NCBI GenBank assembly: GCA_020630715.1
Contig: JAHDIQ010000005.1
Location: 1-58,037, forward strand
Direction: 5' to 3'
Origin: Nonlabens sp.
Lineage (GTDB): Bacteria > Bacteroidota > Bacteroidia > Flavobacteriales > Flavobacteriaceae
Length of the DNA: 58,037 nucleotides
Shown: positions 1 to 58,037 of the stretch, in pieces
Layout: the number at the start of each line of letters is the position of its first letter
Position numbering within the stretch: the first letter of the stretch is position 1
Notes under the pieces: model-generated
What the model was told of the DNA's origin: nothing
Databases searched by the model: none
What the model saw: only the letters and a program-made list of their open reading frames with translations
Position numbers and translations under genes: made by a program

Positions 1-55
1 CAGCTAACAGCTAACAGCTAACAGCTAACAGCTAACAGCTAACAGCTAACAGCTA
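1..55. repeat. CAGCTAA heptamer tandem array
   Basis: Seven perfect copies of the 7-mer CAGCTAA (1-49) and a partial eighth (50-55). The last three bases of the partial copy are the stop codon of the superoxide dismutase gene on the minus strand, so on that strand the array begins at the stop. It continues off the left edge of the window, so its true length is unknown. Confidence 0.95.
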
Positions 56-661
56 TTTCCCAGCTTCAAACTTATCTGCTACGGCATCCCAGTTGATCAC
101 GTTAAAGAAAGCTTCTACGTAATCTGGTCTGCGGTTTTGATAGTTAAGGTAGTATGCATGTTCCCATACATCTAATCCTAAGATAGGAGTTCCACCACAA
201 CCTACGCCTGGCATTAAGGAGTTGTCCTGATTAGGAGTACCGCATACGGTTAATTTACCACCAGCATGAACACATAACCATGCCCATCCAGAACCGAATT
301 GTGTTTTTGCAGCAGTAGCAAATTCATCTTTAAAAGCTTCAAATGAACCAAATGATGCGTTAATAGCATCTGCTAGTGCGCCACTAGGATTCCCACCACC
401 ATTAGGAGACATTACTTCCCAGAATAAACGGTGATTATAAAACCCACCACCATTATTACGTACTGCTTTATCATCCATATCTAGGTTGGAAAGGATATCT
501 TCAATAGATTTTCCTTCATGAGCAGTTCCTTCTACGGCAGCATTTAATTTAGAAGTATAACCGTTATGATGCTTTGAATGGTGTATCTCCATAGTTCTTG
601 CATCTATATGTGGTTCTAACGCGTCGTAAGCGTAACTAAGTTTAGGTAATTCAAATGACAT
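53..661 (-). CDS. sodB: Fe/Mn superoxide dismutase
   Basis: A 202-residue protein of normal family length that converts superoxide to oxygen and hydrogen peroxide in the cytoplasm. The N-terminal helical-hairpin domain carries His27 (in MEIHHSKHH) and His77 (in [11 protein letters not shown]). The C-terminal domain carries Asp164 and His168 in the signature [11 protein letters not shown]. These four residues are the expected metal ligands. Sequence alone does not separate iron from manganese or cambialistic use, so the symbol is tentative. There is no signal peptide. The gene is monocistronic in this window, and its stop codon is the last unit of a heptamer array. Confidence 0.95.
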
Positions 662-832
662 ATTGTTTGGATTTAATTGTTTGATTATTAAAGGTTAAAA
701 TTAAACACTTGCTAGACAATAGTAAAACTTATCGTGTTAATCTGTCCTTAAAACTAAAGTAGTGATTTTAAACAAGTATTAGGTCGTGTTTTTAGACCGC
801 AGAAGTTATAAATTCGCGTCAATAAATAAGAA

Positions 833-840
833 TAACTTTG
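833..840 (+). promoter_or_regulatory. TAnnTTTG-type -7 box
   Basis: TAACTTTG fits the Bacteroidetes -7 consensus. I found no convincing TTG -33 element at the usual spacing. It overlaps the presumed TTG start codon at 838, so one of the two readings is probably wrong. Confidence 0.35.
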
Positions 841-1827
841 AGCATCCCTACACAAGCATTTGAACAGTACGTTATAGGCTTTTATAATCTAGAAAACTTA
901 TTTGATGTAGGAAATGATAAATTCATTCTAGATGATGATTTTACTCCAGACGGGAAAAAAGAATGGACTCAAAACAGGTATCAGAAAAAGCTAGATAAAT
1001 TAAGTGATGCGATATCAAAAATAGGTTTTGACTACACTGGTAAAATGCCATCTTTATTAGGAGTTGCAGAGGTTGAGAATAAAAAAGTACTTAATGATCT
1101 CATTAGTCAGCCTAAACTCAAGGCTGGTAACTACGATTACATTCATTACAACAGTCCAGATGAAAGAGGCATAGACGTTGCTTTAATATACGATGCGACT
1201 GTTTTCAAAGTCATTCATTCAGAACCGTTAAGAATTGACATTACAAATCTAGATGGTGAACCTGATAGAACTAGGGATATTTTATACGTAAAAGGTGAAT
1301 TATCTGGAATGCCTGTTGTGGTTTACGTAAACCACTGGCCATCTAGACGCGATGGACCTGAAACAACAAATTATAAGCGTGTCACCGTTGCTCAACAATT
1401 AGTGAATCATATTAATACCATAGATGCTGATCAGAATCGTATTAAATTAGATCAGTCTATTAATGACTCTAGTAATATTATTGTTTTGGGTGATTTTAAT
1501 GATGATCCACATAATGAAAGTATTCAGAATGTATTGCTACCGCAGGGATTTGATAACGTGACTGCGCCCTTGAAAAAGAGTCATAGAGGTAGTTTAAGTC
1601 ATGATTTTAAGTGGAATTTATTTGATCAAATCTTGATTAGTAAAAGCCTGCATAATGACATTAATGAAGCATTATATTTTCATAAGGCAGATATTTTTGA
1701 TGACATCATGTTAAGACAATGGAGTGGCAAGTATCGTGGCCAGCCAGCACGTACTTTTGTAGGTAGAAAATATAAAGGTGGTTACAGTGATCACTTTCCT
1801 GTTTTTATCATTCTTAGACGAAATTAA
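838..1827 (+). CDS. Endonuclease/exonuclease/phosphatase-fold protein
   Basis: A 329-residue metal-dependent phosphodiesterase-fold protein. Visible family motifs are FYNLENLFD near the N-terminus, GVAEVENKKVL, a VNHWPSRRDGPE block, the GDFNDDPHNES motif and the terminal GGYSDHFPVFI carrying the catalytic Asp-His pair. It is a paralogue of the lipoprotein at 12080-13171 but lacks any signal peptide, so it is probably cytoplasmic. The substrate (DNA, RNA or another phosphodiester) is not evident. The start is doubtful: the only in-frame canonical start is a TTG at 838 that is also the end of a TAACTTTG promoter-like box. An upstream in-frame stop at 823 prevents extension. Confidence 0.85.
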   Translation: MSIPTQAFEQYVIGFYNLENLFDVGNDKFILDDDFTPDGKKEWTQNRYQKKLDKLSDAISKIGFDYTGKMPSLLGVAEVENKKVLNDLISQPKLKAGNYDYIHYNSPDERGIDVALIYDATVFKVIHSEPLRIDITNLDGEPDRTRDILYVKGELSGMPVVVYVNHWPSRRDGPETTNYKRVTVAQQLVNHINTIDADQNRIKLDQSINDSSNIIVLGDFNDDPHNESIQNVLLPQGFDNVTAPLKKSHRGSLSHDFKWNLFDQILISKSLHNDINEALYFHKADIFDDIMLRQWSGKYRGQPARTFVGRKYKGGYSDHFPVFIILRRN

Positions 1828-1994
1828 ATTAACGCTTAATCGGTTAAAAAAGCTTTTAATCTATTATGAAAATCTTAAACAATTTAAGCTATTGATTTTT
1901 TCTATATTCGGGTTTCTGTAGCAGAGTGAATAAATAAGGATTAGGCTTCGGTTTTAATTTTGTTTATTGATTATCAGTAAGATGAATGATATTT

Positions 1995-2010
1995 CGCTTT
2001 CGCGAAAGCG
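1995..2010. repeat. 16-bp palindrome CGCTTTCGCGAAAGCG, intergenic
   Basis: Perfect copy of the window-wide palindrome in the 263-bp gap before the PorP/SprF gene. It is followed by TAATCC, the flank seen at several other copies. I see nothing else identifiable in this gap. Confidence 0.95.
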
Positions 2011-2090
2011 TAATCCACATCAATTTTGACATGCTCTACTGCTAGAAAGATGTAAAGAAACTAACTAACACAACCTAAATTAACTCTGAA

Positions 2091-3020
2091 ATGATGAGAA
2101 AATTACTAACGATGGGGATTTTTGCGCTCTTATCCGGCACGAGTGTATTGTTCGCTCAACAGGATCCGCAGTACACCCAGTACATGTATAATCAGAATGT
2201 GATTAATCCTGCTTATGCTGGTACTCAAGAAAATTTAACGATTACATCGTTATATAGGCAACAATGGACTGGTGTTCAAGGTGCTCCAGAGACGTTAACT
2301 GTTGCTGGTAGTATGCCAGTAGGTGATCGTGTAGGTGTAGGTCTTTCTATGATAAGCGATCAGATAGGTCCTGTTCAGGAGAAAAACTTTTATGGTGACT
2401 TTTCTTATAAATTATCAGTAGGAAAAAACACCACTTTAGCATTAGGTATAAAAGCTGGATTAACTTTCCATGACGTAAACCTAGCAACGATAGCAACGAC
2501 AGTTCCTGGTGATGATGCTTTTCAAGACCAAGTAAATGAAAACTACTTCAATGTAGGAACTGGAGCCTTTTTATATGGATCTAACTGGTATGCGGGATTA
2601 TCTGTCCCGAACTTACTAAATGCTGTGCATTTAGATGAAACGCAAAATGCAACAGGAACTAACTTAGGATCAGAAACACAGCACTTCTTTTTAACGGGTG
2701 GATATGTATTTGATATTAATGAAAATATCAAGTTAAAGCCACATGCACTTGTAAAAGGAGCTTTTGATGCGCCTATTAGTTTTGATATCAATACTAACGT
2801 CCTTTTCAATAACAAATTTGAATTAGGAGTTTCTTACAGACTAGAAGATTCTTTTAGCGGTTTAGTAGGTATGCAATTGACAGATAATGTGAAAGTAGGT
2901 TATGCTTATGACCGTGTGGTTTCTGATATTCAGGTAGCGGCAAATTCTTCTCACGAGATCTTTTTGACCTTTGGACTGAACTTCCCACGTAAAGTGATGC
3001 AATCACCACGTTTCTTCTAA
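2091..3020 (+). CDS. PorP/SprF family type IX secretion system membrane protein
   Basis: A 309-residue outer-membrane beta-barrel protein. A signal peptide (about residues 1-22, ending VLFAQ) is followed by the family hallmark QDPQYTQYMYNQNVINPAYA. Alternating beta strands run to the C-terminus. In gliding flavobacteria, SprF-like proteins help secrete a particular partner adhesin, and PorP is a T9SS component. This copy sits 26 bp upstream of an OmpA-family gene, the usual pairing. No giant SprB-type adhesin lies directly upstream here, so its cargo is unknown. Translation could begin at either of two adjacent ATG codons (2091 or 2094). Confidence 0.9.
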   Translation: MMRKLLTMGIFALLSGTSVLFAQQDPQYTQYMYNQNVINPAYAGTQENLTITSLYRQQWTGVQGAPETLTVAGSMPVGDRVGVGLSMISDQIGPVQEKNFYGDFSYKLSVGKNTTLALGIKAGLTFHDVNLATIATTVPGDDAFQDQVNENYFNVGTGAFLYGSNWYAGLSVPNLLNAVHLDETQNATGTNLGSETQHFFLTGGYVFDINENIKLKPHALVKGAFDAPISFDINTNVLFNNKFELGVSYRLEDSFSGLVGMQLTDNVKVGYAYDRVVSDIQVAANSSHEIFLTFGLNFPRKVMQSPRFF

Positions 3021-3046
3021 ACTAACCTAGCCAAGAAAACACTATC

Positions 3047-4921
3047 ATGAAAAAATTATATATACTTTTAATTTTATGTATCGCTGTATCAGCAAATGGT
3101 TTTGCACAGAGCGATGTTACAAAGAAAGCAGATAAACTCTATGAGCAATTACGTTACGTAGATGCTGCTAAAGCTTACGAGAAATTAGTTACTAAAGGAA
3201 CTCGTACACAACATGTCTACACTAACCTAGCAAATGCTTATTACTTTAATAGCGATTTTAAAAGCGCAGAGCCTTATTACAAGCGTGCGATAAAAAGAAA
3301 CCCGAAAGCTGAAACCTTATTTAGATATGCGCAAACGCTAAAAGCAAATGGAAAGTATGATCTATCTAATACAGTAATGAATCAGTTTGCATCTGCAGCG
3401 CCATCTGATGATAGAGCAAGAGCTTTTAAAGCAAACCCTAACTATCTAGAGGATATCATGGGAATGAAAGAAGGTTTTACAGTAGAAGCATTACCGCTTA
3501 ACACGGAAGCCAGTGATTTTGCAGCGCAACGTATAGGAGATAAGATCTATTTTGCAAGTGCTCGTAATGCAAAACGTGGAAACTATGGATGGAATGAACA
3601 ACCGTATTTAGATATATATCAAGCAGATGTTGATGCAAATGGTAAGCCAGGAAAAGGAACGCTTTTAGAAGGTGATGTAAATACTAAGTTTCATGAAGGA
3701 ACTTTAGACATTACGCCAGATGGTAAATACATGTTCTTTACAAGAGTAGATTACTATAAAGGTGATCTTGAAAAAGCTAACGACGGCGAAAGTAAATTAA
3801 ATATCTATAGAGCGTTAAAGGCTGGTGGTGAATGGAGAGATGTAAAAACTACTTCATTAGAAAATCAAGAGTATGGTGTAGGTCATCCTAGTATAACAAA
3901 AGATGGTAACACGATTTATTTTGCAAGTGAAGCACCAGGTGGAATGGGTGGATCTGATATTTATAAAGCTACTTTAAAGAATGGTGAAATTACAAATCCT
4001 GTCAATTTAGGAAGTCCAGTTAATACATCAGGTGATGATTCATTCCCGTGGATTGCAGATGATGGAACACTTTACTTTTCTAGTAATGGTCACTTAGGTC
4101 TAGGTGGATTAGACGTTTTTATGTTGAAAGACGGAAAAGTAATGAATGCCGGAGCACCTATTAACTCTATGGCAGATGATTTTGCATTTACATATTCTGA
4201 TGAAGCAGGTAAAGGATTTGTATCATCTAACCGTAAAGGAGGAAAAGGAAGTGATGACATTTACTCTGTTTCTAGAATTGATATCTGTGAAGTAGATGTT
4301 ACAGTTACAGCAATGGATTCTAAGACGAATATGCCTATTGCAGGCGCAATAGTTTCTTTACAAGATGGTGATGGAAATACCATGCCTGGTCAAACGACTG
4401 ACGCAAATGGTCAAGCTATGTTTAAGGTAGAATGTGAAAAAGAATTAACAGCGCGCGGTGCAAAGAATAAATATGAAAGTGGTGAAGCGATGCTTACACT
4501 TACTAAAGATCCTAAGGCTAGCGTGAATGTAATGATGGAACCTATTGAAGAGGTTGTTATTGTAGAGGACAAAATTATTTTAAACAAAATATTCTTTGAT
4601 CTTGACAAAGCAAACATCCGTCCAGATGCAGCATTAGAATTAGATCGTTTAGTAGGATTAATGAATAAATATCCTAAGCTAGAAGTAATGGCAGAAACTT
4701 ATGCAGATATACGTGGTAATGATGATTACAACCTTGCATTAACGCAACGTCGTGCGCAGTCTATTATAGACTACGTAATTTCTCAAGGGATTGATTCTAG
4801 TCGTTTACAAGCTGTAGGTCGTGGAGAAGCAAATCCAGTAGTAGACTGTAACGGTAAAAAATGTAGTGAAGCAGAGTATGAGTTATCCCGTAGATCTGAA
4901 TTTACGATTACTAAAAGATAA
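3047..4921 (+). CDS. OmpA family protein with TPR and PD40 repeats (PorE-like)
   Basis: A 624-residue periplasmic or outer-membrane protein. A signal peptide (about 1-20) leads into TPR-like helices (about 22-110). A PD40/WD40-like beta-propeller follows (about 150-405, with repeats such as GGSDIYKATL and GSDDIYSVS), then a carboxypeptidase-regulatory-like domain (about 415-500). The C-terminal OmpA peptidoglycan-binding domain (about 510-624) has FDLDKANIRPDA and the RRAQSIIDYVISQGI region. The same order occurs in PorE, which anchors T9SS to peptidoglycan. Its place directly after the PorP/SprF gene suggests one operon. A strong terminator follows. Whether it is PorE itself or a paralogue cannot be decided from sequence alone. 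Confidence 0.9.
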   Translation: MKKLYILLILCIAVSANGFAQSDVTKKADKLYEQLRYVDAAKAYEKLVTKGTRTQHVYTNLANAYYFNSDFKSAEPYYKRAIKRNPKAETLFRYAQTLKANGKYDLSNTVMNQFASAAPSDDRARAFKANPNYLEDIMGMKEGFTVEALPLNTEASDFAAQRIGDKIYFASARNAKRGNYGWNEQPYLDIYQADVDANGKPGKGTLLEGDVNTKFHEGTLDITPDGKYMFFTRVDYYKGDLEKANDGESKLNIYRALKAGGEWRDVKTTSLENQEYGVGHPSITKDGNTIYFASEAPGGMGGSDIYKATLKNGEITNPVNLGSPVNTSGDDSFPWIADDGTLYFSSNGHLGLGGLDVFMLKDGKVMNAGAPINSMADDFAFTYSDEAGKGFVSSNRKGGKGSDDIYSVSRIDICEVDVTVTAMDSKTNMPIAGAIVSLQDGDGNTMPGQTTDANGQAMFKVECEKELTARGAKNKYESGEAMLTLTKDPKASVNVMMEPIEEVVIVEDKIILNKIFFDLDKANIRPDAALELDRLVGLMNKYPKLEVMAETYADIRGNDDYNLALTQRRAQSIIDYVISQGIDSSRLQAVGRGEANPVVDCNGKKCSEAEYELSRRSEFTITKR

Positions 4922-4951
4922 TCAAAGCATTATTTAACTAACCAATGCTTT

Positions 4952-4982
4952 AAAGCCTGTTTCTTATGAAACAGGCTTTTTT
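4952..4982 (+). terminator. Rho-independent terminator after the OmpA gene
   Basis: Perfect 12-bp stem (AAAGCCTGTTTC, loop TTAT, GAAACAGGCTTT) followed by a T run, about 30 bp after the stop at 4921. Confidence 0.9.
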
Positions 4983-5077
4983 GTTTGATGTGATTAGTGC
5001 CACTATTTACTTATGATCTTTAATTCTTATCTAGCGACTAAAGGTGCTGATGAACATTGAACGTTCTCTTATTATGG

Positions 5078-5151
5078 AAATAGGTAGGTGATTATCTAAT
5101 TCATAGTACCATATCATGGTTATTATTCATTGCGGCTAATACTACCTATTT
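5078..5151. other. Nested inverted repeats in the gap 4922-5267
   Basis: This 346-bp gap has no gene. Beyond the terminator it holds a perfect 10-bp inverted repeat, AAATAGGTAG (5078-5087) and CTACCTATTT (5142-5151). These arms enclose a smaller hairpin ACCAT-ATC-ATGGT (5108-5120). It could fold as a two-level RNA, but there is no promoter, T tail or known family match I can name. I see nothing else in the gap. Confidence 0.4.
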
Positions 5152-5267
5152 GATTTAATAAGATTCTTTAATTATGGATTATTAAATCCTGATATTTTAG
5201 AGATACAGACTTAAGCCTACACCGCTAAAATCATAATGATCGACTATGAATATTGTAATTTGATTCT

Positions 5268-6230
5268 TTAAAAAGTACTTACTAAGTACATATATAAAGG
5301 TAATCCTATGGTAATGTTGAATGGAAAAGTGATGGCTAGCGCCATAGGTAAATAGAGTCCTTCATTAGCTTTGGGCGCTGCAAGTTTCATTGCGGCTGGA
5401 ACTGCTATGTAAGAAGCACTTGCTCCTAGGATAGCAAATAAGAATCTATTTCCTATACTATCTGTAATTAAGGAACTGATAAAACATACAATTACTCCAT
5501 TTATTAATGGCACCACAATAGCAAAGAGGTAAGGAAATACGCCATACTCTTTTAAACTACCTAATTTTTTACCACTTGAAATCCCCATGTCTAGAAGAAA
5601 TACAGCTAGAAAACCTTTGAAAATATCTGTAGTAAATGGCGCAATACCTTCTGCTTGAGCATCACTAGCTAGAAATCCTATTACTAGACTACCTATAATT
5701 AAAAGGACACTACCGTTTGTGACAGAATGTTTTATGATATGACCCATAGATACTGTTTTATCTCTGGTAGCCTTGAATAGAAACATCAATAATACACCTA
5801 TAATAATAGATGGCGCTTCCATAATAGCCATTACGGCCACCATATAACCGTTGTAGTCTATTTGCTCTATATCTAAAAATGCAACTGCTGTTACAAAGGT
5901 TACCGCACTTACAGATCCATAAGCTGCCGCAATTGCACCTGCATTTTGAACACCTAAACGTTTTTTAAGAATAAAAAATGCATAAATGGGTACTGCAAGA
6001 GCTAGTAATATCCCAAATAACAAAGACCATACGATCTCTAGATTCAATTCTGAATGTGCTAATTCCTGTCCACCTTTAAATCCTATAGAAAACAATAAGT
6101 ACAGTGAAATGAATTTTGAACTGCTAGGTGGAATTTGTAAATCACTTTTTAATTGAACTGCTAGCAGTCCTAAGAAGAAAAACAGTAATGCGGGATTTGT
6201 AAGGTTGTCAATCAGTAAATGAAGATCCAT
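5268..6230 (-). CDS. SbtA-type sodium-dependent bicarbonate permease
   Basis: A 320-residue polytopic membrane protein with about ten hydrophobic segments. It begins MDLHLLIDNLTNPALLFFFLGL, matching the start of the SbtA/DUF897 family. The family feature LLFSIGFKGGQELAHS lies near the first helices and GASASYIAVPAAM near the C-terminus, in an inverted-repeat topology. Cyanobacterial SbtA imports bicarbonate with sodium. In heterotrophic flavobacteria the likely use is feeding anaplerotic carboxylation, which is inference. A small gene lies 70 bp upstream and a LysR regulator is divergent beyond it, an arrangement like CmpR-type control. No SbtB-like PII gene is adjacent. Confidence 0.85.
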   Translation of the reverse strand: MDLHLLIDNLTNPALLFFFLGLLAVQLKSDLQIPPSSSKFISLYLLFSIGFKGGQELAHSELNLEIVWSLLFGILLALAVPIYAFFILKKRLGVQNAGAIAAAYGSVSAVTFVTAVAFLDIEQIDYNGYMVAVMAIMEAPSIIIGVLLMFLFKATRDKTVSMGHIIKHSVTNGSVLLIIGSLVIGFLASDAQAEGIAPFTTDIFKGFLAVFLLDMGISSGKKLGSLKEYGVFPYLFAIVVPLINGVIVCFISSLITDSIGNRFLFAILGASASYIAVPAAMKLAAPKANEGLYLPMALAITFPFNITIGLPLYMYLVSTF

Positions 6231-6300
6231 GACTATAGGTTGTAGGTAAGTAGCTCCATATTAAATGAAGCGCTTAAAACTGCTAAATTACTTAAATGAT

Positions 6301-6597
6301 CTAAAGGATCTCAATAGAGATGTCACTTTTTATAGCGACTCTTTTTTCTTGCTTGCGTGCTTCAACAAGAACATCTGTAAGATCATTTTTTGCTTGTTGT
6401 AATTCTTTTACACGTTGCTTTGAAGACTCTATGTCACCAGTTCCTCTTTCTTCAAATGAGAAGATTTGACTTTGGTGAAATTTTATTTTATTACGCAACA
6501 ACGTTAGTACTATTTCTGCCGCGTCTGTTGCTTCAAATTCGCCCTTAATAAGGGAAACAGTTTTTTGTGCTAGTGCGCTTGTGGATGTATTTTTCAT
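6301..6597 (-). CDS. Small predicted coiled-coil protein of unknown function
   Basis: A 98-residue soluble protein that I do not recognise. It has no signal peptide or membrane segment. The middle (about residues 35-85) is rich in charged residues with heptad-like spacing (ESSKQRVKELQQAKNDLTDV), suggesting a helical hairpin or coiled coil. It lies between the divergent LysR gene and the bicarbonate permease and reads in the same direction as the permease with a 70-bp gap, so co-transcription and a linked role are possible. There is no resemblance to the PII-like SbtB that I can see. Confidence 0.7.
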   Translation of the reverse strand: MKNTSTSALAQKTVSLIKGEFEATDAAEIVLTLLRNKIKFHQSQIFSFEERGTGDIESSKQRVKELQQAKNDLTDVLVEARKQEKRVAIKSDISIEIL

Positions 6598-6682
6598 AGT
6601 TCCAGTTATTTAATGACAAAGGTCTATGAATAGATGTATTAATTTTTATTTAAGTTTGTTATGACCTATATAAAAATTATTT

Positions 6683-7600
6683 ATGGATTATACGCTTAAT
6701 CAGTTACGCATTTTCAAGAAAGTGGTGGAATTTGCGAGTATTACCAAAGCATCTAGAGCTCTAGATTTAACCCAGCCAGCGGTCTCTATCCAGTTGCGTA
6801 ATCTACAGCGACAATTTAAATTTCCTTTATATGAGACTATTAATAAGAAGATTTACATTACAGACTATGGTTATGAAATAGCGCAAAATGCAGACATCAT
6901 CCTAGCAGAGGCTGAGCTGTTACAGTACAAAATGCGCAGTAATTCTGATGAGCTTTTTGGGAACGTGAAATTTAGTATCGTTTCAACGGCAAAATATGTG
7001 TTGCCTTATTTTATTAAAGACTTTAGTCACCAGCATAAAGCAGTAGATTTTACCATTGATGTGACTAATAAATCTGGTGTTTTAGAGAGTCTAGAGAAAA
7101 ATGAAACTGATTTTGCTCTAGTATCTTTATTACCACAACATATCAATACAGATCATTTAGCCTTATTAAAAAATGAGTTGTATTACGTGAGTAATCAGAG
7201 AGATATTAATGAACTAGATATTAATAGCCAGCCATTGATTTATAGGGAATCTGGTAGTGCTACTAGGCAATTAATGGAGGATTATATACGTCGTGAGGCA
7301 CTTGCAGTTAAAAAGCAAATTACACTGGTGTCTAATGAGGCTGTGAAGCAAGCTGTGATTGCAGGTCTAGGTAATTCTATCTTACCGTTAATAGGTCTTA
7401 AGAATGAATTACAGTCTCAGGAGCTTTTCATAAAACCTATGCCACTGCTACCTATTGTAACTAACTGGAATCTTGTATGGCTTAAAGGAAAACGCTTACA
7501 ACCAGCCGCCGCCGCATTATTAGACTATCTAAAAGAGAATAAGCATCAACTTATATCTCAAAATTTTGGATGGATAGATGAAGTTAAAGCATCCATTTAA
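6683..7600 (+). CDS. LysR-family transcriptional regulator
   Basis: A 305-residue regulator. The N-terminal winged helix-turn-helix covers about residues 1-60, with LNQLRIFKKVVEFASITKAS and the recognition-helix region LTQPAVSIQLRNLQ. A two-lobed periplasmic-binding-protein-like effector domain covers about 90-295. It is divergent from the small gene and the bicarbonate permease, with 85 bp between, so it most likely regulates them as CbbR/CmpR-type proteins do in autotrophs. That target is inferred from position. It is followed by a bidirectional terminator. Confidence 0.9.
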   Translation: MDYTLNQLRIFKKVVEFASITKASRALDLTQPAVSIQLRNLQRQFKFPLYETINKKIYITDYGYEIAQNADIILAEAELLQYKMRSNSDELFGNVKFSIVSTAKYVLPYFIKDFSHQHKAVDFTIDVTNKSGVLESLEKNETDFALVSLLPQHINTDHLALLKNELYYVSNQRDINELDINSQPLIYRESGSATRQLMEDYIRREALAVKKQITLVSNEAVKQAVIAGLGNSILPLIGLKNELQSQELFIKPMPLLPIVTNWNLVWLKGKRLQPAAAALLDYLKENKHQLISQNFGWIDEVKASI

Positions 7601-7609
7601 CACATAAAA

Positions 7610-7638
7610 AAACCACTACCTGATATAAGTAGTGGTTT
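7610..7638. terminator. Bidirectional terminator between convergent genes
   Basis: Stem AAACCACTAC / GTAGTGGTTT with a 9-nt loop, an A run on the left and a T-rich right flank. It can serve the LysR gene and the DUF5689 gene, which converge here. Confidence 0.8.
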
Positions 7639-7648
7639 GTTGTGATTA

Positions 7649-7664
7649 CGCTTTCGCGAAAGCG
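7649..7664. repeat. 16-bp palindrome, intergenic, extended arms
   Basis: Perfect CGCTTTCGCGAAAGCG. Four further bases on each side (ATTA / TAAT) continue the symmetry to 24 bp (7645-7668). It sits just right of a separate terminator in a convergent gap. Confidence 0.95.
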
Positions 7665-7678
7665 TAATAAATTTTACT

Positions 7679-9112
7679 CTAGTTACTAGTAAGAGAGATG
7701 TTATCTAGTTCGTAAGTTCCATCTGTACCTGAATCTCCAGATCCTTCATAGCGGAATGCGATATGACCAGTTCCATCTGCACAGTCTAGTGATACGTTTT
7801 CAGAGAATATCCAGTCACCAAAGAAATCTCCATCATCTACTATCGTAGCATCTGCCATAGGTTGCCATGTTGCTGCAGTTACATTTGCAGCGGTTCCATC
7901 CCAGTCGTTTGAGTATAATACTTGCATAGTAGATCCATCTGCAAAACTATTTGAAGTTTCAAAAGATAAAACTTCACCAGTGGTAGCATCAAAATCAAAT
8001 GATGGTGTAATTAACCATGCAATAGTTGAAGCATCACCAGAGCTAAATGCACCTACACGTACACTTTTACCTAAGGAAGCATTAGTTCCACCAGATGTGT
8101 AAACTTCCCAAGTTTCAGTTCCTGCTTCTTGAATGTTAGTCCATCCTGCTGGCATTGCTGCTGCACCAGTAGATTGTGTTTCAAAATTCTCTGATAATAA
8201 GGTGTTTGGTCCAGCTGCTGCAACGGTTCCACAAGCAAGAGGTGCTAGATCACAACGATCATCATCACCTAGATTGAAATTTTCTGGGGTATTCACGTAT
8301 AACACGTATACATCATCAAAAAAGTCACGAGTTAAAATAGCATCGATAGATCCTTTACCGTCAGGAATATTTAAGGCTTTAAAATCAGAGAATGTACTTG
8401 TCCATAAATTTGCAGTTGCACCAAAAGCGTCATTACAACTTTTAATACTACGTTCACCATCAAACTGGTCAAAAGATTCTGCTGCAAATGATAAATCGAT
8501 TTGATCTGAGACAAATTGTACATTATTTACTCTTACCCATGTTAATTCTAATGAGTCCGAGAAATCACTAAATTCAACATCCATAGGAATGATTTCTGCC
8601 ACTTCATTATCTCTTGTGATAAATTCAGCTTCTCTAGATGCTGCGATTCTTTCAATATCGCTTCCAGATCCTGCAAGTCCTATGGTTAAAACACCATTAG
8701 AAGTTCCTACTGTTAAACCGTCTAGTTTTAAGAAGATTTTTCTACCAAATTCATAGCGTGTAAACAATGGGTTAACATCAATAGAGATAGCTAATCCTTG
8801 ATTTGGGTTTTCTGGCTCATCCTGAATAATCAATTCTTTAAACCAGTTCCCACCAGCGTCATCACTAATCACATATCCAGTGATATATTCATTAGTTGTG
8901 TCAAAAGTAAAGGTGTCTTCACCGCTTTGTGCTAGTCTATTTGCAACTGTATTTAAGGCTACCACGTTACCATTAATAACAACTTCGTCACCTTCAAAAT
9001 TAGGGACATTAAAATCGTCATCTCCTACACAAGAGAATGTGATTGCAGCCACAAAGGCTAGCATGATTAGTTTATGAAAAGTTCTCATATTATTTATTTT
9101 AGTATTCATCAT
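7679..9112 (-). CDS. DUF5689 lipoprotein with C-terminal choice-of-anchor J domain
   Basis: A 477-residue surface lipoprotein. The lipobox is TFSC, with Cys28 if translation starts at 9112; an ATG at 9088 would give a shorter signal and is equally credible. An acidic linker (VGDDDF) follows the cysteine, typical of exported Bacteroidetes lipoproteins. Residues about 40-290 match DUF5689 (OB-like; features ITGYVISDDAGGNWFKELIIQD and FTRYEFG). The C-terminal part (about 300-477) is a jelly-roll choice-of-anchor J type domain. The start lies 2 bp from the stop of the TonB receptor, so the two are co-transcribed. Its role in the presumed uptake complex is unknown. Confidence 0.85.
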   Translation of the reverse strand: MMNTKINNMRTFHKLIMLAFVAAITFSCVGDDDFNVPNFEGDEVVINGNVVALNTVANRLAQSGEDTFTFDTTNEYITGYVISDDAGGNWFKELIIQDEPENPNQGLAISIDVNPLFTRYEFGRKIFLKLDGLTVGTSNGVLTIGLAGSGSDIERIAASREAEFITRDNEVAEIIPMDVEFSDFSDSLELTWVRVNNVQFVSDQIDLSFAAESFDQFDGERSIKSCNDAFGATANLWTSTFSDFKALNIPDGKGSIDAILTRDFFDDVYVLYVNTPENFNLGDDDRCDLAPLACGTVAAAGPNTLLSENFETQSTGAAAMPAGWTNIQEAGTETWEVYTSGGTNASLGKSVRVGAFSSGDASTIAWLITPSFDFDATTGEVLSFETSNSFADGSTMQVLYSNDWDGTAANVTAATWQPMADATIVDDGDFFGDWIFSENVSLDCADGTGHIAFRYEGSGDSGTDGTYELDNISLTSN

Positions 9113-9114
9113 TA

Positions 9115-11955
9115 TTAAAATCTTAAGTAAAAGTTGATATAGTAAGTACGGCCATTACCGTAAAAATAACGTGGTGCAAATACCTCTGTAGGGTTATTAC
9201 GATCTGCAAGTACGTCATCAAAATTAGCAAGACGGCTTTGTTCAAAACCACCTGTTCTGAACTCCTTACCTAACACGTTGTTAATAGTTGCAAAAAACCC
9301 TACAAATTTATCACCTATTCTCCATGACTTACCACCTACGATATTTACAATTTCGTATGGATTAAATTTTTCTTGACGCAATAAATCTGCAGCTACCTCA
9401 GGATCGTAGTTAGAATATTGTAATCCATCACTATCTAGATTAAAGTTACTGGACCTTCTTAAAGCAGAAACATCTACATACGCGTCTGAGAAGAAGTTTG
9501 CCGTAGCACCTACCCACCAATAATCTGGGTCACGGTACTCAAAACCTACCTGATAGGCTTGTTCTGGACCACCAGCTACATGATAATTTTTTAGATTAGT
9601 AGTTCCATCTCCAAAGGTTAAATCCTGATTTGGGAAGTCATCACTATTGATAGTGATATTAGGGTTGTTTGTAAATACATTTTCACCAAATGCTGCGGCA
9701 GCTTTTAATTTAATAGTTGGTGTTGCTTGAATTTCAAGTCCTATCTCTCCACCTACGTTTCTACGGTCTATGTTAGTAAGTACCTCTTGTACAAATGAAT
9801 TCCCGCCTTGTGAGGTTACACCAGTTAGTCTTTCTGTAAAGTAAAATCCTACATCAGTACCATCATTAAATTGTGAATAGTATCCAGTGATTCTTGCCTT
9901 GATAATAGGACTTCTATAGATATAAGAAGCGTCTACACTACTTACTGTTTGTGATTCTAAGCCAGTAACGATATTATTGTTTTGCCTAGCATTTGTAAAA
10001 GTACTTCTTATGGTAGGTGCTTGAGTAAGATACGCACCATTGATGTCTAGGAAGTTTTTACCATTGATTTTATAAGTCGCTCCAGCTTTAACACCAAAGT
10101 TGGTAAAATCTACCACGTCACTTTTTCCGAATGAGTTATTTTCAAAAGCGTTAAAGTTTCCATTTCTAAACTTACCATCACGCTGGTAGGTAGTTCTAGA
10201 AACATTACCTGCAGCGTAAAAGTCTACTAGTTTAGTTTTAAATTGACCTTGAGCAAAAGCTCCTACCTCATCTGCAAGGATATCATAGTTGTATTTATAG
10301 CGATCTCCTACGCCTACGATTCGATTTGGGTTATTTAAATCTGATTGTGCGGCTTGATCTTGAGATACTGTTTGTGATTCTTGTGCAAAAAAGTCCACGT
10401 CTAAATATCCGTTACCACCTAATAAATCGTCTACTTGTGCAAAGTTTTCACTTTTTAGATTTCGATAATTCATACCAGCTGTTAAAAGAATATTGTCCGT
10501 CACATCTGCAGTAAGAATAGAACTAGCCATAAATAAATCATCATCGATACGATCATTTTGGATCACATAAACACTATTTCCATTTGTTGGGTCAAATATT
10601 TGGTTTGCTCTATAAAAAGAATCCCAATCTAACTGTCCGTTGTTAAGAAACTCCTGTTGCGCAAAATAGGCTTGTTCTACATCACCATTTCTAAGGTGAT
10701 AACTAGGTAGGTTCTGATAGTAGTCTGCACTAGGATTACGCGCACCACCTACAGGACCAGCAATTGTACCATCTCCAAAAGTTGATAATCGCGTACCACC
10801 ATTATCAATTCTTGTGTTTCCGATAAAACCAAATTGGTAACCTACATTAGTATTTAATTTAATTTTATCATTTACTTGCCAGTTGTGATTTAACATTAAG
10901 ATAGGTTCTTCTATCTCGCGCATACGGCTATTTCTTACTTCTCCATTTTGAAAACCCCAGTTAGGGTTATACGTATTACCGCGTAACTCAAAAATTTCCT
11001 GAGTCATAGGTGCTTGTCTACCACGACGGTTAGGTGTATACAATCCTGTAAAGTTGATGAAGTGATTATCATTAATTTTCTTTTCTACAGAAATACCTAA
11101 TGAATTTGCGTCATAAATAGTACCGTCAATAAAACCTTCTTCTCCAGCACGTCTAGATGCAGTAATAGAATATGCCCATCCATTACCTTTAAGACCACTA
11201 TTGTAAGTTCCCATAAAGCGACCACGGTAACTGCGATTTGCACTAGCATAGGATATTTGTGATCCTGGACGTTGAATAGATGCACGCATGTTGATACTTT
11301 GTACACCACCTAGTCCACCCCAAGTATCATCTGCTGGTGCTAGTCCCATACTAAAGGTTTGATTACGTTGTAAATCATTAACTCCACCCCAATTACTCCA
11401 CTGTGGTCTACCAGAAAACATCTTGTTCATTACCAGACCGTTAATGAGCACTCTACCATCTTCACTGTTTAAACCACGTGGTCTAAAGAAAGTAGCACTA
11501 AAGTCAAATGCGGCAGCACGTAAAAACTGATCACGCGATGCTTGTAGTAATCCAGAAATATTGTTTGCTGCGTTTGCATCATCAGATAAATCATTTTCTG
11601 TAAGTGATATGATACCAGCAGTTTGTGCCTGATCAGAAAAATCAATTCTCAAGTAAATAGGGTCTAGATTTACCGGGATATTAGGATCAATTACTATAGG
11701 GATTCTACGAGAATAGTGATTAAGCTCGCTTATTTGAAGAATTCGTTCTCCAGCTGGTAGTGATTCTCCAAAAGTGAAATAACCTTGTGCATCTGTTGTA
11801 GTCGAATAAGAGGTTCCTAAGATTTCAATTAAGGCACCTTTAATGGGTTCTTCAGTGGTTTCATCGATGACTCTTCCTTTTACCACTTGGGCACTTAGGA
11901 AAGATCCACACAACAAAAATACAATGGTAAGAACCTGTATAACTTGTTTATTCAT
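9115..11955 (-). CDS. TonB-dependent receptor with carboxypeptidase-regulatory-like N-terminus
   Basis: A 946-residue outer-membrane transporter. The signal peptide spans about residues 1-22. A CarboxypepD_reg-like domain (about 23-105) starts VVKGRVIDETTEEPIKGALIEI. The plug domain lies at about 115-230 (RPRGLNSEDGRVLINGLVMN), and the 22-strand barrel fills the rest, ending in the aromatic YYINFYLRF. It forms an operon with the DUF5689 lipoprotein, and a nuclease-fold lipoprotein diverges upstream. I infer that the module imports nucleic-acid or organophosphate breakdown products. The ligand cannot be read from sequence. Confidence 0.9.
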   Translation of the reverse strand: MNKQVIQVLTIVFLLCGSFLSAQVVKGRVIDETTEEPIKGALIEILGTSYSTTTDAQGYFTFGESLPAGERILQISELNHYSRRIPIVIDPNIPVNLDPIYLRIDFSDQAQTAGIISLTENDLSDDANAANNISGLLQASRDQFLRAAAFDFSATFFRPRGLNSEDGRVLINGLVMNKMFSGRPQWSNWGGVNDLQRNQTFSMGLAPADDTWGGLGGVQSINMRASIQRPGSQISYASANRSYRGRFMGTYNSGLKGNGWAYSITASRRAGEEGFIDGTIYDANSLGISVEKKINDNHFINFTGLYTPNRRGRQAPMTQEIFELRGNTYNPNWGFQNGEVRNSRMREIEEPILMLNHNWQVNDKIKLNTNVGYQFGFIGNTRIDNGGTRLSTFGDGTIAGPVGGARNPSADYYQNLPSYHLRNGDVEQAYFAQQEFLNNGQLDWDSFYRANQIFDPTNGNSVYVIQNDRIDDDLFMASSILTADVTDNILLTAGMNYRNLKSENFAQVDDLLGGNGYLDVDFFAQESQTVSQDQAAQSDLNNPNRIVGVGDRYKYNYDILADEVGAFAQGQFKTKLVDFYAAGNVSRTTYQRDGKFRNGNFNAFENNSFGKSDVVDFTNFGVKAGATYKINGKNFLDINGAYLTQAPTIRSTFTNARQNNNIVTGLESQTVSSVDASYIYRSPIIKARITGYYSQFNDGTDVGFYFTERLTGVTSQGGNSFVQEVLTNIDRRNVGGEIGLEIQATPTIKLKAAAAFGENVFTNNPNITINSDDFPNQDLTFGDGTTNLKNYHVAGGPEQAYQVGFEYRDPDYWWVGATANFFSDAYVDVSALRRSSNFNLDSDGLQYSNYDPEVAADLLRQEKFNPYEIVNIVGGKSWRIGDKFVGFFATINNVLGKEFRTGGFEQSRLANFDDVLADRNNPTEVFAPRYFYGNGRTYYINFYLRF

Positions 11956-12079
11956 AGGGTGGTTGTATTACTATATTGTTATTAATGGCGTGCAAAAGTA
12001 CATTTTTATAATTGTAATAGTACCTTTGCTAGGCTTTTCAAAGCATTGTTAACACAAAGTTAAACTAAGTTTTTTATTT

Positions 12080-13171
12080 ATGTATAAGTATCTTGTTTAT
12101 AGTCTTTTATTATCCTTGTTTTTATCCAGTTGCGCTTCTAACAGTGGAACCATTAAAAAATCAAGTGCAAAAGATGATCAGTCTTCTGATTATGTAGTGC
12201 AAACCGTTGCCTTCTATAATCTTGAAAATTTATTTGATATAGAAGATGATACTTCTATTAATGATGAAGCTAGTCCCATGATGGAAATGGCTGAAGATAT
12301 CAGACCAGAAGTGTATCAGAAAAAACTAACTAATATGGCTCGCGTCTTGCGCAAAATAGGTGCAGATCAAACAGGAAGCGCACCAGCTATAATAGGTGTT
12401 TGTGAAATTGAAAATAGAAAAGTTCTAGAAGATCTAGTAAATCATGAGCTACTAGTAGGGTATGATTATGGAATAGAACATTATGATTCACCAGATCGAC
12501 GCGGAATTGACGTGGCTTTACTTTATAAGAAAAGTGAGTTTAGAGTAAATAATTCTCAATCTAGACGTTTAATGATTAGGAATAGAGAATCTGGAGATCG
12601 TATTTATACGCGTGATCAATTAGTAGTAAGTGGTGAGTTAAATGGTGATGAGATGCATTTTATTGTAAATCACTGGCCATCACGTCGTGGCGGTGAACAA
12701 CGCAGTAGACCTAATCGTGTTGCAGCGGCCGCTTTGAATAAGCAGATCATTGACTCCTTACACATTTCTAATGCTATGGCAAAAATCATAACCATGGGAG
12801 ATTTAAATGATGACCCTACAAATGAGAGTGTTGCGGTAACCTTAAATGCCCAAAGAGATCAGGAAGACGTGCAACCACAAATGATATATAATCCTTATAT
12901 CCAGATGATCAAAGAAGGATATAATACACTAGCTTATAGGGATGCAGGTAATATCTTTGATCAGATTATGATGACCTATCCATTATTAAAACAAGCTAAT
13001 ACTGGTGGATACTTTTACTATAAAGCAGGAATTTATAACCCTAGTTTTATGACTGCAAAAACCGGTCAATATAAAGGTTATCCATTACGTAGTTTCAGTT
13101 ACGGTACTTTTACTAATGGTTTTAGTGATCACTTTCCAGTATACATATATCTAATTAAGGAGATGAAATAA
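12080..13171 (+). CDS. Endonuclease/exonuclease/phosphatase-fold lipoprotein
   Basis: A 363-residue exported phosphodiesterase-fold protein. The signal MYKYLVYSLLLSLFLSSC ends in a lipobox (Cys18). The catalytic fold then shows FYNLENLFDIED, GVCEIENRKVL, VNHWPSRRGGEQ, MGDLNDDPTNES and the terminal GFSDHFPVYIY carrying the Asp-His pair. It is a clear paralogue of the unsecreted protein at 838-1827. Lipidation places it in the envelope, facing either the periplasm or the outside. It diverges from the TonB receptor/DUF5689 operon, so the likely role is releasing phosphate or nucleotides from extracellular polymers, by inference from context. Confidence 0.88.
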   Translation: MYKYLVYSLLLSLFLSSCASNSGTIKKSSAKDDQSSDYVVQTVAFYNLENLFDIEDDTSINDEASPMMEMAEDIRPEVYQKKLTNMARVLRKIGADQTGSAPAIIGVCEIENRKVLEDLVNHELLVGYDYGIEHYDSPDRRGIDVALLYKKSEFRVNNSQSRRLMIRNRESGDRIYTRDQLVVSGELNGDEMHFIVNHWPSRRGGEQRSRPNRVAAAALNKQIIDSLHISNAMAKIITMGDLNDDPTNESVAVTLNAQRDQEDVQPQMIYNPYIQMIKEGYNTLAYRDAGNIFDQIMMTYPLLKQANTGGYFYYKAGIYNPSFMTAKTGQYKGYPLRSFSYGTFTNGFSDHFPVYIYLIKEMK

Positions 13172-13196
13172 CTTAATTAATCGTTTTACTATGTTT

Positions 13197-13223
13197 AAAA
13201 CCACTCCTTACGAGTGGTTTTTT
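13197..13223. terminator. Bidirectional terminator
   Basis: Stem AAAACCACTC, loop CTTAC, GAGTGGTTTT with a T run on one side and an A run on the other, between the converging nuclease-fold and YraN genes. Confidence 0.9.
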
Positions 13224-13226
13224 CAT

Positions 13227-13589
13227 TTAAAAATGATAGAAAGCATTCTCTAAATGTTCAATTCTCGTTCCGGCCTTATTAGACACAATCGCTACTATGT
13301 CAAAGCGCACTTCCACATCATCTACTGTGTAATGTTCTATGTAATGATTTGCGGTTGTTACTAAACGATTAATTTGAGACTGTTTTAAAAAATCTTGTGG
13401 ATCGCCCCATTCTGGTGTAGATCTGGTTTTTACTTCAACGATAACAATGGTAGAACCCATTTGAGCAATGATATCGATCTCACCTTTTAAATACACATAA
13501 TTTCTCGTGAGAATAATATATCCGCTTTTTTCTAAATGTGCTACGGCAAGATCTTCACCTTTTTTACCTAACTCGTTATGTTGTGCCAT
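13227..13589 (-). CDS. YraN family (UPF0102) nuclease-like protein
   Basis: A 120-residue protein of normal UPF0102 length. It opens NELGKKGEDLAVAHLEKSGY and holds a PD-(D/E)xK-type core: EIDII, then VIVEVKTRS (ExK), with QINRLVTTANHYI further on. The family resembles Holliday-junction resolvases in fold; its cellular role is not settled. The start overlaps the end of the LD-carboxypeptidase gene by 14 bp, so the two are translationally linked. Confidence 0.9.
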   Translation of the reverse strand: MAQHNELGKKGEDLAVAHLEKSGYIILTRNYVYLKGEIDIIAQMGSTIVIVEVKTRSTPEWGDPQDFLKQSQINRLVTTANHYIEHYTVDDVEVRFDIVAIVSNKAGTRIEHLENAFYHF

Positions 13590-14496
13590 AGCGTTGTTTA
13601 AATTTAATATGACTACTAGTAATGGAAACCTTCATTGCTACACCCAGTAATATACTTCTATGATCTTTAATATGTCCAGCAGGAAAATCAAAAATCACAG
13701 GATAATTATAGTTGATAGTAATTTCTGTAATGATTTCAATTACATTCTTGCCAAAAGGCTTCTCATGGTCATTCATATCTGTCATTCCACCTATAACCAG
13801 CGCTTTCAAATTACTTAATTTTCCAGCGCGTTTAAGAGCAAATAGCATGCGTTCTATGTGATATAAGTATTCATCTATGTCTTCAATGAAAAGTATGGTT
13901 TGATTAGTATCTGGAAAATCGTCGCTACCTAACAATCCGTAGAGTATGGATAAATTACCTCCTACAATAATTCCCTCAATGTCTTGATTCTTTAATTTAT
14001 GATCGTTAGGGACTTCAATTTTATGAATATCACCACTCAAAATAGTTTTTAAACTTTCTATAGCATCATTAGATTTATCTCTTAATTCTAAGGGCATGAA
14101 ACTATGAAGACTTGGAATATGCAGTTTATTTAAACGTGCATGTAGGTAGGTTATATCACTGTAGCCTATGATAAGTTTTGGGTGGTTTGTATCACGCTTT
14201 CGCGAAAGCGAAATACCATCCTCATCCATCTTATCGATTAACTGCACCGTTCCATAACCGCCACGAGCTATCCAGATCACATCAACGTCGTCATCAAAAT
14301 AAGCATCTATAAAATCCTGAGAACGCAAGTTCACGTCTCCACCCATTTGGTGGTGTATTGTATCAATACTTTTCCCAAAACTAACGCGCAGACCTAAGGA
14401 TTTAAGAAAGTTGTACGCTGGTTCTAAATCTACAGATAGTGCATATCGAGCTGTGCATAATATCCTTATGTGGGAATTATTTGATAAAAAATTCAT
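13576..14496 (-). CDS. LD-carboxypeptidase (peptidase S66)
   Basis: A 306-residue cytoplasmic enzyme that removes the terminal D-Ala from murein tetrapeptides during cell-wall recycling. The nucleophile region is WIARGGYGTVQLID, with IIGYSDITYLHARL after it. The later EDIDEYLYHIERML supplies the catalytic Glu of the Ser-Glu-His triad, and FDFPAGHIKDHRSI the His. No signal peptide is present, as expected. The 16-bp palindrome is inserted in frame at 14195-14210 and encodes LSRKR in a variable loop between KMDEDGIS and the conserved GYSDIT. Confidence 0.9.
   Translation of the reverse strand: MNFLSNNSHIRILCTARYALSVDLEPAYNFLKSLGLRVSFGKSIDTIHHQMGGDVNLRSQDFIDAYFDDDVDVIWIARGGYGTVQLIDKMDEDGISLSRKRDTNHPKLIIGYSDITYLHARLNKLHIPSLHSFMPLELRDKSNDAIESLKTILSGDIHKIEVPNDHKLKNQDIEGIIVGGNLSILYGLLGSDDFPDTNQTILFIEDIDEYLYHIERMLFALKRAGKLSNLKALVIGGMTDMNDHEKPFGKNVIEIITEITINYNYPVIFDFPAGHIKDHRSILLGVAMKVSITSSHIKFKQRYGTT
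14195..14210. repeat. 16-bp palindrome inside the LD-carboxypeptidase gene
   Basis: Perfect CGCTTTCGCGAAAGCG, read on the minus strand as LSRKR. Confidence 0.95.
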
Positions 14497-14615
14497 TTAA
14501 AATCATCCATTTATGTGATTCATTCGTACTAAAATCAAACTTTCATTTGTAATAATAGTCTAAAAATTAAGTTAAGATAGTTTATATTTATAATCTTCTA
14601 AAAATCAGATCGTTT

Positions 14616-16073
14616 ATGGAAATGTTTACTTCTTGCAATACGGCACCACTTTCTACCTATGTTCCTACGGCTACAAAGCCATGGGATATTCATAGGGTTA
14701 GACATGTAATTAAACGATTAGGTTATGGGCTAGATGTAGCTCAGGAAGATATGGCGCTAGCGCAATCTCCAGATGTATTTGTAGATACATGGATTAATGA
14801 TTCTATCGCTTTTATGAATACTCCAGCGCCTACATGGGGTTTCTGGTCTAGATCAAATTATACTGATTATGGGATGGAGCGTTTTCCTCAGATTTTAGAA
14901 TGGTGGCGACAAAGTATGGACGATACTTTGAACCTTAAATTACGAGGTAAAATGACGCTTTTCTGGCATAATCACTTTGTTACTAGAATTGAAGATTATA
15001 GCGCACCATCGTGGATGTATCAATATTACAATTTGCTACAGACTCATGCATTAGGAAATTTTAAAACACTTACTAAAGAGATCGGGAAAAGTGAGGCCAT
15101 GCTGGTATTTCTTAATGGAGTTCAAAATAATAAATGGAGTCCTAATGAAAATTATGCACGTGAATTATTTGAACTTTTTACTTTGGGTGCAAATAATAAT
15201 TATACACAAAATGACATCGTAGAGGCCTCAAGAGCGCTTACGGGTTATAACGCATGGACAGAGTTAGGAGCACCTATAGGTTTTAATCCTAATTCTTTTG
15301 ATAATACGGATAAGGTGATTTTCGGTAGTGCACCTACTAACTTTGATCATGATAGTTTAATAGATCATTTATTTGCGGTTAGAGCAAATGAAATTTCTGA
15401 CTTTATTGTTAAAAAAATATATAGAGCATTTGTGAGTCCAGAATTGCCAGCTCAATCGATAATTGACCAGCTAGCATTGACATTCAGAAATGCAAATTGG
15501 GAAATTGTTCCAGTATTAAGACAGCTATTTAAAAGTGAACATTTTTTTGACGAAAATGCAATCGGTACTGTGATTAAAGATCCTTTAGAGTGTTTATTAG
15601 GTTTCTTTAAAGAGGCAAATTTTCCTTACACGCAACAACAACTAGAAGTAGTACATTATTATGCCGCAAATTTAGGTCAGGAATATTATAACCCTATTGA
15701 CGTGGCAGGATGGCAAGGTGATCGTGACTGGGTGAATAGTAGTACTATTACTGGAAGATGGCAAGGTCTGGAATACATCATGTGGACTACCTGGAATCTA
15801 GATCAAGAATTATTTAGAGGTATGGCATTAGAACAACTGCCTGCTACTACTACAGATCCTGCACTAGTCGCACAAAAAATCGTAGATCGATTTGTACCTA
15901 AAACATTGTTTACAGCATCTGATTACGCACTAGCAACAACTGTTTTTAAAGGTGATGTTCCACAAAATTATTATGATACTAATCAGTGGAATCTTAATTG
16001 GGGAAGCGTTCCATACCAAGTAGTCTTATTGCTCCAACATATATTTAGAATGCCAGAATTCCAACTTAAATAA
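14616..16073 (+). CDS. DUF1800 domain-containing protein
   Basis: A 485-residue protein of the DUF1800 family. Recognisable pieces are the N-terminal helix VIKRLGYGLDVAQEDMALA, FWHNHFVTR, NYARELFELFTLGANNNYTQ and the later DVAGWQGDRDWVNSSTI. The gene is followed after 7 bp by a DUF1501 gene, a pairing common in Bacteroidetes and planctomycetes, so they probably act together in the envelope. Unlike its partner it shows no signal peptide from either possible start (14616 or 14622). The biochemical role of the family is unknown. Confidence 0.88.
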   Translation: MEMFTSCNTAPLSTYVPTATKPWDIHRVRHVIKRLGYGLDVAQEDMALAQSPDVFVDTWINDSIAFMNTPAPTWGFWSRSNYTDYGMERFPQILEWWRQSMDDTLNLKLRGKMTLFWHNHFVTRIEDYSAPSWMYQYYNLLQTHALGNFKTLTKEIGKSEAMLVFLNGVQNNKWSPNENYARELFELFTLGANNNYTQNDIVEASRALTGYNAWTELGAPIGFNPNSFDNTDKVIFGSAPTNFDHDSLIDHLFAVRANEISDFIVKKIYRAFVSPELPAQSIIDQLALTFRNANWEIVPVLRQLFKSEHFFDENAIGTVIKDPLECLLGFFKEANFPYTQQQLEVVHYYAANLGQEYYNPIDVAGWQGDRDWVNSSTITGRWQGLEYIMWTTWNLDQELFRGMALEQLPATTTDPALVAQKIVDRFVPKTLFTASDYALATTVFKGDVPQNYYDTNQWNLNWGSVPYQVVLLLQHIFRMPEFQLK

Positions 16074-16080
16074 TCGCGCT

Positions 16081-17682
16081 ATGTGTCAAAAAGATAAAAA
16101 ACATCAAGACCCAAATTCACAAGCGCATCATGAAGAGCATGAAGCGTGGAGTCGTAGAACTTTTCTACAAGCATTAGGTATAGCAGGTGCTGGATCTTTT
16201 ACACTTGCTGGATCACAAATATCTAGTGCGATGTCTAGTCCTATTACTGCCGCATTAAATGCCAGTACAAATGATCGTGTTTTAGTTTTAATACGACTCA
16301 AAGGTGGAAATGATGGGTTAAATACCATTGTACCACTTAGTGACTATGGAACTTATGCTTCACAGCGTCCATCCATTGCACTTCCTCAAAATACATTGTA
16401 TAATCTAGATGCAAATAACGGACTGCCTAATTTTATGAGTAGCCTACAATCGCGATGGGGAAATGGCGAGATGAAAGTAATACATGGAGTAGGTTATCCT
16501 AATCAGGATCTATCACACTTTAGATCTAGTGATATATGGGCAACTACAGATCCTAATTCTCCAATAGAAACAGGATGGATGGGGCGATTTTTTGAAAATG
16601 AATTTCCCAACTTTGTCTTGAGTCCGCCAGCGATACCGCCAGCGATCCAGATAGGTAGTTTAGGAAACCTGGCTTTTGAGGGAACACAAACTAATTATGC
16701 ATTCTCTGTTGCAGATCCTAATCAATTAGCACAACTCGCTCAAAACGGATGGCAACACGATGCTGTTAATGTACCACCATGTACTTATGGTGATCAATTA
16801 AGCTTTTTAAGAACAACTACAAACACCACATTTGCCTATGCTGGTGTTATTAATAATGCCTTTATGGCTAGTTCTACGCAAGCTAATTATAACAATAATA
16901 CGATTGCAGAGCAACTTGCTCTAGTAGCGAGATTAATTAAAGGTCAATTAGGAACTAAAGTATATATGGTCACTTTAGGAGGATTTGATACCCATGCAAA
17001 TCAGGCAGGAACTCATGCAGATCGTATGCAAAAACTAGCAGATGCTATAGATGAATTCTATATAGACCTTGCAGGATTAGGAATTCAAGATGAGGTGCTG
17101 GCGATGACGATATCAGAATTTGGTCGTAGAGTAGAGGAAAATGGTTCTAACGGAACTGATCATGGTGCAGCAGCACCTATGATGATGTTTGGTCCTGGAT
17201 TAAACGGTAACGGTTTCATAGGAACACAGCCCAGCCTAACACAATTAGATGCAGCTGGAAACATGATTCACAACGTAGACTTTAGAGATATTTATTCTAC
17301 AGTTATGAAAGAGTGGTTATGTATCCCGTCTGCCACAGTAGATCAAGCGATGTTGAATTCATTTACTACCATGAATTTAGGGTTCACGTGCAGTACTTTA
17401 GGAGCTAGTGATATTAGTGACATTGACTTTAAACATATCGTTATTAACCGCGATGAACATGCCATTTTAAGCATTACTACAGATACCGCTCGTAAAATGG
17501 ATATTCGTATTTTTAATTTTATGGGTCAGGAATTAGGTCAACTAAGAAACGATTACCTAATGCCTGGAAATCATCAAATAAATATCAAAGAGACTCTAAA
17601 AACCAGAATGCCTAGCGGTACTTACATCTACCGTATTGAAACTGGTGGTAAACAATATAGCAATCAGTTTGTAGTTTTTTAG
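16081..17682 (+). CDS. DUF1501 protein with Tat signal and C-terminal T9SS-like sorting domain
   Basis: A 533-residue sulfatase-like (DUF1501) protein. The N-terminus has a twin-arginine motif (SRRTFLQALGIAGAGSF) after a His- and Glu-rich leader of about 23 residues. The central domain has RLKGGNDGLNTIVPL, a GGFDTHANQAGTHADR block and TISEFGRRVEENGSNGTDHG, resembling metal-binding loops of alkaline-phosphatase-like enzymes. The last 75 or so residues resemble a T9SS type A sorting domain (MDIRIFNFMGQELGQL, MPSGTYIYRIETGG). Tat export followed by T9SS surface display is therefore suggested. It is co-transcribed with the DUF1800 gene. Confidence 0.88.
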   Translation: MCQKDKKHQDPNSQAHHEEHEAWSRRTFLQALGIAGAGSFTLAGSQISSAMSSPITAALNASTNDRVLVLIRLKGGNDGLNTIVPLSDYGTYASQRPSIALPQNTLYNLDANNGLPNFMSSLQSRWGNGEMKVIHGVGYPNQDLSHFRSSDIWATTDPNSPIETGWMGRFFENEFPNFVLSPPAIPPAIQIGSLGNLAFEGTQTNYAFSVADPNQLAQLAQNGWQHDAVNVPPCTYGDQLSFLRTTTNTTFAYAGVINNAFMASSTQANYNNNTIAEQLALVARLIKGQLGTKVYMVTLGGFDTHANQAGTHADRMQKLADAIDEFYIDLAGLGIQDEVLAMTISEFGRRVEENGSNGTDHGAAAPMMMFGPGLNGNGFIGTQPSLTQLDAAGNMIHNVDFRDIYSTVMKEWLCIPSATVDQAMLNSFTTMNLGFTCSTLGASDISDIDFKHIVINRDEHAILSITTDTARKMDIRIFNFMGQELGQLRNDYLMPGNHQINIKETLKTRMPSGTYIYRIETGGKQYSNQFVVF

Positions 17683-17703
17683 AATTTTAGGTCATGGCTA
17701 TTA

Positions 17704-17719
17704 CGCTTTCGCGAAAGCG
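17704..17719. repeat. 16-bp palindrome in a convergent gap
   Basis: Perfect copy with TTA and TAA flanks. It is the only strong hairpin in the 49-bp gap between the DUF1501 gene and the fibrinogen-like gene, so here it could also terminate transcription. Confidence 0.95.
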
Positions 17720-17731
17720 TAATCACAAGAG

Positions 17732-19267
17732 CTATCGTATCCAGATACGGTGTAAGGTATTGTGATTGCTATTGTTAAGATTATTATCCATTTCCCAATC
17801 GTCACCGTTGTTGATATCCCATTCGTAAACGTTATTTCTACGAAAAGGTCTGCGTAACATGGCATTGTTATTTTGATTACCATTGTTATTAGTGGCTAAA
17901 CCAGGTAGGTTTGCAGTATGACCAGCAAGAGGAGTGAAATTTGCTTGTAAATCTACACGGTCTATAGCACCAGCTCCCGTTTGGAAATAATCAACCATTG
18001 CGACTTGTGTATGTTTAAAATGTAACACACGAGTGTGATCTGAAGATAATCCGTAAAAACGTACTGTAGTAAAATCAAAATTTGATAATAACGCGTTTCC
18101 TGCATGTCCCCAGTATATAGTGCCTTCTTCACCAGTTCCTAATACACTGCTATTAATTACAGGTAGCGACGTGGTTCTTACTACTGGCGCTGGATCAGTT
18201 CCTGTTAACCTCAAATAGTTCAACACCATAGTCCATCCACCACCATCTGTAGTCATATCGCACTGACAATCCATGGTAGGCAATGCGCCAGATCCATCAG
18301 GATCTATACTGTAAACACCATCTGTAGCGGTAGGATCTTCTGCTAGGATTTGCTTGCAATCACGTGGTAATGGTTCAACAATTACCTGAACGGTGGTCGT
18401 ATTAGTCGTACCGCAAGAAGAGGTGACGTCAATATCAAAAGTATAAGTTCCCGTAAGAATGGTATTGTCACCACTAAATGTGATACTTGCATCACAATCA
18501 TAAGAACATCCCACGTTAGTGGTTGTAGTTGTAAATCCAGCAATAGGATTAGCTGTAATCGAGCTTACCGTTCCAGGTAAGGTTCCTAATTGATTAATAT
18601 CTAGATTAAAGGTAACATCATTTGTTCCTGCTGTAGGAACAGTCATGAATTGAGATATTGTATTTGCTGTTAAATTAAAGTCACATCCAGTAACATTTAC
18701 ATTAACGTTAATGTATTTAGTAACTCCACAAGCAGATGTTACAATTAAGGTTATGACACCAGTATCGCCTGGAACTGCCGTACTAGTGTTTAAAAGTGTA
18801 ATGTCAATCGATTGAGTAAGTGGTGCTGGACTACTATTGTTTGTAACACTATTTAAGCTGACGTCTAGATTTGCACTGGTGGTAAATAAACCTGTTGTTA
18901 AATTACCAGGAGTTCCTAAAGTCGCTGCAAAGTCTATATTAAAGGATCTACTTGCGCCTAGGTCTACGTTGATTTCAATTTGTGAAGGAAGCGATATATA
19001 ATCACAACTAACTTCATTTGCTAGGTTGAACCAGTTCCCGCCACTGAAATATTGAAATCGTTGTTGTGTTGTGTTAAAGATCATTAGACCATCTGCAATA
19101 GGAGTCGGAATAGTTGCTCGCTCTGCATCAGTAAGTCTAGGAATTAAGATACCTCTATCATTTGATTCAATATCCAGAATCGATGAGTTATCTGGTGTAT
19201 TAGTATTCACCCCAATTTGTGAAAAGACCAAAATTGGGAATAAAAAAATAATTAAAAATTTCATCAT
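17732..19267 (-). CDS. Secreted protein with C-terminal fibrinogen-like domain
   Basis: A 511-residue secreted protein. After a signal peptide (about 1-16) comes the head motif IGVNTNTPDNSSILDIES followed by GILIPRLTDAER, which recurs in many Bacteroidetes surface proteins. The middle holds two or three immunoglobulin-like beta repeats rich in Thr and Val (about 90-300). The C-terminal region (about 300-511) is fibrinogen-like: CKQILAEDPTATDGVYSIDP, CQCDMTTDGGGWTMVLNYL, and closing HNTLHRIWIR. Such domains usually bind glycans or proteins, so a surface adhesin is likely. I see no clear T9SS sorting signal. It stands alone between convergent and divergent neighbours. Confidence 0.75.
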   Translation of the reverse strand: MMKFLIIFLFPILVFSQIGVNTNTPDNSSILDIESNDRGILIPRLTDAERATIPTPIADGLMIFNTTQQRFQYFSGGNWFNLANEVSCDYISLPSQIEINVDLGASRSFNIDFAATLGTPGNLTTGLFTTSANLDVSLNSVTNNSSPAPLTQSIDITLLNTSTAVPGDTGVITLIVTSACGVTKYINVNVNVTGCDFNLTANTISQFMTVPTAGTNDVTFNLDINQLGTLPGTVSSITANPIAGFTTTTTNVGCSYDCDASITFSGDNTILTGTYTFDIDVTSSCGTTNTTTVQVIVEPLPRDCKQILAEDPTATDGVYSIDPDGSGALPTMDCQCDMTTDGGGWTMVLNYLRLTGTDPAPVVRTTSLPVINSSVLGTGEEGTIYWGHAGNALLSNFDFTTVRFYGLSSDHTRVLHFKHTQVAMVDYFQTGAGAIDRVDLQANFTPLAGHTANLPGLATNNNGNQNNNAMLRRPFRRNNVYEWDINNGDDWEMDNNLNNSNHNTLHRIWIR

Positions 19268-19385
19268 AGCACCACAAAGTTAAAAGTTCAAAGGATCTAA
19301 AAATGTGATATAAGGTGATTTTAGACTTAACGCATGATATTAGGTTAATCTGCAATCTATAAGGACATTAATCTCAATTAAACCT

Positions 19386-19393
19386 TAAATTTG
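19386..19393 (+). promoter_or_regulatory. TAnnTTTG-type -7 box for metG
   Basis: TAAATTTG lies 19 bp before the metG ATG, fitting the Bacteroidetes -7 consensus. No clear TTG -33 element is visible at 17-23 bp upstream. Confidence 0.45.
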
Positions 19394-19412
19394 CACCTCT
19401 CAAAATACATTT

Positions 19413-21494
19413 ATGAGCAGTCAGCAACGATTTACCATTACCGCAGCATTACCTTACACTAATGGGCCAGTTCATATAGGTCACCTCGCAGGTGTTTATG
19501 TTCCAGCAGATATCTATGCACGTTACCAGCGTTTATTAGGTAATGACGTAGCGTTTATTTGTGGTAGTGATGAGCATGGTGTGCCTATTACCATAAAGGC
19601 AAAAAAAGAAGGTATCACACCACAGGAACTTGTAAATCGATACCATAAAATCATAGGTGATTCTTTTAAGGAATTTGGGATAACGTTTGATAATTATAGT
19701 AGAACCAGTGCTCAAATTCATCATGATACGGCTAGTGCATTTTTTACTAAGTTGTATGACGATGGTAAATTTATAGAACAGGTTACAGAACAATTATACG
19801 ATCCAGAAGCAGATCAATTTCTAGCAGACCGTTTTGTAGTAGGAACCTGTCCTAAATGTGGCAATCCAGAATCTTATGGCGATCAGTGTGAGAAATGTGG
19901 AACCAGCCATAATGCAACAGACCTTATAGATCCTAAAAGCGCTATCACCGGTAACACTCCAGAATTGAAAGAAACCAGACACTGGTTCTTACCACTAGAT
20001 CAATACAGCGACTGGTTAAAAGAATGGATCGTAGATGGCCATGCTAGTGACTGGAAGTCAAATGTGCTAGGACAGGTAAAAAGCTGGATCACAGATGGAT
20101 TGCATCCACGTGCTGTCACGCGTGATCTAGATTGGGGAATTCCAGTTCCAGTAAACGGCGCAGATGGTAAAGTGCTATACGTATGGTTTGACGCGCCTAT
20201 AGGTTATATTAGCGCTACTAAGGAATGGGCAACTCGTGAAGGTAAAAACTGGGAAGATTACTGGAAGAATGAGGATACACAATTATTACATTTCATAGGA
20301 AAAGATAATATCGTTTTTCACTGTATCATATTTCCGGCCATGTTAAAAGCACACGGCGATTTTATCCTACCAGAAAACGTTCCTGCAAATGAATTCTTGA
20401 ATCTAGAAGATGATAAGATTTCTACTTCTAGAAACTGGGCAGTATGGTTGCATGAATACCTAGAAGACTTTCCAGATCAACAGGATGTCTTGCGTTATGT
20501 GCTTACTGCAAATGCGCCAGAAACAAAGGATAATAACTTCACCTGGAAAGACTTTCAGGCACGCAATAACAATGAGCTTGTTGCAAATCTGGGGAATTTT
20601 GTGAATCGTGTCATCGTGTTAACTAATAAATATTACGACGGCATCGTACCTCAAACTCAGGATTTAGATTCCCGTGATACAGAATTACTAGAGTTGATAA
20701 AAACCTACCCAGATAAAATAGGTAAGAGTGTGGAACAATTTCGCTTTCGCGAAAGCTTAAATCAGCTCATGCAATTGTCCAGTCTAGGGAACAAGTACAT
20801 TGCAGAAGAAGGACTGGAACCATGGAAACTCGTAAAAACCGAACCACAGAAAGTTCAAAATATTATGTATGTGTGTTTACAACTCACCACAGCACTGGCG
20901 ATTTTAAGTGAGCCATTCTTACCGCATACATCAACTAAGTTGAAAAATATGCTTAACTATTCTGCGCAAGATGTGGAATCTACTAGTTGGAATCATGTAG
21001 CTGGTTTAGAACCACTGTTACCAGCTAACCATAAAATCAATAAAGCTGCATTGCTTTTCTCTAGAATAGAAGACGAGCAAGTACAAGCACAATTAGAAAA
21101 ATTACAAGCTACTAAAGCGGCTAATCTCGGCTCAGCCGAAACAAAATCTAATCTTATGCCACAAAAAGAAGAAACGAATTACGACGATTTTATGAAAATG
21201 GATCTGCGCGTAGGTGAGATCCTAACCGCAGAGCGTATGCCTAAAACAGATAAGTTGATGGTGATGACTGTAGATACGGGAATCGATAAAAGAACTATCG
21301 TTTCTGGAATTGCACAGCATTTTGAGGCAACAGATTTAGTAGGTCGTAAAGTAACCGTACTGGCAAATCTAGCACCTAGAAAACTGCGCGGTGTAGAATC
21401 ACAAGGAATGATTTTACTGGCAGAAGATCCTGAAGGGAAACTAGTTTTTGTAAATCCAGATGATGCTGTTGTCAATGGCGCGACTATTGCCTAA
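19413..21494 (+). CDS. metG: Methionyl-tRNA synthetase
   Basis: A 693-residue class I aminoacyl-tRNA synthetase that charges tRNA-Met. The HIGH motif is at residues 21-24 (PVHIGHLAG). A zinc knuckle follows ([18 protein letters not shown], about 148-165). The KMSKS loop is the variant KISTSRN (about 330). The C-terminal 110 residues form an EMAP/Trbp-type tRNA-binding domain ([20 protein letters not shown]), giving the long dimeric form. The palindrome at 20742-20756 is read in frame as RFRES ([11 protein letters not shown]) in the anticodon-binding helical region. It is likely the first gene of a short operon with the SH3-like protein 11 bp downstream. Confidence 0.97.
20742..20756. repeat. 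16-bp palindrome (last base changed) inside metG
   Basis: CGCTTTCGCGAAAGC followed by T instead of G. Read as RFRES. Confidence 0.9.
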
Positions 21495-21505
21495 TTATAC
21501 TGTAG

Positions 21506-22321
21506 ATGAAATACTTTTTCTGTTTGTTCTTTATTTTCTCTACGATCATTTATGCTCAAGAGAAAAATTATCATTCTGCACAAGATGATTTAGTTGCTGG
21601 AGAATCCTACTTTATTTATAATAATGAGGTTACTATTTTTAAAAAACCCGACGATCAGTCCCGAGTACTAGATTCTCTTAGTCCAGGCGATGCTGTAGAG
21701 TTTGTAGATAAAACGACGGTTGTTTCAGGAACTAAATCTAATAAAGGAGTCTTTATAAAGATAGAGACTACAAATGGTAAAATAGGCTATATCTCTTCTA
21801 CAGAACTTTCCTTAGGTCGCTTTACGGCGGCAGATGGTTCTATGATTTTGTATCAGCAGCAACAACATCTAGAAGATTTGTTACTTCATTTTAAGAATAT
21901 CAAAAGCGACGGGATAATAATTGATCTAGGAGCATTTGATAATGAATATCCTGAATTTTATATTTCTATTGAAAATAATAGAGGTTTATCTCGAGTGGAT
22001 CACATATTAAGACTAGACTTTATAAAACATGGATGCGGTGCGCCACAATTAACTAGGTATTTAAGCTTGAACCTAGGAAAAAGTGAGTTACTTTATTTTG
22101 CATTACTTAAAAATGATTGTCCTAGTGAAAACGTTAAAAGGCAACACAAACTCATTTTTCCAGATGAAAAAGATGGTATGAAGGATGTAGTTGTGTACTC
22201 TAGTTCTAAGAAAGTCCTTGTTAACGAGAAGTTTCAAGAGTATAAAACGTATGTCTACACTAGAGTTCATAAATGGGCTGGTGGTACATTATTGAGACCG
22301 GTTGATGTTTACGATTGGTAA
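21506..22321 (+). CDS. Secreted protein with SH3-like domain
   Basis: A 271-residue exported protein without an assigned name. The signal peptide ends IIYAQ (about residue 17). Residues about 30-105 resemble a bacterial SH3 domain (VTIFKKPDDQSRVLDSLSPG, then GKIGYISSTELSLG). The remaining 165 residues are a beta-rich domain I do not recognise, with two Cys residues (HGCGAPQLTRYLSLNLGK and KNDCPSENVKRQ) that could pair. Bacterial SH3 domains often bind peptidoglycan, but no catalytic domain is visible. It starts 11 bp after metG and ends 4 bp from the convergent pirin gene. Confidence 0.7.
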   Translation: MKYFFCLFFIFSTIIYAQEKNYHSAQDDLVAGESYFIYNNEVTIFKKPDDQSRVLDSLSPGDAVEFVDKTTVVSGTKSNKGVFIKIETTNGKIGYISSTELSLGRFTAADGSMILYQQQQHLEDLLLHFKNIKSDGIIIDLGAFDNEYPEFYISIENNRGLSRVDHILRLDFIKHGCGAPQLTRYLSLNLGKSELLYFALLKNDCPSENVKRQHKLIFPDEKDGMKDVVVYSSSKKVLVNEKFQEYKTYVYTRVHKWAGGTLLRPVDVYDW

Positions 22322-22325
22322 CAGA

Positions 22326-23198
22326 TTAAGGCAAAGGCACATAACTATCGTCTTCTTCCATCATAGGAAAGGTCCAGTTTTTCCAGTCTTCTTTTGCTTG
22401 CTCTATTTTTTCTTGTGAATGACTTACAAAATTCCAGTGGATGTAACGTTTTTCAGGAAACGGTTCACCGCCAAAAAGCAGTACGTGACTTCCAGCTTTA
22501 ATGGTAATATTACATACGTCTTCCGTCTTGCTTACGAGCATGTTGCCTGCAGTGATTTCATCATCACAGGCGATAACGCTACCTTCAACTACGGTAACAC
22601 CTATTTCGCCCTTCAGTTGATCGGCAACACATAAGTCATAATCTTGTGTGGTTTTTATATCTACCATAAAAAGATCAGAATGTACTGGGACAGGTGATTC
22701 TTTACCATAGCCCTTTCCAGCGACTAATTTAAAACTCGCGCTAGCATCATTCCACACCGGTAATTCGTTTGCTGGAATGTGATGAAAACTTGGTGCTATC
22801 TCTTCTAACTCTTTAGGCATCGCAACCCAAATTTGATAACCATGCATTGTAAACACCTTTTTCTCATCTCGTGTAGATTGTGGCGTACGTTCTGTATGAG
22901 AAACACCACGACCAGCAGTCATCCAGTTTACACTACCAGGTAGAATTAACTGATTAGTTCCTATACTATCAGCATGTTGTAATTCACCTTCTATAAGATA
23001 AGTCAGTGTAGAAAGCCCTATGTGTGGATGTTGATCTACATCCATATAATTTTTCGGACCTAATTCCGTTGGTCCCATGTGATCTATAAAAATAAAAGGA
23101 CCTACCATACGCTTCTTACGGAATGGTATTAATCTGCCTACTAGAAAATCACCAATATCGCGACTGCGTTCTTCAATAATTAAAGTTGTGTTAGACAT
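22326..23198 (-). CDS. Pirin family protein
   Basis: A 290-residue bicupin iron-binding protein. I take the ATG at 23198 (MSNTTLIIEERSRDIGDFLV) over an upstream start at 23249, because the pirin fold begins there. The N-terminal cupin holds the family motif DHMGPTELGPKNYMDVDQHP and HIGLSTLTYLIEGELQHADS, carrying the His and Glu metal ligands. GSVNWMTAGRGVSHTERTP follows. The C-terminal cupin ends with the GGEPFPEKRYIHWNFVSHS block. Some pirins act as quercetinases or redox-sensitive regulators; which applies here is not evident. No partner gene is in the same direction. Confidence 0.93.
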   Translation of the reverse strand: MSNTTLIIEERSRDIGDFLVGRLIPFRKKRMVGPFIFIDHMGPTELGPKNYMDVDQHPHIGLSTLTYLIEGELQHADSIGTNQLILPGSVNWMTAGRGVSHTERTPQSTRDEKKVFTMHGYQIWVAMPKELEEIAPSFHHIPANELPVWNDASASFKLVAGKGYGKESPVPVHSDLFMVDIKTTQDYDLCVADQLKGEIGVTVVEGSVIACDDEITAGNMLVSKTEDVCNITIKAGSHVLLFGGEPFPEKRYIHWNFVSHSQEKIEQAKEDWKNWTFPMMEEDDSYVPLP

Positions 23199-23325
23199 AA
23201 AAAGACTGTTTTGTCTAAAGGTATGATGTATTACACTTTCTAGGAACAAAGTGAGCTAGAAGTTTACACTAAGCACAGTCGAAGTGTGAAAGCGTAATTC
23301 TTATAATCCAAATACTACATAGTAT

Positions 23326-25308
23326 TTATCGCTTAAGAGCAAAATGGCCAGTAATGGTACGTTCTACACCATCATCGTCGTAGGTTGCTTTAAACCAGTA
23401 GTCTGAAGATGGTAGTGGATTTCCTTGAAAGGTTCCATCCCATCCAGCGCCGTCTACATTTGTAGTTTTAAGTAGACTACCATGTCGATCAAAGATGTAT
23501 AGCTTTGCGGTAGGATTGCCTTCTAGACATTCCATATTCCACATATCGTTGTAACCATCTTGATTAGGTGTGAAATAAGTAGGGTAGTTTTCTGCCACAA
23601 AAGTGGTAGTCGCAACATTACTACATCCAGATATTAATCGAGCTCTTAATTCCTGAGTACCACATAAGTCTGTGGTGTCAAATTCTGGCGAGCTTTGCCA
23701 TTCTGAATTGTTAAGTTGGTATTCAACATCGCCAAATTTCCAAGGCACTAATCCAGTAACGGTAGATCTAGATCCCGATCGATCTGTTGTTGCGGTAACG
23801 TATATATCAATAACAGGCTCAATAGGAATAGTAATTGTTGTAGTGTGAGCACAATTACCGGTATCTGGAGTGAACGTATATAAAGTCGTTTGAGAATTGT
23901 TAAGTGCTGGTGACCAGCTACCGCTAACGCCTTCTAACGATGTGGTAGGTAAATTAGGTATCGATTGACCTACACAGTAAGTTGGTACAGGTGAAAAATT
24001 AGGCGTGATAGGTTGATCTACTGTAACTGTAATGGTCGTGATTGTTGCACAATGAGTTATATCTGGAGTAAATGTATAGGTTGTTGTAGTGGTATTATTA
24101 ATAGTAGGTGACCATGTCCCAGTAAAACCATTATCTGAAGTTGATGGTAGATTTAAAACATCGCCATTACAAATAGATGGAATAGGCGCAAAAACAGGAT
24201 TTACGGGCTGATCTACGACTACAGTTAATGTAGCTGGAATGGCGCACTCACCATTATTAGGTGTGAACGTGTAGGTGGTTGTTGCCATATTATTAACGGC
24301 TGGTGACCATGAACCAGTAATACTATTGTTAGAAATACTAGGTAATGTGATTGTTTCACCTTCACAGATAGGTCCGATGGGATCAAACACTGGTGATTCT
24401 ATGGTTTCTACGCGTATTAATACGTTTTTAGTAGTTACTTCACCGCATTCATCTGTAATGGTTACGGTATAAGTTGTATCACTAATAGGTCTAAATGTGG
24501 GATTTGCAATATTGTGATCACTTACTCCTGTAGTGGGGAACCAAGAATAGGTATCACCAGTAGGGATCGTTGCGTCTACATCTATTTGACCAGCGGTACA
24601 AATATATTCTTCATCCAGTGTTGTTCTATTTTGATTAATAGCGCCATTCATGCAGATTTGCTGTGTATTCATAACACTGCTAGTAGAACCTACAAATCCA
24701 TAGTAAATATTATTAGTGCCATTAAAAATAGTGTTTACCACATCTTCTGATAACGTTAATCTAGACATACAGTCAAAACGTACAGTCATAGTCGTAGTTG
24801 CAGCAACCCATTCTACTTTAACGGTATGTGGTAAGTCATCTTCTATGTTTGAGCTAGAAGCACTTGCTTGTACCGGTCCTGCAAGATTATTACTGCTATT
24901 GTGATCAGAAGATCCATTTTTTTGAAAAGCAATATGATCATAGTCAGGATCACCTAGTGTCGTGTTTTTAAGCGCGTCAAATTCTAATGCGAGACTATTA
25001 TTGATTCCTTCATAAGCGATACTGCTTCCAGCTGTACCTGTGATTGCCGTTGCGTCTGTTTTAAAAACCAAAGCAACACCATCACCACCATCTAAATCCT
25101 TATCTCCAAAATTTGCGGCAAAATAAATACTAAAGTCCTTGCTAAAATCTAAGGTGTCTGAAAACCAAACACCACCAGCCTGATTAGGTTGATCTGGAGT
25201 TACAAAAAAGCAATCATTTGCAACATTGATCGCATTTCCTGTAAGAGTAGGATTCAATTGAGCTACAGCTATGAATGGAAACAAGGCTATAAAAATTAAT
25301 TTTTTCAT
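23326..25308 (-). CDS. Lectin-like T9SS cargo protein with gliding-associated C-terminal domain, three-repeat form
   Basis: A 660-residue surface protein. The signal peptide (MKKLIFIALFPFIAVAQ) is followed by an L-type-lectin-like jelly roll (about 20-220, with GGVWFSDTLDFSKDFSIYFA and GDGVALVFKTD). An Ig-like unit follows, then three tandem repeats of about 65 residues, each centred on GSWSP...TTTYTFTP. The C-terminal 85 residues are the CHU_C/gliding-motility-associated domain (YFTPNQDGYNDMWNMECLEG), a type B T9SS sorting signal. It is therefore probably secreted and displayed as an adhesin. It is a close paralogue of the neighbouring six-repeat protein, and duplication in place is likely. 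Confidence 0.85.
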   Translation of the reverse strand: MKKLIFIALFPFIAVAQLNPTLTGNAINVANDCFFVTPDQPNQAGGVWFSDTLDFSKDFSIYFAANFGDKDLDGGDGVALVFKTDATAITGTAGSSIAYEGINNSLALEFDALKNTTLGDPDYDHIAFQKNGSSDHNSSNNLAGPVQASASSSNIEDDLPHTVKVEWVAATTTMTVRFDCMSRLTLSEDVVNTIFNGTNNIYYGFVGSTSSVMNTQQICMNGAINQNRTTLDEEYICTAGQIDVDATIPTGDTYSWFPTTGVSDHNIANPTFRPISDTTYTVTITDECGEVTTKNVLIRVETIESPVFDPIGPICEGETITLPSISNNSITGSWSPAVNNMATTTYTFTPNNGECAIPATLTVVVDQPVNPVFAPIPSICNGDVLNLPSTSDNGFTGTWSPTINNTTTTTYTFTPDITHCATITTITVTVDQPITPNFSPVPTYCVGQSIPNLPTTSLEGVSGSWSPALNNSQTTLYTFTPDTGNCAHTTTITIPIEPVIDIYVTATTDRSGSRSTVTGLVPWKFGDVEYQLNNSEWQSSPEFDTTDLCGTQELRARLISGCSNVATTTFVAENYPTYFTPNQDGYNDMWNMECLEGNPTAKLYIFDRHGSLLKTTNVDGAGWDGTFQGNPLPSSDYWFKATYDDDGVERTITGHFALKR

Positions 25309-25559
25309 TGTGTACTATTGTCAGCTGAAGTTATTTTCGGATTGCGAAAAAAATTTTAGGGGCACAAAGAAGATAAAATTTTAATAAATGATCCAAATAT
25401 TTGTATACTTAACGATTAACGGTGATTATTTCTAGCTAAATGAGACATTTTTAAAAAAAAAACGGATAAAACACAATTCTGACGGTGATCTTGTTAGACT
25501 ATACTGCCTTACCAGTCAATTGATTTTTGCTTTGATAGTGAAATTGTTGATTGTTTTTA

Positions 25560-25575
25560 CGCTTTCGCGAAAGCG
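25560..25575. repeat. 16-bp palindrome, intergenic
   Basis: Perfect copy with TA/TA flanks, 12 bp downstream of the stop of the six-repeat cargo gene. The rest of the gap 25309-25586 is AT-rich and shows nothing else. Confidence 0.95.
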
Positions 25576-25586
25576 TAACTAGCACC

Positions 25587-28172
25587 TTATCTTTTAAGAG
25601 TAAAATGACCTGTAATGGTGCGTTCAACAGCATTGTCTAGGTAGGTTGCTTTAAACCAATAATCTGATGAAGGCATAGGATTGTTTTGATAAGTGCCATC
25701 CCATCCAAATCCGTCTGCGCTTATGTTCTTTAAAAGTTTACCATGTCGATCAAAGATGTAAATTCTAGCGGTAGCATTATTTCTTAAACATTCTAAATTC
25801 CAGCTGTCATTAAAGCCATCTTGGTTAGGTGTAAAAAAATCTGCATAGTTTGTGGCTATAAATGTGGTGCTCGTTGTTTCACTGCATCCAGAGGCAAGTC
25901 TTGCGCTTAAGGTTTGTTCACCACATAGATTTTGAATACAAAATTCAGGATTTGTTTGCCACGATGAATTGTTTAATTGGTACTCTACAACTCCTGTATT
26001 ATTACTCACTATTCCAGTTGCATTTCTCACGCTTCCAGTATTTCTTACAACAATGTCTAGTTGTAGTATCGCTCCTGAATCTACCACTATCGTTATAGTG
26101 GTATTGCTAGCACAGATTCCAGCATTAGGAGTGAAAGTATAAGTGGTCGTTGCGGTGTTATTTATTGCCGGAGACCAACTTCCAGAAATACCGTTTAAAG
26201 AAATTGTAGGTAAGTCAGAAACTGAATCGCCAGTACATATAGGATCTACTGGATCAAATAACGGCAACTCTTGAGGTAAAATGTCAATGACAGTTGTAAC
26301 AATATTAGCACATTCACCATTGTCTGGTGTGAAAGTATAGGTCGTAGTGGCGGTACTATTTATTGCAGGTGACCAGCTTCCAGAGACACCTTCATTAGAA
26401 ATAGTATCTAGTGCTGGAATTATTTCATTCTCACAATAGGTTCCTACTGGATTAAAAGTAGGTGTGATACTTTGAGTAATGGTAATTGTTTGGGTGGCGA
26501 TGTTTGCACATTCTCCATTATCAGGCGTAAATGTGTAAGTGGTAGTATTAATATTGTCTATAGATGGTGACCAGCTTCCAGTAATTCCTTCATTAGAAGT
26601 TATAGGTAATTCAGGAATAGAAAGATTTTCACAATAAGAGTTTTGAATACTAAATGTAGGTGTTACTGGAGGTTCTATAGTAATTGTGAACGTTGATATT
26701 GACGCGCATTGTCCTGTATCTGGAGTAAAGGTATATGTGGTTGTAATAGTGTTATTAATTGCAGGTGTCCAGTTACCTGTGAAACCTTCTAACGACGTTG
26801 TAGGTAAATTAGGAATGGCATCATTTTCACAATACGTATTAGGAGTAGTAAAAGTAGCGCTTACCGGTTGATTAATAGTTACGGTTAAGGTTGTCGTGTT
26901 AGCACATTGTCCATTGTCTGGTGTGAAAGTGTAAGTGGTAGTTGTGGTGTTGTTTATTGCTGGAGACCATACTCCTGGAATTCCTTCAATAGATGTGCTA
27001 GGCAAATTGAAAATATCTCCATTGCAAAAAGGACCTAAGTTTCCAAATGTAGGATTGATAGGTTGATCCACAACAATAGTTAATGATGTAGGGTTTGCAC
27101 ATTCTCCACTTGATGGTGTAAAATTATAGGTCGTAGTGGTTGTATTATCTAGTATAGGTGACCACGTTCCAGAAGTACCATTGTTAGAAATTAATGGTAA
27201 TGGATTCAGCGTTTCTCCATTACAAATGGGATTTACAGGATTAAAAATAGGAGTTGTTATAGGGAGCACATTGATAGTGACATCTTCTGTAGTTGTGTCG
27301 CTACAAACATCAGTAATTGTTACGGTATATGTAGTTGTACTAAGTGGACCAAATGTGGGATTTGCAATATTAGGATTACTAATCCCATTTGTAGGTGACC
27401 AGCTATAACTAACTCCACTGGTAATGCTTGCATCAATATTTGTGATTCCGCCAGCGCATAAATCTTGATCCTGTAGGACTAGGTTATCAATAAAAGACAA
27501 ACCGTTGAAGCATAATTGATGTAAATTAGATAAACCACCAGTAGAACCTACAAATCCTATGTAGGTATTGTTTGCATTATTAAAGACGGTACTTTTTAAA
27601 TCTTGCGTAAAAGATAATCTCAATATACAGTCAAAGAATACTGAAAACACATTACTTGTAGCATTCCATTCTATTCTAACGTTGTGTACTTGATTATCTT
27701 CGATGTTGGGATTTGTACTACTAGCTTGAACAGGACCTGCAAGATTATTGGTTGGATTTAAATGATTAGGTATTCCATTTGTTTGCACAGCAATATGATC
27801 AAAAAACGGATCACCTAATGAAGAATTTTGAAATGTATCAAATTCTACTATTAAGGAAGTAGAAATTCCTTCATAGGCCATTCCTCCTCCTGAATTTCCA
27901 AGGATAGCTGTAGGATTTGTTTTAAACACAAGTGCCATTCCATCTGCGCCGTTCGTATCTTTATTACCAAAATTCCCAGTGAAATCAATCGTAAAGTCAG
28001 TATCAAAATCAATAGCATTATCAAACCAAGCTCCACCTGTACGAGTCAATTGATCTGGAGTTATGATGTAGCAGTTGTTTCCTTGACTTACAGCATCACC
28101 TATGAGGTTTGCGTTTAGTTGTGCAAACCCTATTAAGGGTAACAATAGAGTAAGAATTATAAGTTGTCTGAT
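25587..28172 (-). CDS. Lectin-like T9SS cargo protein with gliding-associated C-terminal domain, six-repeat form
   Basis: About 861 residues. The L-type-lectin-like domain (GGAWFDNAIDFDTDFTIDF, GADGMALVFKTN) leads into an Ig-like unit. Six tandem repeats of about 66 residues follow (GTWSP/GVWSP/GNWTP/GSWSP x3, each with TTTYTFTP or a close variant). The CHU_C type B sorting domain ends the protein (FFTPNQDGFNDSWNLECLRN). The first canonical in-frame start is a TTG at 28145, but that would leave only half a signal peptide. The frame stays open upstream and reads RQLIILTLLLPLIGFAQ, a full signal. I therefore place the start near the ATC at 28170-28172, a non-canonical codon; this position is uncertain. 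Confidence 0.75.
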   Translation of the reverse strand: MRQLIILTLLLPLIGFAQLNANLIGDAVSQGNNCYIITPDQLTRTGGAWFDNAIDFDTDFTIDFTGNFGNKDTNGADGMALVFKTNPTAILGNSGGGMAYEGISTSLIVEFDTFQNSSLGDPFFDHIAVQTNGIPNHLNPTNNLAGPVQASSTNPNIEDNQVHNVRIEWNATSNVFSVFFDCILRLSFTQDLKSTVFNNANNTYIGFVGSTGGLSNLHQLCFNGLSFIDNLVLQDQDLCAGGITNIDASITSGVSYSWSPTNGISNPNIANPTFGPLSTTTYTVTITDVCSDTTTEDVTINVLPITTPIFNPVNPICNGETLNPLPLISNNGTSGTWSPILDNTTTTTYNFTPSSGECANPTSLTIVVDQPINPTFGNLGPFCNGDIFNLPSTSIEGIPGVWSPAINNTTTTTYTFTPDNGQCANTTTLTVTINQPVSATFTTPNTYCENDAIPNLPTTSLEGFTGNWTPAINNTITTTYTFTPDTGQCASISTFTITIEPPVTPTFSIQNSYCENLSIPELPITSNEGITGSWSPSIDNINTTTYTFTPDNGECANIATQTITITQSITPTFNPVGTYCENEIIPALDTISNEGVSGSWSPAINSTATTTYTFTPDNGECANIVTTVIDILPQELPLFDPVDPICTGDSVSDLPTISLNGISGSWSPAINNTATTTYTFTPNAGICASNTTITIVVDSGAILQLDIVVRNTGSVRNATGIVSNNTGVVEYQLNNSSWQTNPEFCIQNLCGEQTLSARLASGCSETTSTTFIATNYADFFTPNQDGFNDSWNLECLRNNATARIYIFDRHGKLLKNISADGFGWDGTYQNNPMPSSDYWFKATYLDNAVERTITGHFTLKR

Positions 28173-28212
28173 AATTAATGTTGCTTGTATTATAAAGATA
28201 CTTGATTAATCC

Positions 28213-29328
28213 TTAATCCTGCCACTCTGCAATAAACAAGTTTGTATCGCGTCCTCCACCATTATTACGATTAGAAGAGAATGCTAGGTATTTTCCATTG
28301 TTTGAGAAAACTGGAAAAGCATCAAAAGTCTCACCAGCGGTAACGCGTTTTAATCCTGTACCATCTGTATTGATCATGTAAAGGTTAAAAGGGAAACCAC
28401 GTTCTGCTTCAAAGTTTGAAGAGAATAATACACGTTTGCCATCAGGAAAAAAGAATGGTGACCAGTTTGCATTTCCTAAATTAGTAAGCTGTCTTAGGTC
28501 AGAACCATCTGCATTACAAATGTATAGTTCCATCTCTGTAGGTTGAACTAATCCATTTGCTAGTAAATCTTTGTACTCTTTAATTTCCTCTTCTGTTTTA
28601 GGTCTTGAACTACGGAAGATGATCTGACTACCATCAGGTGAGAAAAACGCACCACCATCATAGCCTAATTCAAACGTGATTTGTTTCACGTTACTACCGT
28701 CTAGATCCATGGTGTATAATTCTAAATCACCACTACGATCACTCGTAAAGACAATCTTATCACCTTGCGGTGATACCGTAGGTTCTGCATCATAACCTTT
28801 TTCATTAGTTAATTGCGCGGTGATGTTTCCTTCTAGATCTGCTACAAAGATGTCATAACTATCATAAATAGGCCACACGTATTTTCCGTTTTCACGTAAT
28901 GGTGCATCTGGACAAACTTCCATTTCTAAATGTGTGCTTGCATAAATCACATGCTCGTTATCTGGCAGGAAATAAGAACAAGTCGTACGTCCTTTACCAG
29001 TAGATACTAATGGTGGTCGCTGGTCTTTAAATTCTTCTCCTAAATCCATTAAGAACATCTGGTCACACTTTACATCCCATGCTGTATTATTACTTTGAAA
29101 AATCAGTTTTTTGTCATCAAAACTCCAGTAAGCCTCTGCATTATCACCGCCAAAAGTGACTTGATAAATGCTTTTAAAATGTTCTTCACCAGGCATAATT
29201 AAAGTAGAATCTGCTAGTGATTCAAAAGCAGTTGAGGTTTCTGGTGTGGTATCTTCCGCAACAGTTTGCGTTTCATTCTTGCAACTAGCTAGGCATAATA
29301 TCGTTAGTAAAAATAGGAGTGCTCTCAT
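28213..29328 (-). CDS. PD40/TolB-like beta-propeller lipoprotein
   Basis: A 371-residue lipoprotein with lipobox LASC (Cys16). It contains five or six PD40 (WD40-like) repeats, for example PQGDKIVFTSDRSGDLELYT, PDGSQIIFRSSRPK and NNGKYLAFSSNRNNGGGRDT. These form a TolB-like propeller that probably binds proteins at the envelope. No catalytic domain is fused to it. It is divergent from the M28 peptidase lipoprotein with only 36 bp between starts, so the two probably share control and perhaps location. Confidence 0.85.
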   Translation of the reverse strand: MRALLFLLTILCLASCKNETQTVAEDTTPETSTAFESLADSTLIMPGEEHFKSIYQVTFGGDNAEAYWSFDDKKLIFQSNNTAWDVKCDQMFLMDLGEEFKDQRPPLVSTGKGRTTCSYFLPDNEHVIYASTHLEMEVCPDAPLRENGKYVWPIYDSYDIFVADLEGNITAQLTNEKGYDAEPTVSPQGDKIVFTSDRSGDLELYTMDLDGSNVKQITFELGYDGGAFFSPDGSQIIFRSSRPKTEEEIKEYKDLLANGLVQPTEMELYICNADGSDLRQLTNLGNANWSPFFFPDGKRVLFSSNFEAERGFPFNLYMINTDGTGLKRVTAGETFDAFPVFSNNGKYLAFSSNRNNGGGRDTNLFIAEWQD

Positions 29329-29336
29329 CTATGAAT

Positions 29337-29354
29337 TAATTTTGCGCAAAACTA
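29337..29354. promoter_or_regulatory. Overlapping divergent -7 boxes with a 12-bp palindrome
   Basis: TAATTTTG (29337-29344, plus strand) and TAGTTTTG (29354-29347, minus strand) both match TAnnTTTG and face each other across the palindrome TTTTGCGCAAAA (29340-29351). They lie within the 36-bp gap between the propeller lipoprotein and the M28 peptidase. The -33 elements are not recognisable. Confidence 0.4.
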
Positions 29355-29364
29355 AACCCTAGTT

Positions 29365-30606
29365 ATGAGATTTACGTTACTTTTTTTAAGCATTTGCCTA
29401 TTAGTGTCCTGTAAAACATCTGTTGAATCAGAAGCACCGGTAAAAAGAACCATGAAAGAAGATGTTATGGTACTGGCATCAGATAGTCTTCAAGGTAGAG
29501 AAACTGGAACCAGCTACGAATTATTAGCGGCAGATTATATCGCAAAACGTATGAAAGAAATAGGGCTATCTCCTAAAGGAAATGCAAATACGTATTTCCA
29601 GACCTTTTCTTTTAAACCATCCAGTGATCCACATCAGGAAGCGGCTTTTACAGATGAAAAAGGTGATGGATTTCTTACGGGAACAAATGTGATAGGTTAT
29701 ATCGATAATGGCGCTCCTACTACCGTAATTATAGGTGCGCACTATGATCATTTAGGAATGGGTGGTGAAGGTTCACTTCATCGCGGTGATGATGCGGTAC
29801 ATAATGGTGCAGATGATAATGCTAGTGGTGTTGCAGTAATGCTGGATTTAGGATTTCGCTTTCGCGAAAGCGAAATGAACAACAACAATTACTTATTCAT
29901 CGCTTTTTCTGGCGAAGAAATGGGATTATTAGGTTCTAATTACTTCACTAAAAACCCGACCATCGATATCACTACAGCAAACTATATGATCAATATGGAT
30001 ATGGTAGGTCGATTAAATGAAGAAAAAACGCTTGCCATTAATGGTGTAGGAACCACGCCACGATGGAATCAGGTGATTAATGCGGTGAATAAAGACTTTA
30101 AACTAGCGACTAGCGATAGTGGTGTAGGACCTAGTGATCACACCTCATTTTATCTGAATGATATTCCAGTACTTCATTTTTTCACAGGACAGCACGAGGA
30201 TTATCATAGACCAGGTGATGATGTTGAAAAACTGAATTACGATGGTATGGAGTTAATCTCTAATTACATAGAAGCGATCATTACAGAAATGGATGGCGCA
30301 GGAAAACTAGCTTTTAGAAGAACTAAAAACGAAAGCGAAGAAGTACCACGCTTTAAAGTAGGTCTAGGCGTAGTTCCAGATTACCTGTTTACTGGTAAAG
30401 GAATGCGTATTGATGGAATTAGCGAGGATAAACCTGCTCAAAAAGCTGGCCTTATGAAAGGTGATATCGTTGTGAAACTAGGCGACAGCACTGTAACAGA
30501 TATGATGAGCTATATGAGAACGCTGTCTACTTTTGATAAAGGTGATGCTACTCAAGTCACTGTAGATCGTGATGGTAACATGGTAGAAAAAACGATTAAA
30601 TTTTAA
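29365..30606 (+). CDS. M28 family metallopeptidase lipoprotein with PDZ domain
   Basis: A 413-residue exported aminopeptidase-like enzyme. The signal ends in lipobox LVSC (Cys16). The M28 two-zinc core shows GAHYDHLGMG, NGADDNASGVAVML, the catalytic FSGEEMGLLGS, NMDMVGRL and GPSDHTSFYLNDIP. A C-terminal PDZ domain (about 325-413) contains AQKAGLMKGDIVVKLGDS. It probably trims peptides in the periplasm or at the surface. The palindrome at 29857-29872 lies between the NGADDNASG and SGEE motifs and encodes RFRES. It diverges from the propeller lipoprotein gene. Confidence 0.92.
   Translation: MRFTLLFLSICLLVSCKTSVESEAPVKRTMKEDVMVLASDSLQGRETGTSYELLAADYIAKRMKEIGLSPKGNANTYFQTFSFKPSSDPHQEAAFTDEKGDGFLTGTNVIGYIDNGAPTTVIIGAHYDHLGMGGEGSLHRGDDAVHNGADDNASGVAVMLDLGFRFRESEMNNNNYLFIAFSGEEMGLLGSNYFTKNPTIDITTANYMINMDMVGRLNEEKTLAINGVGTTPRWNQVINAVNKDFKLATSDSGVGPSDHTSFYLNDIPVLHFFTGQHEDYHRPGDDVEKLNYDGMELISNYIEAIITEMDGAGKLAFRRTKNESEEVPRFKVGLGVVPDYLFTGKGMRIDGISEDKPAQKAGLMKGDIVVKLGDSTVTDMMSYMRTLSTFDKGDATQVTVDRDGNMVEKTIKF
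29857..29872. repeat. 16-bp palindrome inside the M28 peptidase gene
   Basis: Perfect copy, read in frame as RFRES within GFRFRESEMN. Confidence 0.95.
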
Positions 30607-30756
30607 ACTTAAACCTAGGCTTAAATTCTTTTTGACTACTCACTGTTAAGAGCCTAGCAAGCTAGTTTTAAAACCATCTAGAATCTTGAGTGTTGCTTCT
30701 TGAATCCTAACAATTCATTAGTCTATCGTCATTTAATAGTACGACAGTAAATCAGT

Positions 30757-30822
30757 TGTCAGGTCGAGCGCAGTCGAGACCTAAATCTGTAAAGATGTTT
30801 TGAAGTACCGCGTTAGAAACCT
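30757..30822. repeat. Solitary degenerate copy of the 120-bp repeat
   Basis: This stretch begins TTGTCAGGTCGAGCGCAG and continues through GAGACCTAAATCTGTAAAG, closely matching the first half of the tandem units at 57657-58037. It lacks the second, inverted CTCGACTGCGCTCGAG half. It lies in the 277-bp gap after the M28 gene, which holds no gene. Confidence 0.8.
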
Positions 30823-30849
30823 AACTCTTGAAATTTTAAAATCATCATT

Positions 30850-30885
30850 TTCAAGTTCAAATTCGAGTTCAAGTTCAAGTTCATC
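30850..30885. repeat. Imperfect TTCAAG hexamer array
   Basis: Six consecutive hexamers: TTCAAG, TTCAAA, TTCGAG, TTCAAG, TTCAAG, TTCATC. The last unit overlaps the stop codon (30884-30886, minus strand) of the histidine kinase gene. Confidence 0.85.
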
Positions 30886-32338
30886 ACGCTCTAGGAAGCG
30901 TCACCGTAAACGTTGTTCCTTCTCCATAAACAGTTTCTAGGTGAATACTGCCGTTAAAGTTTTCTACGATTTGTTTTACCATCGCTAGACCTAATCCCAT
31001 ACCGCTATTTTTAGTAGTGAACTTAGGTTCAAATATTTTTTTCTCGTGATCTGGATGGATTCCGGTACCGTTATCTGCTACTTTAATAAAGATATTTTGA
31101 TCATTATGAGTTACACTTACCTTGATTTTAGGATCACAGTCTGTTGCTTGCGCTTGGATCGCATTTTTTACTAGATTAGTAATCACACGGATCAATTGCG
31201 TACGGTCAAAAATCGTTTTCAGCGATTCTGCATCTTCTTCATAGGTAATGTAAGATTCATTAAAAATATCCAGTGCTAGATGCGTTACCATAGGAACATC
31301 TGTTTGCTCGTTTTTTTGAGCAGGCATGGTTGCATAAGTAGAGAATGCACTAGCAATATTACTCATTACATCGATTTGTTCAATCAGTGAGTTTGAAAAT
31401 TCATTCAGTTTTTCTCTTGCGTCCTCATCACTAGGATCAAAACGTCGCTGGAAACTTTGTACCGTAAGTCTCATAGGCGTTAACGGATTTTTAATCTCGT
31501 GAGCGACCTGTTTTGCCATCTCGCGCCATGCTTGCTCGCGCTCACTAGTCGCCAGTTTTACAGCACTTTCTTCTAGCTCATCTACCATATTGTTATACGA
31601 CTGTATCAATACGTTTAATTCACCAGCCGTATCTGGATTGATCTGGATTTTTTCATTGCGCTGTGCGATATTGATTTCTTTAAATCGCTCACTAATGATG
31701 CTTATGGATTTTGTGATGTATTTAGATAAAAAGTAAGCCATTACAATAGAGAATAAGAACATCACCACATAGATCATTCCTAGTCTGGTTAGGAATTCAC
31801 GCAACTCATAATTCATGAAATCATCATTCTCTAAATAAGGCAAATTGATAATTCCTATGTTTTTAAACTTGTTATCCATGATATAGGAATAACTGGATAG
31901 GTATTTTTTACCATCTTCCTCAAATTCTACAACATGGCGTTTTGTATCAGAATCTCGCAGGCTTTCTAAAATATTTTCATCAATCTGGCGTACGGTTTCA
32001 TCAGACTTTAATTTAGGAATAGAAGTTTTAAGCAACCTACCTTTAAGATCATACATCTTTACAGGCATGCCACCTACATCACTAATTCTAAAAATTTCAT
32101 CCTTAAAAATTAAGGGTAAATTCTCTGTAGAAACTTCCCAGTCTGTATCACCTAAAGTATAAGCGATATTTTCTTTTATAGATTGTTCCTTGCGCAGTAA
32201 ACGCTTTGTGTGATAATCCTGTGCTTGCTCTTTAGACTGGTAAATAGACATACCAGCGATTAATAAACTAGAAATCAAGGTAAGTAGGATCATCGAGACA
32301 AAAATCCTATTACGCAAGCTGTTATTAAATATTTTCAT
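30884..32338 (-). CDS. NtrY-like membrane sensor histidine kinase
   Basis: A 484-residue sensor kinase. Transmembrane segments at about 12-32 and 186-208 flank an extracytoplasmic domain of about 150 residues. A HAMP linker follows (about 208-262). The dimerisation/phosphoacceptor region has His280 in HEIKNPLTPMRLTVQSF. The ATP-binding domain shows the N box NLVKNAIQA, G1 DNGTGI and G2 GMGLGLAMVKQIVENF. The phosphoacceptor motif is of the NtrY type. No response regulator is next to it, so it is an orphan here and its signal is unknown. Its stop codon overlaps a hexamer array. Confidence 0.93.
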   Translation of the reverse strand: MKIFNNSLRNRIFVSMILLTLISSLLIAGMSIYQSKEQAQDYHTKRLLRKEQSIKENIAYTLGDTDWEVSTENLPLIFKDEIFRISDVGGMPVKMYDLKGRLLKTSIPKLKSDETVRQIDENILESLRDSDTKRHVVEFEEDGKKYLSSYSYIMDNKFKNIGIINLPYLENDDFMNYELREFLTRLGMIYVVMFLFSIVMAYFLSKYITKSISIISERFKEINIAQRNEKIQINPDTAGELNVLIQSYNNMVDELEESAVKLATSEREQAWREMAKQVAHEIKNPLTPMRLTVQSFQRRFDPSDEDAREKLNEFSNSLIEQIDVMSNIASAFSTYATMPAQKNEQTDVPMVTHLALDIFNESYITYEEDAESLKTIFDRTQLIRVITNLVKNAIQAQATDCDPKIKVSVTHNDQNIFIKVADNGTGIHPDHEKKIFEPKFTTKNSGMGLGLAMVKQIVENFNGSIHLETVYGEGTTFTVTLPRA

Positions 32339-32421
32339 TGGGTTAAAAGTAACAATTATTAAGCCATAAAAGTTGGTCTAGGAAGCTTGTGTTTAATAGC
32401 GTGAGAAAGTGGTAAATATTT

Positions 32422-32437
32422 CGCTTTCGCGAAAGCG
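32422..32437. repeat. 16-bp palindrome in a divergent gap
   Basis: Perfect copy followed by TAATCC, between the histidine kinase and aldo/keto reductase starts. Confidence 0.95.
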
Positions 32438-32479
32438 TAATCCACTCAATCCTCATAACTTTACTACAAATTAATTAGG

Positions 32480-33580
32480 ATGAGTTTAGATAGATATTAT
32501 ACATTAGGAAAAACAGGATTGAAAGTAAGTAGGCTGGCGCTGGGAACGATGACCTTTGGGAAAGAATGGGGCTGGGGAAATACAAAGGAAGAAGCCGAAG
32601 CTATTTTCAACTACTACGTAGATCACGGCGGTAATTTCCTAGACACCGCAGATATGTATACACAAGGAACTAGCGAGGAATATCTAGGCGATTTCATGAA
32701 AAAACGCAAGCTAAGAGAAGACCTAGTCCTAGCGACTAAATTCACATTTAACACCAGTGCAAATAACAGCGTGAATGGTGGTGGGAATTCTCGTAAAAAT
32801 ATACGTCGCACGCTAGAAGAATCGCTAAAACGTTTAAAAACAGACTATATAGATCTGTACATTTTACACTGCTGGGATCAACTCACACCAGTAGAAGAGG
32901 TCATGCGCACGCTAAACGACCTAGTGAGCGAAGGCAAAATTCTACACGTAGGATTTTCAAATACACCAGCATGGTATGTAAGTAGAGCACAAGCGCTGGC
33001 ACAAGCACATAATTATGAACCTATTAGTGCGATGCAATTAGAATATTCCTTAATCCAGCGACGTATAGAAGATGAATATATTGATCTAGGGCAATATACA
33101 AATGCAGGAATCATGGCATGGTCACCACTAGGTGGCGGATTGCTTTCTGGAAAATACAAACCAGATATTGATCACCAAGAGAATGTTCAAGGTCGCCTAA
33201 AACATATTACAGATAATGGTGGCGAGGTAAGTTCTAAAGATAACGAGCGCAACTGGCGTATTGTAACAGCATTGCATAAGGTAAGTGAAAAAATCAATCA
33301 GCCTATGGCGAGCGTAGCATTGAATTGGGTAGCAAACCAACCTAACGTTGCAAGCGTCATTATAGGTGCGACTAAACTACCACAGATAGAAGCTAATATG
33401 AAAACGCTGGATTTTGACATACCACGCGAGTTGATGCAACAACTCAATGAAGCTAGCGCTTATGAAAAGTTGTATCCATATACCTTTTTTGAACCGTTAA
33501 TGCAGTCACGCATCACACCAGATAAAAAGCTAGGAAATAAACCACCACAGTATTGGAAAGATGTGAATATTGGTAAATGA
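32480..33580 (+). CDS. Aldo/keto reductase
   Basis: A 366-residue TIM-barrel oxidoreductase of the NADPH-dependent aldo/keto reductase superfamily. Key elements are GTMTFGKEWGWGN near the N-terminus, FLDTADMYTQGTSEEYLGDF carrying the Asp and Tyr of the catalytic tetrad, LVLATKF with the Lys, and DLYILHCWD with the His. The C-terminal coenzyme loop has ASVIIGATKLPQIEANM. The protein is typical of the bacterial YajO/YghZ-like branch. The substrate is unknown. Its stop is 88 bp before the restriction-modification pair. Confidence 0.93.
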   Translation: MSLDRYYTLGKTGLKVSRLALGTMTFGKEWGWGNTKEEAEAIFNYYVDHGGNFLDTADMYTQGTSEEYLGDFMKKRKLREDLVLATKFTFNTSANNSVNGGGNSRKNIRRTLEESLKRLKTDYIDLYILHCWDQLTPVEEVMRTLNDLVSEGKILHVGFSNTPAWYVSRAQALAQAHNYEPISAMQLEYSLIQRRIEDEYIDLGQYTNAGIMAWSPLGGGLLSGKYKPDIDHQENVQGRLKHITDNGGEVSSKDNERNWRIVTALHKVSEKINQPMASVALNWVANQPNVASVIIGATKLPQIEANMKTLDFDIPRELMQQLNEASAYEKLYPYTFFEPLMQSRITPDKKLGNKPPQYWKDVNIGK

Positions 33581-33668
33581 TCATTCAAGAAATTAGATTA
33601 CTTCTCGATTGTGAATTAATTTTTTGAAAATTGCTATTGTTTTCGATTTAGAATTTTAACTTTACGAA

Positions 33669-34649
33669 ATGCATAAAGAAAAACTAAAATTTATTGATCT
33701 TTTTTGTGGAATCGGTGGCTTTCGGGTTGCTTTTGAAGAAGCTTGTGAGGAAAATAACATTCAGTCAGAATGTGTTTTTTCTTCTGATATAGATAAATAT
33801 GCACAAGAAAGCTATGAGGCAAATTTTGGTGAGAAACCGTTAGGTGATATCACTCAAATTGATGAGAGAAAGATTCCAGACCATGACATACTTTTTGCTG
33901 GATTCCCATGTCAACCATTCAGTATTATAGGGCAAATGAAAGGCTTAAGTGATACTAGAGGAACTCTTTTTTTTGATATAGCGCGAATTTTAAAAGAAAA
34001 AACCCCAAGGGCTTTTATTTTAGAGAATGTTAAACAACTTGTTGGACACGATAAAGGTAAAACTTTAAAAGTTATTGTGCAGTCACTAAAAGAATTGGGC
34101 TACCATGTACAGTATAGCGTTTTGAATGCTTTAGATTATGGTTTACCGCAAAAAAGAGAAAGAGTGGTTATAGTTGGTCATCGCGAGCCAATATTATTCA
34201 CTTTTCCTTCTCCTGAAAGGCCGTACAAGGCATTAAACGAAATTTTACAAGATTCTGTTGCAGATAAATATTTTGCCTCAGATTATATTAGGCAAAAAAG
34301 AAAGGATAAACATAAATCATCTTTTTACCCATCCATTTGGCATGAGAACAAATCAGGAAACATTTGTTCTTACCCATATTCCTGTGCTCTTCGTTCTGGC
34401 GCATCGCATAATTATTTATTAGTAAATGGTGAGAGACGACTAACACCTAGAGAGATGTTTAGACTTCAAGGATTCCCAGATTGGTATAAGATTGTTGTTA
34501 GTGATGCCCAAGCAAAGAAACAAGCGGGAAATGCAGTTCCAGTAAATATGATTAAAGCGGTATTACAGAAATTCCTACCCTATATCTCTGTCAGCTTAGA
34601 TCAAACTCTTGTTTTAAGAGAATATGATTTACAATACAACCCAAGTTAA
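33669..34649 (+). CDS. Type II DNA (cytosine-5) methyltransferase
   Basis: A 326-residue C5-cytosine methylase with the canonical motif order. Motif I FIDLFCGIGGFRVAFE (about 9-23) binds AdoMet. Motif IV GFPCQPFS has the catalytic Cys81. Motif VI is ILENV (about 117-121), motif VIII is QKRERVVIVG (about 161-170), and motifs IX/X include RRLTPREMFRLQGFPDWY and QAGNAVPVNM. The target recognition region lies at about 180-250. It is followed with a one-base overlap by a candidate restriction enzyme, so the pair is a type II system. Recognition sequence is not deducible. It is flanked by housekeeping genes, suggesting acquisition. Confidence 0.96.
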   Translation: MHKEKLKFIDLFCGIGGFRVAFEEACEENNIQSECVFSSDIDKYAQESYEANFGEKPLGDITQIDERKIPDHDILFAGFPCQPFSIIGQMKGLSDTRGTLFFDIARILKEKTPRAFILENVKQLVGHDKGKTLKVIVQSLKELGYHVQYSVLNALDYGLPQKRERVVIVGHREPILFTFPSPERPYKALNEILQDSVADKYFASDYIRQKRKDKHKSSFYPSIWHENKSGNICSYPYSCALRSGASHNYLLVNGERRLTPREMFRLQGFPDWYKIVVSDAQAKKQAGNAVPVNMIKAVLQKFLPYISVSLDQTLVLREYDLQYNPS

Positions 34650-35401
34650 TGGCTAAACGTAAATCACCTAGACTAAGAACGGTAAATAAATCTGTTTCAG
34701 CTTATCCAATAAATAAGTTTAATGCTGAGTTCCCTTATATTTTAGGTCAAGAGATCGTCTATTTATTAGCAAGTAAAGGTAGGCCAGATTTACAGGGAAA
34801 CGAATGGGAACAAATCTTTGCTCTTTGTATCGGAGCTGAATGGAAACCATCTAATGTTGGTCTAGACGATGTTGTTATGGGAAATACTGCATGGGGTGCT
34901 AAAACAGTAAAATCTGGTGTTAAGGACTTTTCTAACCTCAAAAAAGTAAGACTAATTTCTGGACGTAACTCTCCAGTATTTTCCTTTGGTAGCACTGTGG
35001 ATACTTCTATTGAACCCAATCTAGTAGGTGAACAAGTTTTAGAAATATGGAACGAACGAGTTTCCGCAATTCGAGAGAAATTTAAGCATCTTCGTACAGT
35101 TGTCCTTGTGAAATCAAATGACCTTTCACAAGTCGCAGTTTTTGAATTTGATACGATTAGATATGATGCAGAGCTTTTTACTTTCGAATGGAATAAGAAT
35201 GGTAATCTTGAAGGATTCATTAAAGGAACGAAGGACAAGCAATTTGTATGGCAACCTCATGGTTCTCAATTCACTATAATAGAAAATGTTCCTCAAGAAA
35301 CACTTATTTTGAAAATTAAACAACCTCAAGTGTTGAATAAAGAAAAAGTGCTTGAGACAATTGGATTTGATAAATCTTGGGTAACAGTTAAGCGCAAATA
35401 A
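34649..35401 (+). CDS. Putative type II restriction endonuclease
   Basis: A 250-residue protein that I cannot place in a named family. It begins on the last base of the methyltransferase stop codon, so it is translationally coupled, and is assigned as the cognate endonuclease on that basis. A possible PD-(D/E)xK-like core is Glu52/Glu54 (EWEQIF), Asp73-Asp74 (GLDDVV) and Lys85 (WGAKTVK), with Ala instead of Glu two residues before the Lys, as in some divergent enzymes. The start is fixed by the overlap (ATGGCTAAACG). No signal peptide or membrane segment is present. The catalytic residues are tentative. Confidence 0.75.
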   Translation: MAKRKSPRLRTVNKSVSAYPINKFNAEFPYILGQEIVYLLASKGRPDLQGNEWEQIFALCIGAEWKPSNVGLDDVVMGNTAWGAKTVKSGVKDFSNLKKVRLISGRNSPVFSFGSTVDTSIEPNLVGEQVLEIWNERVSAIREKFKHLRTVVLVKSNDLSQVAVFEFDTIRYDAELFTFEWNKNGNLEGFIKGTKDKQFVWQPHGSQFTIIENVPQETLILKIKQPQVLNKEKVLETIGFDKSWVTVKRK

Positions 35402-35451
35402 ATTTACAAAACCTTGAGTTGAGTAAGCGTTCTACATTAAAATGTTAAAAC

Positions 35452-35489
35452 AATAAACCCCAAAGGTTCTTGAACCTATGGGGTTTATT
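35452..35489. terminator. Long bidirectional terminator
   Basis: Outer stem AATAAACCCC / GGGGTTTATT and inner stem AGGTTC / GAACCT with a 2-nt loop. It lies between the converging restriction enzyme and desaturase genes. Confidence 0.85.
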
Positions 35490-35507
35490 AATGTTACTAT
35501 CTAGCCT

Positions 35508-36512
35508 CTATCCTATCACAGGATCTTGTACCCATGAAAAACGAGCTGATTCTGCTGGGATTTTTACTCGTTGTGCCACACGTTCCATACGCGCTGGAAG
35601 TTTCATTAAGTAATCTCTTGCTTTTTCAGCCTCTTCAGTAAGTTGAGACATATCTGCGATCTTCCATTGATCAATAAGTTTTTGCATGATATCTATATAA
35701 TCTTGTGAGGTGTAAACACCTATGCGCTGTGCACTGTTTGAAAAATCTTCAAATGCCGCGCCCATGCTTTGACCAGCTTCTCTTAAGAACATGGCTGGCA
35801 TCACAATTTTATGCACCATCATTTCTTTAAAAGCGATCATCATATTGCTAGGATCTACTTTAAAGATTTCTTCTACAAATGTGGAATAAGCTTTATGGTG
35901 ACGCATCTCATCACCAGAAATGATGCGACACATTTTAGATAATCCTATGTTACCGTATTCTCTTGCAAGTTTTGCTACTCGATTATGAGATACATAAGTT
36001 GCTAATTCTTGAAAACTAGTATAGATAAAGTTTTTATACGGGTCACGATCTGTCCCGATATCAAAACCGTCATTGATCAAATGTTGCGTTGTGATTTCTA
36101 TCTCGCGCATATTCACACGACCGGACAGGTATAAGTATTTATTAAGTACATCACCGTGACGGTTTTCTTCACCAGTCCATTGACGTACCCATTTAGACCA
36201 GCTATTTCCCTTTCCTTCTACCTGGTTGATGCCTTCTACGTCCATTAACCATGACTCGTAAGTAGGTAATGCTTCCTCTGTAATCGTGTCACCTACTAGG
36301 GTTACCCAAAAATCATACGGCAATTCTTTGGCCAGCTCACGCAACTCTTTCACTTCATCAAAAAAGCTATCTTCCTGTGAATTAGGTAAAAAATCTGTAG
36401 GTTGCCAGATTTTCTCTACTGGAATCAGGAATTGATCCATAAAGGATTCAACCTTGCTTTCTAGCGATTGCATCACCTCGATGCGTATATTTTTTAGGGG
36501 CTTAATATCCAT
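35508..36512 (-). CDS. Acyl-ACP desaturase (ferritin-like diiron)
   Basis: A 334-residue soluble stearoyl-ACP-desaturase-like enzyme that puts a double bond into acyl chains carried on ACP. The diiron ligands are visible in the two E-x-x-H motifs EENRHGD and DEMRHHK, on a helical-bundle scaffold. No signal peptide is present. It is co-oriented with the PlsC acyltransferase upstream (36605-37351), fitting unsaturated phospholipid synthesis. A variant palindrome lies in the 92-bp gap between them. Confidence 0.92.
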   Translation of the reverse strand: MDIKPLKNIRIEVMQSLESKVESFMDQFLIPVEKIWQPTDFLPNSQEDSFFDEVKELRELAKELPYDFWVTLVGDTITEEALPTYESWLMDVEGINQVEGKGNSWSKWVRQWTGEENRHGDVLNKYLYLSGRVNMREIEITTQHLINDGFDIGTDRDPYKNFIYTSFQELATYVSHNRVAKLAREYGNIGLSKMCRIISGDEMRHHKAYSTFVEEIFKVDPSNMMIAFKEMMVHKIVMPAMFLREAGQSMGAAFEDFSNSAQRIGVYTSQDYIDIMQKLIDQWKIADMSQLTEEAEKARDYLMKLPARMERVAQRVKIPAESARFSWVQDPVIG

Positions 36513-36565
36513 ATAGTTTCAGTTAGTACTGGATTTATGTAAATGTAAGTGTTTATTGTTTAGTA

Positions 36566-36581
36566 CGCTTTTGCGAAAGCG
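36566..36581. repeat. Variant 16-bp palindrome, intergenic
   Basis: CGCTTTTGCGAAAGCG, one base off the standard sequence, with TA / TAATTAC flanks. Confidence 0.85.
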
Positions 36582-36604
36582 TAATTACATCATTTCATTA
36601 CTTA

Positions 36605-37351
36605 TTATGTGACATCAGTGCTGGTAACAGCATTGTGGACAACAGTTTGTGCTTGCTCAATCACCTCGTTCTTATCACGACCAGCGATAGGAATAGGTTC
36701 ATGAACGGTAAGATGTATTTTATTCCCGATTCCGTAAGGAAACTTACCATATCGATCTACCTTCCATGAATTGTTTACGGTGATAGGTACCACCACAGCT
36801 TCTGGTATGTACTTAAAAAGCGTCAATAAACCCTTTGTTTTAAAAGGTTTAGGGACACCGGTGCGACTACGTGAACCTTCGGCAAAAATTACTGCACTGC
36901 GTTTTTTGTCGTTTACGTTTTTTGCAAACTTCATCAATGCACTTACGGCCTGTCTAGGATCTTTACGATCTATAGCACAGTTTTCACCTATGCGCAGGTT
37001 GAGCGATATACTAGGAATACCTTTTGCCAATTCTTTTTTTGCAATAAATTTTGCATGATAATGACGTAAATACCATATCAATGGTGGAATGTCAAACATA
37101 CTCTGGTGATTACTCACAAAAATGTAGGAAGGTCCTACAGGAAGTTCTTCTTTAAAGGTAATGTCAAAGGTGTTTAATACTGGTAATTGCGATTGCATTA
37201 AAAACCAATTGAGCACTGCAACACTTTTACGATGTGCGTCATAACCCAATATTTTATGACAAATCAATTGTATAGGATGAAATATGAGTAACAGTAAAAA
37301 GAATACTATGAAATGAATGATCGTTAAGGGATACGATATGATTTTTTGCAT
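36605..37351 (-). CDS. 1-acyl-sn-glycerol-3-phosphate acyltransferase (PlsC-like)
   Basis: A 248-residue membrane-associated acyltransferase that makes phosphatidic acid from lysophosphatidic acid. A hydrophobic N-terminal segment (about 8-26) is followed by the catalytic NHQSMFDIP (NHx4D) and the substrate motif FAEGSRSRTG. VVVPITVNNS forms the later block III. It sits upstream of the acyl-ACP desaturase on the same strand. Confidence 0.93.
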   Translation of the reverse strand: MQKIISYPLTIIHFIVFFLLLLIFHPIQLICHKILGYDAHRKSVAVLNWFLMQSQLPVLNTFDITFKEELPVGPSYIFVSNHQSMFDIPPLIWYLRHYHAKFIAKKELAKGIPSISLNLRIGENCAIDRKDPRQAVSALMKFAKNVNDKKRSAVIFAEGSRSRTGVPKPFKTKGLLTLFKYIPEAVVVPITVNNSWKVDRYGKFPYGIGNKIHLTVHEPIPIAGRDKNEVIEQAQTVVHNAVTSTDVT

Positions 37352-37450
37352 GGCGCAAATGTAATTTAGAAAGCTTTAATTTGTTATGCATTGCATAGGA
37401 AATTTTATGCATGCATAATTGTTTAAAGAAAACATTAGATTTAAAAACAA

Positions 37451-37488
37451 TAAACCCCAAAAGTTTTTAGAAAAACCTTTGGGGTTTA
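37451..37488 (-). terminator. Terminator after the bacilliredoxin gene
   Basis: Stem TAAACCCC / GGGGTTTA, extended by AAA / TTT, with a T-rich inner stem. It lies 20 bp after the stop at 37508. The outer stem resembles that of the terminator at 35452. Confidence 0.8.
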
Positions 37489-37507
37489 TGCTTGTAGTAT
37501 AAACTAC

Positions 37508-37918
37508 TTAACAGTTCTCGTTATAAGCTTCTTTAAGATTCTCAGCAATCATCTCTGCTGGACGACCTTCAATGTGATGACGTTCTAACATGTGAACTAA
37601 TTCACCATCTTTAAATAATGCCATACTAGGCGAGCTAGGCGGAAACGGCACCATCGCGGCACGTGCGGTATCTACTGCTTCACGATCTACACCTGCAAAT
37701 ACCGTTACAGTATGATCTGGTTTTTTGTCGTTTTCTAAAGACATTTTTGCTCCTGGACGTGCATTAGCTGCGGCACAACCACAAACCGAGTTTACTACTA
37801 AAAGCGTAGTTCCTTCACGGTTGATAGCATTTGTTACTTCTTCACTAGTATATAAGTGCTCAAATCCTGCGGTGCCTAAATCATCGCGCATCGGTTGAAC
37901 TAATTCTGCTGGATACAT
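37508..37918 (-). CDS. BrxA/BrxB family bacilliredoxin
   Basis: A 136-residue thioredoxin-fold protein of the YphP/YqiW family. The redox motif is CGCA in VVNSVCGCAAANARPGA. The C-terminal PPSSPSMALFKDGELVHMLE and HHIEGRP are typical of the family. In Firmicutes these proteins remove bacillithiol from proteins; in Bacteroidetes the thiol used is probably also bacillithiol, which I infer from family knowledge. It reads alone with its own terminator. Confidence 0.93.
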   Translation of the reverse strand: MYPAELVQPMRDDLGTAGFEHLYTSEEVTNAINREGTTLLVVNSVCGCAAANARPGAKMSLENDKKPDHTVTVFAGVDREAVDTARAAMVPFPPSSPSMALFKDGELVHMLERHHIEGRPAEMIAENLKEAYNENC

Positions 37919-37996
37919 AATATTAATTTTTTACAAAGGTAAAACCTAGTTGTGATAATCTGATGTTAATGATATCATTAAATCTTATGGTGGTAT

Positions 37997-38392
37997 TTAG
38001 GATTGCTCAAATCTACTAAGCACACGATCTGCAATATCTTGCATGGCTTCTGGAGATAAACTTTCTTTGTTTATAAAACGTGCGTCTTCCATAGTGCGCA
38101 GTGGAATCAAATGAACGTGAACATGAGGTACTTCTAGTCCTATAACGGTCATTCCTATACGCTGGCAGGTTACTTCCTGTCGTAATGCTAGTGCTACATT
38201 CCTAGAGAATTCCATAAGTTGAGCATAAGTGTCCTGATCTAGGTCAAAAATTTTATTCACCTCTTTTTTAGGAATACATAATGTATGACCTGGTGCATTA
38301 GGATTAATGTCTAGAAAGGCTAGAAAATCATCAGTTTCTGCTACTTTATAACAAGGGATTTCACCGTTGATGATTTTAGTAAAAATGCTCAT
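37997..38392 (-). CDS. HIT family nucleotide-binding hydrolase
   Basis: A 131-residue histidine-triad protein (HinT-like), which hydrolyses nucleotide phosphoramidates or similar compounds. It begins MSIFTKIINGEIPCYKVAE, has DINPNAPGHTLCIPKKE and ends the core with the triad HVHVHLIPL. It lies 2 bp after greA on the same strand, a conserved Bacteroidetes pairing. Confidence 0.94.
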   Translation of the reverse strand: MSIFTKIINGEIPCYKVAETDDFLAFLDINPNAPGHTLCIPKKEVNKIFDLDQDTYAQLMEFSRNVALALRQEVTCQRIGMTVIGLEVPHVHVHLIPLRTMEDARFINKESLSPEAMQDIADRVLSRFEQS

Positions 38393-38394
38393 GA

Positions 38395-38871
38395 TTAGTC
38401 TCTTGAGATTTCTAAAAGCTCTAGCTTAATAGTTCCTACAGGAACCACAGCTTCTGCAACATCGCCTACTTCTTTACCTAGCAATGCTTTTCCTATAGGA
38501 GAATCTACAGAGATGTGACCTTTTGCAACATCTGCTTCACTTTGCGCGACTAACTTATAGTTCATCGTCATATTATTGTTCAGATTTTTGATCTTTACAT
38601 TACTATGGATTAATGCTTTAGAAAGATCTAAATCTGATTCATCAATGATACGTGCATTAGAAACGATGGCTTCTAGTTTAGAAATGCGCATTTCTAGCAT
38701 TCCTTGTGCTTCTTTTGCCGCGTCATATTCGGCATTTTCACTTAGATCACCTTTGTCTCGTGCTTCTGCAATTGCTTGTGATGCCTTAGGACGTTCTATA
38801 TCTTTTAATTGCGCTAATTCATCACGCAATTTTTTTAATCCTTCTTCTGTATAATACGATACGTTACTCAT
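38395..38871 (-). CDS. greA: Transcription elongation factor GreA
   Basis: A 158-residue elongation factor that rescues backtracked RNA polymerase by stimulating transcript cleavage. The N-terminal coiled coil (about 1-78) carries the acidic tip in GDLSENAEYDAAKEAQG. The C-terminal FKBP-like domain (about 85-158) has SPIGKALLGKEVGDVAE. It is first in an operon with the HIT gene. Confidence 0.96.
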   Translation of the reverse strand: MSNVSYYTEEGLKKLRDELAQLKDIERPKASQAIAEARDKGDLSENAEYDAAKEAQGMLEMRISKLEAIVSNARIIDESDLDLSKALIHSNVKIKNLNNNMTMNYKLVAQSEADVAKGHISVDSPIGKALLGKEVGDVAEAVVPVGTIKLELLEISRD

Positions 38872-38909
38872 AATTTCTTTTTTTTAGGATTTGAAGTTCA
38901 TTTTAATGA

Positions 38910-38925
38910 CGCTTTCGCGAAAGCG
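38910..38925. repeat. 16-bp palindrome in a divergent gap
   Basis: Perfect copy upstream of greA with GA / AAATT flanks. Confidence 0.95.
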
Positions 38926-39066
38926 AAATTCAAATCATATAATGCTATTTAAAATCGCTAGGACTATAAATGACAAAATCCCACCATTAACGCGGGATTT
39001 ATGATTCAAAGATACTAAATATCAATTTTACCGTTATATTTTTAGCATTTATTAAACACTATTTCC

Positions 39067-39498
39067 ATGCGTAGAGCTATCATTTTGAGTCTTTTATTTA
39101 TTTTCTTTTCTTGTGAAAGTGATGATAACCGCAGGCAGAATCCGTTTCTGGTAGATATAGGTTTTCAATTTGACATGAATTTGAATTTACCACAGTTCTC
39201 TAGCTTGCAATTTGCTGGAAATTTTGTGGTCCTAGATAATGTAGGAATAAGAGGTGTGGTGGTTTACACACCAGGTAACGATCAGTATTTTGCTTATGAA
39301 TTAAGTGATCCTAATCATGAGCCTAATAATTGTAGTACGATGAGTGTGACAGGATTAACAGCTAGTTGTCCATGTCCTACAGATCAAAATGAATACAGCA
39401 TTTTTACAGGTCAACCTACCGCTGGCGGTGATCTGCCCTTTGGGTTAAAAGCTTACCGTGCAGAACGTGTAGGAAATATTATTAGAGTTTCTAATTAA
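39067..39498 (+). CDS. Small lipoprotein with Rieske-like fold features
   Basis: A 143-residue lipoprotein. The lipobox is FFSC (Cys16), followed by an acidic ESDDN linker. The body is beta-rich with a Rieske-like look (YFAYELSDPNHEPNNCSTM, ASCPCPTDQNEYSIFTG, LPFGLKAYRAERVG). However the two Cys-x-His metal-binding motifs of real Rieske proteins are absent: the Cys residues lie in CSTM and CPCP without the paired His. A degenerate, cluster-free relative is my best guess. It stands alone with a bidirectional terminator after it. Confidence 0.7.
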   Translation: MRRAIILSLLFIFFSCESDDNRRQNPFLVDIGFQFDMNLNLPQFSSLQFAGNFVVLDNVGIRGVVVYTPGNDQYFAYELSDPNHEPNNCSTMSVTGLTASCPCPTDQNEYSIFTGQPTAGGDLPFGLKAYRAERVGNIIRVSN

Positions 39499-39551
39499 TC
39501 AAGTTTTTTTAGGGCAAATCTCAGTCTTCACTTATAACATACATCTAAAAA

Positions 39552-39579
39552 TTTAGGGCGGAATTTATTCCGCCCTAAA
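39552..39579. terminator. Strong bidirectional terminator
   Basis: Perfect 12-bp stem TTTAGGGCGGAA, loop TTTA, TTCCGCCCTAAA between the converging lipoprotein and TonB receptor genes. Confidence 0.88.
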
Positions 39580-39620
39580 CTTATTAGAAGGATCTAAGTC
39601 TGGATTTTACAGCAGTCTTA

Positions 39621-41801
39621 TTAGAAATTAAAAGTCGCGCCTAGTAAGAAATTCGTTCCCGCTTGTGGATAAAAACCAGCACCTTCTACCGTAGAAATAG
39701 TTCCAGGATTTGAAAAATCATCGTCAAAGGTGAAGTAGTACCCATTAGAAACATACAACTCATTAAATATGTTGTTTACTAAACCTGTTAGCACAATACT
39801 TTTAAATACAGATTTAGGTTTAATCGTGTAAACAATATTAAAATCTGTTGTAAAAAAGCTGTCTAATTTTGACAATTCTGCCTCTGTATTACTCATGAAT
39901 TGTTCTCCTACAAACTTTGACAGTAATGACATCTGTAAATTGTTTACCGGCTGATAAATTAGTGCATTTGCAGCGATAATATCTGGTGAAAAAGCGATGG
40001 CGGTACTTCCTAGATTTTGGAGCTCACCATCAAAATTTCTGAAGGTTTCTACATTCCTATTTCTACTTAAAGTAACGTTAGGTTGAAGCGTCCATTTTTC
40101 TGCCAGCGGTATCGTTGATTCAATTTCTAGACCTAAACGATAGCTTTCACCACTATTAGTGCGCAATGGTGCGCCTACATCATTGATTTCTCCAGATAGC
40201 ACTAGTTGCTCATTATAGTACATTAAATAACCATTCACATTAAGTAAGAAGTTTTCATCCTTATGTCTCCATCCTAGCTCAAAGTCATTTAATTGCTCTG
40301 GTAAGATGTCTGGATTATTTTCAAAATCATCACGATTAGGTTCTCTATTAGCACGAGCATAAGAAAAATAAAGATCGTTGTTATCGTTATATTCATAAGT
40401 AACACCAGCCTTAGGATTAAAGAAAAGATAGTTCTCGTCTACGTTAAAATTAGTTAGGTTAGAATTGATTCCTGACGTTTCATAATTCACATTTCTAATT
40501 TGTAAATCACCATAAAGCTGGAATTTATTGCTAAGTTTAAAAGTACCTTTTGCAAATGCAGAAAAGTCATTCTTCTTACCATTTCCTTCATAATAACGAT
40601 CACGTATATTGCTATTACTCGCAAATCTCGCCCAGATCACTTCGCCAAAATGATCACCATCATAATGACTAAAAGATGTTCCTAGTAAAATATCAGAATT
40701 ATTGTCCTTATAATTCACATTTGCATTCACCACATAATAGTCGTTATCTAACCATCTTCTTCTTATAAGATCTGTAGTGTTTACGAGTGACCCATTTACC
40801 GTAATAGGATCAAAACCGTAGGTTGAGAAATCATCATCTTCTCTAAATTGTTCAAAATATCCACGACCATAAGTATAATTCAAACCTACATTAGTAGACC
40901 AGTTTCTGTTGAACTTTTCATTCCAGTGTAATTGATAATGATCCTGACGGTAATCATCTACTTCACGATCATAAAATTGAGTATTACCATTTTCATCTGT
41001 AAATTGACCTGCTGGATTAAAGGTTCTATTTACACGTAAGGTTTGTGCATCAATACCAAACCATGATTGATAGGTCACATTATTCCCACCAAAAGTGACA
41101 GCTTTAATCAGCGTATTATCGTCCACATAAGAACCTTGTAAAAAGTACGATTTTAAACTAGTAGAAGCACGATCCACATAACCATCAGATTCTATATTAG
41201 AAAGTCTACCAGCGATCTCAAAGTGATCATTCATCAATCCAGTGCTGAATTTCACCGTATGTTTTCTAGTGTTAAAACTACCTATGGAGTTAGAAATTTC
41301 ACCAGTAGCAACGTCAGAAAATCCATCTGTAAGTAAGTTAATACTCGCGCCAAAAGCTCCTGAACCATTTGTAGAAGTTCCTACACCACGTTGTACCTGC
41401 AAGTTTTCTACAGATGATGAGAAATCTCCTAGATTTACCCAGAACGTTCCTAGTGATTCTGCATCAGTATAAGGAATACCGTTAATAGTAACATTAGTAG
41501 ATTGTGAGCTTACACCACGTATACGTATACCTGTGTAACCTACACCAGCACCAGCATCACTAGTAGTAACTACAGATGGTAAAAAGTTAAGTAAGGTAGG
41601 AATGTCTTGCCCTAGATTACGTTTTGCCAGTTCTTCCTTTGACACATTGCTGTGTGTGATAGGCGATTTAGCATCTACGCGTACGGCTTTAACTAGAACT
41701 TCTTCTAGTTTTTCAGTTTTAGTCGTGTCAGACTGTTGTGTGTTTTGTGCAGTGACATAAAATCCTAAAAAGGCTATCACTACGATTGATAAATGTTTCA
41801 T
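39621..41801 (-). CDS. TonB-dependent receptor under TPP riboswitch, probable thiamine transporter
   Basis: A 726-residue outer-membrane receptor. The signal peptide ends FYVTAQ (about 19). A TonB-box-like segment EEVLVKAVRV follows. The plug (about 45-170) has FLPSVVTTSDAGAGVGYTGI and VQRGVGTSTNGSGAFGASIN. The barrel ends with FLLGATFNF. There is no carboxypeptidase-like N-terminal domain, so it belongs to the small-ligand TonB receptor type. A TPP riboswitch in its 5' leader (41955-42030) indicates that it imports thiamine or a thiamine precursor, by inference from regulation. No thiamine synthesis gene lies in the window. Confidence 0.92.
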   Translation of the reverse strand: MKHLSIVVIAFLGFYVTAQNTQQSDTTKTEKLEEVLVKAVRVDAKSPITHSNVSKEELAKRNLGQDIPTLLNFLPSVVTTSDAGAGVGYTGIRIRGVSSQSTNVTINGIPYTDAESLGTFWVNLGDFSSSVENLQVQRGVGTSTNGSGAFGASINLLTDGFSDVATGEISNSIGSFNTRKHTVKFSTGLMNDHFEIAGRLSNIESDGYVDRASTSLKSYFLQGSYVDDNTLIKAVTFGGNNVTYQSWFGIDAQTLRVNRTFNPAGQFTDENGNTQFYDREVDDYRQDHYQLHWNEKFNRNWSTNVGLNYTYGRGYFEQFREDDDFSTYGFDPITVNGSLVNTTDLIRRRWLDNDYYVVNANVNYKDNNSDILLGTSFSHYDGDHFGEVIWARFASNSNIRDRYYEGNGKKNDFSAFAKGTFKLSNKFQLYGDLQIRNVNYETSGINSNLTNFNVDENYLFFNPKAGVTYEYNDNNDLYFSYARANREPNRDDFENNPDILPEQLNDFELGWRHKDENFLLNVNGYLMYYNEQLVLSGEINDVGAPLRTNSGESYRLGLEIESTIPLAEKWTLQPNVTLSRNRNVETFRNFDGELQNLGSTAIAFSPDIIAANALIYQPVNNLQMSLLSKFVGEQFMSNTEAELSKLDSFFTTDFNIVYTIKPKSVFKSIVLTGLVNNIFNELYVSNGYYFTFDDDFSNPGTISTVEGAGFYPQAGTNFLLGATFNF

Positions 41802-41802
41802 T

Positions 41803-41820
41803 AGAACAGTTTTTTGTTCT
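41803..41820 (-). promoter_or_regulatory. Hairpin directly before the receptor start codon
   Basis: AGAACA / TGTTCT with a 6-nt A-rich loop, ending 2 nt before the ATG at 41801. It could hide or expose the ribosome-binding region as part of the riboswitch output. I saw no terminator between aptamer and gene. Confidence 0.4.
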
Positions 41821-41901
41821 TAATAAAAGGGGCATTTATTAAATCGGGTTAATAAAAAATAATTTGAGAGGATTCTCTGTTGCAATAATGTGTTGTTTTT
41901 A

Positions 41902-41917
41902 CGCTTTCGCGAAAGCG
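41902..41917. repeat. 16-bp palindrome in the riboswitch leader
   Basis: Perfect copy between the TPP aptamer and the receptor start. It would form a hairpin in the leader RNA. Confidence 0.95.
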
Positions 41918-41954
41918 TAATCTAAACCACACTTCTTTTGAACATCAACTCTAT

Positions 41955-42030
41955 TACGATCCCTTGGCAGCATTACCTGCCCAGGTTCCTCGGGTATAAT
42001 CTCAGCCTTAAAAAAGCACCCCATGAGATA
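41955..42030 (-). promoter_or_regulatory. TPP (THI-box) riboswitch aptamer
   Basis: Read on the minus strand, the conserved THI-box pieces occur in order: GGGGTGC (42022-42016), GGCTGAGA (42007-42000), ACCCG (41995-41991), GAACCTG (41988-41982), and TAATGCTGCCAAGGGA (41975-41960). It binds thiamine pyrophosphate and should lower expression of the downstream TonB receptor when thiamine is plentiful. A TACCTTTG promoter box (42041-42034) lies just upstream, so the transcript would start at about the aptamer edge. Confidence 0.93.
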
Positions 42031-42033
42031 GTG

Positions 42034-42066
42034 CAAAGGTAACTAAGGGCAGTATTAATTCTGCCC
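42034..42066 (-). promoter_or_regulatory. -7 box and inverted repeat upstream of the TPP riboswitch
   Basis: TACCTTTG (42041-42034) matches the TAnnTTTG -7 consensus. A perfect 6-bp inverted repeat GGGCAG / CTGCCC (42047-42066, 8-bp spacer) lies right behind it, in the divergent gap shared with the enoyl-CoA hydratase. It may be an operator; this is unproven. Confidence 0.45.
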
Positions 42067-42100
42067 AAAAAAGGAACTAAATTTAATTATATCCAAACCG

Positions 42101-42108
42101 TATCTTTG
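42101..42108 (+). promoter_or_regulatory. -7 box for the enoyl-CoA hydratase gene
   Basis: TATCTTTG matches the TAnnTTTG consensus and lies 18 bp before the ATG at 42127. A TTG inside it (42106) could be mistaken for an upstream start. Confidence 0.5.
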
Positions 42109-42126
42109 CATAAAATCGCGCACATC

Positions 42127-42894
42127 ATGAACAATATCTTAATAGAAACGACAGATCGTATTCAAACCATCACCATAAATAGACCATCAAAATTAAATGC
42201 CCTTAATAAAGAAACCATATTAGAATTAAGCAACGCTATTAATGCTGCAGAGTCTGATAGTGCGGTGCGTGTGATCGTTTTAACGGGTAGTGGTGAAAAA
42301 GCCTTTGTCGCTGGAGCAGATATTGCAGAGTTTGCAGATTTTACCGTAGAGCAAGGAAAGGAGCTCGCAGCGCATGGTCAGGAAATTCTGTTTGATAAAG
42401 TAGAAAACTGCTCAAAACCAGTTATTGCAGCCATTAATGGATTTGCCTTAGGTGGTGGATTAGAGCTGGCTATGGCAGCCCATTTTAGAATTGCAAGTGA
42501 TAATGCACGTATGGGATTACCAGAAGTCTCTCTAGGTGTTATTCCTGGTTATGGTGGCACACAGCGTTTACCGCAACTAGTAGGTAAAGGTCGCGCGATG
42601 GAAATGATCATGACTGCTGGAATGATCGATGCAAATACTGCACAATCTTATGGATTAGTAAATCATGTCACCACACAAGAAGAATTATTACCTACCTGTT
42701 ATAAAATTGCAGGTAAAATTATGCGTAATAGTCCTGTCGCAATAGGAGCAGCAATAGATGCTGTAAATGCAGGATTTGTAGATGGAATAGATGGATATCA
42801 GGCAGAGATTGATTGCTTTGGTGCGTCTTTTGGTACTAGTGATTTTGAGGAAGGAACTACTGCGTTTTTAGAAAAACGTAAGGCTAGTTTTTAA
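42127..42894 (+). CDS. Enoyl-CoA hydratase/isomerase family protein
   Basis: A 255-residue crotonase-fold enzyme that hydrates trans-2-enoyl-CoA, probably in fatty-acid or amino-acid breakdown. The ATG at 42127 (MNNILIETTDRIQT) is chosen because the alternative TTG at 42106 is inside the promoter box. Oxyanion-hole and catalytic features are visible: FVAGADIAEF, INGFALGGGLELAMA and GLPEVSLGVIPGYGGTQRLPQ, with the two catalytic Glu positions (in GLELAMA and PEVSLG) retained. It is single in its direction before a secreted protein gene. Confidence 0.95.
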   Translation: MNNILIETTDRIQTITINRPSKLNALNKETILELSNAINAAESDSAVRVIVLTGSGEKAFVAGADIAEFADFTVEQGKELAAHGQEILFDKVENCSKPVIAAINGFALGGGLELAMAAHFRIASDNARMGLPEVSLGVIPGYGGTQRLPQLVGKGRAMEMIMTAGMIDANTAQSYGLVNHVTTQEELLPTCYKIAGKIMRNSPVAIGAAIDAVNAGFVDGIDGYQAEIDCFGASFGTSDFEEGTTAFLEKRKASF

Positions 42895-42946
42895 ATCCCT
42901 TTAGTTTAGCTTTAATTCACTATTTTTATAGTAAAAGCAATGTGTT

Positions 42947-43564
42947 ATGAAAAATTTAATTCCAATTCTGTTGGTGGTATTTTGGGTATCTGTAATTGAT
43001 GCTCAGGTAGGCGTAAATAATACAGCACCAGCTGCCGAAGTCGATATTACGATGGGATCCGGGAACATACCAGCACTAGCATTAGAACCACAAGCAGTTC
43101 CTACAGGGACAGCGACAGGACAAATAGCTGTAATAGGAGATCTGTTATATATGTATGATGCTACCAGATCTAAGTGGTTAAGTATAGAGAGTAGTGCTTT
43201 TCAATACGGTAGAAATGGCAATCGAGATAATCAGCGACTTGATTATGGTGGAAGTGTGCGTAATAATGATAGCGGTCCACTTATGCCTAGAGCGGGAACT
43301 ATCGTTGCGATGACAATAAACTCTGATGGATCTTTAAACAAAGAGTTTAGGATAAGGATTAATGGTTCAAATGTGCCAAACAATGCAGACCCTACGCTGG
43401 ATGGTCAAATAGAACTTACTAGTGGATCTTTTTTACGCACAGATTATAATATAGACTTTGCTGCTGGTGATGTGCTTACTATTCACATTCAAAATGACGG
43501 ATTAGGGAATATAGACTCTCCTGCTGCAGTTTTATGGGTAAAATGGAGACAAGATAATCCTTAG
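42947..43564 (+). CDS. Secreted protein with GVNNT head motif, unknown function
   Basis: A 205-residue exported protein. The signal peptide ends VIDAQ (about 20) and leads into VGVNNTAPAAEVDI. This is the same head motif as in the fibrinogen-like protein at 17732-19267 (IGVNTNTPDNSSILDI). A short segment MYDATRSKWLSIESS follows and the rest is a beta-rich domain of about 120 residues that I do not recognise, resembling phage tail or collar-like jelly rolls. No sorting domain is visible. It converges on rnhA with 3 bp between stop codons. Confidence 0.7.
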   Translation: MKNLIPILLVVFWVSVIDAQVGVNNTAPAAEVDITMGSGNIPALALEPQAVPTGTATGQIAVIGDLLYMYDATRSKWLSIESSAFQYGRNGNRDNQRLDYGGSVRNNDSGPLMPRAGTIVAMTINSDGSLNKEFRIRINGSNVPNNADPTLDGQIELTSGSFLRTDYNIDFAAGDVLTIHIQNDGLGNIDSPAAVLWVKWRQDNP

Positions 43565-43567
43565 AGT

Positions 43568-44047
43568 TTAAAACAATCCTTTCTCTGTTGCCTCATAACC
43601 TGTATCAATTAAATGGTTTTCTTTTTTAAGTGCAGCGTTAACCGCTAGGGCGTCACATCGTTCATTTTGTGGATGGTCATTATGACCTTTGATCCATTTT
43701 AAAGTAGGATTTGTGTTGTTGAATGCTTTAATAAAACGCTTCCATAAGTCAACGTTTTTCACATTTTTCCACTTGCGTCGTATCCATCCATCAATCCATC
43801 GTTTATTCACAGCATCACTTACATATTTACTATCTGTAAAAACGGTAATCTGGACATTATCCATTTTAATTTTTTCAAGAGCTTCAATAACAGCGAGTAA
43901 TTCCATACGATTATTTGTAGTCTTGCGATAACCTTGAGAAAACTCTTTGCGATATGTTTTTCCTACCCATTCCATAACAATACCATAACCGCCAGGTCCT
44001 GGATTACCTCGCGATGAACCATCTGTATAAATATGAACTTGTTCCAT
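43568..44047 (-). CDS. rnhA: Ribonuclease HI
   Basis: A 159-residue enzyme that cuts RNA in RNA-DNA hybrids. It opens with IYTDGSSRGNPGPGGYG (first catalytic Asp). NRMELLAVIEAL supplies the Glu, FTDSKYVSDAV the second Asp, and KGHNDHPQNERCDALA the later His/Asp block. It has the length of the E. coli-type protein with no extra N-terminal hybrid-binding domain. Its ATG overlaps the purN stop by one base. Confidence 0.96.
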   Translation of the reverse strand: MEQVHIYTDGSSRGNPGPGGYGIVMEWVGKTYRKEFSQGYRKTTNNRMELLAVIEALEKIKMDNVQITVFTDSKYVSDAVNKRWIDGWIRRKWKNVKNVDLWKRFIKAFNNTNPTLKWIKGHNDHPQNERCDALAVNAALKKENHLIDTGYEATEKGLF

Positions 44048-44610
44048 TAACTCAGTAATTCTTCTATCACCATAGGAAAATGAAAGTGTTCTAATTGATG
44101 AATGCGTGTTGCAAGATCATCTGCTGTGTCTCCTTTATATATAGGACAAGAAAACTGTGCAATGGTTGCGCCCTCATCATAATTTTCATTCACATAATGA
44201 ATCGTTATACCACTAGTTTCTTCATTATTTTTTATTACGGCACGGTGCACATTCATGCCGTACATTCCTTTACCACCATAATTAGGAAGTAATGCAGGAT
44301 GGATGTTGATAAGTTTATTGGGGAATAATTTTATGAGATTTTCAGGTATTTTCCACAAAAAACCAGCAAGAACCACTAAATCAGGCTGTTCTGATAGCAG
44401 TAAATTTCCTACAGTTTCCGCTTTCGCGAAAGCGTATTTATTAAAACTTAAGGCTGGAATTTCAGATTTTTTAGCTCGCTCTAGCACATATGCCTCAGGC
44501 TTATTAGATAAAACCAAAGAAACCCTAGCGAGATCAGAATTTTTAAAATGATCTATAATTGCCTGAGCATTAGTACCATTACCAGATGCGAGAATGACGA
44601 TTTTCTTCAT
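44047..44610 (-). CDS. purN: Phosphoribosylglycinamide formyltransferase
   Basis: A 187-residue enzyme of purine synthesis that transfers a formyl group from 10-formyl-THF to GAR. The N-terminal ILASGNGTNAQAII binds GAR phosphate. The catalytic region has INIHPALLPNYGGKGMYGMN (Asn-His), VHRAVI, and SGITIHYVNENYDEGATI with the catalytic Asp. The palindrome at 44419-44434 encodes AFAKA within NKYAFAKAETV. It precedes rnhA on the same strand and diverges from acpP. Confidence 0.95.
   Translation of the reverse strand: MKKIVILASGNGTNAQAIIDHFKNSDLARVSLVLSNKPEAYVLERAKKSEIPALSFNKYAFAKAETVGNLLLSEQPDLVVLAGFLWKIPENLIKLFPNKLINIHPALLPNYGGKGMYGMNVHRAVIKNNEETSGITIHYVNENYDEGATIAQFSCPIYKGDTADDLATRIHQLEHFHFPMVIEELLS
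44419..44434. repeat. 16-bp palindrome inside purN
   Basis: Perfect copy, read as AFAKA on the minus strand; the only AFAKA-frame copy in this window. Confidence 0.95.
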
Positions 44611-44726
44611 AATAAAACGTGGCAGGCTAATTGTAAACCACCAGCAAGAGTTAAATTATTAAATAGTAACTAAATGATGGCAAGTTAACTCAATTAACTA
44701 AACTGTGGTTTTAAAGCAAAGTTTGT

Positions 44727-44734
44727 TATTTTTG
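44727..44734 (+). promoter_or_regulatory. -7 box for acpP
   Basis: TATTTTTG fits TAnnTTTG, 30 bp before the acpP ATG, in the 154-bp divergent gap with purN. The upstream TTG element is not clear. Confidence 0.45.
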
Positions 44735-44764
44735 CCATTCATTTAAAATTAAAATTAGAAAATT

Positions 44765-45001
44765 ATGTCAGACATTGCATCAAGAGTAAAAGCGATTATC
44801 GTTGACAAACTAGGCGTTGACGAGAATGAGGTTGTAACTGAAGCTAGCTTCACAAATGACCTAGGTGCTGATTCACTCGATACAGTTGAGTTGATCATGG
44901 AATTTGAAAAAGAATTTGATATCCAGATCCCAGATGATCAAGCAGAAAACATCGCAACTGTAGGTCAAGCTGTTTCATACATAGAAGAAGCAAAAGCTTA
45001 A
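44765..45001 (+). CDS. acpP: Acyl carrier protein
   Basis: A 78-residue acidic four-helix protein that carries growing acyl chains on a phosphopantetheine arm. The arm is attached to Ser37 in [18 protein letters not shown]. It begins 10 bp before fabF and is the first gene of the core lipid/RNA operon acpP-fabF-rnc. Confidence 0.98.
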
Positions 45002-45011
45002 TTAATAGTAC

Positions 45012-46259
45012 ATGGAACTAAAGCGAGTTGTTATAACAGGTATGGGCGCCCTAACTCCTATAGGTAATAACCTACAGGAATACTGGGATGGATTAATGAG
45101 TGGTAAAAGCGGTTGCGCACCTATTACTTATTTTGACACAGAACTGTTTAAAACAAAATTCGCTTGTGAAATCAAAGACTTTAATGTCACTGATTTTATA
45201 GACCGTAAAGAAGCTAGACGCATGGATCGTTTTGCCCAGTATGCACTGGTAGCAGGTGATGAAGCGATAGCAGACTCTGGATTAGATACCGACTCTATAG
45301 ATAAATATAGAGTCGGTGTTATCTGGGGCGCAGGAATAGGTGGTCTAGAAACTTTTCAGGAAGAAGTAAAATCATTTGCGGCTGGAAACGGTACACCTAG
45401 ATTTAATCCTTTCTTTATCCCTAAAATGATTGCAGATATTGCTCCAGCTCATATTTCTATAAAATATGGTTTTATGGGGCCTAATTATACAACCGTATCT
45501 GCCTGTGCATCTAGCGCTAACGCTATGCTAGACGCTTTAAATTACATTAGACTAGGACATTGTGATGTTATTGTAACTGGTGGCTCAGAAGCTGCGGTTA
45601 CACAAGCTGGAATGGGTGGTTTTAATGCCATGCATGCCTTATCTACACGTAATGAAAGTCCACAAACAGCGAGTCGTCCATTTGACGCTACACGTGATGG
45701 ATTTGTATTAGGTGAAGGTGCTGGTGCATTAGTTCTAGAAGAATACGAATATGCAAAAGCTCGCGGAGCAAAAATCTATGCAGAAGTCATAGGTGGTGGT
45801 TTCTCTAGTGATGCGCATCATATTACTGCTCCAGATCCAGAAGGTCGTGGTGTTATTGCAGTAATGAAAAATACACTACAAAATGCTGGGATTAATCCAG
45901 AAGATGTAGATCATATTAATACTCACGGTACGTCAACACCCTTAGGTGATGTTGCAGAGTTAAAGGCGATCAAAGCCGTTTTTGGTGATCATGCATCCTC
46001 TATTAGTATTAATTCTACTAAATCCATGACAGGTCACTTACTAGGTGCTGCTGGAGCGATAGAGTCTATTGCTAGTGTTATGGCTATTCAAGAAGGAGTT
46101 GTTCCTCCTACTATTAATCACACAACGGTAGATGAAAATATTGATCCATCATTGCGTTTAGTACTTAATAAGCCAGAAAAAAGAACTGTAAATGTTGCTT
46201 TGAGTAACACTTTTGGTTTTGGTGGTCACAATTGCTGTATCGCATTTAGAAAACTTTAA
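45012..46259 (+). CDS. fabF: 3-oxoacyl-ACP synthase II
   Basis: A 415-residue condensing enzyme of fatty-acid elongation. The Cys-His-His triad is visible: active Cys in TVSACASSANAML, His in NTHGTSTPLGD, and His in STKSMTGHLLGAAGAIES. The closing SNTFGFGGHNCCI is the gating-loop signature of KAS II. It lies between acpP and rnc on the same strand. Confidence 0.98.
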   Translation: MELKRVVITGMGALTPIGNNLQEYWDGLMSGKSGCAPITYFDTELFKTKFACEIKDFNVTDFIDRKEARRMDRFAQYALVAGDEAIADSGLDTDSIDKYRVGVIWGAGIGGLETFQEEVKSFAAGNGTPRFNPFFIPKMIADIAPAHISIKYGFMGPNYTTVSACASSANAMLDALNYIRLGHCDVIVTGGSEAAVTQAGMGGFNAMHALSTRNESPQTASRPFDATRDGFVLGEGAGALVLEEYEYAKARGAKIYAEVIGGGFSSDAHHITAPDPEGRGVIAVMKNTLQNAGINPEDVDHINTHGTSTPLGDVAELKAIKAVFGDHASSISINSTKSMTGHLLGAAGAIESIASVMAIQEGVVPPTINHTTVDENIDPSLRLVLNKPEKRTVNVALSNTFGFGGHNCCIAFRKL

Positions 46260-46274
46260 GTGACCGTTTAATAC

Positions 46275-47009
46275 ATGAATCGTTTTAAAAAAATATTTAG
46301 CTCTCGTGGTTCAAAGACTAACGAGGAGTTATCTAAGTATATTAAAAAAACGACAGGTCTTACCCCACAAAATATTGATTTTTATACCACAGCGTTTACC
46401 CATAAATCAATGGGATTAAAGGATGATAAGGGTAACTCTATAAGTTATGAACGTCTGGAGTTTCTAGGTGATGCGATATTAGGAGCTGTTATTGCAGAAT
46501 ATATCTTTAATGAAGTACCACATGGTGATGAAGGTTATTTGACAAAAATGCGATCCAAAATTGTAAGTAGAGATCATTTAAATGAGCTAGGAATGGATTT
46601 TGGGCTAATCGCACTTGCAAAAACTCAAGTTCCTGCAACAAACTTTGGTGCTAATGTTCATGGGAATCTCTTTGAAGCATTAGTAGGAGCCATTTATTTA
46701 GATAAAGGATACAATAGAACAAAAAACTTTATCATGCGCAAGGTTATAAAACCTTATGTAGATATTCCTATGTTAGAAGGTAAAGTCATAAGTTATAAAA
46801 GTCTATTAATTGAATGGTGTCAAAAGCATAAGAAAACATTTAAGTATCATACGTATGAGGATACTGGTGTGAATGAGGTGCGACATTTTTCTGTAAAACT
46901 GTCCATCGATAATAGAGTTGTAGCAAAAGCAAGAGGCACTTCTAAAAAGAAAGCAGAAGAAAAAGCAAGTAAAAGAGCTTATTTTGTCTTTCAAGATAAG
47001 ATTCAGTAA
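46275..47009 (+). CDS. rnc: Ribonuclease III
   Basis: A 244-residue double-strand-specific RNase used in rRNA and mRNA processing. The endonuclease domain has the signature ERLEFLGDAILGAVIAEYIF with catalytic acidic residues, and a second acidic patch NLFEALVGAIYLD. The C-terminal dsRNA-binding domain (about 172-240) has AKARGTSKKKAEEKASKRA. It follows fabF by 15 bp. Confidence 0.97.
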   Translation: MNRFKKIFSSRGSKTNEELSKYIKKTTGLTPQNIDFYTTAFTHKSMGLKDDKGNSISYERLEFLGDAILGAVIAEYIFNEVPHGDEGYLTKMRSKIVSRDHLNELGMDFGLIALAKTQVPATNFGANVHGNLFEALVGAIYLDKGYNRTKNFIMRKVIKPYVDIPMLEGKVISYKSLLIEWCQKHKKTFKYHTYEDTGVNEVRHFSVKLSIDNRVVAKARGTSKKKAEEKASKRAYFVFQDKIQ

Positions 47010-47114
47010 ATAATATCTAGGCAATTTTTCTCCTATACAACCAACTATAACCTTTTCGTTAAAAAGTAGTTGTGATTTTAAGCTTACAACATATTAAGTT
47101 GTTTCTTGTGTGCT

Positions 47115-47122
47115 TAACTTTG
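47115..47122 (+). promoter_or_regulatory. -7 box before the IPExxxVDY gene
   Basis: TAACTTTG matches TAnnTTTG and lies 17 bp before the ATG at 47140. An apparent GTG start at 47110 is upstream of it, which argues for the later ATG. Confidence 0.45.
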
Positions 47123-47139
47123 TGAAACTTTGTAAAATT

Positions 47140-47628
47140 ATGGGGACACTACGTTTAGATCTATATGATGATAATGATGAAACATTTGATCTTATAGGAT
47201 TACATTCCACAGTCCCACTTTATCGTCTTGCTTTTTTTATTAATAAATATATAGGGTTAGGTCTCAAAAGAGAAGAAAAGGATCAAGATGCTATGGTGTC
47301 TAAAATTCAAGTGAATTATCCCGTTTTTAAATACGTAGAGCCTAAACATAATTTAAAAATGTATCTAGTCCCTAATAAAGTGTGGACTGAAGCGAGTACC
47401 AGTAGAAGTTCAGGTAGCCTTTTTGAAACATCAGAACCTGAAATGATAAAGTCAGTTTTAATAAAAGAGCATGTAAGTGTGGATTTTTTTATTAAAATTG
47501 AGCAAGAGTTAAGTGTCATACCTATAGACAAAATGGTAGATGCGCTCTCAAAAATACCAGCAGTGATTTCTTCCTATCAGGTGGATGCATTGCAAATCAA
47601 ACAAAAAGATTATTTAATATTCGAATAA
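47140..47628 (+). CDS. IPExxxVDY family protein
   Basis: A 162-residue cytoplasmic protein, starting at MGTLRLDLYDDNDETFD. It is best identified by place: in flavobacteria a small gene of this type sits between rnc and pyk. A middle block has FPVFKYVEP-like sequence (YPVFKYVEPKHNLKMYLVPN) and the C-terminus has IPAVISSYQVDALQIKQ. No catalytic motif or membrane segment is visible. Its last base overlaps the pyk start, so they are translationally coupled. Function is unknown; the family name is from memory and moderately sure. Confidence 0.65.
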   Translation: MGTLRLDLYDDNDETFDLIGLHSTVPLYRLAFFINKYIGLGLKREEKDQDAMVSKIQVNYPVFKYVEPKHNLKMYLVPNKVWTEASTSRSSGSLFETSEPEMIKSVLIKEHVSVDFFIKIEQELSVIPIDKMVDALSKIPAVISSYQVDALQIKQKDYLIFE

Positions 47629-49058
47629 TGCCAAGAACTAAAAAAACTAAAATTGTAGCTACACTAGGACCAGCAACTTCAAAAAAAGAAGTGTTACTGA
47701 AGATGATGAAAGCTGGTGTCAATGTATTTAGAATTAACTTCTCACACGCAGATCATGATGCTGTTAGAGAGCGCGTTGATATGATCAGAGAATTGAATGA
47801 AGAACACGGTTTTGGTGTTGGGATTTTAGGTGATCTACAAGGTCCTAAACTGCGTGTAGGTGTCATGAGTGAAGAAGTAGTTGTGCATCCAGGTGATGAG
47901 ATTGTTTTTTCTACAGGTGAACCTTTTAAAGGAACTGCAGAAAAAGTGTACATGAACTATGAGCACTTTCCTAGAGATGTAAAGGCAAAAGAACGTATCC
48001 TACTAGATGATGGTAAACTCATGTTTGAAGTAATAGAAACAGACGGAATTGCAAACGTGAAGACTAAGGTGATTCAAGGTGGACCATTACGTTCTAAAAA
48101 AGGAGTCAACCTACCACAAACAGATATATCACTTCCAGCTCTTACTGAAAAGGATATCGCAGACGCCATTTTTGCTGTAGAATTACAAGTAGACTGGATT
48201 GCACTGTCATTTGTAAGACACAGTCGTGATTTAATGGAATTACAAGAATTAATTAAAGAACATTCTGATCACAAGATTCCTATCATCGCAAAAATTGAGA
48301 AACCAGAAGCAGTTCAAAACATTGATAAAATCGTTGCCTATTGTGATGGTTTAATGGTGGCTCGCGGTGATTTAGGTGTTGAAGTTCCAGCACATGAAGT
48401 TCCATTGATTCAAAAACAACTAGTACTTAAAGCAAAACTAGCTCGTATACCGGTAATCATCGCTACTCAAATGATGGAAACTATGATTACTAGTTTAACA
48501 CCTACCAGAGCCGAGGTGAATGATGTTGCAAATAGTGTTATGGATGGAGCAGATGCAGTAATGCTATCTGGTGAGACATCTGTAGGTAAATATCCAGTAG
48601 AGGTAATTGAAAAAATGGCGAGCATCTGTATGTCGGTAGAGAATAGTGAGCTTATTAAAGTTCCTCACAGTGCACCGCATATCAAAACAAAACGATATAT
48701 CACAAAATCAATTTGTTACCACGCCGCAAAAATGGCCGATGAGATCAATGCAAAAGCAATTACTACCATGACTAATAGTGGTTATACCGCATTTCAAATT
48801 AGTGCATGGAGACCAGATGCACATATCTTAACCTTTACTAGTAACAATCGTATTCTTACACAGCTTAGTTTATTATGGGGCGTTAAAGCGTTTAAGTATG
48901 ATAAATTTGTTAGTACAGATGAGACGATTGAAGATGTAAATAAGTTTGCCAAAACAAAGAAATTTGTACGTAAAGGTGATTATTTAATTAACCTAGCCGC
49001 TATGCCGGTAACAGATAAAGGAATGGTAAATACCCTACGCGTTTCTGAGGTAGAGTAA
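47628..49058 (+). CDS. pyk: Pyruvate kinase
   Basis: A 476-residue glycolytic enzyme making pyruvate and ATP from phosphoenolpyruvate and ADP. It starts PRTKKTKIVATLGPATSKKE. The active-site stretch is IIAKIEKPEAVQNIDKIV, with MVARGDLGVEVP and ATQMMETMITSLTPTRAEVND after it. The C-terminal allosteric domain covers about 350-476. A perfect bidirectional terminator follows. Confidence 0.98.
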   Translation: MPRTKKTKIVATLGPATSKKEVLLKMMKAGVNVFRINFSHADHDAVRERVDMIRELNEEHGFGVGILGDLQGPKLRVGVMSEEVVVHPGDEIVFSTGEPFKGTAEKVYMNYEHFPRDVKAKERILLDDGKLMFEVIETDGIANVKTKVIQGGPLRSKKGVNLPQTDISLPALTEKDIADAIFAVELQVDWIALSFVRHSRDLMELQELIKEHSDHKIPIIAKIEKPEAVQNIDKIVAYCDGLMVARGDLGVEVPAHEVPLIQKQLVLKAKLARIPVIIATQMMETMITSLTPTRAEVNDVANSVMDGADAVMLSGETSVGKYPVEVIEKMASICMSVENSELIKVPHSAPHIKTKRYITKSICYHAAKMADEINAKAITTMTNSGYTAFQISAWRPDAHILTFTSNNRILTQLSLLWGVKAFKYDKFVSTDETIEDVNKFAKTKKFVRKGDYLINLAAMPVTDKGMVNTLRVSEVE

Positions 49059-49080
49059 CACATCAACATTCACACCTATT

Positions 49081-49120
49081 AAAACAAAAAATCGCAACTA
49101 ATATTGCGATTTTTTGTTTT
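49081..49120. terminator. Perfect bidirectional terminator
   Basis: A 17-bp perfect stem: ATCGCAA / TTGCGAT continued by an A run on one side and a T run on the other, around a 6-nt loop. It lies between the converging pyk and PAS genes. Confidence 0.92.
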
Positions 49121-49142
49121 CAATAAACCTAATGATAACTAC

Positions 49143-49646
49143 TTAAACAAAGTATTCATTTTCAAAAGCAATAAAATGCGTGGTCTCCTTAGCTGCATTA
49201 AAAATAGGGAAAGCATTAATCTCGCAACCATATTGTGTACCGTCTTTACGGTAGTTCACCAGTCGTGCCTTAAAGGGTAACGATTCTGAAATCGCCTTTG
49301 TAATCATTTTTTTAGAAGCACCATCCGTATCTTTTCCTTGAAGAATTCGTGGTGTGTGACCTATCAACTCATAGTTCTCATAACTGGTCATTTTGTGCAC
49401 ATTTTCACTAGCACACTGGATATTTAAATCCTTATCTGTAATCACTATAGAGTGATCCTTTAAGTGCGTGTAGCTATCTAAAAAATATGTAAAATGCCAG
49501 TCATATTCATCTGCTAGGGTTTCCATTTCCTCATAAACCTCTGGATGGATATCCCACAATAGCTTATGGATCACATCCCATGAAAGCATAGGCAATGATT
49601 GAATCTGGCAATTAATAATAGCGTACTGTGAATTGTAAAGTTCCAT
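49143..49646 (-). CDS. Stand-alone PAS domain protein, LOV-like without photoactive Cys
   Basis: A 167-residue protein with one PAS domain (about 60-165). Residues such as DHSIVITDKDLNIQCASEN, YELIGHTPRILQGKDTDG and YRKDGTQYGCEINAFPIF resemble the LOV subfamily. The LOV signature GRNCRFLQ appears as GHTPRILQ, so the cysteine that forms the flavin adduct is missing. The N-terminal 55 residues are a helical extension. No output domain is attached, so it may act through a partner, perhaps a kinase. Flavin binding is not established. Confidence 0.8.
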   Translation of the reverse strand: MELYNSQYAIINCQIQSLPMLSWDVIHKLLWDIHPEVYEEMETLADEYDWHFTYFLDSYTHLKDHSIVITDKDLNIQCASENVHKMTSYENYELIGHTPRILQGKDTDGASKKMITKAISESLPFKARLVNYRKDGTQYGCEINAFPIFNAAKETTHFIAFENEYFV

Positions 49647-49701
49647 CTAGGTCAAAATTACCCTTTTTATACATCTTATTCCTACATTCGTAGTTAAACT
49701 T

Positions 49702-50787
49702 TTAGAACGGTATTTCCATTTGATGTTGAACAAAACTTGCTGTATCTTCCTCATTATTAAGGTTTGATAACGTAATTCCTAGTAGTCTTACGCTTTCGCG
49801 AAAGCGTTCCTGACGCATCAACTGTACTGCTACCTCTAGGATTAATTCTTTAGACCTAATGTAGTGATCTAGGGTTTTACTGCGCGTTTGAGTTTTGAAA
49901 TCACTGTATTTGATTTTTAAGGTGACGGTTTTACCTGCTATATCATTTTTAGCCAGTCGTTTTTCTAATTCTATTGCAATTTGTTCTAGTCGTTCTTGCA
50001 TGTAAATTTCGCTAGTGATGTTACTAGAAAAGGTACGTTCTGCGCCTAGAGATTTACGAGTGCGATCTGGTTTCACCGCACTTTTATGGATGCCACGGAC
50101 GATATGATAGTAGTGACTGCCACTTTTACCAAAATGATCCACCAGAAATTCTTCTGATTTTTGTTTCAGATCTGCACCAGTGAAAATGCCTAATTCAAAC
50201 ATCTTTTGAGCCGTTACCTTTCCTACGCCATAAAACTTCTGGATTTCTAATTGTTCTAGAAAATCTAATACTTCCTCTGGTGGTATGGTTTTTTGGCCAT
50301 TAGGTTTATGGTAATCACTAGCAACCTTTGCCACAAATTTATTGATAGAAATTCCGGCACTAGCCGTAAGTTGTGTTTTCTCGTAAATCCTACGTCTTAT
50401 CTCATAGGCGATAACGGTTGCACTAGGAAAATTGAGTTTATTAGTGGTAACATCTAGATAAGCTTCATCCAGCGATAACGGCTCTACTAAGTCTGTATAC
50501 TCTAGGAATATCTCTCGTATGTGTTGAGAGACCTCACGATACACTTCAAATCTGTGTTTTACAAAAATAAGATCAGGACATAATCGTTTTGCAGTGACAC
50601 TAGGCATGGCACTGCGCACGCCATATTTACGAGCTTCATAACTAGCAGCTGCTACCACACCGCGATCACTACCACCGCCTACCGCGATAGGTTTTCCTTT
50701 TAATTCTGGATGATCGCGCTGTTCTACACTAGCATAGAAAGCATCCATATCTACGTGTATTATTTTACGGTCATCTAGAATTTCCAT
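49702..50787 (-). CDS. dinB: DNA polymerase IV (Y family)
   Basis: A 361-residue translesion polymerase. Palm residues are visible in HVDMDAFYASVEQRDHPEL and in PLSLDEAYLDVT (catalytic acidic residues). The thumb has a helix-hairpin-helix (KFYGVGKVTAQKMFELGI) and the little-finger domain follows. The extreme C-terminus lacks an obvious beta-clamp QLxLF peptide, ending VQHQMEIPF instead. The palindrome at 49791-49806 encodes RFRES (ERFRESVRLLGI) late in the little finger. Confidence 0.96.
   Translation of the reverse strand: MEILDDRKIIHVDMDAFYASVEQRDHPELKGKPIAVGGGSDRGVVAAASYEARKYGVRSAMPSVTAKRLCPDLIFVKHRFEVYREVSQHIREIFLEYTDLVEPLSLDEAYLDVTTNKLNFPSATVIAYEIRRRIYEKTQLTASAGISINKFVAKVASDYHKPNGQKTIPPEEVLDFLEQLEIQKFYGVGKVTAQKMFELGIFTGADLKQKSEEFLVDHFGKSGSHYYHIVRGIHKSAVKPDRTRKSLGAERTFSSNITSEIYMQERLEQIAIELEKRLAKNDIAGKTVTLKIKYSDFKTQTRSKTLDHYIRSKELILEVAVQLMRQERFRESVRLLGITLSNLNNEEDTASFVQHQMEIPF
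49791..49806. repeat. 16-bp palindrome inside dinB
   Basis: Perfect copy, read on the minus strand as RFRES. Confidence 0.95.
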
Positions 50788-50819
50788 GTTGCAAAATTAC
50801 TACCTTTAACCGTAGATTT

Positions 50820-51485
50820 ATGTTAATGAAATATACAGCAGTAGTAATAGGCGCCAGCGGATTAACCGGAAGTTTTCTTTTTGAACAGTTGCTGGAGAAT
50901 AGCAGTTATGATAAAGTGATTTCGCTTTCACGAAAGCGAATTATCCATAAGCATCCTAAACATCAGAACCATTTAGTAGAGTTGTTTAATCCTGAAACAT
51001 ACCGTGAATATCTTAAAGGTGATCATTTGTTTATTTGCACGGGAACTACTCAAGCTAAAACACCAGATCCTAAAGATTACTATCGTATAGAACATGATCT
51101 ACCAGTAGGAATCGCAAAAGAAGCCAAAGCAAATGGGTTTTCTAAAGTCATTGTAATTTCTGCATTAGGAGCATCACCATCTAGTAAATTTATGTATAAT
51201 CGTGGTAAAGGTGAGATGGAACGCGATATAGAAGCTTTAGGTTTTAAAGAGAATTATTTTGTCCAGCCAGCATTAATCGGTGGAAATCGTAGTGAGAAAA
51301 GACCATTTGAATCGTTTTGGAAGAAAGTTCAAAAAATCATTGATCCCTTGTTAATAGGTCCATTAAAAAAATACCGAACTATTCATCCTACAGTCATCGC
51401 AACTTCTATGATGGTAGTAGCACTAAATGGATATCCTAAGTCACGCATTGAAAGTGATGAGTTAAAGAGCATTGCTAGTGATTAG
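50820..51485 (+). CDS. NAD(P)-binding oxidoreductase (HTATIP2/YbjT-like)
   Basis: A 221-residue Rossmann-fold protein of the atypical short-chain dehydrogenase group. The dinucleotide loop is VVIGASGLTGSFLFEQLL. FICTGTTQAKTPDPKDYYRIEHDL and VIVISALGASPSSKFMYNRGKGEME (with Tyr and Lys in the expected area) resemble the HTATIP2 group. The start may be ATG 50820 or ATG 50826. A variant palindrome at 50923-50938 encodes LSRKR within ISLSRKRIIH. The gene diverges from dinB with 32 bp between. Confidence 0.88.
   Translation: MLMKYTAVVIGASGLTGSFLFEQLLENSSYDKVISLSRKRIIHKHPKHQNHLVELFNPETYREYLKGDHLFICTGTTQAKTPDPKDYYRIEHDLPVGIAKEAKANGFSKVIVISALGASPSSKFMYNRGKGEMERDIEALGFKENYFVQPALIGGNRSEKRPFESFWKKVQKIIDPLLIGPLKKYRTIHPTVIATSMMVVALNGYPKSRIESDELKSIASD
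50923..50938. repeat. Variant 16-bp palindrome inside the oxidoreductase gene
   Basis: CGCTTTCACGAAAGCG, one base off; still read as LSRKR. Confidence 0.88.
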
Positions 51486-51719
51486 CATTGTGCTTCTCAA
51501 CTACAGATTGCGTCGTCTGCCGATAGCTATCGGGACTCGCAATACACCTGTGGAATTGGAACCGCACATTGCAGACTCAACCCATCACAACCGCACATTG
51601 CGAACGTAGCTTGCCTAGTGAAGCAATCTGCAGGAGTGAAACTGAGGTGCCAATGATGTTCATTGTGCTTCTCAACAACAGATTACTTTGTCTCCCGATA
51701 GCTATCGGGACTCGCAATA
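51486..51719. repeat. Pair of 59-bp direct repeats carrying a CCGATAGCTATCGG palindrome
   Basis: Copies at 51486-51544 and 51661-51719 differ at 5 of 59 positions. Both start CATTGTGCTTCTCAAC and end ACTCGCAATA around the palindrome CCGATAGCTATCGG (51520-51533; extended to CCCGATAGCTATCGGG at 51694-51709). Between them AACCGCACATTGC occurs twice (51560-51572, 51589-51601). The whole 294-bp gap holds no gene. Confidence 0.92.
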
Positions 51720-51779
51720 TGCTATATTATTAATTACATTTACCACAACCCAAGCACCTCATCTCACATACCTAAACCC

Positions 51780-52244
51780 ATGATAGAAATAGAACGTAAA
51801 TTCCTAGTTAATGATCCTACAATAATAGATAACCTAAAAGGCCAGCGCATTACCCAAGGTTACCTTACTACAGATCCAGAACGTAACGTGCGAGTGCGTA
51901 TTAAAGGAGTTAAAGCGTTTATAACTATAAAAGGAGTTTCTAGCGATAGTGGACTATCACGATATGAATGGGAAAAAGAAATCCCTATGGTAGAGGCAGA
52001 GGAATTATTAGAACTAGCCTTACCTGAAATCATTGATAAGACCAGATATGAACTACCACAAGAATATAGCAAATGGGAAATAGATGTATTTCATGGCAAT
52101 AACAAAGGCCTCATCATTGCCGAAATCGAATTACCATCTGAAGATGCTGTATTCACAAAACCATCATGGTTAGGCGATGAGGTAACAGGCGATCATCGCT
52201 ATTATAATTCTTATTTGAGTGAGAAACCGTTTATAAAATTGTAA
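51780..52244 (+). CDS. CYTH domain protein
   Basis: A 154-residue protein of the CYTH/triphosphate tunnel metalloenzyme superfamily. It begins with the family signature MIEIERKFLV. Alternating charged strands of the tunnel follow: RVRIKGVKAFITIKG, RYEWEKEIP, DKTRYELPQEYSKWEIDVF and IIAEIELPSEDAVF. Relatives hydrolyse inorganic triphosphate or make cAMP; a short bacterial form like this is most likely a triphosphatase. It is single in this orientation. Confidence 0.92.
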   Translation: MIEIERKFLVNDPTIIDNLKGQRITQGYLTTDPERNVRVRIKGVKAFITIKGVSSDSGLSRYEWEKEIPMVEAEELLELALPEIIDKTRYELPQEYSKWEIDVFHGNNKGLIIAEIELPSEDAVFTKPSWLGDEVTGDHRYYNSYLSEKPFIKL

Positions 52245-52253
52245 CTAGATTGT

Positions 52254-52979
52254 TTATTTTCTAAAAGGAAAGAATTGCCATGTAACCCCAATCTGGTGAC
52301 CATTAAATTTCCAATCACCAGAAGCGGTAACACCATTAGAATTTTCATAAGTAAACTCACCAAAATAGATAGGCGTAAATGAATGTGAGTAAAACAAGCC
52401 TAATCTACTTTTACGAGACAAATCATATTGTAAGCCCACAGCCAAACTAGGTCTTAAGATGTGATTATCTATTGTGTCTGTAAAACCAAGTAGTAATTCG
52501 TCTTCAGAATTTCTAATTGCTAAGTTATTGATGCCTTCATCGTTAATAAAAGTAACGTTTAATTGGGGTGCAGCAAACAATTTAAGGTTGCCTGATGAGC
52601 TCAACTTATATAAAAATTGAGATTCTAAGATTAAATAAACATAACCGTTAACTGTACTGCGAAACCCTATTCTGTCATTGGAACCATCTTCAAATTCTAT
52701 TATTGTTTCCGTGATATCTTTAGACCAGTCAATGTTCAAATTGAAATTATAATCCATCTTCTTTTGAGTTTTTAAGTCATAAGACAATCCTAATCTAAAG
52801 GTTTGATAGTTTGGTCTTTCCCATTGAAAGGTGTCAGCTATAAAATCACTAGAAAACCCTTGGGTTTGTGAATAATTTATTTTCACACCTAGATTTCTCC
52901 AAAAAGGTGTTTCTTGGGCGGTAACAGTAATAGTGGTGAGCAGAAGAAAGCTCACCACTATAAATAATTTAATCCTCAT
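52254..52979 (-). CDS. Predicted outer-membrane beta-barrel protein of unknown function
   Basis: A 241-residue exported protein. The signal peptide ends TVTAQ (about 21). The rest alternates polar and hydrophobic residues in roughly eight amphipathic strands, for example FRLGLSYDLKTQKKMDYNF and RLGLFYSHSFTPIYFGEFTY. The C-terminus IGVTWQFFPFRK has a near-terminal aromatic. It starts directly after the basic lipoprotein gene (1 bp apart), so the two are co-transcribed and probably work together. I recognise no named family. Confidence 0.7.
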   Translation of the reverse strand: MRIKLFIVVSFLLLTTITVTAQETPFWRNLGVKINYSQTQGFSSDFIADTFQWERPNYQTFRLGLSYDLKTQKKMDYNFNLNIDWSKDITETIIEFEDGSNDRIGFRSTVNGYVYLILESQFLYKLSSSGNLKLFAAPQLNVTFINDEGINNLAIRNSEDELLLGFTDTIDNHILRPSLAVGLQYDLSRKSRLGLFYSHSFTPIYFGEFTYENSNGVTASGDWKFNGHQIGVTWQFFPFRK

Positions 52980-52980
52980 A

Positions 52981-54078
52981 TTATAAATCTAACATAAATA
53001 CATCCTCGCTATGAGAACTCCATCCGTGACTAGATACAGTCTCTCTATTGATGGCTTTATATTTAATTAAAGAACCAGAAAAATGAAGTTCTTCATCTTT
53101 AACTTTAATTCTTCTCTTCTTTCTGGATCTGCTTTTCCCTAAGTTTTTATAAACTTCACAATCTTCAGTTTGATTGGAGCTTATATCACCATTCAAACCT
53201 ACAGATATGTTTAATCTTCTACATCTCCATTTACCTCTTTTATGCTTAAAACCTCTAGTTTTAGCCTTGGCCTTTACGAATACGTAACTACCTCTTAACT
53301 TATGTTCCCATGACACTTTTCTATTATCAGTAAAGTTAATTTGACCTTTGTCATTAATGTCATCAACACAAAAAACTCCATTAGTATCAGGATCTAGACT
53401 TTGTGGGTCAAAGTTTCCTGCTGGTGAACCATAGTAACCACCTACTACAGTAACCTCAGAATGGTTCATCCAGCCAGTTGTTCCTGCTGGATCGTTTACT
53501 ACATTTAAAAATAACTCTAGATTATTCACAGGAACTTGAATATAACCAAATCTAGTGAATTGAGTTAGATACTCACCTATTTGTGCTTGAGCATCTACAT
53601 TAAGCATAGCTCTCATCGCCTCATCCATAATAAAATGGTGGTATGGGCTTTCACTTACATCAAAATTATCATTTGGGCCAAACTGGTCTAACCATGCATT
53701 TTCTGCATTAATTAAATGGCGTCTAAGACTTTGAAAACTATAAATGGATTCAAATTCAGTTAATGGTAGTTCATCATCAAAATTTGAATCTTCTTCAAAA
53801 TCAATTAGATCGTCTTCACTCATATTACCATACTGCGAAACAAAGTTGTCGTCGTGATCTTCTACTTGAATTTCTAAATTACTTTGTGTGTTTACAAAAT
53901 AAGCCATGTCAGGAAAAGATAACATATCTTCTAATCCTGAACCAGAAAATGAAACCTTTGTGATTCCTGATGATGATTTTGCTTGTGGGATAGTATCTCT
54001 GTTTTCTATATCTTCTTTTGAACAAGATACTATCGTTAAACTGCATATAAATGCAGCAATTATTAGTTTAAATTTCAT
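52981..54078 (-). CDS. Lipoprotein with basic C-terminal segment, unknown function
   Basis: A 365-residue lipoprotein (lipobox TIVSC, Cys20). Residues about 60-115 are highly acidic (EDHDDNF, DLIDFEEDSNFDDELP). A helical central part follows (about 110-215). Residues about 260-330 are unusually basic, with KAKAKTRGFKHKRGKWRCRR and SRSRKKRRIKVK segments. I do not recognise the protein; acidic and basic parts could bind each other or a polyanion. It is upstream of the barrel protein in the same operon. Its own upstream gap holds a T-tailed hairpin on the opposite strand. Confidence 0.7.
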   Translation of the reverse strand: MKFKLIIAAFICSLTIVSCSKEDIENRDTIPQAKSSSGITKVSFSGSGLEDMLSFPDMAYFVNTQSNLEIQVEDHDDNFVSQYGNMSEDDLIDFEEDSNFDDELPLTEFESIYSFQSLRRHLINAENAWLDQFGPNDNFDVSESPYHHFIMDEAMRAMLNVDAQAQIGEYLTQFTRFGYIQVPVNNLELFLNVVNDPAGTTGWMNHSEVTVVGGYYGSPAGNFDPQSLDPDTNGVFCVDDINDKGQINFTDNRKVSWEHKLRGSYVFVKAKAKTRGFKHKRGKWRCRRLNISVGLNGDISSNQTEDCEVYKNLGKSRSRKKRRIKVKDEELHFSGSLIKYKAINRETVSSHGWSSHSEDVFMLDL

Positions 54079-54125
54079 AATTTTGTTTTGTTAAAAATTG
54101 TAATTGGACTTACGTTTTTAGCTGT

Positions 54126-54160
54126 GAGAGCTTCTACCTAGTAGGAGCTTTCTCTTTTTC
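54126..54160 (+). terminator. T-tailed hairpin without an upstream plus-strand gene
   Basis: GAGAGCTTCTAC, loop CTA, GTAGGAGCTTTCTC, followed by a T run. It reads as a terminator on the plus strand, yet no plus-strand gene precedes it (the neighbours are minus-strand). The rest of the 342-bp gap (54079-54420) holds only the pbpC terminator and AT-rich sequence. Confidence 0.5.
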
Positions 54161-54393
54161 TTTCAGTAATACTTTTATTTGCAGGCAATTATTTTTGTTT
54201 AAACATAGTGTTACTTTTTTTTAAAATGATCAGCAAAAATATTTCTTAACTATTATTTAACACGAAATGTCTTATCATTACTCATACCGACATACCCATT
54301 CACTATTTAGTATAAAAAATCGTAAAAGGTTGCTTTTTAAAGAAGTTTTCTATTTTCCAATAGCCGAAACTACCTTTTTATATCTTAATCAAC

Positions 54394-54413
54394 AATACCC
54401 CATAAGGGGTATT
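54394..54413 (-). terminator. Terminator after pbpC
   Basis: Perfect 8-bp stem AATACCCC, loop ATAA, GGGGTATT, 8 bp after the pbpC stop. Minus-strand flanks are only mildly T-rich. Confidence 0.65.
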
Positions 54414-54420
54414 TTATGAA

Positions 54421-56835
54421 TTACCTAAACTCCAAAACCATTCTCACATCATACCCATTTTCATCAGTTGCGGTGATTACGTGAGAGCCTGGTGTTGCAT
54501 TGATAGCGATTTCATGAAAATTAGTGGTAGAGGTAATAAATGTACTATCCAGATACCAATACACTTTAGAATCCGGTGTCATATGAGCTAATTCAATGAC
54601 CGTTTGATTTGCATTTCCATAAACATCAATAGTATTTGTAATTGTTGTTCCGTGTTTAGGCTTGATAAATCGCATGGTTTCTTGATCGCTAGGTTTGCAA
54701 TCTTCGCGGTAAGGTGGTAATGACTCGTAATCTGGATTTTTCCTGTTGTAATACCATGCCATCACAGGTGGCAATTGAAAAACAGCGCTAGCTGTGATAT
54801 TAGAAATAGACTCGCAATCTGCGTTTACACGATAATTTCCAGAAAGGTCTGTTTGAATGATTTTGTGATATGGACATGAAGCATAACGTTCACCAGTAGC
54901 TGGAATCCATTGTTTCTCACTAGTGCAATCTGGTGTTGCTAGAAATCCTGATTTTGAACAAATATCAGTTTCAATCATATCGTCATATGGTGGCGCAAAC
55001 CATCCAGTATCTGGTAGCCTGTTGAACAAATCAAATAGAACAGGTGCAGCACTTTTAATACCAGTCATTTCGGCGCGTCCTTCACCATCTGCGTTTCCGG
55101 TCCAGACGCCTATGACATATTTGGTAGTCACGCCTATTGCCCATGCATCGCGATTTCCCCAACTGGTTCCTGTTTTCCATGCGATTTGCTGGTTAGGATT
55201 AAAAAAGTGCCAGATTTCTTCTCCTTCTGGACGGTTTACCGTCGCCATCGCTTCAAAGGTGTGGTAAATACTTCCTGCTCCATACAATACTGGAGTTGTA
55301 CTCAATTGCATACTGCGAGTATGGCGTGGCAGTCTGTTGTTCTCAACTTCATTGTTGTGGTTAGTAATGTTGCCTTTCTCGGTGACGCTTTCGCGAAAGC
55401 GTAATCCATCGTCCACATAGCTTAAATGATGCATCAGGTTTTGATCATATTCACTGCTCGTACTCGTGTAATCTTGAAGACTGCTAGCAATAGCTAGATA
55501 GGCGTGGCACATGTCCCATAGACTGCTTTCGCCACCACCTATGATGAGGCTTAAACCGTAGGTGCCAGAACCGCGATTGATGTGTGATTGCTTTAAATCT
55601 TGTAATTTTTGGTAAAATCTGGGAACCGTATAATCGCGCAACATACGCACCGCGGGAACGTTAAGCGACCGCGCCAAAGCCTGCGATGCTGGAAGCGCAC
55701 CGCTATAGCTTTTGTCAAAATTTTCTGTATTGTAACCATTAATACTGGTAGGAATATCTTTTACTAGACTGTGAGGTAATAGCTCGCCTTGATCCAGCAT
55801 TGCAGCGTATAAAAACGGTTTTAAAACACTACCAGTACTGCGTGGTGCGGTGATGATATCTACGTCTCTTTGATGTTCTTTTGTAGTAGGTGCATTACCT
55901 ATATAAGCAGATACCGATTGGTTTCTAACATCTAAAACCAGCATTGCTAGGTTGTTGATTCCGTTTTGTTTTAAAATGTTATGGTGGTTTTTTACAATGC
56001 GAGAAACGGTATTTTGTAGCTCATAATCTATAGTCGTTCTTATTTTTTGAGTCCCATATTCTTTATTAGCTCGATGCAGTAAATGCGGTGCGAGTTGTGG
56101 TACTCTAAAATCCCGTGTAGGAACAGATTCTGAAATTGCTAATTCATAATCCATGGCATTAATGATTCCTTCTTCTTTTAATTTTAAAAGCAAGACATCG
56201 CGCTTGCGTTTTAGCTGGTTTTCTCTTTTACCAGGATAAATCAATCCTGGTGCGTTAGGCAATACAGCAAGTGTTGCACTTTCTGCCCAGCTTAATTCAT
56301 GTGGTTGCCTACCAAAATACCGCCACGACGCCATATCTAGTCCTACCACATTACCACCATAAGGCGCGTGCGATGCATACAGTTCTAGAATTTCTTTTTT
56401 TGAGTGTCGTACTTCTAGTCGTGTAGCCCAAATCAATTCTATAAATTTCTCTAGGTAAGTTCTATCACGCTTTCGCGAAAGCCGAATCACCTGTTGCGTA
56501 ATAGTACTACCACCACGTACGACCTCGCCAGCATTGATATTGTCTTTAATCGCTTTTATGATAGACACAGGATTAAATCCTGGATGACTATAAAAGCTAG
56601 CATCTTCATACTGTAATAGACATTGCTCATATTTAAAAGGAATACTATCTACCGCAGGAAATCGCCACTGATCATCGCTGGCAATGTGAGCATCTAATAA
56701 TCTACCATTGCTACTGGTGATCACTGTAGAGTAGGGAACATCAAAAAGTTTTTCTGGCAAACACAACGCATACCACAACAGAATTATCGTTGCGATACTA
56801 AGCTTGATTTTATGTTTGTAGAACCATTTTTTCAT
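54421..56835 (-). CDS. pbpC: Penicillin-binding protein 1C
   Basis: An 804-residue bifunctional cell-wall synthase if begun at ATG 56835 (MKKWFYKHKIKLSIATIILL), which gives a normal membrane anchor; an ATG at 56865 would add ten residues. The glycosyltransferase domain (about 50-220) has EDASFYSHPGFNPVSI and GGSTITQQVIRLSRKR. The transpeptidase has STGSVLKPF (SxxK), SLNVPAV (SxN) and KTGTSWG. The C-terminal BiPBP_C domain follows (about 720-804). Two palindrome copies (55386 as RFRES, 56468 as LSRKR) interrupt less-conserved stretches. A terminator follows. Confidence 0.95.
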   Translation of the reverse strand: MKKWFYKHKIKLSIATIILLWYALCLPEKLFDVPYSTVITSSNGRLLDAHIASDDQWRFPAVDSIPFKYEQCLLQYEDASFYSHPGFNPVSIIKAIKDNINAGEVVRGGSTITQQVIRLSRKRDRTYLEKFIELIWATRLEVRHSKKEILELYASHAPYGGNVVGLDMASWRYFGRQPHELSWAESATLAVLPNAPGLIYPGKRENQLKRKRDVLLLKLKEEGIINAMDYELAISESVPTRDFRVPQLAPHLLHRANKEYGTQKIRTTIDYELQNTVSRIVKNHHNILKQNGINNLAMLVLDVRNQSVSAYIGNAPTTKEHQRDVDIITAPRSTGSVLKPFLYAAMLDQGELLPHSLVKDIPTSINGYNTENFDKSYSGALPASQALARSLNVPAVRMLRDYTVPRFYQKLQDLKQSHINRGSGTYGLSLIIGGGESSLWDMCHAYLAIASSLQDYTSTSSEYDQNLMHHLSYVDDGLRFRESVTEKGNITNHNNEVENNRLPRHTRSMQLSTTPVLYGAGSIYHTFEAMATVNRPEGEEIWHFFNPNQQIAWKTGTSWGNRDAWAIGVTTKYVIGVWTGNADGEGRAEMTGIKSAAPVLFDLFNRLPDTGWFAPPYDDMIETDICSKSGFLATPDCTSEKQWIPATGERYASCPYHKIIQTDLSGNYRVNADCESISNITASAVFQLPPVMAWYYNRKNPDYESLPPYREDCKPSDQETMRFIKPKHGTTITNTIDVYGNANQTVIELAHMTPDSKVYWYLDSTFITSTTNFHEIAINATPGSHVITATDENGYDVRMVLEFR
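55386..55401. repeat. 16-bp palindrome inside pbpC, copy 1
   Basis: Perfect copy, followed by TAATCC, read as RFRES in GLRFRESVTEKG. Confidence 0.95.
56468..56482. repeat. 16-bp palindrome (last base changed) inside pbpC, copy 2
   Basis: CGCTTTCGCGAAAGC followed by C. Read as LSRKR, right after QQVIR in the glycosyltransferase domain. Confidence 0.9.
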
Positions 56836-56865
56836 GGGATTTAAAGCTACGGAAATACCAAGCAT

Positions 56866-57639
56866 TTAAACCACCACACTCACAATTTTCTTACCTACAC
56901 TTTCACTATTCACCTCAAATTCCGGTGCTGGTAGATCACGTGCTGTTGCGATGTGATCGTAATATGATTTACGTGCTGTATGTGGTTCACTTATCGCATG
57001 AATGATAGATACTTTAAGATCATCATTAATCAATTGACTTGCTATGTGGATTACATGATCTCTAGTGACTAGATTAATAGGTGCGTCTGGATTTTTTATT
57101 CCAGTTCTTCCAGATAATATTTTAATAGGATGTCTATCTGCGCCTATGAGTCCGCATGGTCTTAAGATGGTGGCGTATGGTACAAAGTCGCGTACGACCT
57201 TTTCTGCATCGATTATTTTTTTACCGTTATTGCTAGTAGCGTTAGGAGTGCTGTTTTCGTTATAAGTTGGTATAGTAATTTCATCTTTAAATACAGATGT
57301 GCTGGAAACAAAAATCACTTGAGGAATCGATGCATTACGCACAAAGGTCATCAATAACCTGATGCGGTAAGCAAAGTCACTTTCTGGATTTTTACGTAAT
57401 CCTGGTGGGATATTAATAAATAAGCTGTCTAGGTCTTTAAAGAAATCTGCAAGATCGCCATAGATTTTATCCTCGGTAAGTTCTAGGTAGTAGGTATCTA
57501 TTCCTTGTTTTTTGAGATCTACCATCTTGTCTTTAGATCGTACCGTTCCTTTTACGATATGACCTTGTGATCGTAGTTCTTGTGCTAATGCTGTTCCTAG
57601 CCAGCCTAGACCTAGTATTCCTATGGTTTTTTGTTTCAA
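56866..57639 (-). CDS. NAD(P)-binding epimerase-like protein (YeeZ-like)
   Basis: A 257-residue Rossmann-fold protein. It starts IGILGLGWLGTALAQELRSQGH, a clear dinucleotide loop. The middle has LFINIPPGLRKNP and VIFVSSTSVFKDE, and PYATILRPCGLIGADRHP follows, resembling the extended short-chain dehydrogenase group that includes E. coli YeeZ. The substrate is unknown. The stop codon abuts the alternative pbpC start, so the two are probably co-transcribed. Its upstream region holds the 120-bp tandem repeats. Confidence 0.85.
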   Translation of the reverse strand: MKQKTIGILGLGWLGTALAQELRSQGHIVKGTVRSKDKMVDLKKQGIDTYYLELTEDKIYGDLADFFKDLDSLFINIPPGLRKNPESDFAYRIRLLMTFVRNASIPQVIFVSSTSVFKDEITIPTYNENSTPNATSNNGKKIIDAEKVVRDFVPYATILRPCGLIGADRHPIKILSGRTGIKNPDAPINLVTRDHVIHIASQLINDDLKVSIIHAISEPHTARKSYYDHIATARDLPAPEFEVNSESVGKKIVSVVV

Positions 57640-57656
57640 TTTTTGTTGATTTGTTG

Positions 57657-58037
57657 TTGTCAGATCGAGACGCTGTACTGAGCTTGTCGAAGTAGCAATC
57701 GAGACCTAAATGTAAGAAGTTTTTTTGAAAACCCGTGTCAGAGACCTCTCGACTGCGCTCGAGGAGACACTACATTGTTGTTTTGATCAAGCAGGATTAT
57801 TGTTGTCAGGTCTAGCGCAGTCGAGACCTAAATCTATGAAGTTTTTTTGAACCCGTGTCAGGGACCTCTCGACTGCGCTCGAGGAGACACGGCATTGTTG
57901 TTTTGATTAAGCAGGATTATTCTTGTCAGGTCGAGCGCAGTCCAGACCTAAATCTAAGAAGTTTTTTTGAACCCGTGTCAGGGACCTCTCGACTGCGCTC
58001 GAGGAGACACGGCATTGTTGTTTTGATTAAGCAGGAT
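57657..58037. repeat. 120-bp tandem repeat array, open at the window edge
   Basis: Units begin with TTGTCAG at 57657, 57803 and 57923. Units 2 and 3 are spaced exactly 120 bp and differ at only a few positions; unit 1 is longer (146 bp) through an insertion containing CTGAGCTTGTCGAAG. Unit 3 runs off the window. Each unit holds an inverted pair around GCGCAGTCGAGA and TCTCGACTGCGC. No gene lies in 57640-58037. Confidence 0.95.

Follow-up and report, generated by a model that had tools for sequence, protein, structure and literature searches.

What is a 16-base palindrome, CGCTTTCGCGAAAGCG, doing at 16 places in and between the genes of a Nonlabens sp. contig (JAHDIQ010000005.1, positions 1 to 58,037; the whole 58,037-nucleotide stretch is referred to here as the window), and what might read it? 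We approached the question through the abundance of the palindrome, the placement and origin of its copies, and the candidate machinery encoded beside them.

Copies in the window and across the Flavobacteriaceae

All 16 coordinates given in a preliminary description of the window proved exact on re-check, and no 17th match was found when the window was searched with up to three mismatches. Twelve copies are perfect and four have one base changed, as described. Eight lie between predicted ORFs, i.e. perfect copies between tandem genes at 1995–2010 and 25560–25575, between convergent genes at 7649–7664 (14 bases from the stop of a DUF5689 gene) and 17704–17719, and between divergent genes at 32422–32437, 38910–38925 and 41902–41917, together with a copy with one base changed between tandem genes at 36566–36581. 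The remaining eight lie within ORFs: perfect copies in the genes for a peptidase S66 (14195–14210), a peptidase M28 (29857–29872), a formyl transferase (44419–44434), a Y-family polymerase (IMS; 49791–49806) and a transglycosylase/penicillin-binding protein (55386–55401), and changed copies in metG (20742–20757, last base, codons RFRES), in an epimerase-type gene (50923–50938, one base) and again in the penicillin-binding protein gene (56468–56483, last base). The even division between intergenic and genic copies that had been reported is therefore correct, in a window of which 90% is coding. Dinucleotide shuffles gave 0.10 sites on average and at most two, against the 16 real ones, and Markov models of order 1–5 with the motif masked predicted fewer than 1e-5 perfect copies, which upholds the earlier view that chance would give essentially none.

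Enrichment is not limited to the window. The genome holds 448 perfect palindromes in 2,978,537 bases (approx. 2.98 Mb), 627 copies with the 12-base core and 718 copies within two mismatches, far above the Markov expectation. The spacing of about 3.6 kb proposed earlier describes the window, but genome-wide perfect copies occur once per 6.6 kb. The 22 other genomes searched of Nonlabens, a marine genus, carry 180–737 perfect copies each, so that 23 of 23 members of the genus are loaded, by which we mean rich in the palindrome, and among 397 drawn Flavobacteriaceae genomes only two more were loaded, from two further genera. Near-perfect copies by the hundred in each genome, far more than chance would give, are what would be expected of an uptake sequence. 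No earlier description of the palindrome turned up in the literature searched, a coverage that leaves out most subscription papers and bioRxiv preprints: no paper with the 16-mer was found, none of those containing TTTCGCGAAA and none of those on Nonlabens and palindromes was by its title about this motif, and nothing was found on a highly iterated palindrome in Flavobacteria.

Placement, spacing and flanks of the sites

Of 94 sites placed relative to genes in a complete Nonlabens chromosome (G019), 45 are intergenic, in a genome of which approx. 11% is non-coding. Genic sites use all three reading frames, indicating a DNA motif and not a protein motif, as in known uptake sequences, and intergenic sites lie in tandem, convergent and divergent settings (26, 10 and 4 respectively in the window group; 25, 9 and 8 in G019). 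Spacing, again as expected of an uptake sequence, is more even than random placement: against a null of uniform placement irrespective of the intergenic preference, site pairs closer than 2 kb numbered 13 where 33 were expected in G019, 4 where 14 were expected in relatives and 7 where 13.5 were expected in the loaded genome G226. The CV of the whole spacing distribution was not significant in G004 (P 0.11) or G226 (P 0.13); close pairs were scarce in both. Site number was lower in low-GC stretches of G226 (Spearman 0.59, p 0.006) and had no significant relation to GC in G019 (Spearman 0.16, p 0.51), so we draw no conclusion on GC dependence.

To describe distribution along the chromosome, we sampled roughly evenly spaced 20-kb stretches covering 13–14% of each chromosome (14% of G019). 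Sites were present in 20 of 20 stretches in G019 and likewise in 20 of 20 in G226, and neither sample revealed any confinement to, or exclusion from, the origin or terminus. One role put forward in the preliminary description, in segregation, is thus unsupported for a site tied to either region, as is nucleoid occlusion, because all sampled stretches carry sites and the loaded genomes share no extra ParB-domain paralogue. A Noc- or ParB-like reader was also considered: a second ParB-domain ORF, of 616 amino acids, is found in the loaded genomes G014 and G019, but it is also present in the unloaded G137 and G048.

The hexamer TAATCC, reported earlier as a recurring flank, is exact at only three of the 16 window sites; the wider signal is found 3′ of each arm, where a W-A-A-T step occurs and G is scarce out to about 25 bases. 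The pairing of mirrored flank bases is close to the composition expectation, which marks the flank signal as one of composition and not as part of a longer inverted repeat. An origin of the flanks purely by C-to-T deamination was considered but dropped: where C has been lost, not only T but also G is raised.

Origin of the sites at shared codons

The metG copy offers a comparison across genera. The change from RFREA to RFRES at this site, without gaps, is found in 13 of 20 Nonlabens genomes with a full-length match and in both other loaded genera, and the three loaded genera stand apart in the MetG tree. The site occurs in none of 93 rows from other genera, and in the 91 of these rows that were measured the corresponding codons are at least four bases from the motif. 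In addition, G226 has a site at the same codons of hisD and hisB as G019, accounting for two of the six G019 genic sites with a G226 homologue in hand. More broadly, 469 of 714 protein alignments with a site-lacking homologue are gap-free near the site; 210 alignments are gapped at the site, 18 of them in homologues with the site, and 169 of the 210 come from six queries, all of one peptidase gene. Gaps within the site occur in 54 of the 141 comparisons among Nonlabens relatives that differed. On these alignments, the sites arise mostly by substitution in place. Whatever protein reads it, the palindrome at identical codons, in metG in three genera and in hisD and hisB in two, amounts to a natural experiment on the spread of a genome-wide motif.

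With regard to mobile DNA, two Nonlabens phages contain no match with up to three mismatches, although, as close relatives, they are nearly a single observation. A perfect site was found in 41 stretches of IMG/VR viral contigs, and islands common to a loaded genome and unloaded genomes do carry sites.

Candidate readers and rival explanations

The palindromes look like selected or driven DNA recognition sites, perhaps tags for the uptake of own-kind DNA. An uptake or recombination signal was among the roles first suggested, and it fits best, short of proof. Our preferred reading, held tentatively and at somewhat under an even chance, is that the palindrome is an uptake-sequence-like recognition site spread by biased uptake through the pilus-free flavobacterial transformation system. 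The 16 bases with their G-poor flanks of about 25 bases would be a protein-recognition site on double-stranded DNA; a surface component (DUF5689, barrel or partner) would bind extracellular DNA bearing the palindrome, and such fragments would be imported and recombined more often. Preferential import and recombination would cause site-carrying alleles to spread (molecular drive), and if one site per fragment suffices, extra close copies would be unfavoured, giving the repulsion at about 2 kb.

The window itself encodes a candidate pair, identified by Pfam domain and adjacency, in which a DUF5689 protein (7679–9112, minus strand) lies beside a putative outer-membrane protein whose N-terminal part carries a carboxypeptidase regulatory-like domain (CarboxypepD_reg; 9115–11955, minus strand). 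According to PMC8459023, the Riemerella transformation protein RA0C_RS04920 belongs to the DUF5689 family and RA0C_RS04915 is an outer-membrane protein needed for transformation. On family and neighbour type, as opposed to direct comparison of the sequences, the first window protein is a candidate uptake component corresponding to RA0C_RS04920, and the second, on domain and arrangement, is the putative counterpart of RA0C_RS04915. The DUF5689 family is, however, not motif-specific, being present in 26 of 26 genomes, of which 12 are loaded, and its two C-terminal types were found in loaded and unloaded genomes alike. A simple receptor hypothesis fails, as neither the DUF5689 tree nor the barrel tree groups the three loaded genera; the pair does not track the motif, and the reader of the palindrome is therefore not pinned to it. 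A search for relatives of DUF5689 among solved structures gave none, the only two matches having E values of 0.4 and 0.61. In the literature searched, no report of natural competence in Nonlabens was seen, and the one paper found on uptake sequences and natural competence in Flavobacteriaceae concerns Riemerella columbina.

Type IV pilus systems read the uptake sequences of Pasteurellaceae and Neisseriaceae. No PF00437 ATPase of this machine scored above the cut-off in the loaded genomes tested (six of six), indicating that the known kind of uptake-sequence apparatus is absent. Neisserial DUS and Pasteurellacean USS resemble the Nonlabens palindrome in being short motifs in hundreds to thousands of copies, with an intergenic excess, even spacing and in-place appearance in orthologues, but they are shorter and non-palindromic. 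PMC7811141 describes uptake sequences for these two families and the Haemophilus USS as rare in newly acquired DNA, much as the Nonlabens palindrome is missing from the two phages; PMC1939737 states that known uptake sequences are not palindromes.

The main rival, which we regard as possible but doubtful, is that the palindrome binds an intracellular chromosome-organizing or DNA-processing protein, such as a nucleoid protein, condensin loader, topoisomerase or recombination factor, with one site per few kilobases. The palindrome has dyad symmetry, which dimeric DNA-binding proteins usually recognize, the flank signature is long and symmetric, the sampled chromosomes are evenly covered with repulsion below 2 kb, and absence from the phages together with even spacing would also suit an architectural role. 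In addition, a second small palindrome is accompanied by motif half-sites in 12 of 20 contexts, as if the TTT^CGCG^AAA centre can open. The parS and Noc sites are 16- and 14-base palindromes with TTTC...GAAA arms; they share perfect symmetry and such arms with the Nonlabens motif, which differs in having two bases fewer between TTTC and GAAA. The Nonlabens palindrome also has hundreds of copies and no origin or terminus bias in the samples, and its genomes have one chromosomal ParB, like unloaded relatives. Selection on one of several hundred architectural sites should also be weak, yet an alanine in a conserved MetG motif has become serine in three lineages.

Other explanations are less probable. 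A HIP1-like motif, favoured selectively or mutationally by a lineage-specific methyltransferase or repair enzyme, strikes us as improbable. The analogy, drawn in the preliminary description, holds for habit, HIP1 (GCGATCGC) of cyanobacteria being likewise a palindrome repeated many times both within genes and between them, and the core contains TCGCGA; it does not extend to sequence, phylum or length, the Nonlabens motif being twice as long with extended G-poor flanks. Sixteen bases plus 25-base flanks exceed the usual methylase site. PMC4390886 links HIP1 to orphan methyltransferases that act on sequences inside it. No PF00145 methyltransferase is common to the loaded genomes; among 18 genomes searched, the loaded G022 and G226 have none and five unloaded ones do, so that the methylation role suggested earlier is unsupported in the form of C5-methylation by PF00145 enzymes. 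It is very improbable that the palindrome is a transcription element (operator, terminator or mRNA hairpin): the intergenic excess and the ability of the RNA to fold as a short hairpin would agree with this, but roughly half of the Nonlabens sites are genic, in every frame, the intergenic ones occur in all three orientations, none of the 16 window sites is directly followed by a T-run and the window has no Rfam match. The earlier judgement that it is not simply a terminator thus stands. REP palindromes are defined by a tetranucleotide signature, and the least credible reading of all is a REP- or MITE-type mobile repeat spread by a transposase. Although near-identical, dispersed palindromic copies recall REP/BIME with RAYT, and the gaps inside the site among Nonlabens relatives might suggest insertion, there is no REP-type signature, coding copies are mostly indel-free, and inserting 16 bases would put a gene out of frame. 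The precise insertion that such an element would leave is not seen in metG, hisD or hisB, where the site lies in alignable protein sequence of unchanged length; some gapped comparisons, those among Nonlabens relatives, remain.

Returning to the uptake reading, a broader version of it, which we put forward as a speculation with the balance against it, is that a pilus-independent palindromic uptake sequence arose separately in at least three Flavobacteriaceae genera and defines a cross-genus gene-sharing group, with a DUF5689/barrel complex or partner as reader and copies persisting as exchange tags, for example in copper-efflux islands. The palindrome may also mark DNA exchanged with loaded genera. 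If the uptake reading is true, flavobacterial DNA import would gain a ready ligand in the form of a 16-base oligonucleotide, and a palindromic, pilus-free uptake tag in Bacteroidota would mean that uptake specificity evolves repeatedly.

Abundance and placement of the palindrome

All 16 positions claimed in the preliminary description for a 16-base palindrome (the site) proved exact, with 12 perfect copies and four carrying one change, and no further copy was found in the window at up to three mismatches. The reported half-and-half split was likewise borne out, eight sites lying between ORFs and eight within. Shuffled window sequence gave a mean of 0.10 copies against the 16 observed, and fewer than 1e-5 perfect copies were expected in the window under Markov models of order 1–5 with the motif masked. 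A genome-wide count, as the preliminary description proposed, showed enrichment beyond the window: in the 2.98 Mb source genome the site occurs 448 times in perfect form and its 12-base core 627 times, 718 places match at up to two mismatches, and the reversed pattern never occurs. The MetG protein encoded in the window shares 88% identity with its Nonlabens ulvanivorans counterpart, and all 23 Nonlabens genomes searched carry 180–737 perfect copies, the lowest count coming from a genome that is 78% complete; there were none in 16 comparison genomes (one of the same family and 15 of the same order). We also counted the core in 397 evenly drawn Flavobacteriaceae genomes, four being Nonlabens, among which the only others loaded with hundreds of copies were G226 (445 cores) and G242 (917 cores), each the sole representative of its genus. 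The next-highest counts were 21, 19 and 19; at least one core was present in 104 of the 397, where counts of one to three may be background because the reversed control itself reaches three. In a phylum draw of 395 genomes, from which G226, G242 and all other Nonlabens were absent, a perfect copy was present in 11 and more than two copies only in the source genome. Neither of the Nonlabens phages P12024L and P12024S (35.7 kb each) has a site at up to three mismatches or any TCGCGA, of which the 58 kb window has 19; this absence is nearly one observation since the phages are close relatives. No report of the motif was found in the open-access papers searched; the palindrome belongs to a known kind, the highly iterated genomic motif.

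By ORF-based gene calls, there were 35 genic and 40 intergenic sites in the window and its sampled Nonlabens relatives (91% coding), counts that are not independent because orthologous sites are included, 49 and 45 in the complete Nonlabens chromosome G019 (89% coding), and 44 and 12 in G226 (89% coding). Frame use, read from the encoded peptides, showed that all reading frames are used in G019 (AFAKA 31, RFRES 9 and LSRK 9). Sites were present in 20 of 20 roughly evenly spaced 20 kb stretches of G019 and in 20 of 20 of G226, so that there is no origin or terminus void at that sampling. Sites repel each other at short range: measured against uniform placement, pairs closer than 2 kb numbered 1 versus 5.1 expected in the window, 4 versus 14.0 in the relatives, 13 versus 33.0 in G019 and 7 versus 13.5 in G226. 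Overall evenness (CV) was not significant for G226 (P 0.13) or for perfect sites of Nonlabens G004 (P 0.11), although pairs closer than 1 kb were scarce in both.

Anatomy of the site and its flanks

In Nonlabens the site is maintained with almost no internal mismatches. A 400 kb sample of the G019 chromosome held 84 perfect sites; 21 others had a single mismatch and four had three, with none at two, and the single changes fell on the outermost base (10), the sixth arm base (9) or elsewhere (2). The central CGCG was unchanged in all 21 one-mismatch sites of this sample (L177–L196), and its constancy, set against the changes at the sixth arm base, hints at unequal contacts within the site. The G226 site is looser (23 perfect, 27 one-mismatch, 24 two-mismatch and 20 three-mismatch), with the outermost base accounting for 23 of its 27 single changes.

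Beyond the 3′ side, G makes up 6% of bases 4–12 in the window and its relatives (87 sites; background 18%) and 6% in G019 (93 sites; background 20%); in Nonlabens it stands at 8–11% at bases 12–20 and is close to background by about base 40, the G-poor flank being seen at both in-gene and intergenic sites. G226 shows the same trend weakly (17% versus 23%; 61 sites). Mirrored flank bases pair about as often as expected, indicating that the flanks do not extend the palindrome. In addition, another small palindrome, CCTGCCTGCCGGCAGGCAGG or a 21-base variant that ends in ATGG, interrupts the 16-base site in the middle; of 20 distinct contexts in 30 loci (L258–L287), 12 had half-site words close by, and two cases in Nonlabens G005 (L141:9136 and L142:497) were checked against an unsplit relative. 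A different 45-base insert was seen near the centre of a G005 site (L142 near 19623) by comparison with Nonlabens G009 (L145:13810).

Gain of sites mostly by substitution

Our comparisons show a spaced recognition site that has been gained mostly by substitution and that occupies the same codons of metG in separate genera. The MetG peptide RFREA is conserved across the phylum, and in many loaded genomes it is RFRES, encoded by the palindrome. Among the 20 of 23 Nonlabens genomes with a full-length match, 13 have Ser (core intact in 11) and seven Ala; Ser together with the core is also found in G226 and in G242. Ser was found at this position in none of 93 rows of other genera, 14 of which come from genomes with known low or zero site counts and 79 from named loci of uncounted genomes, the loci themselves having no core site. 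In 91 of these rows the FRE motif is plain, and there the codons depart from the 15-mer at four to nine positions; the metG site was gained without length change. In a MetG tree of 115 rows (quick search, SH-aLRT support only) the loaded genera fall in three separate places: Nonlabens forms its own clade (100), G226 groups with the unloaded G123 (96), and G242 lies in an open fork with the unloaded G372, G322 and G112 (95). Of the six G019 genic sites for which a G226 homologue was available, two, in hisD and hisB, also occupy matching codons in the two genomes, the proteins being about 55–62% identical.

More broadly, 184 protein queries from genic sites found a homologue elsewhere for 78. 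Of 714 alignments to site-lacking homologues, 469 were ungapped nearby, 53 had a gap nearby and 192 a gap at the site; these are not independent, since genes repeat and some rows are second loci of one genome, a few of them from the query's own genome listed under a different locus identifier. One peptidase gene, through six queries, supplied 169 of 210 gap-at-site alignments. In 303 comparisons between Nonlabens relatives, with many pairs counted both ways, 162 sites were unchanged, 87 differed by substitutions (one or two bases in 68) and 54 had a gap; we inspected the 45 highest-identity differing alignments. As the differences are mostly ungapped or substitutions, substitution dominates, and indels do occur.

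Some copies lie in DNA recently shared between genera, as judged from a metal-efflux cluster about 90% identical across them. In the six unloaded genomes with readable positions (G123, G114, G251, G137, G048 and, for seven of its ten places, G372), most listed copies fall in clusters of approximately 3–100 kb, and a pair exactly 933 bases apart recurs in four of the six. The DNA around this pair includes copper/heavy-metal efflux genes of the CusA/CzcA, CopA and TolC type (10 proteins scanned), with palindrome copies within the genes. G019 has the same cluster with the same pair (L192); over 4.9 kb it is approximately 89–90% identical at the DNA level to G123, G137 and G251 (L146–L152), reaching as much as 97.7% near one site. 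Across eleven island stretches, 20 of 31 core sites were matched at some length in the loaded DNA compared and 11 were unmatched; the 3′ flank of island copies is G-poor too (8% versus 19%; 26 sites).

Candidate readers of the palindrome

A mobile repeat fails as an explanation in the face of the in-place codon evidence from metG, hisD and hisB. The earlier statement that the palindrome is not simply a terminator holds, a terminator or RNA role failing on the use of all reading frames, the mixed gene contexts and the lack of any Rfam match in the window. The suggested role as a methylation site is not supported for C5 methylation by PF00145 enzymes, which two loaded genomes lack. The window has a C5-cytosine methyltransferase gene (33669–34649), followed directly by a 250-amino-acid ORF without a Pfam match (34649–35401) that could be its restriction partner. 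An architectural DNA-binding protein, by comparison, fits the site spacing and the dyad symmetry, and accounts for them as well as uptake does; its origin- or terminus-restricted form, including a segregation site of that kind (segregation being one of the candidate roles in the preliminary description), is not supported, given sites in every sampled stretch of G019 and G226. An extra ParB-type reader common to loaded genomes was also not supported.

As regards uptake, an account of Haemophilus describes even distribution as an expected outcome of molecular drive (PMC7811141). Some Flavobacteriaceae are described as naturally transformable without pili, Riemerella being the example, where transformation depends on a DUF5689 protein together with its neighbour, an outer-membrane protein that has a carboxypeptidase regulatory domain (PMC8459023); R. 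columbina favours its own DNA, and the search for candidate motifs there was confined to short k-mers (PMC7965970). The window encodes a DUF5689 protein (7679–9112) and a carboxypeptidase-regulatory-domain barrel protein (9115–11955) that match the Riemerella pair by domain and order, adjoined by an exonuclease/endonuclease-family gene (12080–13171). We propose an inferred link between the palindrome and this system, which, itself or through a partner, would prefer palindrome-bearing DNA. DUF5689 is found in each of the 26 genomes examined, of which 12 are loaded and 14 unloaded, and the loaded genera do not come together in either the DUF5689 or the barrel tree; specificity must therefore stem from some small change, from another protein or from a wholly different reader. 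The C terminus of DUF5689 comes in two types, one with an ending like GTYELDN and the other like TTRYHVDN, which are intermingled across genera. The TTRYHVDN type is that of Nonlabens G022, whose site count is low (255), and the nine other Nonlabens listed have the GTYELDN type or a near variant.

We know of no earlier palindromic, pilus-free uptake sequence; if the palindrome is a true uptake sequence, it would be the first such example known to us.
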